IMG/VR virus record: IMGVR_UViG_3300032296_000087
Span: 1-27,600 of that record
Reading direction: 5' to 3' (one strand)
Source of the DNA: a virus
Length of the DNA: 27,600 nt
Shown: one piece after another, positions 1-27,600 of the stretch
Position numbering within the stretch: position 1 is the stretch's first letter
Layout: each line of letters begins with the position of its first letter
The notes under the pieces: generated by a model
What the model was told of the DNA's origin: nothing
Seen by the model: the letters and a program-made list of their open reading frames with translations, nothing else
Database searches by the model: none
Made by a program: the position numbers and the translations under genes

Positions 1-3000
1 ATTGATCAATTGAACTTTGATGTCAGCACTGCTGAGCAAACCATAGGGCATATTAAAAATTTAGCTGATGAGGCTGGGTATACAGGCAGTGGAACCATTG
101 GCGCTCGTGCTCAAAGCGGCTTCCCACCTGAAGGAATGGCTACTTCACTGATTGGCAAGGGCTGGGAAAACATGACAGACAGCTTGCTAGGCATGAAGAA
201 AGCTGGTCGCATGTTCCCTGAAACCGTAGAAACCTACCCATGGTTGGCAAAACTTGACCCAGAAACTTTGGTTTACAAGACGCAAGGCGATTTAAACAGG
301 TATATGGGCATTGATCATGTGATGGACATTTTGCGTCAAGACTTGCGCTCTGGAGCTTTGACACCTGAGAAGCTAACCAAGATGACAATGGATCAAGCCA
401 TTGAGCGCACTGCTGATTTTGACCGTGCGGCGGCTGTAAAGATGCGCCAGACTGCTATCAGAAACACTGAAGGCTTCCCTACCTACAAAGAATATCCAGA
501 AGGCTACAAGTGGATCGAGCTTGCTCCTCCAAAAGAACTGCCCGCTGGCTACAGAGTTATCCAAGATGAAATGGGCGGTGGTTATAAAGTTGTAGACGAG
601 GCTGGCAATGAAGCTGTATCAACAGCCTCTCGTCCCACAAACAACTTAGGGCATACCAACATTCCGTTTCACAAGACGCAAGAGGAAGCAATTGCTGACG
701 CATTAAAGTACGACAAGCGCTTAGAGAAAGCTCTTAAGTACGAAGGCGACACCATGGGTCATTGTGTGGGTGGTTACTGCCCTGATGTTGCAACTGGCAA
801 TACCCGCATCTTTAGCCTGCGCGACAGGCGTGGTGAGCCGCATGTAACCGTCGAAGTTGAAGGCAATCCAAGTTGGTTCACCAAAGCTGACAAAACCCCA
901 GACCCTTCTGGACAGTTTAGAAGTTTTCATGAGTTGGTTGCAGATGAAAGAGACAAACTTGCAAAAACAAAAGGTGGTTTTGGTAACACTGGCGAGTCAT
1001 ATGAGCAAACAGCAAACAGGCTTGCGCAACAATATCAACTAGAAAACACGCCAAGCATCCTTCAGATCAAAGGCAAGCAAAACTTACGCCCAATTGAAAA
1101 GTATGATCCCTTTACACGAGACTTTGTGCAAAGTGGTAACTGGTCTAATGTCAAAGACTTAGGAAACACTGGATTGATTGATCCAAGGACTTCCATGATT
1201 GTTTGGCCCAAAGGCACTTCGGCTGAACAGATTGATAGATTGTTAGGTGGCATGCAAGGTGGCACGCCAACACCAATGTACAAATCTACTGAAGATTTTT
1301 TAAAGAAAGCTGAACAAGATTTAGGTAAAAGGTATTTGACTGGGCAAGAATACGACGATTGGTTGCAAAAACAACTTGCGCCAGACACACCACCACCAGA
1401 GATGGCCCGTGGTGGCCCTGTGCACTTGAGCAAGGGAACCAAAGCCGCTGAGATCGTTGAAGCCACAGCCGAGGGCATTGCCAAGCTGTTCAACAAGTAT
1501 TCAGGCAAAGCACCAAAAGAAGAGGCCATGCCATTGGTGCTCCCAAGAGCCGCGCCCAAGTCCTCGCAAGAGATCAACGAGATTGCTGAGCGGGTAGCAC
1601 GCCAGATGATTGGTGAGCATGTCACGCCACAGGGCAAGACAGTTAACCTAGCAGGGCGCTCCAAGAAGGAAGCTGAGCGGGTCAAGCAACTACAGTTTCA
1701 GCTTACGCCCACAGGGACGGTGGCACAGGCGCAGGTGAATAAGCCGCAAATTGGGGATGTGAATGTAGCGTTCCCGGGCGACCAGTCCATCAGCGACACC
1801 ATCCTCGACACCCTCCAAGGCGAGACTATCAACTCCCTCCAGCAAGGCGGCGCTAAGTACGGACTTGGTCAAAAACACTTGATTGACCCTGAGTTCTGGA
1901 AGTCCAACATTGGCCCAGCCCAAGGCATCCAAGGTCGCATCGATGACCTCTACGCCAAGTACATGCCTGAGCGCATGGTGGGTGAGCACCTAGCGATGGG
2001 GCCAATGTCTAACAACTTTGCCATGCACTTTGCGGACGCTAACCTTAAGGCGCTGGACTGGTCAAAGCTCAAGCCAAAAGATGTCGCAATCTTTGACAGC
2101 CACATTGCTGATGGGTATGTGATCAAGAAAAAGAATAAGACGACTGGTGAGGTGACGACTAAGCATGTGAAGTTCCCAGACTGGCCCGGGTTGGCTTCCC
2201 CTGACCTCGCCTTTGAAGCCATGCAAAAGAACCCAGAAATGCGCAAGTGGTTCAACAACCGCATGAAGACTCCTGACCTCACCCAGCCCCTTGGCTTACC
2301 CAATGGGCGTGACATCGAGTACGCGATCTCAGAACCTGCTATCCGCAACCTCGAAATCAACATGACTGGTCTGAACACAGGCATCCTCAAGCCTAACGCG
2401 CCTGTCGAGCCTTTAGGTGCGCTACACAACACCTACACCCATCGAATCTTGGGCGAGGCGATTGGCCCTCGTGAGGTGCTGTCACCCTTCACCATGTCAT
2501 ACCCTGACGCAACTGCGCATGTCTTAAGGACTCAAAACCCTTCAGACTTTACAGGCACGATCCAGAAAGTGTTCCCCCACCAAGTCGTTGACCAACAGTA
2601 CCTCGACGAGATGGGCAAGTACCAAGACCGAGTCAAGCAGATCACTGGCTACAAAAAAGGTGGTGCGGTCAAGAGGTTTCAAGCTGGTGGCAAAGCCAAA
2701 GTAGCTAAAGAAGCAGTGATGTCTTTGGCTGACCTGTTTGAGTCTTACTACCCTAAAGCCGCTAAGAAGACTGTCATTGAGACTATTGAAGCGCCAGCCA
2801 TTGTGATCCCTAAAGGGATCAGCAGGGTTAAGGAAGCAGTCCGCACAGCTAAAGGTAACTATGGCGCAAAGCGTGTAGAGCGTGCCGCTGACGAGATTGC
2901 TAACCTTGAAAAGATGTACACAGACGAGGCGCTTCGCCAAGCATTCTCTGGTGACAACGCCAAAGCTATGATGACCATGAACCCAGCGGACTTTGAGAAT

Positions 3001-4035
3001 TACGCCGCTCGATTGCACTACAAGAGCAGTGTTGGCCCTAATGCGGCAAAGTTAGCCAGCCAAGGTGACCTCTCAAAGCACACAATGTCCACAGAGGACT
3101 ACCTCAAGTTTTTACGCGAATTGCCTGAAGGCTTTAACGATATCCCCTATCTGCAAATCAGCAAACAAGAGACTGGCTTGCCTTTGATGCCTTACATCAC
3201 TGGGCATGAGGGTCGCCACCGTAACCGTGCACTTGCTGGCGCTGGTCAACAGAGAAGCCTTGTGCAGTTGATGCCAAACTATGAACTGCGTGAGCCATTG
3301 CCTAGACGCACACAAGAGGAATACATTGAGGCGCTTAAAGAAGAGATGGCTATGACTGGAAACAAAGTCAAGCCAGAGAAATACTTTGACGACTCATTGC
3401 CTAAAAACCAGTTGATTGAGCGTCCACCAATTGATTTGCCTGACTTCTATGCCAAAGGTGGCGAGGTCGACATCCCTGAGATGGACTTTGACGACAGACA
3501 GTCAGCTAACCTGTACAAGTACGCCATGAAGACTTTAGGTCTGCAAGGTGAGCAGTCTGGTGCTGGAGCTGGTGCAAACATCCCTCTGGGTGGTGGCAAC
3601 CTGAACTTAGGTGTCAACTTCAACAAGCTAAGCACAATGCCTAACCAGATGATGCAGACACTTGATGCGTCCTATGGTAAAAACATCAATGGTATTGGCG
3701 TGAACGCAAATGTGTCTAAGCCAATGGATATTGAAGGTGTCTATCAAGGCATGCTAAGTGGCTCAATCCCTGTGGGTTTAGGCAGAATGATGCTAGGCTT
3801 GCAAGCCCAGAAAACGCCCTATGGCTCAGGAGTCACAGGCTACACCGCTGGTTACCAAGGTAAGGTTGGGGATGGCATGCTAAGCGCTACCATCAACCAG
3901 CCAAGAAACCGTGCCGCAGGTCGATCTGCTCAAGTGCAGTACCAAATGCCATTCGCCAAAGGTGGTGCTGTCGAGTACAATCCAGCGGAAATCGACACAA
4001 TAGCGTCATCGCTATATGAGGAACTGTATGGCTGA
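1..4035 (+). CDS. Large multidomain phage protein with PcfJ-like motif, 5' partial
   Basis: The reading frame is open to the left edge, so the true start is outside; the TTG at 10 is only the first start-like codon. Residue numbers count from that TTG. Around 248-257 there is TMGHCVGGYC followed by an LRDRRGEPHVTVEVEG stretch, the hallmark of PcfJ-like domains. At 1065-1071 there is GHEGRHR in a second conserved block of the kind found in large polyvalent phage proteins. Glycine tags recur at 467-471 (RGGPV), 883-894 (KGGAVKRFQAGG), 1149-1153 (KGGEV) and 1317-1320 (KGGA), seemingly marking segment borders. Residues about 1170-1310 are rich in Gly/Asn with alternating hydrophobics, like a beta-barrel or fibrous fold. 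It overlaps the portal gene by 8 bases (ATGGCTGA). Role unknown; possibly an injected or capsid-carried protein. The family idea is moderately secure, the function is not. Confidence 0.7.
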   Translation: MDQLNFDVSTAEQTIGHIKNLADEAGYTGSGTIGARAQSGFPPEGMATSLIGKGWENMTDSLLGMKKAGRMFPETVETYPWLAKLDPETLVYKTQGDLNRYMGIDHVMDILRQDLRSGALTPEKLTKMTMDQAIERTADFDRAAAVKMRQTAIRNTEGFPTYKEYPEGYKWIELAPPKELPAGYRVIQDEMGGGYKVVDEAGNEAVSTASRPTNNLGHTNIPFHKTQEEAIADALKYDKRLEKALKYEGDTMGHCVGGYCPDVATGNTRIFSLRDRRGEPHVTVEVEGNPSWFTKADKTPDPSGQFRSFHELVADERDKLAKTKGGFGNTGESYEQTANRLAQQYQLENTPSILQIKGKQNLRPIEKYDPFTRDFVQSGNWSNVKDLGNTGLIDPRTSMIVWPKGTSAEQIDRLLGGMQGGTPTPMYKSTEDFLKKAEQDLGKRYLTGQEYDDWLQKQLAPDTPPPEMARGGPVHLSKGTKAAEIVEATAEGIAKLFNKYSGKAPKEEAMPLVLPRAAPKSSQEINEIAERVARQMIGEHVTPQGKTVNLAGRSKKEAERVKQLQFQLTPTGTVAQAQVNKPQIGDVNVAFPGDQSISDTILDTLQGETINSLQQGGAKYGLGQKHLIDPEFWKSNIGPAQGIQGRIDDLYAKYMPERMVGEHLAMGPMSNNFAMHFADANLKALDWSKLKPKDVAIFDSHIADGYVIKKKNKTTGEVTTKHVKFPDWPGLASPDLAFEAMQKNPEMRKWFNNRMKTPDLTQPLGLPNGRDIEYAISEPAIRNLEINMTGLNTGILKPNAPVEPLGALHNTYTHRILGEAIGPREVLSPFTMSYPDATAHVLRTQNPSDFTGTIQKVFPHQVVDQQYLDEMGKYQDRVKQITGYKKGGAVKRFQAGGKAKVAKEAVMSLADLFESYYPKAAKKTVIETIEAPAIVIPKGISRVKEAVRTAKGNYGAKRVERAADEIANLEKMYTDEALRQAFSGDNAKAMMTMNPADFENYAARLHYKSSVGPNAAKLASQGDLSKHTMSTEDYLKFLRELPEGFNDIPYLQISKQETGLPLMPYITGHEGRHRNRALAGAGQQRSLVQLMPNYELREPLPRRTQEEYIEALKEEMAMTGNKVKPEKYFDDSLPKNQLIERPPIDLPDFYAKGGEVDIPEMDFDDRQSANLYKYAMKTLGLQGEQSGAGAGANIPLGGGNLNLGVNFNKLSTMPNQMMQTLDASYGKNINGIGVNANVSKPMDIEGVYQGMLSGSIPVGLGRMMLGLQAQKTPYGSGVTGYTAGYQGKVGDGMLSATINQPRNRAAGRSAQVQYQMPFAKGGAVEYNPAEIDTIASSLYEELYG

Positions 4036-6511
4036 ACAAAACAAAGACCTAACGATCCCTGAAGATAAAGGCGAAACTGTCGAAGTCGATGAGGACTTTT
4101 CAGAGGTAGAAGATACTGAAGATGGTGGTGCGATCATTCGTGAGAAAGAAAACGACGAAGACGCACAAAAGAACCAAGCCCACTTTGCGAACATTGTCGA
4201 TGAGGTAGACCAGTCTATGCTCGTCGAGGCGACTACGGACTTGCTCGAGAAGATCGACAAGGACAAGGAGGCGCGAGAGAAGCGGGACAAGCAGTACGAA
4301 GAGGGACTGCGGCGAACAGGTCTGGGCGATGATGCCCCCGGGGGTGCACAGTTCACAGGCGCAAACAAAGTCGTCCACCCCATGCTCATCGAAGCCTGCG
4401 TGGACTTCTCCGCTCGCGTCATGAAGGAGATTTTCCCCCCAAGTGGCCCAGTCAAGAGCAAGATTCAAGGCGAGAAAAACAAAGAGAAGGTCGACAAGGC
4501 AGAGCGCAAAGCCGCCTTCATGAACTGGCAAACCACTGAGCAAATGACTGAGTTCCGTGGCGAACTCGAGCAACTCAGCACCCAGCTCCCACTAGGTGGT
4601 GGTCAGTACCTCAAGATGATGTGGAACCCACAGCACCGCAGACCAGCGGCTGAGTTCATCCCCATCGACGATGTCTACCTGCCATTTGCCGCAACTAACT
4701 TCTACAGCGCTGAGCGCAAGACCCATGTCCAGTATGTAACCAAGATGGAATACATGCGCAGGGTCAAGTCTGGCATGTATCGCGATGTCGATGTGGGCAC
4801 GGCTGACGAACCTGAATACAGCAAGTCAACCCAAGCAAACGACAAAATCGAAGGTCGCAAGGAGTCCTCTTACAACGAGGATGGACTGCGCACAATCTTT
4901 GAGATTTACACCTACCTAGACTTTGGTGATGGCGTTGAGCCTTACATCTTGAGCGTGGACAAGTCGAGTGGGCTGGCGCTGTCTGTGTACCGTAACTGGG
5001 AAGCAGATGACACTTACCGCAAAGAGCTTGACTGGATTGTGGAGTTTGGATTTGTGCCATGGCGTGGTGCATACCCAATTGGACTGACGCACATGATTGG
5101 TGGCTTGAGTGGGGCGGCTACGGGCGCTTTAAGGGCGCTGATGGATAGTGCGCATATTCAGAACATTCCGACACTGCTCAAACTAAAAGGTGGCCCCGGC
5201 GGGCAGACCATCAACCTCCAGCCCACCGAAGTCGTGGAGATGGAAGGCGGCGCACTCGTGGACGATGTCCGCAAGATCGCCATGCCCATGCCATTCAACC
5301 CACCCTCTGCGGTGCTCTTCCAGTTGCTTGGCTTCTTGGTCGACGCAGGCAAGGGCGTTGTTCAGACCTCCTTTGAGAAGCTGAGCGACCAGAATGTTAA
5401 CGCCCCTGTAGGCACAACCCTCGCTCTGATTGAGCAAGGCATGGTGGTGTTCTCCTCGATTCACTCACGCCTGCACTCATCAATGGCGCGTGTGTTCAAG
5501 ATATTGCACCGCATCAATTCTGCCTATCTGACAGACGAAGATGTCGAGGCGCTTGAGTCTGGTTTGGATATTGAGCCTTCTGACTTTGATGGCCCAATGG
5601 ACATCATCCCTGTCAGCGACCCTGCGATCTTTAGCGAGACACAGAGGTTTGCACAGATTCAGGCGATCATGCAGAGGGCGGCGGTTATGCCCCAGATGTA
5701 TGACCAGCGCAATGTGGAGAAGATGTTCCTGCGCAATCTGAAGATTAGTGCGGATGAGGTGTTGCAGGCACAGCCGGGTTCCGAGGACATCGACCCCGTC
5801 AGCGAGAATGTTGCCGCCACCATGGGTCGCCCAGTCTTCGTCATCCCAAGGCAAGACCACATGGCTCACCTCAAGACCCACCTCGCGTTCTTGAAGTCAC
5901 CCCTGTTTGGTAGCAACCCAGTGATTGCACGGACATTCATTTATCCCATCGCCACGCACTTGCGCGACCACTTGCTGAACTATTACCTTGTCGAAGCTCA
6001 CAACGCTGTGGACATGGCTCAGCGCGAAGACTTGATCAAAGAAGATGCAGACGAGCAAGTCGATGTGATCTTGCAAGTCCAGCAGTTCATTGAACAACAA
6101 CTTGGTAGCTTTGGTCAGGAGTTGGCTCAGATCGACCAAGCGGCTCAGCAGTTCAAGCCACAGCCACCAATGCCACCAGACAAGTCCATGGAGATTGCGC
6201 AGATGAACGCGCAACTGCAAGGTCAGGCAATGCAACAGCGTGCTCAGATCGATCAGGCGAAACTGCAACTTGAACAGCAGAAACTTCAGATTGAAGCGCA
6301 GACAGATGCGCAGAAGAATCAGGAAGACATGCAGAAGGAGCAGATGCGCCAAATGTCAGAGAACGAACGCTTACTGGTGGAATTGCAAGCCAGAGAGCGC
6401 ATGAACACTGCGGACAACGACACAGCGATGAGGCTTGCGGCAACGGAGCTTGCGACTGGGGAGAAGTTTGCGGTGAGTACGGGCACGGGGATCAACCCCG
6501 GGGCGCGTTGA
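4028..6511 (+). CDS. Portal protein
   Basis: The portal forms the dodecameric ring at one capsid vertex through which DNA is packaged and ejected. The protein is 827 aa, long like P22-type portals. The N-terminus is acidic, then an EEGLRRTGLGDDAPGGAQF region and HPMLIEACVDFSARVMKEIFPP, the pattern seen in portals of environmental podophages. The C-terminal ~130 residues are extremely Gln-rich and helical (QQKLQIEAQ, MQKEQMRQMSENE), fitting the coiled-coil barrel of long portals. I chose ATG 4028 (MAEQNKDL) rather than 4016 because GAGGA lies at a good distance before it and it overlaps the upstream stop. Position before scaffold and capsid genes supports the call. Third positions flip from G to C at three CCCGG-type sites inside the gene (4337, 5194, 5774). 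Confidence 0.88.
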   Translation: MAEQNKDLTIPEDKGETVEVDEDFSEVEDTEDGGAIIREKENDEDAQKNQAHFANIVDEVDQSMLVEATTDLLEKIDKDKEAREKRDKQYEEGLRRTGLGDDAPGGAQFTGANKVVHPMLIEACVDFSARVMKEIFPPSGPVKSKIQGEKNKEKVDKAERKAAFMNWQTTEQMTEFRGELEQLSTQLPLGGGQYLKMMWNPQHRRPAAEFIPIDDVYLPFAATNFYSAERKTHVQYVTKMEYMRRVKSGMYRDVDVGTADEPEYSKSTQANDKIEGRKESSYNEDGLRTIFEIYTYLDFGDGVEPYILSVDKSSGLALSVYRNWEADDTYRKELDWIVEFGFVPWRGAYPIGLTHMIGGLSGAATGALRALMDSAHIQNIPTLLKLKGGPGGQTINLQPTEVVEMEGGALVDDVRKIAMPMPFNPPSAVLFQLLGFLVDAGKGVVQTSFEKLSDQNVNAPVGTTLALIEQGMVVFSSIHSRLHSSMARVFKILHRINSAYLTDEDVEALESGLDIEPSDFDGPMDIIPVSDPAIFSETQRFAQIQAIMQRAAVMPQMYDQRNVEKMFLRNLKISADEVLQAQPGSEDIDPVSENVAATMGRPVFVIPRQDHMAHLKTHLAFLKSPLFGSNPVIARTFIYPIATHLRDHLLNYYLVEAHNAVDMAQREDLIKEDADEQVDVILQVQQFIEQQLGSFGQELAQIDQAAQQFKPQPPMPPDKSMEIAQMNAQLQGQAMQQRAQIDQAKLQLEQQKLQIEAQTDAQKNQEDMQKEQMRQMSENERLLVELQARERMNTADNDTAMRLAATELATGEKFAVSTGTGINPGAR

Positions 6512-6538
6512 TTTTTAAACTTTATCAAGGAGACTCAC

Positions 6539-6676
6539 ATGTCCGATACCCCAAAAACTGGCACAGTTCCCATGACTGGCGCATTCGTCAAACAACACCA
6601 CCGCATGGCGGCTGGCGAGAAGCTCAACGGTCAAACCGTTCCTAGCGCACCCACAACGCCTAAGACACCAGCGTGA
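6539..6676 (+). CDS. Small protein of unknown function, 45 aa
   Basis: A short frame starting MSDTPKTGTVPMTG and ending TPKTPA. AAGGAG lies six bases before the ATG. Its TGA overlaps the GTG of the next gene (GTGA), suggesting translational coupling. The product is Thr/Pro-rich with a basic middle (KQHHRMAAGEK) and no membrane segment. It sits directly after the portal gene. I do not recognise it; the ribosome site and coupling are the main support. Confidence 0.6.
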   Translation: MSDTPKTGTVPMTGAFVKQHHRMAAGEKLNGQTVPSAPTTPKTPA

Positions 6677-6870
6677 ACTTTCCTGAGCAGATGCTCAACC
6701 GCCTCAAGTCAGACCAGCAGAAGTTTGCGCTGGATGCCTTGAAGCGTCCTCAAGAACGCAATACCTTCGAGTACGGGTATCGTGTCGGAGTCGTAGCAGG
6801 TTACGAAGCCGCCGTGAATGTACTGTTATCACTACTAGACGAGGAGAAAAATAGTGACAATGACTTATGA
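6673..6870 (+). CDS. Small conserved-looking phage protein, 65 aa
   Basis: Starts at GTG 6673 inside the stop of the preceding gene and ends 17 bases inside the co-chaperonin gene, so it appears to be translated by coupling. The product has a charged helical N-terminus (MNFPEQMLNRLKSDQQKF), a YGYRVGVVAGYEAAVNVLL stretch and an acidic tail. I see no known domain. The tight overlaps on both sides argue that it is a real gene. Function unknown. Confidence 0.62.
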   Translation: MNFPEQMLNRLKSDQQKFALDALKRPQERNTFEYGYRVGVVAGYEAAVNVLLSLLDEEKNSDNDL

Positions 6871-7261
6871 GAACGCACTGGCAGAGGCTTTCCCAGCAGT
6901 AGAAGCTGGAATTCAGCCTTTTGGAAGCCGTGTTCTGATCCAAATCCGTACCCCTATGCAAAAGTCAGCAGGTGGCATCATCATCGACACAGGTTCTCGT
7001 GACACTGAAAAGTGGAACACACAGGTTGGAAAGGTCATCGCAATTGGCCCACTCGCCTTTAAGAACCGAGACACGATGGCGAGTTGGCCTGAAGGTGCAT
7101 GGTGCAATGACGGAGATTTTGTTCGTGTCGCAAAGTATGGCGGTGACCGCTGGGAAGTAGAACTACCCACTGGTGAAAAAGCCCTATTTGTTATTTTTAA
7201 TGATTTGGACATTATTGGTCGCGTTCAAGGCGATCCATTAGCTGTTCGAGCATTCATCTGA
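6854..7261 (+). CDS. GroES-like co-chaperonin
   Basis: GroES-family proteins cap the GroEL chamber; phage versions (T4 gp31 is the classic functional analogue) adapt it for capsid protein folding. The 135-aa product has the fold's landmarks: GSRVLIQI near 23-30, a mobile-loop-like KSAGGIIID near 37-45 whose III matches the hydrophobic tripeptide that docks on GroEL, GKVIAIGPLAF, then GDFVRVAKYGGDRWEV, corresponding to the GDxVxxxKYGG of GroES, and a final DLDIIGRV strand. It is longer than bacterial GroES (~97 aa) with an N-terminal extension of about 20 residues. I chose GTG 6854 because GAGGAG is seven bases upstream; ATG 6860 would be too far. It lies just ahead of scaffold and capsid genes, fitting a role in head-protein folding. 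Confidence 0.78.
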   Translation: MTMTYENALAEAFPAVEAGIQPFGSRVLIQIRTPMQKSAGGIIIDTGSRDTEKWNTQVGKVIAIGPLAFKNRDTMASWPEGAWCNDGDFVRVAKYGGDRWEVELPTGEKALFVIFNDLDIIGRVQGDPLAVRAFI

Positions 7262-7274
7262 AAGGAGATGATTT

Positions 7275-8210
7275 ATGGCTGAAGTAATGAAAGAAACGGA
7301 CGAGCGTCCTGAGAATGATGTAGAAGACATAGTTATTGTCGAAGAGAAACCCTTAGAAGACGATGACGATAGTGGTGACGACAGAGTTGCCAAACAAGAA
7401 GATGACGATGGCAATGACCCAGAACGAGAAGCTATTCGAGAGCGCAGACGACTTGAAAAGCTCGAGCGCAAAGACCGCCGAGACAAAGCCATTACCCGCG
7501 ACAAAGTGGAATTGGACTTCCTCCGTAAACGCAATGATGAACTTGAGCGCCGCATGTCTGCTCAAGAACAACGAGCCTTCCAAAGCGACTTAGGTCAAAT
7601 TGATGCTCAGATTGCTAGAGCGGCTAACGAAGCTCAGATGGCAGATCGTGTTATTGCCAAAGCAGTAGAGGTTGGTAACGGTGAAGATGTAGCTAAGGCT
7701 ATGCGTTACCGCGACGAAGCTCTTGCCAAGGTTAACCAACTAAACTACCACAAACAACAAGCGACACAGCGCCCTCCCCAAGCTCCACAGGCTATGGACG
7801 ACAGGGCAATGATGCACGCCAAAGAGTTCTTGGAAGAGAACAAGTGGTATGACCCCCAAGGTGGTGATGAGCGATCAGCTATTGTTTTAGCGATTGACCA
7901 AGCCATGAACAAGGAAGGTCATGATCCTAGAAGCGAAGACTACTGGGACGAGTTGCGGGCACGAGTTGCACGCCGCTTACCTGAGCAGTTTGGCAAGGCC
8001 CCCAAAGCTGACCGCGAAGAGCGAGTTGCAAGGGGTGGCCCCACAGTAGGTTCTGGTCGCGAATATGCGCCAACATCTACTCGTAAAGAAATTTACATCA
8101 GCCCAGACCGCAAGCAAGCCCTCGTGGATGCAGGCGTTTGGGACGACCCAGTGTTGCGCATGAAGTATGTCAAGCGCTACGCAGAGTATGATAGAAACAA
8201 CAAATCTTGA
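7275..8210 (+). CDS. Probable capsid scaffolding protein
   Basis: Scaffolding proteins guide capsid assembly and then leave the head. This 311-aa protein lies between portal and capsid genes. Its first ~55 residues are very acidic (EDDDDSGDD, KQEDDDGND), followed by a long charged coiled coil at about 55-115 (RRRLEKLERKDRRDK, RKRNDELERRM), an Ala/Gln-rich helical middle and a basic C-terminal region (residues ~250-311), the usual layout of phage scaffolds whose basic end contacts the coat. AAGGAG precedes the ATG. There is no enzymatic motif. The call rests on position and composition rather than a recognised signature. Confidence 0.7.
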   Translation: MAEVMKETDERPENDVEDIVIVEEKPLEDDDDSGDDRVAKQEDDDGNDPEREAIRERRRLEKLERKDRRDKAITRDKVELDFLRKRNDELERRMSAQEQRAFQSDLGQIDAQIARAANEAQMADRVIAKAVEVGNGEDVAKAMRYRDEALAKVNQLNYHKQQATQRPPQAPQAMDDRAMMHAKEFLEENKWYDPQGGDERSAIVLAIDQAMNKEGHDPRSEDYWDELRARVARRLPEQFGKAPKADREERVARGGPTVGSGREYAPTSTRKEIYISPDRKQALVDAGVWDDPVLRMKYVKRYAEYDRNNKS

Positions 8211-8211
8211 T

Positions 8212-8243
8212 TTATTTGCAAATTAACAAATAAGTCGTATAAT
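8212..8243 (+). promoter_or_regulatory. Sigma70-like promoter P1 with inverted repeat before the -10
   Basis: TATAAT stands at 8238-8243. A weak -35 (TTGCAA, 8216-8221) lies 16 bases upstream. A perfect 7-bp inverted repeat, TTATTTG (8212-8218) and CAAATAA (8227-8233), ends four bases before the -10. The block GTATAATTTTTC recurs exactly at the third promoter (24918). It would drive the 8271 gene and the capsid genes after it. Confidence 0.65.
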
Positions 8244-8270
8244 TTTTCCAATCGCTGAAAGGAGCGAGTA

Positions 8271-8801
8271 ATGACCGACGAACGAATGAAGAAATCCGCT
8301 GGAGAGAATCGCGTGGGGCGTGCGATGACAGATCGCGCCGTAACGGAAAATCGCGAGGTGACCGAGAATGAGCGGATTGAGATGTTCCGTCAGCAGTTTT
8401 TTCAGTCTTCACTGCCTGATCTGCCAAGAATCCCCGGCTGGCACTGTTGCTGGCTGACCACGACTAACCCTCGTGACTCTATACAAATGCGCATCCGTCT
8501 TGGATATGAGCCGCTGAAGCCCGAGGACATCCCGGGCTGGGAATACGCGACCCTCAAGACTGGCGATTGGTCTGGATTCATCGGGGTGAACGAGATGCTT
8601 GCTTTTAAGCTCCCCATGTCGCTTTATGAGGCGTACATGAAGGAAGCGCACCACGATGCGCCACTGCGTGAGGAAGAGAAATTGACCGACACCGCAGAAT
8701 TCCTCGAGCAACAAGCCCGTGCATCTAAGTCGAAGCTGTCTGTGGGAGATGGCAATCTGGAAATAGGACAACAGCGGGAAGCTCTTTTTGATCTTTCCTG
8801 A
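8271..8801 (+). CDS. Conserved phage protein of unknown function before capsid genes
   Basis: The 176-aa product follows promoter P1 with GAAAGGAG before its ATG. The N-terminus is charged and helical (MTDERMKKSAGENRVGRAM). The centre holds PGWHCCWLTTTNPRDS and RIRLGYEPLKPEDIPGWEYA, a pattern I associate with a small virion-associated family next to capsid genes in environmental podophages. The tail is acidic and Gln-rich. There is no membrane segment or enzymatic motif. A structural or assembly role is inferred from position only. It has CCCCGG and CCCGGG sites at 8432 and 8531. Confidence 0.65.
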   Translation: MTDERMKKSAGENRVGRAMTDRAVTENREVTENERIEMFRQQFFQSSLPDLPRIPGWHCCWLTTTNPRDSIQMRIRLGYEPLKPEDIPGWEYATLKTGDWSGFIGVNEMLAFKLPMSLYEAYMKEAHHDAPLREEEKLTDTAEFLEQQARASKSKLSVGDGNLEIGQQREALFDLS

Positions 8802-8830
8802 CGAAACCTTTTAATCCAATAGGAGCATCT

Positions 8831-9424
8831 ATGTCTTCGACTAGCGCACCATTTGGCTTTCGTGCTTCTTTCCACAACAGTGGTCAGATGCGCCCAAAAG
8901 CCTATGTAATCGCGAGCACCTATGCGGCTAACATTTTTAGCGGTGATCCCGTTAAGTTAACCGACAACGGTGTAATTCAACTAGGTACTTCGGACGGTAC
9001 TCGTTCTGGTACTACAGATGGCGTTTCTTTGCTGGGCATCTTCGCAGGTGTACAGTATTTGGACGCTACTGGTAAACCAACGATCTCCCCATTCTGGCCT
9101 TCTGGCACGACTGGTACAGAGATCACTGCATGGGTCTATGATGATCCTGAAACACTGTTTGATGTTCAGTACAACAACCCCTCCGCTGGCACAACCGTTC
9201 AAACGGCTGTTGGTGAAGAGTGTGATTGGACTGTGGCCTCGCCCGGTGGCTCGACCCAAACAGGTTTGTCCAACACTTACCTGACCGCCATTCAAGCCAC
9301 TTCTGGTCAATTCCAGATCACTGGCTTTGGATATGAAATCAACGACTCCCTCACTGACGCTTATGTTGTTGTGACTGTTCGTATCAACGAACACCACTAC
9401 AAAGCCGCAGTGAACTCGGTTTAA
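8831..9424 (+). CDS. Probable head decoration or minor capsid protein
   Basis: The 197-aa product lies just before the major capsid gene, with AGGAG upstream. It is rich in Thr, Gly and Ser with beta-type alternation: APFGFRASFHNSG at the start, NIFSGDPVKLTDNGVIQL and LLGIFAGVQY in the middle, and a C-terminal TDAYVVVTVRINEHHYK. Small all-beta proteins in this position commonly decorate the capsid surface in tailed phages. I recognise the general pattern from environmental phages but cannot tie it to one characterised decoration family. Confidence 0.6.
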   Translation: MSSTSAPFGFRASFHNSGQMRPKAYVIASTYAANIFSGDPVKLTDNGVIQLGTSDGTRSGTTDGVSLLGIFAGVQYLDATGKPTISPFWPSGTTGTEITAWVYDDPETLFDVQYNNPSAGTTVQTAVGEECDWTVASPGGSTQTGLSNTYLTAIQATSGQFQITGFGYEINDSLTDAYVVVTVRINEHHYKAAVNSV

Positions 9425-9437
9425 GGAGGGCTAAATT

Positions 9438-10352
9438 ATGGCTACCCCAATGCGTAGTACGGACTTTCGATCCGTTGTTGAGCCAATCCTGAACGAAGTC
9501 TTTGACGGCGTTTACAATCAGCGTGCTGATGAATGGAAGATGGTTTTCCGTGAGCAAAAAGGCATTCCTCGTAATTACCACGAAGAACCCGTCTTGTACG
9601 GTTTCGGCGCGGCTCCCGAGTTGCCTGATGGCATGGCAGTAAGCTACCAATCTGGTGGCGTATTGTTCTTGCAACGCTACCTCTACAAAGTCTACGGTTT
9701 GGCATTCAGCTTGACCAAAGTCTTGGTTGAGGACGGTGATCACATCCGTATCGGTCAGACCTATGCCAAACACTTGGCACAGTCACTGATTGAGACTAAG
9801 GAAACCCTTGGCGCTAACATCCTGAACCGTGCTTTCAACAGCGCGTACACAGGTGGTGATGGCGTATCTTTGGTTAACACATCTCACCCAATCGTGAATG
9901 GCACTTTCAGTAACCAGCTTACTACTGCCGCCGCTCTTTCACAAACTTCTCTTGAGCAGTTGCTCATTCAGATTCGTAACGCTGTTGACAACAACGGCAA
10001 GCGTATCCGCTTGACTCCTACCAAGATCGTGTCTGGCCCATCTAATGTGTTCCAAGCCGAAGTTCTGTTGAAGAGTGTGTTGCGTACAGGCACTGCTGAC
10101 AACGACATCAACCCTGTTAAGTCCATGGGCTTGCTGGCTGATGGTCAAGCTAACTTGTCTCGTATCACATCAACCACTGCATGGTGGATTGAGACTGATG
10201 CGCCAGAAGGCTTGAAGTTGTTGATGCGCCGTGGTTTGGAAAAGTCTATGGAAGGTGACTTCGAGACTGATTCAATGCGCTACAAGGCCACCGAGCGTTA
10301 TACTTTCGGTTGGACTGATCCTCGCGGTATTTATGGTACAGCGGGCGTTTGA
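9438..10352 (+). CDS. Major capsid protein, HK97-like fold (Mu gpT-like)
   Basis: This 304-aa protein would form the icosahedral shell. AAGGAGG precedes the ATG. Features match the Mu-gpT-like coat group: an N-terminal helix (RSVVEPILNEVFDGVYN), a central KETLGANILNRAFNSAYTGGDGVSLVNTSHP passage, where N-x-L-N-x-A-F, DG and HP are typical, a long alpha helix (SLEQLLIQIRNAVDNN), then P-domain-like strands (GKRIRLTPTKIVSG) and a C-terminal YTFGWTDPRGIYGTAG. There is no N-terminal protease or delta domain. Codon use is T/A-ending, there are no CCCGG sites in the gene, and third positions show no G-to-C switch. A strong hairpin follows the stop. Confidence 0.85.
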   Translation: MATPMRSTDFRSVVEPILNEVFDGVYNQRADEWKMVFREQKGIPRNYHEEPVLYGFGAAPELPDGMAVSYQSGGVLFLQRYLYKVYGLAFSLTKVLVEDGDHIRIGQTYAKHLAQSLIETKETLGANILNRAFNSAYTGGDGVSLVNTSHPIVNGTFSNQLTTAAALSQTSLEQLLIQIRNAVDNNGKRIRLTPTKIVSGPSNVFQAEVLLKSVLRTGTADNDINPVKSMGLLADGQANLSRITSTTAWWIETDAPEGLKLLMRRGLEKSMEGDFETDSMRYKATERYTFGWTDPRGIYGTAGV

Positions 10353-10373
10353 TCTTTAACTAAAGTATCAAGT

Positions 10374-10399
10374 GAACACTCTCCGCAAGGGGGGTGTTT
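10374..10399 (+). terminator. GCAA-tetraloop hairpin after the capsid gene
   Basis: The arms 10375-10384 (AACACTCTCC) and 10389-10398 (GGGGGGTGTT) pair over ten positions including two G-U pairs, closed by the GNRA-type loop GCAA. Only a short T run follows, so it may be a leaky terminator or a 3' stabiliser for capsid mRNA. Confidence 0.55.
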
Positions 10400-10419
10400 G
10401 CTGGGCACATTTAATCCAC

Positions 10420-10466
10420 GCGCAACAGACGGCACGCCCTTGCCGACGACATGCAGACGGTTGCGC
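10420..10466 (+). other. Structured spacer with nested inverted repeats
   Basis: Outer arms GCGCAAC (10420-10426) and GTTGCGC (10460-10466) are perfect complements. Inside them CGGCA (10430-10434) and TGCCG (10441-10445) pair around a six-base loop. CAGACGG occurs twice (10426-10432 and 10454-10460). The element lies between the capsid hairpin and the ribosome site of the next gene and could be a leader RNA fold. No known RNA family is recognised. Confidence 0.35.
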
Positions 10467-10490
10467 ATCACTTGCATGTAAGGAAACATC

Positions 10491-11093
10491 ATGGCAACAA
10501 CCACATTCACAGGCCCAGTAGTATCACTCAATGGTTTTGAAACTGGCACTTCATCTTCTCCCCTTGCTGTAACTACTGCGGAAAACATTAACGCCGCATA
10601 CGCAACGACATCTGCCACAACAGGCGATACTCGTTTGACTTATAGCAAACTAACATTTACATCAACAGGCTCTGGTGAAACGCTTCGCGCTTTCTCTGTG
10701 GTGACTGGAACTGGTGCGGCTACAGCGGGCACAATCAATGGTGCGCACATTTCTTGCGAAGTTAATGGCTCTTCTGCCACAATTTCTGGCGCGGCTAATG
10801 CGATTCGTGCGACTTTGGGTGGCACGGATGCGACCCCGGGCGGCACACTCGCTGTCATCCAGCTCGACACCAACTACACCGTCAACGCAACTTTGCCCGC
10901 TACAGCCTCGTTCATCCGAGTGTCTGACAGCGGCACAAACACTGGCGAAGTTCCTTTGTTGATGAACATTGAAACCGCTCCTGCGGCAACAATTGCACCA
11001 ACTGCAACATCAGTTACCACTGTGGCTAAAGCAGTCAAAGTGATGATTGGCGGCACAGTCTATTACATCCCTGCTTACGCTACATTCAGCTAA
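10491..11093 (+). CDS. Probable structural (capsid-associated) protein
   Basis: The 200-aa product starts MATTTFTGPVVSLNGF and ends GGTVYYIPAYATFS, ends shared by a group of small virion proteins I recall from environmental phages. The body is Thr/Ala/Gly/Ser-rich with beta alternation and no Cys pair, membrane span or catalytic motif. AAGGA precedes the ATG. Its place right after the capsid protein suggests a second decoration or vertex protein. Third positions switch from G/T-ending to C-ending at CCCGGG 10835. Confidence 0.6.
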   Translation: MATTTFTGPVVSLNGFETGTSSSPLAVTTAENINAAYATTSATTGDTRLTYSKLTFTSTGSGETLRAFSVVTGTGAATAGTINGAHISCEVNGSSATISGAANAIRATLGGTDATPGGTLAVIQLDTNYTVNATLPATASFIRVSDSGTNTGEVPLLMNIETAPAATIAPTATSVTTVAKAVKVMIGGTVYYIPAYATFS

Positions 11094-11094
11094 T

Positions 11095-11274
11095 ATGCAA
11101 ATCACTAAAGAATTTCTGGAAGCAGAGATTTCTGATTTGCAAAATGAAGTTAGGAAGGCTGAAACCTTCCTGCTTCAAGCGCAAGCCACAATCAGTGCAT
11201 ACCAGATGTTAATCAGGCGTTTAGACGCGCCTGAAGTGGTTGAAACAACTGAAACAGGAGAACAAAATGGCTGA
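11095..11274 (+). CDS. Small coiled-coil protein, 59 aa
   Basis: The frame starts MQITKEFLEAEISDLQNEV and is predicted almost wholly helical, ending in an acidic tail (EVVETTETGEQNG). I chose ATG 11095, one base after the upstream stop, over 11047, which would overlap the previous gene by 47 bases. No clear ribosome site is visible, so re-initiation after the preceding gene is likely. The stop overlaps the next gene by eight bases. Short helical proteins of this pattern are frequent in phage structural blocks; the function is not known. Confidence 0.62.
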   Translation: MQITKEFLEAEISDLQNEVRKAETFLLQAQATISAYQMLIRRLDAPEVVETTETGEQNG

Positions 11275-11683
11275 TGCTGTAGCTTCGCAAACGATCCTCG
11301 ATGGCGAGAGATTGTTTATTGGTAAATTTACAAACATTTCTGATGGCACTGGCGAGACTGGTGTTATCAAGATTGATGTTTCCACACTAAGCCCTAACGC
11401 CGCTGGCAATGCTTGCAATGGCGTGAAGCTCAATAAGATTTATGCAACAACATTTGGTATGGAAGTTCGCATTCTTTGGGATGCGTCAACTGATGTCCTT
11501 GCTTGGATGCTTCCTACAAATTCAAACTACCTGATGGACTTGTCATCTTTTGGTGGTATTCCAAACAACGCTGGCGCTGGTGTAACTGGTGATGTGCTGT
11601 TTACCACCACAAACGCCGCCGCTGGCGACATGTACACAATCGTTCTTGAGTGCATCAAGACATACGCAAACCCACAAGGATAA
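11267..11683 (+). CDS. Small virion-type protein of unknown function, 138 aa
   Basis: I chose ATG 11267 (MADAVASQTILDGERLF), preceded by AGGAG, rather than the in-frame 11240, which has no ribosome site and overlaps more. The product is beta-rich: LFIGKFTNISDGTGETGVIKI, then KIYATTFGMEVRILWD and a C-terminal YTIVLECIKTYANPQG. It resembles small structural proteins in marine and freshwater phages, but no fold or assay is known to me. Neighbours are capsid-side genes, so a virion role is likely. Confidence 0.6.
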   Translation: MADAVASQTILDGERLFIGKFTNISDGTGETGVIKIDVSTLSPNAAGNACNGVKLNKIYATTFGMEVRILWDASTDVLAWMLPTNSNYLMDLSSFGGIPNNAGAGVTGDVLFTTTNAAAGDMYTIVLECIKTYANPQG

Positions 11684-11686
11684 GTC

Positions 11687-12073
11687 ATGGCAAAAATGAA
11701 ATATGTCAAAGATTTTGACTTCAGCGAGAAGCCTTGCAACTACGAGAGTGGTGGCCCTGCCATGAAAATGGCTAAGGGTGGCTACGCTAAGGGTGGCATG
11801 AAAGAAGCCAAGACAGGCGAGATGTACGCCAGCCGCAAGGAAATGGCAAAGCATGAGCGCACTGAATCACCACGCATGCAAAAAGAAGAGATGATGCAGT
11901 CTCGCACTGAGAAGAACATTGGCCCTCGTGGTGGTCAAGGCATGATTCCTCCTGCCCAAAAGGGTTTAGGTATCACTGCTCCTCGCCGCCAGATGCCAGT
12001 TGCACCTCGTGAGCCTATGATCTCCCCCATGAAAAAGGGTGGCAGGGCAGTGAAAGCAAAAGTTAATTGTTAA
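11687..12073 (+). CDS. Basic protein with repeated KGG tags
   Basis: The 128-aa product is strongly basic and Met/Gly-rich with low complexity. KGG occurs at 30-32, 35-37 and 117-119 (MAKGGYAKGGMKEAK; MKKGGRAVKAK), and RGG near 81. The same KGG-plus-hydrophobic tags occur four times in the large protein at 1-4035. There is no folded domain, signal peptide or membrane span. Candidate roles are DNA-binding inside the head or a cargo tag, both inferred only from charge and context. It is the last gene before promoter P2. The neighbouring stop and start are three bases apart. Confidence 0.6.
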   Translation: MAKMKYVKDFDFSEKPCNYESGGPAMKMAKGGYAKGGMKEAKTGEMYASRKEMAKHERTESPRMQKEEMMQSRTEKNIGPRGGQGMIPPAQKGLGITAPRRQMPVAPREPMISPMKKGGRAVKAKVNC

Positions 12074-12103
12074 GTTGTTTTTTCTGACTTAATAAACTAT
12101 AAT
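12070..12103 (+). promoter_or_regulatory. Sigma70-like promoter P2 with inverted repeat before the -10
   Basis: TATAAT at 12098-12103 has TTGTTT at 12075-12080 with a 17-base spacer. A perfect inverted repeat TTAAGT (12070-12075) and ACTTAA (12087-12092) ends five bases before the -10 and overlaps the preceding stop codon. TATAATTTTC downstream resembles P1 and P3. Confidence 0.65.
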
Positions 12104-12120
12104 TTTCGTCAATAAGAGCG

Positions 12121-12133
12121 TGCTGGATCAGCA
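12121..12133 (+). promoter_or_regulatory. Leader hairpin TGCTG-gat-CAGCA
   Basis: A perfect 5-bp palindrome with a three-base loop, expected about ten bases inside the P2 transcript. The core TGCTGnATCAGC recurs after P3. It could stabilise the 5' end of the mRNA or be a protein-binding site. Confidence 0.45.
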
Positions 12134-12161
12134 AGCATCCTGACTACAATGCGGGGTTAGC

Positions 12162-13142
12162 ATGGCTTTTTCTGGTAATGTGAGCGGCACTACATTTAAT
12201 GCGCTGAAAGTCGTAGATCACGCTTTCAGGCGCTGTAGACTGCCTGCTCAAGCCATATCAGGCGAGATGCAAAGCTATGCGCTCGAATCCCTCTACTTGC
12301 TTTTGTCAGAATTGGCGAATATTCGTACACCTAGCTGGTGTATTGACTATGTAATCTTGCCAATGTACCAAAATCAGCAGATTGTGACCCTTCCTTTGGG
12401 TACTGTTGATGTGCTGAACTTGAATTATCGTCAAATTCAGCAGGTATCTGGTGCGACGACCATCACTTCCACTGCGTACACCGTAAATTTCACCACTGCG
12501 ACCACTGTAGACACAATTGGTATCAAGTGGGGAGCGGCGGCTGTGCCAGTTACCTTCCAAGTTAGTGCAGATGGCTCGTCATGGACGACTGTGGGCACGC
12601 AATCAACGACAGCGGCGGCTGGTGAGATTGTTTGGACTGATATTTCAGGGGCTTTGCCTTACCAATACTTCAGATTCACCTCAACTTCGACGATGACGCT
12701 CACGCTAGTGACGATGGGCAATCTGCCACAAGAGATTCCTTTGGGTGTGCTCAATCGTGATGGGTATGTGAATCAGAGCAACAAGGTGTTCCCCGGTCGC
12801 CCAGCGTCCTTCTGGTATCAACGCGACCTCCCACGCCCAGTCGTCAACCTCTGGCCCGCCCCCGCAGACTACGCTGAGCTTGCTCAGTTAGTGCTCTGGA
12901 GACACCGCCAGATCATGGACACAGAGAACCTTCAACAAGATGTGGAAGTGCCTCAGAGATGGCTACAAGCAATTGTGGATGGGCTTGCCGCTAAGGTTGC
13001 CGCAGAGACTCCAGCAGTAGATGTGGCGCTGATACCTATGCTAGAGCAAAAGGCGGCGATGAGCGTGCAGAGAGCGTGGGATGGGGACAATGATGGGTCG
13101 TCGATCCAGATTAACCCGGGCATTGGGGTCTACACCAAATGA
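12162..13142 (+). CDS. Head-completion/adaptor protein (gp4-like) with inserted beta domain
   Basis: Adaptor proteins of the P22 gp4 type bind under the portal and lock packaged DNA. In this 326-aa protein the first ~85 residues are helical (LKVVDHAFRRCRLPAQAI, LYLLLSELANIRTPSW), and the last ~140 hold FWYQRDLPRPVVNLWPAPADYA and PQRWLQAIVDGLAAKVAAETP, typical of such adaptors. Between them, at about 105-187, lies a stretch resembling an F5/8 C (discoidin-like) carbohydrate-binding module: GIKWGAAAVPVTFQVSADG, SWTTV, GEIVWTDI, PYQYFRF. Third positions flip at CCCCGG 12791, and the gene ends beside CCCGGG 13115. It is the first gene of the P2 transcript. The stop overlaps the next start (ATGA). 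Confidence 0.7.
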   Translation: MAFSGNVSGTTFNALKVVDHAFRRCRLPAQAISGEMQSYALESLYLLLSELANIRTPSWCIDYVILPMYQNQQIVTLPLGTVDVLNLNYRQIQQVSGATTITSTAYTVNFTTATTVDTIGIKWGAAAVPVTFQVSADGSSWTTVGTQSTTAAAGEIVWTDISGALPYQYFRFTSTSTMTLTLVTMGNLPQEIPLGVLNRDGYVNQSNKVFPGRPASFWYQRDLPRPVVNLWPAPADYAELAQLVLWRHRQIMDTENLQQDVEVPQRWLQAIVDGLAAKVAAETPAVDVALIPMLEQKAAMSVQRAWDGDNDGSSIQINPGIGVYTK

Positions 13143-13441
13143 GCCTCTTCCTAGACCCAACAGGCGAAGCGACTTATGGCATTGCGATCTGCGCACGCTG
13201 TTCGCGCAAGTTCCTGATGGCAGAGTTGCAGAGCGACCCGAATTACCCGGGGCTAATGGTCTGCGCCGAAGATGTCGACGACTACGATCCCTACCGCCTC
13301 GCACCTCGCGCACCTGATAAAATCATATTGCCCTTTAACCGCCCTGACACTCCTGTCAACACCCGCCCTGCTGGTGTGATTCAAGAAGCAGGCGACGAGT
13401 TCTTCATCACTGAAGACGGTAATAGCTATTTGGAGTTTTAA
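13139..13441 (+). CDS. Partial zinc-ribbon phage protein, 100 aa
   Basis: Near the start is CARC (C18, C21), then NYPGLMVCAED (C42, D45), giving a Cys2...Cys-x2-Asp arrangement like small phage zinc ribbons in which the fourth ligand is replaced. The rest is acidic and Pro-rich (DDYDPYRLAPRAPD, FNRPDTPV). The start ATG overlaps the previous stop and the stop abuts the next ATG, so it is translated within the tail block. A role in head-tail joining is inferred from position only. Confidence 0.6.
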   Translation: MSLFLDPTGEATYGIAICARCSRKFLMAELQSDPNYPGLMVCAEDVDDYDPYRLAPRAPDKIILPFNRPDTPVNTRPAGVIQEAGDEFFITEDGNSYLEF

Positions 13442-15460
13442 ATGTCTGATGTCCCAAGTAATCTAATACCAACGCGCATCACGCAGTTACCTGTCGCTCC
13501 TGTGGCTGACGAAAACAGCCTGATGATGATCGTCTATCAGGGCAACAATTATCAAATCCGTGTTGGTGATCTGCTCAGCGTTGCAGGCGTGCCCACAAGC
13601 ACCCAAGTGATCGCAGGCACTGGCATGACTGGTGGTGGCGCTCTGACAGGCAATGTAACCCTGAGCATCGCTAACGGTGGCGTTGGTTCCACGCAGTTAG
13701 CCGCTTCTGGCGTAACTTCTGGTGTTTATGGCAATTCAACAAACATTCCAATATTTACTGTTGACAGCACAGGTCGCGTAACTGCGGCTACCACTGTGCC
13801 TGCAACTATCTCAGGCTATGTGCCTACAAGCACACAGGTGATTGCTGGAAATGGTTTGACAGGTGGTGGACTTCTAAGTAGTAATGTCACCTTAGCCGCA
13901 AGCTATAGCGCTACTGCGCCAGAGTCTGGCTTCCAAGCTGGCTCAGCAGGCGTTGCAAACACCCTTGCCCGAAGCGATCACAAACACCCTGCTGTTGACT
14001 TGTCTGCTGATGATGAAGTCGACAACATACTTGGTTTAGGCAACGGTGGCACAGCTCGGAGCTTAGTGCCCGAGGCTGGCGCTATTGTCTGGTCAGGCGC
14101 TGATGGCCTCTACATTGGCCCTTCTGGTCTTGCTGGTCAAGTTCTTGTGTCTGGTGGCACTGGTGAGCCTACATGGGGTTCTGCGCTGTTAGTTGTGGAT
14201 CAGCCTGCCAATGTGGTCTACGCTGGCCCAACTGCTGGCCCTGATGCGCCTACTTCTTTCCGCACATTGGTCAATGCAGACCTGCCAGCCTCTGGCGTAA
14301 CTGCTAACACCTATGGCTCGTCCACTGCAATCCCTGTGGTGACCGTGAACTCTAAAGGTGTGATCACAAGCGTCACAACTGCAAGTTTCACTGGTGGCCT
14401 GTCTTATCAGGGTTCATGGAATGCGTCGACTAACACGCCTACACTTACTTCTAGCACAGGCACAAACGGTTATTACTACATCGTTTCCGTTGCTGGCTCG
14501 ACAAACCTTGATGGCATCACTGACTGGCAAGTTGGCGATTGGGCTATCTTTAATGGCTCCACATGGCAGAAGATCGACCAGACTAACTTGGTCAGTTCTG
14601 TTAACGGTCAGACTGGCGTTGTCAGTATTGCTTATGCAGACTTGGCTGGCTCTATCCCCACATGGGCAATTGCAAACGGCGGCACTGGTCAGACTACAGC
14701 TTCTGCGGCGTTCAATGCTTTATCACCCATCACCACAACTGGTGACCTGATTATTGGCAATGGCACAAACAGCGCCACCCGTTTGGCTATTGGCGCTAAC
14801 GGCTATTTGTTATCGTCTAACGGCACAACTGCCTCATGGCAACCAGCTCCTGCTGGTGGAGTAACTACTTTTGACGCAGGAACTACAGGCTTTACTCCAA
14901 GCACTGCAACCTCTGGAGCAATCTCCTTAGCTGGAACCCTTGTTGTGAGTAACGGTGGTACTGGTGCAACCACATTGACAGGCTATGTCAAAGGCACTGG
15001 AACATCTGCGCTGACAGCGTCCTCTACCATTCCAAATACAGACATCTCTGGTTTGGGAAGCATGTCTACACAGAATGCAAACTCTGTAACTGTGACTGGT
15101 GGAACAATTAACGGTACGACTGTTGGGGCGACAACAGCGGCGGCAGGCACATTTACAGATTTAACTGTAAACGACAATTCAACCTTTGGTAGCAGTAACG
15201 CTGACACCATAAATTTTGTTGGGCGTGTAAACTCTGATTTTGATCCTGCAACAGATAACACTTATGACCTTGGTAGAACAGGACATGAGTGGCGCAATTT
15301 GTATTTGACAGGCACAGGCAACATTGACAGTTTGATTGCTGACACAGCAGACATCAACGGTGGCACTATTGATGGCACGGTAATCGGTGGCGCATCAGCG
15401 GCGGCTGGAACCTTTACGACTGTGGTTGCAACGAGTGGCATCTCTGGAGGCACATTCTAA
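13442..15460 (+). CDS. Tail fibre protein
   Basis: A 672-aa fibrous protein, Gly/Thr/Ser/Asn-rich. VIAGTGMTGGG and VIAGNGLTGGG form a repeated unit near residues 55-150. ARSDHKHPAVD follows, then a module at about 318-400 (YQGSWNASTNTP, WQVGDWAIFNGSTWQKID) met in many fibres. Collagen-like fibre repeats include IANGGTGQTTASAAFNAL. The C-terminal part has two related units, GGTINGTTVGATTAAAGTF and GGTIDGTVIGGASAAAGTF, flanking NTYDLGRTGHEWRNLYL. It ends abruptly in SGISGGTF without an autocatalytic chaperone domain or receptor tip, so a separate tip protein, perhaps one of the glycine-rich proteins, may complete it. It overlaps the next gene by one base (TAATG). Confidence 0.78.
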   Translation: MSDVPSNLIPTRITQLPVAPVADENSLMMIVYQGNNYQIRVGDLLSVAGVPTSTQVIAGTGMTGGGALTGNVTLSIANGGVGSTQLAASGVTSGVYGNSTNIPIFTVDSTGRVTAATTVPATISGYVPTSTQVIAGNGLTGGGLLSSNVTLAASYSATAPESGFQAGSAGVANTLARSDHKHPAVDLSADDEVDNILGLGNGGTARSLVPEAGAIVWSGADGLYIGPSGLAGQVLVSGGTGEPTWGSALLVVDQPANVVYAGPTAGPDAPTSFRTLVNADLPASGVTANTYGSSTAIPVVTVNSKGVITSVTTASFTGGLSYQGSWNASTNTPTLTSSTGTNGYYYIVSVAGSTNLDGITDWQVGDWAIFNGSTWQKIDQTNLVSSVNGQTGVVSIAYADLAGSIPTWAIANGGTGQTTASAAFNALSPITTTGDLIIGNGTNSATRLAIGANGYLLSSNGTTASWQPAPAGGVTTFDAGTTGFTPSTATSGAISLAGTLVVSNGGTGATTLTGYVKGTGTSALTASSTIPNTDISGLGSMSTQNANSVTVTGGTINGTTVGATTAAAGTFTDLTVNDNSTFGSSNADTINFVGRVNSDFDPATDNTYDLGRTGHEWRNLYLTGTGNIDSLIADTADINGGTIDGTVIGGASAAAGTFTTVVATSGISGGTF

Positions 15461-15804
15461 TGGTAGAAGAACTCATAAACCGAATGTTCAAGGCGCGTAA
15501 CGCCGCGCACATCAGACATTGGAAAACCGACAGTTACTCAGAGCACAAAGCTCTAGGTCACTACTACGACGACCTGATCGATAATCTAGACAAGTATGTC
15601 GAAGCCTACCAAGGTGGGTTTGGACTTATTGGCGAGATCGAAGGAAGCGTGGAAAACACGACAAAAATGATTCACGACGATATAATTTGGATGACTGAGA
15701 ATCGTGAAAAGATAGCCAAAAATGTGCCTGCGCTAGAGAACATCATTGATGAACTCACGGGCTTGCATATGAAGACTTTGTACAAACTTGAGAATTTGAG
15801 GTAA
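15460..15804 (+). CDS. Ferritin/Dps-like small phage protein
   Basis: The 114-aa helical protein contains ARNAAHIRHWKTDSYSEHKA and GHYYDDLIDNLDKYVEAYQG: H17, H20, H29, H34, D37, D38, D41 and E48 are spaced as in short ferritin-like phage proteins, where His/Asp/Glu side chains can hold metal. The second half is a further amphipathic helix pair (DIIWMTENREKIAKN, IIDELTGLHMKTLYKL). It is shorter than bacterial Dps (~165 aa), so only part of the four-helix bundle is present unless it dimerises. It lies inside the fibre gene block, coupled by TAATG to the fibre gene. Iron storage or protection is plausible but unproven. Confidence 0.55.
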   Translation: MVEELINRMFKARNAAHIRHWKTDSYSEHKALGHYYDDLIDNLDKYVEAYQGGFGLIGEIEGSVENTTKMIHDDIIWMTENREKIAKNVPALENIIDELTGLHMKTLYKLENLR

Positions 15805-15808
15805 CACT

Positions 15809-16126
15809 ATGGCGGCTTCAGGCTTTACACCTATTCAGCTTTATCGCACGACGACAGGGGCGGCTGTGCCGTTGGCGGCTAACTTGTTGCCGGGCGAGCT
15901 TGGCTTCAACATCGCCGACACCGATATGGCGTTGTACGCTGAAAACGCATCAGGCACTGTCACCCGCATCATGAACAACCCTGCTGGCCTAAAGTACCCC
16001 ACCGCTGATGGCTCAGCAAATCAAGTCATTCAAACTGATGGCGCTGGCAACCTCTCTTTTGCAACTCCATCGGCTGGTGCGACCAAAGGTCAAGCTATTG
16101 CCTTTTCACTTATTTTCGGTCTGTAA
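15809..16126 (+). CDS. Short fibre-type structural protein, 105 aa
   Basis: The N-terminus PIQLYRTTTGAAVPLAANL, followed by LPGELGFNIADTDMALYAEN, is a common opening of phage fibre or appendage proteins. The second half has SANQVIQTDGAGNLSF, another fibre motif, and the end is a short hydrophobic stretch. It is far too short to be a full fibre and may be a base or capping piece. GAGGT precedes the ATG. A G-to-C third-position flip surrounds CCGGG at 15890. Confidence 0.6.
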   Translation: MAASGFTPIQLYRTTTGAAVPLAANLLPGELGFNIADTDMALYAENASGTVTRIMNNPAGLKYPTADGSANQVIQTDGAGNLSFATPSAGATKGQAIAFSLIFGL

Positions 16127-16135
16127 GGAACCACC

Positions 16136-16507
16136 ATGGCAAATCCAAATATTGTTAATGTCACCAGCATTGTTGGTAACTCGCTCTCTGTTGCTGTAGG
16201 CACAAGCGCAACTCAACTAGCCTCAAACGCCGCATCGAGCAATAAGGTCTTCAAGATCAACTCGATTGTGGTTGCTAACATTGATGGCACATCTGCGGCT
16301 GACATCACAGTGAACATTTACTCTGCGGCGGCTTTAGGTGGAACAGCAATTGCGATTGCTTCGACTATTTCAGTCCCACCAGATGCTTCGTTAATTGTGA
16401 CTGATAAGACGACTACATTCTATTTGCTTGAGAATCAATCAATTGGCGCAATTGCAAGTGCGGCTGGTGACTTGGTTGCAACGATTAGCTTTGAAGAAAT
16501 CACCTAA
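16136..16507 (+). CDS. Small structural protein of the MANPNIV-type family
   Basis: The 123-aa product starts MANPNIVNVTSIVGNSLSV, continues SNKVFKINSIVVANIDGTSA with beta alternation, then VPPDASLIVTDKTTTFYL and a closing DLVATISFEEIT. I recall this pattern as a small virion-associated protein in marine cyanophages and pelagiphages. AAGGA precedes the ATG. It is probably part of the tail appendage; no enzymatic motif is visible. Confidence 0.6.
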   Translation: MANPNIVNVTSIVGNSLSVAVGTSATQLASNAASSNKVFKINSIVVANIDGTSAADITVNIYSAAALGGTAIAIASTISVPPDASLIVTDKTTTFYLLENQSIGAIASAAGDLVATISFEEIT

Positions 16508-16519
16508 TCGGAGGTTCTT

Positions 16520-17398
16520 ATGGGACTTCGATATACGGGCGGGATTCTCTCTGCTGGTTTAAACGGCATTAACTACCCTGTCACATCGGTGGAATACCTT
16601 GTCGTGGCTGGCGGGGGTGGTGGTGGTCATGCCCAAGCGGGTGGCGGTGGTGCGGGTGGTTTGTTAACTGCTACAGGGCTTTCTGTTGTTATTGGAACTG
16701 CGTACACAATAACAATTGGTGCTGGAGGTGCTGGTTCTACATCAACTGCCAATGGAGTAAATGGTTCTAATTCTGTTTTTAGCTCCATAACCGCAACGGG
16801 CGGTGGTGGTGGTGGTAGTGGTAGCGGCTCCGCTGGATCGGCTGGGGGTTCTGGTGGCGGCGGCGCGTACACTTCAGCCCCCGCTTCAAACGCAGGAGGC
16901 GCTGGTACTTCTGGACAAGGGAATGCAGGAGGCGCTGGTTTTACAAATAATTCTACTTATGCTAACGGCGGTGGCGGTGGCGGTGCAGGGAGCGTTGGCA
17001 CTAATGGAACTAATGGTATTGGCCCTGCTGGTAATGGTGGTACAGGTTTAGTTTCTAGTATTAGTGGCTCACAAATTCAATACGCTGGTGGAGGTGGGGG
17101 CGGCGCATATCAAGGGTCAACTTCAAACACACCCGGTCTTGGTGGTGGCGGTGGAGGCGGTTCAAGTTCTGCATTTACAACAGCATTTTCTGGATTAAAT
17201 AACACTGGCGGTGGCGGTGGTGGTGGAAGTGTTGTTGCTGGAGTATTTTCTGGCGGCGCAGGCGGCTCTGGCATCGTAATCCTACGCTACCCATCTTACT
17301 TAGCCCCTGCTACATCTACGACAGGCAGTCCTGAAATGGTTGTTACTGGTGGATGGCGCGTATACACATTTGTTGCATCTGGAACAATTACATTCTGA
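16520..17398 (+). CDS. Glycine-rich adhesin-like protein 1, one domain
   Basis: A 292-aa protein whose leader GGILSAGLNG precedes the domain starting VEYLVVAGGGG at residue 24. The domain alternates poly-Gly runs with short beta segments (AYTITIGAGGAG, SNSVFSSITATGGG) and holds the shared GTSGQGNAGGAG tag, then GGSGIVILRYP and a tail ending VASGTITF. Poly-Gly proteins with this look act as receptor-binding tips in T-even phages (S16 gp38), where Gly runs form type II helices. It is closely related to the gene at 19095 in both leader and tail. GGAGG precedes the ATG. Confidence 0.72.
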   Translation: MGLRYTGGILSAGLNGINYPVTSVEYLVVAGGGGGGHAQAGGGGAGGLLTATGLSVVIGTAYTITIGAGGAGSTSTANGVNGSNSVFSSITATGGGGGGSGSGSAGSAGGSGGGGAYTSAPASNAGGAGTSGQGNAGGAGFTNNSTYANGGGGGGAGSVGTNGTNGIGPAGNGGTGLVSSISGSQIQYAGGGGGGAYQGSTSNTPGLGGGGGGGSSSAFTTAFSGLNNTGGGGGGGSVVAGVFSGGAGGSGIVILRYPSYLAPATSTTGSPEMVVTGGWRVYTFVASGTITF

Positions 17399-17404
17399 GG
17401 ATAT

Positions 17405-19093
17405 ATGGCACAAGGTATTTTTACACTCAGACAAGTTAACCAAGCCATTCGTCAAGGCGCATGGTCAGCATTTAATCCACCTCAGTGGGTGGAGTATCTT
17501 TGCGTTGCTGGTGGTGGTTCTGGTGGTGGGAATATATCAACTGTCGCATTGACTGGCGGAGGCGGGGGCGGTGCTGGTGGTTTGTTGACGGGAATAAGTC
17601 CAGTGACTGCTGGTTCTTCTTACACTGTGACTGTAGGCGCTGGTGGTACAGGGTCATCTAGCGCCCAAGGAACTTCTGGTGTTAACTCTGTATTTGGTTC
17701 TATTACATCTACTGGCGGCGGTGCTGGTGGTAATCAGCCACCTTCTGGAACCACTGGTGTTACTGGATTGTCTGGCGGTTCAGGTGGTGGTGGTAGTTCT
17801 ACTAGCGCATTAGACCCCGGCCCCGCTGGTTCTGGCACTAGTGGTCAAGGTAATGCTGGCGGAACAGGAACTTACACATCTAGTGCTTATGGCGGTGGCG
17901 GTGGTGGCGGTGCTGGGACAGTTGGCTTAAATGGAACAAGTGCTATTGGGGGCAACGGCGGCGCAGGTATTGCTTCTGCTATTACAGGAACTGTAACTAC
18001 TTACGCTGGAGGTGGCGGTGCTGGCACATACACCGCTGGAACATTAGGGGTAGGCGGTGTTGGTGGCGGGGGGAATGCCGCAAGGGGTGGTACATCAGGT
18101 AGCGGAACCGTTAATACTGGCGGTGGTGGTGGTGGTAATGGTGGTACTACAACGGCAACGGCTGGCGGATCAGGCGGTTCAGGCATCGTAGTAGTCAGAT
18201 ACCCCGGCTCTGTGCAGTTTTACACTGGTGGAATAGTTTCCGCTAATGGCGGGTATGTCATACATACATTTACATCTTCTGGAACATTGGCTCCTACTAC
18301 GCCAACTCCCGCAACAACAAATGTTTTTGTGTTTACTAGTTCTACAGTATGGATTGCACCAGCGGGTGCTACGCAAGTTGAATACTTGGTTGTTGCTGGT
18401 GGTGCAGGCAGTGTTCAAGGTTTTGGTGAAGGTGCGGGTGGTGGCGGAGCAGGTGGATTCAGAACAGCCACAGGACTATCTGTAACTGCTGGAACAGCTT
18501 ACACGGTGACGGTAGGTGCTGGCGGTGCTGGCTCTACTTCTATTAGTGCTCAATACGGAGGTTCTGGAAGTAACTCTGTATTTTCTTCCATAACATCTGG
18601 AGGTGGCGGTAGCGGTGCTTCTGGGTCAAATGGAAATGGAATAGGTCAAGCTGGCGGGTCAGGCGGTGGTGGTGGGCCAATTTCAACTGGAACTGGCGGA
18701 TCAGGCAATAATCCATCAACATCACCAAGCCAAGGTAATAATGGCGGAGATAGTTTTAGCACTGGCGCGTTTGCTGGTGGTGGCGGCGGTGGAGCAGGGG
18801 CAGTTGGCGGTACTGCCACGGCAGTTCAAGCAGGTAATGGTGGAAATGGTTCTGCCGCAACCGCAAATCTTGGTGGCGCAACTTATGCAGGTGGTGGAGG
18901 TGGTGGCGCGTATTACGCAACAGTTGCTCAAGGTATGGGTGGTACTGGCGGCGGCGGTAATGGTTCTAATTACTTAGGTGGTTATGGAGCAACATCTGGA
19001 ACAGACAACACAGGTGGCGGCGGTGGCGGCGGTGCTAATGGCAGAATTCCCGGCAACGGCGGCTCTGGCATTGTGATTATTAAATGGAGTTGA
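17405..19093 (+). CDS. Glycine-rich adhesin-like protein 2, two domains
   Basis: A 562-aa protein with a different leader (MAQGIFTLRQVNQAIRQGAW). Domain A begins VEYLCVAGGGS at residue 29, and domain B begins VEYLVVAGGAG at residue 325. The linker is FTSSGTLAPTTPTPATTN, then a WIAPAGATQ strand before domain B. Domain A has GTSGQGNAGG; domain B has SPSQGNNGG instead. The end is GGSGIVIIKWS. The same leader type, two-domain plan and ending recur in the gene at 20866, so the two are paralogues. The GAGGAT ribosome site starts within the previous stop. A role in host binding is inferred. Confidence 0.72.
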   Translation: MAQGIFTLRQVNQAIRQGAWSAFNPPQWVEYLCVAGGGSGGGNISTVALTGGGGGGAGGLLTGISPVTAGSSYTVTVGAGGTGSSSAQGTSGVNSVFGSITSTGGGAGGNQPPSGTTGVTGLSGGSGGGGSSTSALDPGPAGSGTSGQGNAGGTGTYTSSAYGGGGGGGAGTVGLNGTSAIGGNGGAGIASAITGTVTTYAGGGGAGTYTAGTLGVGGVGGGGNAARGGTSGSGTVNTGGGGGGNGGTTTATAGGSGGSGIVVVRYPGSVQFYTGGIVSANGGYVIHTFTSSGTLAPTTPTPATTNVFVFTSSTVWIAPAGATQVEYLVVAGGAGSVQGFGEGAGGGGAGGFRTATGLSVTAGTAYTVTVGAGGAGSTSISAQYGGSGSNSVFSSITSGGGGSGASGSNGNGIGQAGGSGGGGGPISTGTGGSGNNPSTSPSQGNNGGDSFSTGAFAGGGGGGAGAVGGTATAVQAGNGGNGSAATANLGGATYAGGGGGGAYYATVAQGMGGTGGGGNGSNYLGGYGATSGTDNTGGGGGGGANGRIPGNGGSGIVIIKWS

Positions 19094-19094
19094 A

Positions 19095-19997
19095 ATGAGT
19101 CAAACTTTATTAGGTGGATTCCTTTCCGCAACCTTTAACCCACTGTCTGGTACAACTACCGCAGTTGAATATTTAGTGGTTGCTGGTGGAGGTGGTGCTG
19201 GCGGTGGTGGCGGAGGAGCAGGTGGTCTTTTGACTGCGGCTGGTTTTTCTGTTGCGGCTGGTTCTGCTTTAACTGTGACCGTGGGTGCTGGTGGTGCTGG
19301 TGGTACTTATGCAAGTGGCGCAGTTAGTAATGGAGTCAGTGGTAGCAATTCTGTTTTTAGTTCTATTACCTCTATTGGTGGTGGTTATGGTGGTGGCCCA
19401 AATAGCACTACTAACGGCGCTTCTGGCGGATCAGGTGGTGGCGGTAGCCAAGATGGTAGCGGGAGCGGATCAACTGGAGGCGCTGGAACATCTGGTCAAG
19501 GCAATGCTGGTGGTGGCTCTGGTGGGGTTTACCCGCCCGGTTACTTTGCCGCAGGCGGTGGTGGTGGCGCAGGCTCTGTTGGTGGAAATTCATTAGTAGT
19601 TTCTTCTGGCTCTTTGGGTGCTGGTGGCAATGGTGGAACTGGGTTTTGCTCAACCATTACGGGTGCAAGAGTCTTTTACGCTGGAGGTGGCGGTGGTGGT
19701 TCTAGTACAAACACATCCACTTTAACTACTGGTGGACTTGGTGGAGGCGGTGGCGGGGGTAATGGTGGTTTAGCTCCTTCGCAGTCTGGCATTTCTGGTA
19801 CTGCAAATACAGGTGGAGGTGGCGGTGGTGGAGAATTTGAATCATCTTTTGGCGGTAATGGTGGTTCTGGAATTGTCATCATTCGTTATCCTCAATCTTT
19901 ATTACCACCTACTTCCACAACAGGAAGCCCTCAGATAAACTACTCTGATGGGTATCAGATTTACACTTGGACATCTTCTGGCACTATTACTTTTTAA
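19095..19997 (+). CDS. Glycine-rich adhesin-like protein 3, one domain
   Basis: A 300-aa paralogue of the gene at 16520: the leader GGFLSATFNP matches GGILSAGLNG, the domain starts VEYLVVAGGGG at residue 24, it keeps GTSGQGNAGGGSG, and the tail (TSTTGSPQINYSDGYQIY, ending SSGTITF) lines up with TSTTGSPEMVVTGGWRVY. Its start follows the previous stop by one base, with a TGGAGT ribosome site inside the upstream gene. The order one-domain then two-domain is repeated here, apart from the two genes inserted after it. Confidence 0.72.
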   Translation: MSQTLLGGFLSATFNPLSGTTTAVEYLVVAGGGGAGGGGGGAGGLLTAAGFSVAAGSALTVTVGAGGAGGTYASGAVSNGVSGSNSVFSSITSIGGGYGGGPNSTTNGASGGSGGGGSQDGSGSGSTGGAGTSGQGNAGGGSGGVYPPGYFAAGGGGGAGSVGGNSLVVSSGSLGAGGNGGTGFCSTITGARVFYAGGGGGGSSTNTSTLTTGGLGGGGGGGNGGLAPSQSGISGTANTGGGGGGGEFESSFGGNGGSGIVIIRYPQSLLPPTSTTGSPQINYSDGYQIYTWTSSGTITF

Positions 19998-20006
19998 GGA
20001 GCAAAC

Positions 20007-20357
20007 ATGAGCCATTTCGCTAAAGTAGAAAACGGTGTAGTGACGCAAGTCATCGTCATCGAAAAAGCAGTTCTTGACCTTGGTCACTGGGGCGACCCAG
20101 CATCTTGGGTTCAAACTTCATACAACACTTCTGGTGGAGTTCACTCGCAAGGTGGTACGCCACTGCGTAAGAATTACGCGGGTGTTGGAATGTTGTATGA
20201 CGGTGTAGGTTTCTATGCCCCACAGCCTTTTCCAAGCTGGACTAAAAACGAAGCCACATACCATTGGGAAGCCCCAACGCCTATGCCCGTAGTTGAAGGT
20301 AAGCGCTTTAGCTGGGATGAGCCAACATTGTCATGGGTTGAAATTACAATCGCGTAA
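20007..20357 (+). CDS. Small fibre-associated phage protein, 116 aa
   Basis: AAGGAG precedes the ATG. The product starts MSHFAKVENGVVTQVIVIE and contains DPASWVQTSYNTSGGVH, PLRKNYAGVGMLYDGVGFY and a Trp-rich end (PFPSWTKNEATYHWEAP, SWDEPTLSWVEI). I know this pattern as a short protein recurring beside fibre genes in cyanophages and other environmental phages; its job is not established. It separates two glycine-rich genes. Its stop is followed one base later by the homing endonuclease ATG. Confidence 0.65.
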   Translation: MSHFAKVENGVVTQVIVIEKAVLDLGHWGDPASWVQTSYNTSGGVHSQGGTPLRKNYAGVGMLYDGVGFYAPQPFPSWTKNEATYHWEAPTPMPVVEGKRFSWDEPTLSWVEITIA

Positions 20358-20358
20358 T

Positions 20359-20856
20359 ATGCCAAGAAAAGCGTTGCCATTGCCGTCAATAGAATTGCTT
20401 CATTCTCTGTTTGTTATAGAGGATGGCGTTCTATTGAACAAAGTTGACCGCAAAATGGTCAAAGCTGGTCAACGATCTGGTTGTGAAAAAGATGGATACA
20501 TCTGGGTCAAAGTTAATAGTCAGCGGTATTCTGCTCACCGTTTAATTTTCCTAATGCACCACGGCTATTGCCCTGAATATGTTGACCACGTTGATGGCAA
20601 CGGTTTAAACAACCATATTGAAAATTTACGCCCAGCTACGTTATCTCAAAACAAAGCAAACCAATCCGTATACAGCAATAATATGTCTGGTGTAAAAGGC
20701 GTTTATTGGTGTCAACCCAAGAACTCATGGGTTGCCCAAATTGGTTTCAATAATCGGCGCAGAACATTAGGCACGTTTGCAACCAAAGATTTGGCGGCAG
20801 AATTTATTGCTTTAGTTCGTGAAGAATTACACGGGCAGTTTGCTCGTCACGCATAA
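20359..20856 (+). CDS. HNH homing endonuclease with AP2 DNA-binding domain
   Basis: HNH/AP2 enzymes cut DNA and spread their own gene by gap repair. The 165-aa product has an HNH core: AHRLIFLMHHGYCPEYVDHV, with DHVDGNGLNN and NLRPATLSQNKANQS following. Then comes an AP2-type domain, SGVKGVYWCQPKNSWVAQIG with NRRRTLGTFATKDLAAEFI. I chose ATG 20359 rather than 20293, which would overlap the previous gene by 65 bases. There is no visible ribosome site. The gene stands alone between adhesin-related genes and interrupts no reading frame I can see, so it is a free-standing mobile gene; codon use is more A/T-rich than its neighbours. Confidence 0.82.
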   Translation: MPRKALPLPSIELLHSLFVIEDGVLLNKVDRKMVKAGQRSGCEKDGYIWVKVNSQRYSAHRLIFLMHHGYCPEYVDHVDGNGLNNHIENLRPATLSQNKANQSVYSNNMSGVKGVYWCQPKNSWVAQIGFNNRRRTLGTFATKDLAAEFIALVREELHGQFARHA

Positions 20857-20865
20857 GGAATTATC

Positions 20866-22590
20866 ATGCCCCCTCAATACAGTGGAATGTGGACGCTAAG
20901 TCAAGTAAGTCAAGCTGTAAAAGACTTGAATTGGACGGGCATTCCTCCGTCTGTTGTTGAGTATCTAATTGTTGCTGGTGGTGGCGGCGGCGGTAGTGAC
21001 GGCTCAGGAATTCAACAGACGGGCGGCGGTGCTGGTGCGGGTGGATTGCTTGCTGGTTACGCTGGCCTCACATTAGGCGCTTCTTACTTTGTAACTGTAG
21101 GCGCTGGCGGCACTGCTTCATTGGGAGCCACATCTACTAATGGTGGAAACTCTGTTTTTGATGCCACATCTTCTGCGGCTACTACAGGGCGTATTGTTGC
21201 AACTGGCGGTGGCTACGGCGGAAGATACGGACAAGTTGGTAACTCTGGTGGTTCTGGGGGCGGGGCAGGTTCTACTGGTTTGACTGGTTCTGCGGGAACT
21301 TCTGGCCAAGGAAATGCCGGTGGAAATTCCAATACTGGCGGTTATCCAAACCTTGCTTCAGGCGGCGGTGGGGGAGCAGGGACTATTGGGCTAAATGCAA
21401 ACAATGGTAACAATGCTGGCGGTAACGGCGGTGCGGGTATTGCAAGTTCAATTAGCGGGGCAGTAACTGCATACGCAGGCGGTGGTGGCGGTGGAAACTA
21501 TTCCGCTGGAACTGCTGGCGCATCGGTTGGTGGTGTTGGCGGTGGCGGTGCAGGTGGTATTTATTCTGGAAGTGTTGACCCAATAGCTGGGACAGCAAAT
21601 ACTGGTGGCGGTGGCGGAGGCGGATCAAACGGCAGGGCTGGAGCTACAGGCGGTTCAGGCGTTGTCATTCTTCGCTACCCCGGCTCAATTCAATATTTTA
21701 CTGGTGGCACAGTAACTTTAAGTGGCATTAACCCAAATGGTTCTTTTGTTGTCCACACATTTACTTCTTCAGGTACTTTAGCGCCAACTACACCTATAAA
21801 TTTAGCAACAATAGCTCCAGCAAATACAACAATTTTTTATTCATCAGGCGTTTGGGTTGCCCCTGTTGGCGCTACACAGGTTGAATACTTGGTGGTTGCT
21901 GGTGGTGGTGGTGGGGGCGGTAGACGAGGCGGTGGTGGTGGCGCTGGTGGATACCGTACAGCCACAGGTTTATCGGTTACTGCGGGAACTGCTTACGTAG
22001 TTACGATTGGTGCTGGAGGAAATGGCGGCAATGGTGGTGGCGGTGCGGCTGTAACTGGAACAAGCGGTGCTAATTCAATATTTAGTTCTATTACTGCAAC
22101 TGGCGGCGGCGGCGGCGGCGGCGATGGAAACGCAACATACGGCGTTGGGTTAAATGGCGGTTCTGGTGGCGGAGGTTCTGGCTATGCTGGAGGCTCTGCA
22201 TCTCCAAGCGGTCAAGGCAATAATGGTGGCGCAGGAAGCAACTCACCATCAAATTATGGTGGCGGTGGCGGTGGTGGAGCATCTGCCGTAGGTGTGGCTG
22301 GAACAACAACTACTGGCGGTAATGGAGGCGCTGGTACTGCATCTTCTTTGTCAGGAGCGTCTACTACTTATGCAGGTGGTGGCGGTGGCGGTACTTATCA
22401 AGGCGGGACTGCTGGTACTGGAGGTGCTGGTGGTGGCGGTGGCGGTGGGACTGGTGGAACGGATAACAACGGAACTGCTGGAACTTTTAACACAGGTGGG
22501 GGCGGTGGAGGCGGTTCTATTCAGTCGGATACATCCAACAGAGGTGGCGGTAATGGCGGCTCTGGCATCGTAATCATCAAGTGGAGCTAA
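20866..22590 (+). CDS. Glycine-rich adhesin-like protein 4, two domains
   Basis: A 574-aa paralogue of the gene at 17405: the leader WTLSQVSQAVKDLNW matches FTLRQVNQAIRQGAW, domain A starts VEYLIVAGGGG at residue 31, the linker FTSSGTLAPTTPINL leads to WVAPVGATQ, domain B starts VEYLVVAGGGG at residue 339, and it ends GGSGIVIIKWS. Domain A carries GTSGQGNAGG; domain B carries SPSGQGNNGG, as in the paralogue. AAGGA precedes the ATG. It is the last of the glycine-rich set, directly before the lysis genes. Confidence 0.72.
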   Translation: MPPQYSGMWTLSQVSQAVKDLNWTGIPPSVVEYLIVAGGGGGGSDGSGIQQTGGGAGAGGLLAGYAGLTLGASYFVTVGAGGTASLGATSTNGGNSVFDATSSAATTGRIVATGGGYGGRYGQVGNSGGSGGGAGSTGLTGSAGTSGQGNAGGNSNTGGYPNLASGGGGGAGTIGLNANNGNNAGGNGGAGIASSISGAVTAYAGGGGGGNYSAGTAGASVGGVGGGGAGGIYSGSVDPIAGTANTGGGGGGGSNGRAGATGGSGVVILRYPGSIQYFTGGTVTLSGINPNGSFVVHTFTSSGTLAPTTPINLATIAPANTTIFYSSGVWVAPVGATQVEYLVVAGGGGGGGRRGGGGGAGGYRTATGLSVTAGTAYVVTIGAGGNGGNGGGGAAVTGTSGANSIFSSITATGGGGGGGDGNATYGVGLNGGSGGGGSGYAGGSASPSGQGNNGGAGSNSPSNYGGGGGGGASAVGVAGTTTTGGNGGAGTASSLSGASTTYAGGGGGGTYQGGTAGTGGAGGGGGGGTGGTDNNGTAGTFNTGGGGGGGSIQSDTSNRGGGNGGSGIVIIKWS

Positions 22591-22592
22591 CC

Positions 22593-22688
22593 ATGTGGGA
22601 CTGGGTCGAAGCATTTATTGCGGCGACTCTTTTAGTTGCCTTTGTGTTGTTTTGCTCTTACATCATTGCATGGAGTTGGGCGTGGTAA
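22593..22688 (+). CDS. Tiny membrane peptide, 31 aa
   Basis: MWDWVEAFIAATLLVAFVLF continues into CSYIIAWSWAW: one acidic turn, one transmembrane segment and a Trp-rich end. GGAG lies seven bases before the ATG. Its stop is immediately followed by the next ATG (TAAATG). It is the first gene of the lysis region, so a small holin, antiholin or holin-modulating peptide is possible. Function not shown by sequence. Confidence 0.55.
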   Translation: MWDWVEAFIAATLLVAFVLFCSYIIAWSWAW

Positions 22689-22976
22689 ATGCGTTGGCTC
22701 ATACTGTTACTGCTGTTAGGGCTAGTTGGAGCCGTAGCCAAGAATGGCTGTTATGTGCGCGAGTTCTATGGCATAGGCTACACAATCCACAACCCATCCG
22801 AGCGCCATCAGCAGATGATTGCTTGGCTAAAAAACAATGCACCTCATTGCAAATCAGAAGATTATGTATTGATTTGGAACAACTTGCCTATGTGGGCAGG
22901 TACAGCAGACTCGGCAGAAACTAGGGCGTTGATTATCCATGGATACCAACAAGCAATTGAGCGAGAGAAGAAATGA
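22689..22976 (+). CDS. Exported protein of unknown function in lysis region
   Basis: The 95-aa product starts with a signal-like MRWLILLLLLGLVGAVAKNG, with cleavage plausible after AVA. The mature part has CYVREFYGIGYTIHN, ERHQQMIAWLKNNAPHC (two Cys that could pair) and VLIWNNLPMWAGTADS. No known hydrolase or spanin signature is visible. The Cys at 21 lacks a proper lipobox, so it is probably not a lipoprotein. It is coupled on both sides: stop-start adjacency upstream and ATGA overlap downstream. Family members beside phage lysis genes are familiar to me but uncharacterised. Confidence 0.6.
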   Translation: MRWLILLLLLGLVGAVAKNGCYVREFYGIGYTIHNPSERHQQMIAWLKNNAPHCKSEDYVLIWNNLPMWAGTADSAETRALIIHGYQQAIEREKK

Positions 22977-23212
22977 AAGTCAGTTACGACAAGTGGTATC
23001 CAGTCGTGCAACCGATGGCTTCTACGCAACAAGAAGTTTTTATAAAGCGAATTGAAAAACAGAACGCTGAACGGGCAAATCAGGTACAGGTGGACAACCG
23101 AGTTAAGAAGTTTCACCAGTATGAGTATGAAATTTATGAGTACAGGATGCGTCAGATAACCCTGAACATCCAGATCAACAACTTAAAACGGGAAATAGAC
23201 AAGTTGGTTTAA
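22973..23212 (+). CDS. Small charged helical protein, 79 aa
   Basis: Starts at the ATGA overlap with the previous gene. Sequence MKVSYDKWYPVVQPMASTQ leads to a highly charged coiled coil (FIKRIEKQNAERANQVQ; ending LKREIDKLV). There is no signal peptide or membrane span, so a cytosolic role in lysis control or assembly is possible. Not recognised. TAA is followed one base later by the next ATG. Confidence 0.58.
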   Translation: MKVSYDKWYPVVQPMASTQQEVFIKRIEKQNAERANQVQVDNRVKKFHQYEYEIYEYRMRQITLNIQINNLKREIDKLV

Positions 23213-23213
23213 T

Positions 23214-23957
23214 ATGGTTACAGCAAAGAAAACAACTTCTAAAGCGCCAGCCAAGGTAGCGCCTGTTAAGCGGCGTACACCCAAGCCTAAAGCAGAGCAG
23301 ACAATCAATGTGTCTGTTGCCGCACCAACTGCATCTAAACCTGAAGCCAAAAAAGACGACAGCGCTCTTGGTAAAGTCATTGGTTTGATTGAGTGGGTAG
23401 ATAACCCTTTTAAACTGTTTACGGTCATCCTGTTGTCGTTCTTAGCCTTTGCTGGATACTTTGCGTGGGACTCCCGTCAAGTCATCCTTCACGCTATTAC
23501 CACGCAGGACAAAATGCCTCAGTTGGCGAAGCAAGAAAATTTGCTTGTCCCTGCTCGTAGCCTTATGAAAGATGTCGATGGAATTGTTGTTTTGATTCAC
23601 AAGGCCAATTTGTCGACCAACAGCCGTACAACTGTGTTGGCCTTAAACGCTGATGGGTCACGAGAAAAGTCTGTTGAGGGATCAATTACTTCCTTGTTTA
23701 ACGCCTCATCAGACCGCAATAGCGCCATGGTTGCTATGCTAAATGGGGAAGTCCTATGTGAAGACTTCAACCCCTCGTCTAAAGTAGGTGAGTGGGGAGC
23801 AAAACAAGGTGTTAAGTTTATGTGTAGAGGCTCCATCCCCCCAGATATGGGTAAATTTGCAGGGTATGTAGCAATTGGATTTAAAAACAAGCCAGAGGAT
23901 ATTGCGGCTCTAAAGACCCGCATTAACTTGGCGGCAACTGATATGTCAGAGGAGTAA
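23214..23957 (+). CDS. Single-span membrane protein in lysis region
   Basis: The 247-aa product has a basic, Pro/Lys/Ala-rich N-terminus (about 1-50), one transmembrane segment at ~65-84 (FKLFTVILLSFLAFAGYFAW) and a globular C-terminal domain (about 90-247) with LAKQENLLVPARSL and DVDGIVVLIHKANLSTNSRT. Orientation by positive-inside rule puts the C-terminal domain in the periplasm. It does not look like a Rz-type spanin, whose periplasmic part is coiled coil. It sits right before the holin. A role in lysis or superinfection blocking is inference. Confidence 0.6.
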   Translation: MVTAKKTTSKAPAKVAPVKRRTPKPKAEQTINVSVAAPTASKPEAKKDDSALGKVIGLIEWVDNPFKLFTVILLSFLAFAGYFAWDSRQVILHAITTQDKMPQLAKQENLLVPARSLMKDVDGIVVLIHKANLSTNSRTTVLALNADGSREKSVEGSITSLFNASSDRNSAMVAMLNGEVLCEDFNPSSKVGEWGAKQGVKFMCRGSIPPDMGKFAGYVAIGFKNKPEDIAALKTRINLAATDMSEE

Positions 23958-23959
23958 CT

Positions 23960-24451
23960 ATGTTTGAAGTATTTGGTGGAATATTAGGTGGGGCGTTAGG
24001 TGGAATTTTTCGCTTGGCTCCTGAAGTTCTTAAGTTCTTTGACAAAAAGAACGAACGGTCGCATGAAATGCTCATGTTTGCCCGCCAGTGTGAACTGGAG
24101 CAAATCAGAGGTCAAATGAAGCTGGCTGAGATTGGGGCACAACGGGAGGCGGCAGTTGATGTAGGGGTCATGGATGCCTTTAATTCTGCAATTGAGCAAC
24201 AAGCATCGATGGTCAAAGCCGCAGGTGGCTGGGCGGCTAGTTTGTCTGCATCTGTTCGTCCTGTCGTAACTTACTGGATTCTTTTGGTCTGGTCTTTTGT
24301 GCATCTGTGGTTTGGTTGGAACTCATGGATTGCAGGTGCGGCTCCTATGGAAGTATTTAAGATGATGATGTCGCCTGACTTCTCAGCACTCTTGGCTGGA
24401 ACAATTAACTATTGGTTCCTCGATAGAACTCTGAAACAGCGTGGGCTATGA
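23960..24451 (+). CDS. Holin, GTA-type 3-TM family
   Basis: Holins permeabilise the inner membrane so the lysozyme reaches the cell wall. The 163-aa product matches the 'holin of 3 TMs' family seen in gene-transfer agents and phages: a Gly-rich hydrophobic start (FGGILGGALGGIF), a charged helical stretch with cytosolic look (residues ~25-90), then SVRPVVTYWILLVWSFVHLW with a second span ending in TINYWFLDRTLKQRG, where RPxxTYW and W/YWFxDRT are characteristic. GAGGAG precedes the ATG. Its stop overlaps the lysozyme start (ATGA), so both are made together. Confidence 0.78.
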   Translation: MFEVFGGILGGALGGIFRLAPEVLKFFDKKNERSHEMLMFARQCELEQIRGQMKLAEIGAQREAAVDVGVMDAFNSAIEQQASMVKAAGGWAASLSASVRPVVTYWILLVWSFVHLWFGWNSWIAGAAPMEVFKMMMSPDFSALLAGTINYWFLDRTLKQRGL

Positions 24452-24888
24452 ACTTAGAACTAGCCGCCGCACTGTGCAGGCAGTTTGAGGGCTACAGAGC
24501 CAAGCCGTACCTTTGTCCAGCTAATGTGGCTACGATTGGGTATGGCTCTACCTATTACGCTGATGGGAAAAAGGTAACTTTACAAGACCCTCCCATGGAC
24601 GAGCCAGCGGCTAGGGCGTTGTTGATGTTTGAGTTGGAGCACACCTATTTGCCGGGTGTCCTGCGGAATTGCCCCATTCTTGCCACCGACGAACGCAAAT
24701 GCAACGCCATTGTTGATTTTTGCTATAACTTAGGCGTTGGCAGGCTCCAAACTTCCACCCTAAAGCGTAAGATAAACGCTCAGGACTGGGAAGAGGCTAA
24801 AGAACAACTCAAGCTCTGGAACAAGGGCGGCGGTAAAGTTCTGGCAGGCTTAAAAAAGCGCAGAGATGCAGAATGTCTGCTTATGTAA
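24448..24888 (+). CDS. Endolysin, GH24 lysozyme with Cys in place of catalytic Asp
   Basis: It would hydrolyse the peptidoglycan MurNAc-GlcNAc bond. The 146-aa protein has FEGYRAKPYLCPANVATIGY: E14, C23 and T29 sit at the spacing of T4 lysozyme's E11, D20 and T26, with Cys replacing Asp. A D20C substitution is known to keep T4 lysozyme active, and YLCPA is common in phage relatives, so the enzyme is likely functional. CYNLGVGRLQTSTL and LWNKGGGKVLAGLKKRRDAE further match GH24. There is no signal peptide, so release depends on the holin. It overlaps the holin by four bases. CCGGG at 24652 shows the G-to-C third-position flip. Confidence 0.88.
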   Translation: MNLELAAALCRQFEGYRAKPYLCPANVATIGYGSTYYADGKKVTLQDPPMDEPAARALLMFELEHTYLPGVLRNCPILATDERKCNAIVDFCYNLGVGRLQTSTLKRKINAQDWEEAKEQLKLWNKGGGKVLAGLKKRRDAECLLM

Positions 24889-24894
24889 CACAAG

Positions 24895-24924
24895 TTGCCT
24901 TGAACTACCTTTCAAGAGTATAAT
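24895..24924 (+). promoter_or_regulatory. Sigma70-like promoter P3 with inverted repeat before the -10
   Basis: TATAAT at 24919-24924 has TTGCCT at 24895-24900 with an 18-base spacer. A perfect 6-bp inverted repeat, CTTGAA (24899-24904) and TTCAAG (24911-24916), ends two bases before the -10. GTATAATTTTTC is identical to P1. It separates lysis genes from the adaptor/nozzle genes. Confidence 0.68.
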
Positions 24925-24939
24925 TTTTCTCAGGCGCAT

Positions 24940-24950
24940 GCTGTATCAGC
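24940..24950 (+). promoter_or_regulatory. Leader hairpin GCTG-tat-CAGC
   Basis: Shares TGCTGnATCAGC with the leader after P2 (12121). It lies about nine bases past the expected transcription start. Four perfect pairs with a three-base loop; possible mRNA stabiliser or operator. Confidence 0.45.
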
Positions 24951-24972
24951 GGCTAATACTATTGGAGTATTT

Positions 24973-25605
24973 ATGAGCTATACCATGACCTACGACAGTC
25001 TGCTCGTAGATGTGCGCCGTTATCTTGAGCGTGGATTCACCCAAGAAAGCGACCAGATCGTTTACGACCAACTGCCTCGGTTGATCACATTGGGCGAACG
25101 CAGAATTGCGCGAGAGCTTAAAATTATGGGGTTCATCCGAGCGGTGAGTACCCCTCTATCCGTTGGCGTGGCTGTCTATTTAAAGCCTGATAGGTGGCGA
25201 GACACCATCAGCATGACTGTCAATGGATCGCCTATATTTGCTAGAGCATACGAGTATTGCCGCAGTTACTGGCCTAACGAAGCCCAGACCGCCGCCCCTC
25301 AGTTTTATGCTGACTACGACTACCAAAACTGGTTGATTACCCCAACACCTTCTACAGTGCAGACTCTTGAAGTTCTGTACTACGAGCAACCTGCCCTTCT
25401 GGGCGATGACTTACAAACCAACTGGCTTACCGAATACGCCCCTGATGTGTTGCTGTATGCAACCTTGCTAGAGGCAACGCCGTTTCTTAAAAAGGACGAG
25501 CGGATTCAGACTTGGCAAGCCATGTATGACCGTGCGGCGCAGGCGCTCAATGGCGAAGACTTGAAGCGCATCATGGATCGCACAGCAACTAGGAGTGAAG
25601 CGTAA
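24973..25605 (+). CDS. Tail adaptor protein (T7 gp11-like)
   Basis: Adaptors of this type form the ring joining portal to tail nozzle in podophages. The 210-aa protein has YDSLLVDVRRYLERGF and LPRLITLGERRIARELKI at the N-terminus, then WRDTISMTVNG, YEYCRSYWPNEAQ, PQFYADYDYQNWLITPTP and NWLTEYAPDVLLYATLLEAT, ending in DERIQTWQAMYDRAAQAL. These match podophage adaptor proteins in order. It is shorter than the adaptor-like protein at 12162 and lacks the inserted domain. First gene after promoter P3, with GGAG before the ATG. TAATG links it to the next gene. Confidence 0.72.
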   Translation: MSYTMTYDSLLVDVRRYLERGFTQESDQIVYDQLPRLITLGERRIARELKIMGFIRAVSTPLSVGVAVYLKPDRWRDTISMTVNGSPIFARAYEYCRSYWPNEAQTAAPQFYADYDYQNWLITPTPSTVQTLEVLYYEQPALLGDDLQTNWLTEYAPDVLLYATLLEATPFLKKDERIQTWQAMYDRAAQALNGEDLKRIMDRTATRSEA

Positions 25606-26810
25606 TGCCTATCTATACAGATGTCTTTGGTGGAGCAAACATCTACCCAAGCGAGATCAGCTACAGCGCCATCACGCTGACGACTACGGATGTCACGCTG
25701 AGTTGGCCCGAGGAAACCTCGACTAACACTAACTTAGCAACCCGCATCATTGATGTGACCGCCTCAAATGCAGGTCGGTCAATCTTTTTGCCTGACGCGC
25801 AAAAGAGTGGTGTAGGCAATACCATCCTGTTTAACAACCAAGGCGCACAGACTTTCTTAGTTAAGAACGCTGGTGGTACGCAAATAGCATCAATTGCCGC
25901 TGGGACGGTTTATCAGATTTATTTAACTAGCAACACCACAACAAACGGCTTGTGGGAGTCATTGCAGTTTGGCGCTACGGTATCTGAGGCAAATGCCTCT
26001 GCATTGGCTGGAACTGGCATTGTGGCTGTAGGCACATTGTTGTCTCAGTCTGTTCCTATTACGCAGTTCAACACAAACTACATAGCAGGCGATTCAGATC
26101 GCGCCAAGATGTATTTGTGGACTGGTTCAGGCTCAGGGACTTTGACCCTGCCTAGCGCCGCTACGGTGGGCAACAACTGGTTCATGTACTTGCGCAACTC
26201 TGGCGGTGGTCAAGTTACGCTGACACCTTCTGGTGTAAACACCATTGACGGTTTAGCAACAAAAGCCTACCAGCCAACTGAGTCGTCTGTGATCATCAGC
26301 GATGGCTCAAACTTCTACACGCTAGGGTTTGGTCAGGCTTCTGTCTTTGTGTTTGACTACACAGTGATTAGCATTGCTGGCTCTGGAACTTACACACTGA
26401 CAGGCTCAGAACTCAACCGTATTGTGTACAAGTTCACAGGCTTGCTAACTGGCAATCGCATTGTGGTTGTGCCTGCTACTGTTCAGCAGTATTGGATTGA
26501 CAATGCCACAACTGGTGCTTACACACTGACTGTTAAGACTTCAGCAGGAACTGGTCTTGCGGTTGGTCAAGGCACACGAGGCATTTATTATTGCGATGGC
26601 AGTGATGTGGTTGATGCTGATACAACAACAGCAAGCTACCCAATCACAATTGCACAAGGTGGCACAGGAGCTACTACCGCAGGCGCGGCTTTGATTAACC
26701 TTGGTGGAACTGCTGTTGGTATTCCAATTTTTGAAGCGGCTAACCAACAAGCGGCATGGACTGTATTAGGTGTCGCTCCTGCTGGTGTCGTTAATGGTGG
26801 GACATACTAA
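25605..26810 (+). CDS. Tail appendage/fibre protein
   Basis: The 401-aa product opens MPIYTDVFGGANIYPSEISY, a recognisable start of podophage tail proteins encoded between adaptor and nozzle. About 45-125 is a beta domain (NAGRSIFLPDAQKSGVGN, FNNQGAQTFLVKNAGG); a second copy-like beta domain lies at about 165-245 (SGTLTLPSAATVGNNWFMYL, GGGQVTLTPSGVNT), so internal duplication is likely. The last ~50 residues carry the fibre repeat IAQGGTGATTAGAALINLGG. The end GVVNGGTY resembles that of the fibre at 13442 (SGISGGTF), consistent with further trimer assembly. It overlaps the next start by one base. Confidence 0.68.
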   Translation: MPIYTDVFGGANIYPSEISYSAITLTTTDVTLSWPEETSTNTNLATRIIDVTASNAGRSIFLPDAQKSGVGNTILFNNQGAQTFLVKNAGGTQIASIAAGTVYQIYLTSNTTTNGLWESLQFGATVSEANASALAGTGIVAVGTLLSQSVPITQFNTNYIAGDSDRAKMYLWTGSGSGTLTLPSAATVGNNWFMYLRNSGGGQVTLTPSGVNTIDGLATKAYQPTESSVIISDGSNFYTLGFGQASVFVFDYTVISIAGSGTYTLTGSELNRIVYKFTGLLTGNRIVVVPATVQQYWIDNATTGAYTLTVKTSAGTGLAVGQGTRGIYYCDGSDVVDADTTTASYPITIAQGGTGATTAGAALINLGGTAVGIPIFEAANQQAAWTVLGVAPAGVVNGGTY

Positions 26811-27600
26811 TGCCAGAAAGCACAATAGTCCTAAAGTCTCTCGCTGGTATCAAGCGAGATGGTACTAGGTACGATGGTGATTTTTACATTGACGGACAGT
26901 GGGTCAGATTCCAGCGCGGCTTGCCTAGAAAGATTTTTGGCTATCGCTCAATCAATAAATATTTGACTGAGATTTCCCGAGGCTTTAACAGTTTTACGCA
27001 ACAACAATTGCAGTATTGCCATTCAGCAGGTGCGTCGACTGTAGAGCGTTTTACGATTGACGCAACTACAAACAGTTCAGTTATCAGTAACCGAACTCCT
27101 ATAGCTGTCAGCGCAACTGGAACAGTTACTTTGACTGGTGGTGGCGCTGGCTCAGTTAACAGCATCACAGTTAATGGCGTAACGATCACATCAGGCTCTG
27201 TTTCGTTTACGACTGATTTGGCTACAACGGCTACGGCTGTTGCGGCAAACATTACCGCATTCACATCTACGCCAAACTACACTGCTGTTGCTGTTGGCGC
27301 GGTGATCACCATCACAGCCTCAACTGCTGGTCAGGCTACTAATGGGTTTGTGGTGGTGGCTAACACAACAACGATCACAACCACAGTCACTAACATGGCT
27401 GGTGGTTTGAATGCTTTGGTTAGCTCTGCTTACAACCAGTGGATGTTCCAGACATCCTATGACGCATCAACCACATACAACTCTATCATTGCGCATGTGG
27501 CTCCTAATTTGCAATGCGTGTGTAACGACACTGGTGGTCAGATTTTCTATGGCGATGTGCTTGGAACTGCCCGCTTATTAGAGATTCCACTACCCGCAGG
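26810..27600 (+). CDS. Tail nozzle protein (gp10/gp12-like), 3' partial
   Basis: The frame starts ATG 26810 within the upstream stop and is open to the right edge (263 codons). MPESTIVLKSLAGIKRDG, then RYDGDFYIDGQWVRFQRG and LPRKIFGYRSI, match the beginning of tail-tube/nozzle proteins of short-tailed phages, which extend the portal channel. After about residue 97 there is an inserted Thr-rich beta domain to about 204 (SVNSITVNGVTITSGSVSF, TTATAVAANITAFTS, TNGFVVVANTTT), followed by the parent fold (NQWMFQTSYDASTT, GQIFYGDVLG). The rest of the gene is outside the window. Confidence 0.68.
   Translation, partial: MPESTIVLKSLAGIKRDGTRYDGDFYIDGQWVRFQRGLPRKIFGYRSINKYLTEISRGFNSFTQQQLQYCHSAGASTVERFTIDATTNSSVISNRTPIAVSATGTVTLTGGGAGSVNSITVNGVTITSGSVSFTTDLATTATAVAANITAFTSTPNYTAVAVGAVITITASTAGQATNGFVVVANTTTITTTVTNMAGGLNALVSSAYNQWMFQTSYDASTTYNSIIAHVAPNLQCVCNDTGGQIFYGDVLGTARLLEIPLPA

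Follow-up and report, generated by a model that had tools for sequence, protein, structure and literature searches.

Silent bases switch strand preference at CCGG sites locked in by Pro-Gly codons in aquatic phages: a possible footprint of repaired restriction breaks

Restriction-site avoidance, as described for the genomes of phages and of prokaryotes (e.g., PMC4687349, PMC4176335), is recognized by the absence of sites. The phages considered here resemble those cases in the loss of palindromic motifs, which is complete for CCWGG and extends to CCGG wherever the code allows, and in a reduction even of Pro-Gly, the dipeptide that forces such sites, but differ from them in that the sites that cannot be removed bear a strand-switching footprint in silent bases over at least 100 bp. 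No report of a footprint of this kind, be it from phages or from prokaryotes, was found in a search, not a full one, of the open-access literature. At human meiotic double-strand breaks (PMC7615360) there is, as here, mirror symmetry about the break and loss of C and A on the strand of the resected 3' tail. Those breaks, however, are marked by rare mutations over about 2 kb with no asymmetry less than 100 bp from the centre, whereas the phage footprint is a strong shift in composition that peaks within 60 bp and is accompanied by lowered silent diversity. Chi and the GT-rich sequences preferred by RecA (PMC3763553, RecA and TGG repeats) likewise have a strand rich in G and poor in C to the 5' side of the break end; in contrast, the phage flanks contained no Chi-like word, TGG was not clearly in excess (97 versus 90 +- 6), and the skew was compositional. 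Finally, in mismatch resolution during single-strand annealing (PMC9001825), processing of the break decides which strand contributes the winning base, and the present phage clade encodes an ERF annealase; that system, however, is from mouse cells, where the type of mismatch was of little influence, whereas the model proposed below needs a base-specific preference.

The DNA analysed (the window) is an entire phage record of 27,600 bases with its main reading frames on the + strand and with Pfam matches to a capsid protein, a lysozyme, an SU10-type adaptor and an HNH/AP2 gene. It comes from a group of water-borne phages with a portal protein similar to those found in Caulobacter phage RW and in Roseobacter, Pelagibacter and spring-water phages. 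The closest long relative (G001; 45,448 bases) has a portal protein 98% identical to that of the window, and a distant phage (G005; 55 kb) was identified with 48% portal identity. Matching of genomes to a host yielded only distant relatives, in metagenome-assembled genomes. Features of the window are listed in Table 1.

Table 1. Portal gene and residual CCSGG sites of the window, with counts of G and C at third codon positions within 60 bp on each side of the sites
Feature	Position	Strand	Left	Right	Remarks
Portal (head-to-tail connector) gene	4016..6511	+			tblastn matches in 18 GenBank phages, in several of which the match is annotated as head to tail connecting or portal protein; holds four residual sites
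Residual CCCGGG (Pro-Gly), strong flip	1773..1778	.	G12 C0	G2 C16	top in-gene D peak, 1.03
Residual CCCGGG (Pro-Gly), clear left flip	2185..2190	.	G11 C2	G6 C7	
Residual CCCGGG, portal gene	4337..4342	.	G9 C4	G3 C11	D 0.62-0.87 in ten clade sequences
Residual CCCGG, portal gene	5195..5199	.	G7 C3	G6 C11	clade D 0.36-0.61
Residual CCGGG, portal gene	5774..5778	.	G13 C2	G3 C12	natural experiment
Residual CCCGGG, 3' end of portal gene	6497..6502	.	G12 C3		coding left flank only
Residual CCCGG, weak	8433..8437	.	G8 C2	G5 C8	one of close pair
Residual CCCGGG, weak	8531..8536	.	G6 C5	G7 C8	one of close pair
Residual CCCGG, weak	9242..9246	.	G5 C4	G3 C8	
Residual CCCGGG, mainly right flip	10835..10840	.	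G6 C3	G2 C14	
Residual CCCGG, flip	12792..12796	.	G8 C4	G3 C11	clade D 0.36-0.87
Residual CCCGGG, flip	13115..13120	.	G12 C3	G3 C10	D 0.55-1.0 in 19 clade rows
Residual CCCGGG, mainly right flip	13246..13251	.	G9 C7	G2 C12	
Residual CCGGG, flip	15890..15894	.	G11 C2	G4 C10	clade D 0.66-1.03
Residual CCGGG, flip	24652..24656	.	G12 C4	G2 C10	
Six CCCGG sites (17132, 17816, 18203, 19049, 19536, 21679) in Gly-rich tail genes, no flip	17132..21683	+	G8 C32 (total)	G6 C26 (total)	

Third codon positions in the window were G-rich to the left and C-rich to the right of CCGG-type sites, and this flip is both real and strong. It was expressed as D, i.e., (G3-C3)left - (G3-C3)right, over third codon positions. 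The preliminary description of this DNA had given hand counts, for 20 codons per side at seven sites, of 67 G and 16 C on the left and 24 G and 85 C on the right, and a recount returned practically the same figures (left G67 C16, right G23 C86). For the 11 CCGGG sites of the window, counts within 60 bp per side were G111 and C40 on the left and G35 and C110 on the right, compared with genome-wide fractions of 0.20 for G3 and 0.26 for C3. When k-mers were ranked by D, a comparison that the same description had suggested, CCGG was 1st of 255, CCGGG 1st of 992 and CCCGGG 1st of 2425. Across all 21 CCSGG sites D was 0.42, and across the 15 outside the Gly-rich genes it was 0.63, whereas the corresponding maxima over 1000 synonymous shuffles were 0.14 and 0.19 and none of about 27,000 circular shifts applied to the sites gave a D above 0.25. 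The 14 sites outside the earlier hand count had a D of 0.23, which was matched by 0.16% of shifts. In a de novo scan, 11 of the 12 top in-gene D peaks (0.5 to 1.03) lay no more than 18 bp from a CCSGG, the sole exception being a peak at 11047, near a gene end.

Weak flips at 8433, 8531 and 9242 and absence of a flip from the Gly-rich genes, both noted by eye in the preliminary description, were equally apparent in the counts. The first two of these sites are only 98 bp apart, so that the stretch between them is at once the right flank of one and the left flank of the other and is subject to opposing demands. The long Gly-rich tail proteins (17405-22590) are built with repeated modules, and their genes, the CCCGG sites of which were without flip, were probably acquired recently. 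An HNH endonuclease of homing type with an AP2 domain (20377-20856; Pfam HNH_3, 2e-13) is encoded amid these tail genes. Gene independence of the flip, as claimed earlier, is supported: the flip behaves as a DNA-level process that is palindrome-centred and strand-symmetric, with strand asymmetry mirrored about the site. The argument given for this independence, that all genes are on one strand, is void since the flip pattern is its own reverse complement. The centre of the pattern, which had been taken to be a CCCGGG-type site, is indeed a palindrome, but what is effective is CCSGG read in the Pro-Gly frame.

That frame reflects a conflict between motif avoidance and the genetic code that had gone unremarked in the preliminary description, i.e., absence of CCWGG, near-absence of CCGG outside Pro-Gly codons and the resulting lock. 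No CCWGG was seen where about 65 (window), 107 (G001) and 120 (G005) were expected, and CCGG in genomes positive for the flip was almost wholly within CCSGG and otherwise near-absent. Residual sites in the listed relatives were in-frame CCC GGN or CCG GGN, i.e., Pro-Gly, and all strong-flip sites encoded this dipeptide. Since CCN GGN always holds either CCWGG or CCGG, residual CCGG is locked in by the amino acids. Homologous sites exchanged CCC GG and CCG GG silently and remained CCSGG; exceptions among the clade rows were one CCA GGT (L004) and one position with CCT GGT (three rows). The dipeptide itself was depleted, with observed-to-expected ratios of 0.46 in fully avoiding loci, 0.73 where only CCWGG was avoided and 0.86 where neither motif was avoided. 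From this avoidance, the hosts of these phages almost certainly cut both CCWGG and CCGG.

The dependence of the flip on double avoidance was evident from a factorial comparison of 494 loci (5.8 Mb), in which Pro-Gly sites were classed by CCWGG and CCGG avoidance of their genome and skew was determined at 9-60 bp after duplicate flanks were taken out. Thus, G-skew at Pro-Gly sites of genomes that avoided both motifs, most of which sites came from one clade, was 0.311 +- 0.018 for CCC GG (n = 125) and 0.296 +- 0.028 for CCG GG (n = 75), whereas it was 0.00-0.03 in genomes that avoided neither motif (n = 2454), only CCGG (n = 120) or only CCWGG (n = 434). Intermediate values (0.16 and 0.07; n = 56) were noted where avoidance of CCWGG was combined with partial avoidance of CCGG. 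The flip is thus a property of unremovable sites of an avoided motif rather than of Pro-Gly, of the CCGG sequence or of avoidance as such. An effect of Pro-Gly at the level of protein, codon or RNA, or else chance, would agree with the Pro-Gly coding of every strong site but is highly improbable, given a skew of only 0.01-0.02 at the 2454 Pro-Gly sites of non-avoiding loci, no flip in homologous codons elsewhere, no hairpin complementarity, and shifts and shuffles that never attained the observed D. Across the 494 loci, full avoidance of CCWGG was common in aquatic phages, often without avoidance of CCGG, and Pro-Gly was then written as CCSGG and was flipless.

The flip was present in all close relatives and was significant within single genomes, 20 of 22 sites being positive in G001 (p = 5e-8) and 23 of 27 in the distant and independent lineage of G005 (p = 3e-5). 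Two further loci (L063, L076) were positive without reaching significance and another (L060) was weak, while L066 avoided both motifs and had 14 Pro-Gly CCSGG sites, yet showed a G-skew of 0.00. Four annotated GenBank relatives tolerated CCGG and had no flip. In a scan of the 494 loci with all 4-mer, NNnNN and 6-mer palindromes, only the CCGG type passed, and the flip at residual GGCC (also under-represented), CGCG, GCSGC, GGNCC and others was near zero. Runs of GGGG and TGNGG with a G-left, C-right third-base signal were seen in L314 and L315; these are non-palindromic and failed the palindrome scan.

Loss and gain of individual sites provided a second line of evidence. As predicted in the preliminary description for relatives without sites, homologous codons of relatives with 60-75% identity, which lack double avoidance, gave a D of about 0.05. 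Within the clade, L003 has Ala-Gly (GCT GGG) in place of the site at window position 5774, and its D at this position was 0.30, compared with 0.82-1.13 in members that bear the site; third bases of its right flank were C3 and T11 as opposed to C11-13 and T2-5 in the latter. The flank has reverted where L003 lost the site, i.e., the flip decays on site loss. Loss of the site at window position 13246 in L267 (His-Gly) was accompanied by a flip that is still there, as a recent loss would be expected to show. In G001, silent change has given rise to a new site (GCC GGG at 2083) that had no flip (D -0.46), nor was there a clear flip at a Pro-Gly exclusive to L005.

The shape of the footprint was that of a graded shift in composition. 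At 15-30 bp to the left of sites, G made up 0.87 of purine-ending codons (about 0.50 far off) and C made up 0.17 of pyrimidine-ending codons (0.54 far off), while in four-fold codons G was 0.59 and C 0.07; the right side was the mirror image. When both sides were folded onto the strand that lies 5' of the site, G at purine-ending codons fell from 0.79 at 12-60 bp through 0.71, 0.62 and 0.60 to 0.52 at over 700 bp, so that the G component dwindled over several hundred bp. Two-fold pyrimidine codons within 60 bp favoured T over C on the same strand, an effect that was gone beyond about 60 bp. Of the earlier account of the pattern as A to G on one side and T to C on the other, the G component therefore stands, but within 60 bp the skew is one of G (and T) versus A and C; the same G+T versus A+C form was found in G005. 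Excess of G before every next base indicates that no dinucleotide effect is involved. A hairpin or inverted repeat was considered and rejected, complementarity between a site's own arms being 0.376 compared with 0.384 +- 0.008 between arms of different sites, as was a less structured 3' tail, folding being no weaker than in a matched null. Flanks of G005 sites folded more strongly than third-base-shuffled sequences on both strands (tail strand -11.1 versus -9.2 +- 0.35 kcal/mol, for site flanks only), a feature absent from G001.

The reading that we favour, at a probability of about 0.45, is that recurrent restriction breaks, 5'-to-3' resection and recombinational repair left the footprint. 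Hosts would cut both CCWGG and CCGG, which the phage avoids, and the handful of CCGG sites that the Pro-Gly code locks in would be cut repeatedly by the putative host enzyme. Resection of the cut ends would run 5'-to-3', so that the 3' tail would consist of the top strand to the left of the site and of the bottom strand to its right, and the break would be mended by recombination with a second copy of the phage. As such cycles recurred, silent variants with G (and, close by, T over C) on the tail strand would be fixed preferentially, owing either to better rescue of such tails or to mismatch resolution in repair that favours them, and the outcome would be a sequence rich in G ahead of each site and rich in C behind it, fading over several hundred bases. 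A break with 5'-to-3' resection had been suggested in the preliminary description, and the polarity fits, the G-rich strand being the would-be 3' tail on each side.

A wider form of that earlier suggestion relies on mutation only: the 3' tail exposed by cutting would be mutated at A and C, by deamination or error-prone refilling, and G and T would gather without any selection. Its sign matches the C>N and A>N asymmetry on the resected strand at human meiotic breaks (PMC7615360), A and C are both depleted near sites, the flip fades after site loss and is free of sequence motif or context dependence, and parsimony indicated that A-to-G change per A within 150 bp was raised about 2.5-fold (20 of 49 versus 19 of 119, p = 0.001), as had been predicted for substitutions near sites. 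In a two-state model (our own estimate), however, attaining a G of about 0.8 by A-to-G mutation alone would raise silent divergence to about 1.6-1.7 times background, whereas biased fixation would lower it to about 0.6 times. Silent diversity near sites was in fact lowered, near-to-far ratios in the same genes being 0.80 (0.64-1.06) where codons end in a purine, 0.44 (0.15-0.76) where they end in a pyrimidine and 0.86 (0.61-1.16) where they are four-fold degenerate. Moreover, G-to-A change per G, which mutation alone should leave constant, was 0.14 within 60 bp compared with 0.24 elsewhere (12 of 84 versus 61 of 256; p = 0.07, not significant alone). Shifts in both directions of change together with lowered silent diversity favour selection or biased conversion over pure mutation, and plain A-to-G change on an exposed strand, as first suggested, is at odds with the preference for T over C, the lower silent diversity and the seemingly reduced G-to-A change. 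The evidence for biased fixation, from nine genes, is moderate, and mutation may contribute as well, the data being limited; as the sole cause, mutation is unlikely.

Among explanations that do not involve a cycle of breaks and repair, strand composition might alter how readily residual sites are recognized, cleaved or bound by protein, such that protected contexts are selected. Flipping of residual sites of the avoided motif only, and a flank that looks constrained, are as this explanation would have them, but a reach of more than 100 bp with smooth decay to several hundred far exceeds the stretch of DNA that a restriction enzyme contacts, neither a motif nor arm complementarity was found, and strand polarity is left unexplained, which makes the explanation improbable. 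Control of a Chi-like kind, in which the G-rich flanks would hold a recombination hotspot sequence of the host that halts an end-degrading nuclease near the cut, appears less probable still. In Chi (RecBCD, AddAB), the G-rich strand is the one with its 3' end at the break, and the orientation of the flanks is right for it, but among G-rich k-mers 4 to 7 bases long none was clearly above a composition-matched null, GGGG was below the null, and the known Chi sequences GCTGGTGG, GCTGGCGC, AGCGG and GCGCGTG were not consistently in excess. Pause motifs of lambda exonuclease likewise gave none clearly above the level set by base composition; only generic G-rich words were found, with GGCG slightly above null.

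With respect to the enzymes that break and repair would call for, lambda exonuclease resects 5'-to-3' and acts together with an annealase that pairs the 3' tail (PMC7496540). G001 encodes a YqaJ exonuclease (1.5e-27) and an ERF annealase (9e-19) in a region to which the window does not extend. Pairs of this kind carry out 5'-to-3' resection and the annealing of 3' tails, so that the two genes fit the proposed mechanism, for which they may or may not be required. Presence of YqaJ and ERF as the switch for the flip was rejected, the pair being confined to G001 among records that are mostly fragments and G005 having the flip with no match to either; G005 instead had matches to a PD-(D/E)XK nuclease, RusA and a RecA-dependent nuclease. 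A phage C5 methylase was not found in nine records. Points against the break-and-repair reading are the flipless L066, the absence of a flip at GGCC despite its under-representation (0.35 of expected), G005 without YqaJ or ERF, the negative results for Chi and pause motifs and for a less structured tail, and a signal that comes mostly from one clade.

Restriction is usually viewed as all-or-nothing for a phage. The chances are about even that non-lethal, repaired restriction breaks occur so often in phage populations in nature that they imprint a strand-switching footprint on silent bases at code-locked sites and that this footprint alone reveals the motifs cut, the reach of resection and the bias of repair. 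If so, cut genomes would be rescued often enough to shape evolution, silent-site composition would document how phage DNA is restricted and its ends are processed in nature, with no need for a cultured host, and the footprint would be a prokaryotic counterpart of the strand asymmetry at meiotic breaks. These phages also show how two avoided motifs that collide at one dipeptide drive amino-acid and silent-site evolution alike.

Palindromes other than CCWGG and CCGG were depleted as well. Thus, ACGT was nearly absent, with 4 in the window compared with about 57 expected and 0 in both G001 and G002, GCWGC did not occur within G001 flanks, and GGCC and CGCG were at 0.3-0.4 and 0.4-0.6 of expectation, respectively, in the window, G001 and G002. 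This stacking of avoided palindromes suggests the presence of several restriction systems in the hosts.

Follow-up and report, generated by a model that had tools for sequence, protein, structure and literature searches.

Four glycine-rich genes of an uncultured tailed phage as a probable allele of an exchangeable tail-adhesin cassette

The window, the whole stretch of DNA analysed here, is an entire IMG/VR virus record of 27,600 bases that is classed as linear and is possibly a fragment. It carries four glycine-rich genes, A to D, which follow a short anchor gene (g16136), with two further genes between C and D (Table 1). Window genes upstream match portal and head families; downstream, the matches are to an endolysin and to proteins of the tail or virion. 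Among named phages, the nearest found are Caulobacter phage RW and three similar ones, with whose portals that of the window shares 52% identity. In five uncultured MAGs, six loci hold relatives of the portal (46-51% identity), three of the six in betaproteobacterial bins, which is a weak hint at the host. In the tail module, immediately upstream of the cassette discussed below, a gene for a small protein (15460-15804) matches DUF5856 at 67.2 bits, above a cut-off of 34.6, and also phrog_858, annotated as 'starvation-inducible transcriptional regulator'; this protein is 89-96% identical in 18 of the 65 loci found, across differing cassettes.

Table 1. Genes, domains and other features of the cassette region (window positions).
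Feature	Position	Strand	Remark
Anchor gene g16136, 123 aa	16136-16507	+	Opens the exchanged block, whose upstream boundary lies at the 5' end of this gene
Gene A, 292 aa, type I tip and one glycine-rich domain	16520-17398	+	PF21722, 95.5 bits
Tip of A (type I), presumed docking segment	16520-16588	+	Conserved with the A genes of L186, L245 and L099
Glycine-rich domain A1	16589-17290	+	
Gene B, 562 aa, type II tip and two glycine-rich domains	17405-19093	+	PF21722, 163 bits
Glycine-rich domain B1	17489-18202	+	Groups with B1 of L186 and L245
Glycine-rich domain B2	18377-19087	+	
Gene C, 300 aa, type I tip and one glycine-rich domain	19095-19997	+	PF21722, 62.9 bits
Glycine-rich domain C1	19164-19889	+	
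Gene X, 116 aa, phrog_7759 protein	20007-20357	+	phrog_7759, E 6e-26
HNH endonuclease gene, probable homing-type insertion	20359-20856	+	HNH_3, 49.9 bits (cut-off 24.8)
Gene D, 574 aa, type II tip and two glycine-rich domains, apparently chimeric after D1	20866-22590	+	PF21722, 146.8 bits
Glycine-rich domain D1	20956-21678	+	Groups with D1 of L186 and L245
D2 part: B-type linker and second domain (domain 21880-22584)	21679-22590	+	Absent from D of L186 and L245

The reading frames of A to D are open and end where an earlier sequence-only reading of this DNA had placed them. Its count of six copies of one domain also holds, since the motif VEYL(V/C/I)VAGG occurs once, twice, once and twice in A, B, C and D, and the four genes take up 18.8% of the window, close to the fifth it had estimated. 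All four proteins belong to PF21722 (Gly_rich_2; curated cut-off 24.3 bits) and match phrog_2295; both are families at the level of the domain, and membership does not cover an exchangeable multi-gene cassette. The likeness among the domains exceeds mere glycine content, because the similarity scores of the 15 domain pairs lie 14 to 29 standard deviations above composition-preserving shuffles. Most of the top matches in BFVD are a 'Glycine-rich domain-containing protein' of uncultured phages. A tblastn search of a phage collection returned nothing for A and two short weak matches for B; the low-complexity filter was probably responsible, and the search is uninformative on relatives.

An AlphaFold2 monomer model of A built from 29 sequences (pLDDT 88.1, pTM 0.85), which supersedes an earlier one from nine sequences (pLDDT 61.1), predicts a glycine-rich lattice fold; residues 1-18 fall below pLDDT 50 and the remainder is confident. 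Its best structural match is a tail-tip chain of phage Bxb1 (9d93_Qa; Z 14.1, 173 residues, 3.5 Å), followed by the fibre of phage Pam3 (7ypx; VIA-align Z 13.7, 172 residues, rmsd 2.8 Å), with the next best at Z 5.3. By sequence alone, A matches the Pam3 fibre weakly (E 0.02-0.03). We treat A to D as putative adhesins, whose location in the virion is suggested by their neighbours and by this predicted fold.

Homologues of the anchor gene lie upstream of adhesin genes in 145 of 294 loci, the window included. Where the contig continues, the anchor is mostly followed by 2-4 genes with recurring tip types, namely type I (such as MSMRY..GFISA), type II (such as MP.YSGVWTL) and a fused type III; these types, like the head classes below, were defined by our own patterns. 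The claim that one such gene is usual was thus mistaken: 2-4 adhesin genes are common where the slot can be read in relatives, and several adhesins per cassette are ordinary in this phage group. An expanded receptor-binding repertoire is plausible, and several glycine-rich genes per genome do not alone imply recent expansion. Across relatives, the heads in the slot are glycine-rich, RCC1 (as in L097), fn3 with TRGxFAGG repeats (L085), SPRY with DUF7483 (L214), Lcl_C (L166) and others. The TRGxFAGG repeat looks like a propeller by eye; Pfam gave just fn3.

In 15 contigs (L085-L099), the product of the gene at 12162 is 93-99% identical to that of the window. Glycine-rich heads occur in L088, L090 and L099, RCC1 heads in L095, L096, L097 and L098, and TRGxFAGG heads in L085, L089, L091 and L092, while L086 and L087 break off too soon for the heads to be read and L094 is cut in the first gene (fn3, then a partial glycine-rich match). 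Over most of 8858-16164, L085 and the window share 90-93% identity, with gaps between the aligned pieces and one 491-base piece at 84%; between 16165 and 22591 nothing in L085 matches at E 1e-10, and from 22592 to 22817 identity returns, at 88%. Upstream homology stops at 16164 in L085, L097, L096 and L247, at 16166 in L094 and L098 and at 16140 in L095, and persists through the anchor gene to 16474 in L091, L092, L089 and L249. Downstream it resumes at 22588 in L249, 22592 in L085 and 22688 in L245. Backbones that are 87-97% identical thus flank different adhesin sets with sharp breaks, as far as can be read from contigs that are mostly fragments and metagenome assemblies. L099 retains homology to gene A up to 16732 and again from 17250, with none in between, so the glycine core can also diverge by itself.

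Several other arrangements occur at the slot. In L093, whose backbone is 92% identical over window positions 4997-10538, a single gene of 1190 residues (10789-14361) replaces the multi-gene cassette, and its start resembles that of the gene at 15809. The slot B protein of L088/L245 (9908-13132, 1074 aa) joins a glycine-rich domain to SPRY and DUF7483 and so forms a natural hybrid between two classes of head. In L247, L251, L097 and L106, the RCC1 adhesins have as a neighbour a gene that begins with MNKTLHFLSGIPRSGSTVLAAILNQN or a variant thereof; it is sulfotransferase-like by eye only, and in L251 it lies between two adhesin pairs. Adhesins of the Lcl_C type, an assignment checked with Pfam for two L166 proteins only, come two or three per cassette in L166 (9382-11726), L168, L169, L175-L178 and L180. 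These cassettes show a strongly variable C-terminal stretch (WSSTE...VRAIRR), which resembles retroelement-diversified binding domains. A diversity-generating retroelement was therefore considered as their source; a search of 12 records, each of them linear by class, many short and possibly incomplete, turned up no reverse transcriptase (PF00078).

The two genes between C and D had been taken as extra, and they differ in kind. The one at 20359 looks like an insertion: it is a free-standing gene with an HNH catalytic domain (its AP2 match, at 24.7 bits, is under the cut-off of 33.3), and it is present at this site in the window and L186 and missing there in L245 and L232, so that a homing-type insertion is probable from sequence comparison. 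Gene X is a recurrent cassette member, with homologues in 38 of the 294 loci, several of them between the adhesin genes of other cassettes; compared with PDB sequences as a possible gp25- or Tfa-like chaperone, it gave no credible match (best E 0.51).

Endonuclease genes seem to gather at the cassette. A search with cassette-derived queries placed nine of ten matches inside it, a figure biased by the choice of query. A Pfam search of 50 records gave four HNH_3 and seven GIY-YIG matches, of which four and four, respectively, lie at the cassette by our own coordinate conversion (8/11). Two of these records, L095 and L204, were included because they were known to hold an endonuclease; without them, six of nine lie at the cassette (binomial p 0.003 if the cassette makes up 20% of the sequence, with cassette length summed over 47 of the remaining 48 records). 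This enrichment fits endonuclease-driven conversion and is suggestive only. In L228 (3629-4192), L204 (2913-3473) and L242 (9378-9938), a GIY-YIG gene lies at the upstream edge of the cassette, some 380 bases downstream of where the anchor gene starts.

Gene D looks chimeric. In L186 and L245, D stops after one domain and has a tail of the A/C kind, whereas D of the window departs from these relatives where D1 ends, and a B-type linker and a second domain, likewise B-type, follow. Over its first 60 columns, this continuation is 77% identical in amino acids to B of L186 and 63% to the window's own B. Copying of a two-domain B into a two-domain D is therefore not the simplest history, and the one-two-one-two pattern would in part reflect a later transfer of a domain.

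The slots themselves can be followed across contigs. The four-slot gene order recurs in L186, with the HNH gene, and in L088/L245 without it, and L251 has the tip order I-II-I-II too, with RCC1 heads. When A and C proteins from five contigs are aligned, they form two classes with their own tips and tails (..RVY.. in A, ..YQIY.. in C). The B1 domains of the window, L186 and L245 group together (0.888; SH-aLRT 81), as do their D1 domains (0.962; SH-aLRT 93), and since these clades span contigs, the slots would be older than the divergence of the window, L186 and L245. In the FastTree analysis, a clade of 10 (local support 0.796) takes in the first domains of both A and C, and a clade of 6 (0.455) those of both B and D; the A and C domains are not cleanly separated within their common clade, and the second domains are placed elsewhere. 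Support for the domain trees is weak, with a star on 1 of 29 inner branches in the treekit tree. A single clade of all six window domains is rejected (AU p 0.0002). The best distal match of A is A of L186, and that of C is C of L088; B matches D of the window best, and D matches B of L186.

Within a cassette, the heads tend to share one fold. The 145 anchor loci reduce to 101 distinct loci with at least one gene of recognised tip and class, 68 of which have two or more. Genes of one locus have the same class in 120 of 135 pairs, against a mean of 26.6 and a maximum of 44 in 2000 within-position permutations, and 60 of the 68 loci are uniform, a count that dropped genes with a tip and no class and so favours uniformity. 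Thinning, by 70% slot-1 identity only, removed only closely similar loci; after it, 113 of 128 pairs shared a class and 55 of 63 loci were uniform. A class-free recount, which retained some false tips, covered 78 loci (of the 145, 16 lacked a tip gene, 23 were duplicates and 28 had a single gene) and found related heads in 126 of 174 pairs within loci versus 3368 of 19726 between loci. Its 22 loci with any unrelated pair read by eye as truly mixed in 10 cases and as carrying a false tip in 12. Since mixed cassettes exist (8 of 68 in the class-based count, L176 by way of a doubtful fourth gene), fold uniformity is a tendency.

Some of this uniformity stems from common descent. For the well-sampled classes, we do not favour concerted evolution within genomes as its cause, since a gene's best distal match is mostly found in another contig: matches in the same contig number 6 of 34 for GLY, 0 of 47 for KEL, 4 of 38 for RCC1, 1 of 11 for CLEC, 1 of 11 for LAM and 4 of 10 for GLYb. 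The figures of 3 of 3 for YPW and 2 of 2 for RNKY come from classes found in one thinned locus each.

Taken together, we think it probable that A to D are one allele of an exchangeable tail-adhesin cassette (16136-22590) of an uncultured tailed phage, built of docking tips and lattice heads and swapped as a block. At the N-terminus, 20-30 residues form a tip (of type I in A and C, of type II in B and D) that would dock on the tail; one or two lattice domains follow, whose variable loop ends may touch the host receptor, as in Pam3. In relatives, the block appears to be replaced between sharp boundaries by genes with the same tip types and heads of another fold, usually one fold per set. Recombination, perhaps aided by homing endonucleases, would swap the cassettes and thereby change host range. 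A broader proposal, to which we give roughly even odds, is that such cassettes are homotypic: different docking tips carry a common head fold, the set is inherited as well as exchanged as a block, and a lineage, with head and tail genes that remain 87-97% identical, jumps between whole classes of receptor-binding architecture (glycine lattice, RCC1, TRGxFAGG repeat, Lcl_C, SPRY/DUF7483), with conversion possibly driven by the homing endonucleases that the cassette has gathered.

The sequence-only reading had explained the four genes by tandem duplication of a two-gene unit in this lineage, which expanded the receptor repertoire and was followed by insertion of two genes. We consider this history unlikely, although part of it stands. 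The tips do pair A with C and B with D, and AU tests reject none of A1+C1 (p 0.464), B1+D1 (p 0.39) and B2+D2 (p 0.623); no tree that breaks up these gene pairs was obtained, though the trees leave the pairing itself undemonstrated. Third positions at shared four-fold codons agree more than expected in B2/D2 (0.51 versus 0.37 ± 0.04), far from identity. However, the other 14 of the 15 domain pairs are near saturation (0.33-0.46 observed versus 0.35-0.41 expected, most slightly above expectation), so any duplication of the pair would be ancient, and this near-expected agreement leaves recent tandem duplication or gene conversion inside the window unsupported. The presence of the same four slots in L186 and L088/L245, the one-domain D of relatives and the recurrence of gene X in other cassettes also speak against a recent event. 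The pair may have been duplicated long ago, before these phages diverged, in line with the I-II-I-II order of L251. Exchange of a whole set with a mostly shared fold is the stronger and more interesting result.

Two other readings concern the heads. Matching heads could reflect nothing more than common descent and duplication in an ancestral cassette, with neither block exchange nor selection for matching folds. Inheritance would place best distal matches mostly in other contigs, as seen in the well-sampled classes, and the thinning took out only closely similar loci. Yet descent of the backbone does not explain head class, because nearly identical backbones bear different classes between sharp breaks, and the mixed cassettes show that mixing can happen; we regard this reading as doubtful. 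Still less probable, in our view, is a role for the glycine-rich proteins in virion decoration, packing or another structural task rather than receptor binding. The lattice fold is also shared by the animal receptors ALK and LTK (Z about 5 against the A model), but A to D sit between tail-type genes, the fold of A matches a phage tail fibre and a phage tail tip, and relatives fill the same slot with other folds that are likely to bind. The exchangeable adhesin cassette thus remains our preferred reading. With multiple fold alleles at one slot in many metagenomic contigs, it offers a natural allelic series in which one can ask how a change of binding fold affects host range, and why the heads within one phage should match.

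Among known systems, the fibre gp24 of the myocyanophage Pam3 (PDB 7ypx, 7yfw) has the same glycine-rich lattice fold as the model of A (Z 13.7 and 13.2) and a similar length (chains of 280 and 289 residues versus 292). According to the available part of PMC9608196, its glycine-rich domain has a conserved stem and a hypervariable tip proposed to bind the receptor, and Pam3 has a single fibre gene, whose product carries a helical bundle at its N-terminus, with gp25 as a chaperone. The window has four fibre-like genes, and no gp25-like chaperone gene was recognised in it. The Pam3-type bundle is absent from the monomer model of A, in which the tip of 20-30 residues has no helix; we therefore class A to D as sharing the Pam3 head fold only, not as Pam3-type fibres. 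The mycobacteriophage Bxb1 chain (PDB 9d93 Qa/Qb) that matches A best belongs to the tail tip. In the portion available of PMC13243795, polyglycine 'brush' domains sit at the C-terminus of hub proteins, whereas those of the window belong to free-standing proteins of several genes. The T4-like adhesin gp38 of Salmonella phage S16 (PDB 6F45) is a glycine-rich receptor-binding lattice that attaches to gp37, again in the available part of PMC9608196. No gp37 counterpart was recognised in the window, and 6F45, whose fold has a beta-helix and a polyglycine domain, is not among the structural matches listed for the A model, with which kinship to gp38 is still compatible.

PMC12906663 was set aside as a source on RCC1, since in the part available the term stands for algal strain numbers. 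We found no literature on multi-gene, one-fold adhesin sets exchanged as a block within the limited collection and terms searched. The closest parallel is in near-identical Bacillus V4 phages, in which, in the part of PMC10674732 available, one tail-fibre gene is replaced and about 50 N-terminal residues are conserved. A conserved N-terminus with a replaced distal part is common to both systems; there, a single gene changes, whereas here it is a set of 2-4 genes of mostly uniform fold. Phage tail-adhesin modules and fibre replacement are known, and what seems new is the apparent replacement, as a unit, of a multi-gene set that mostly shares one fold.
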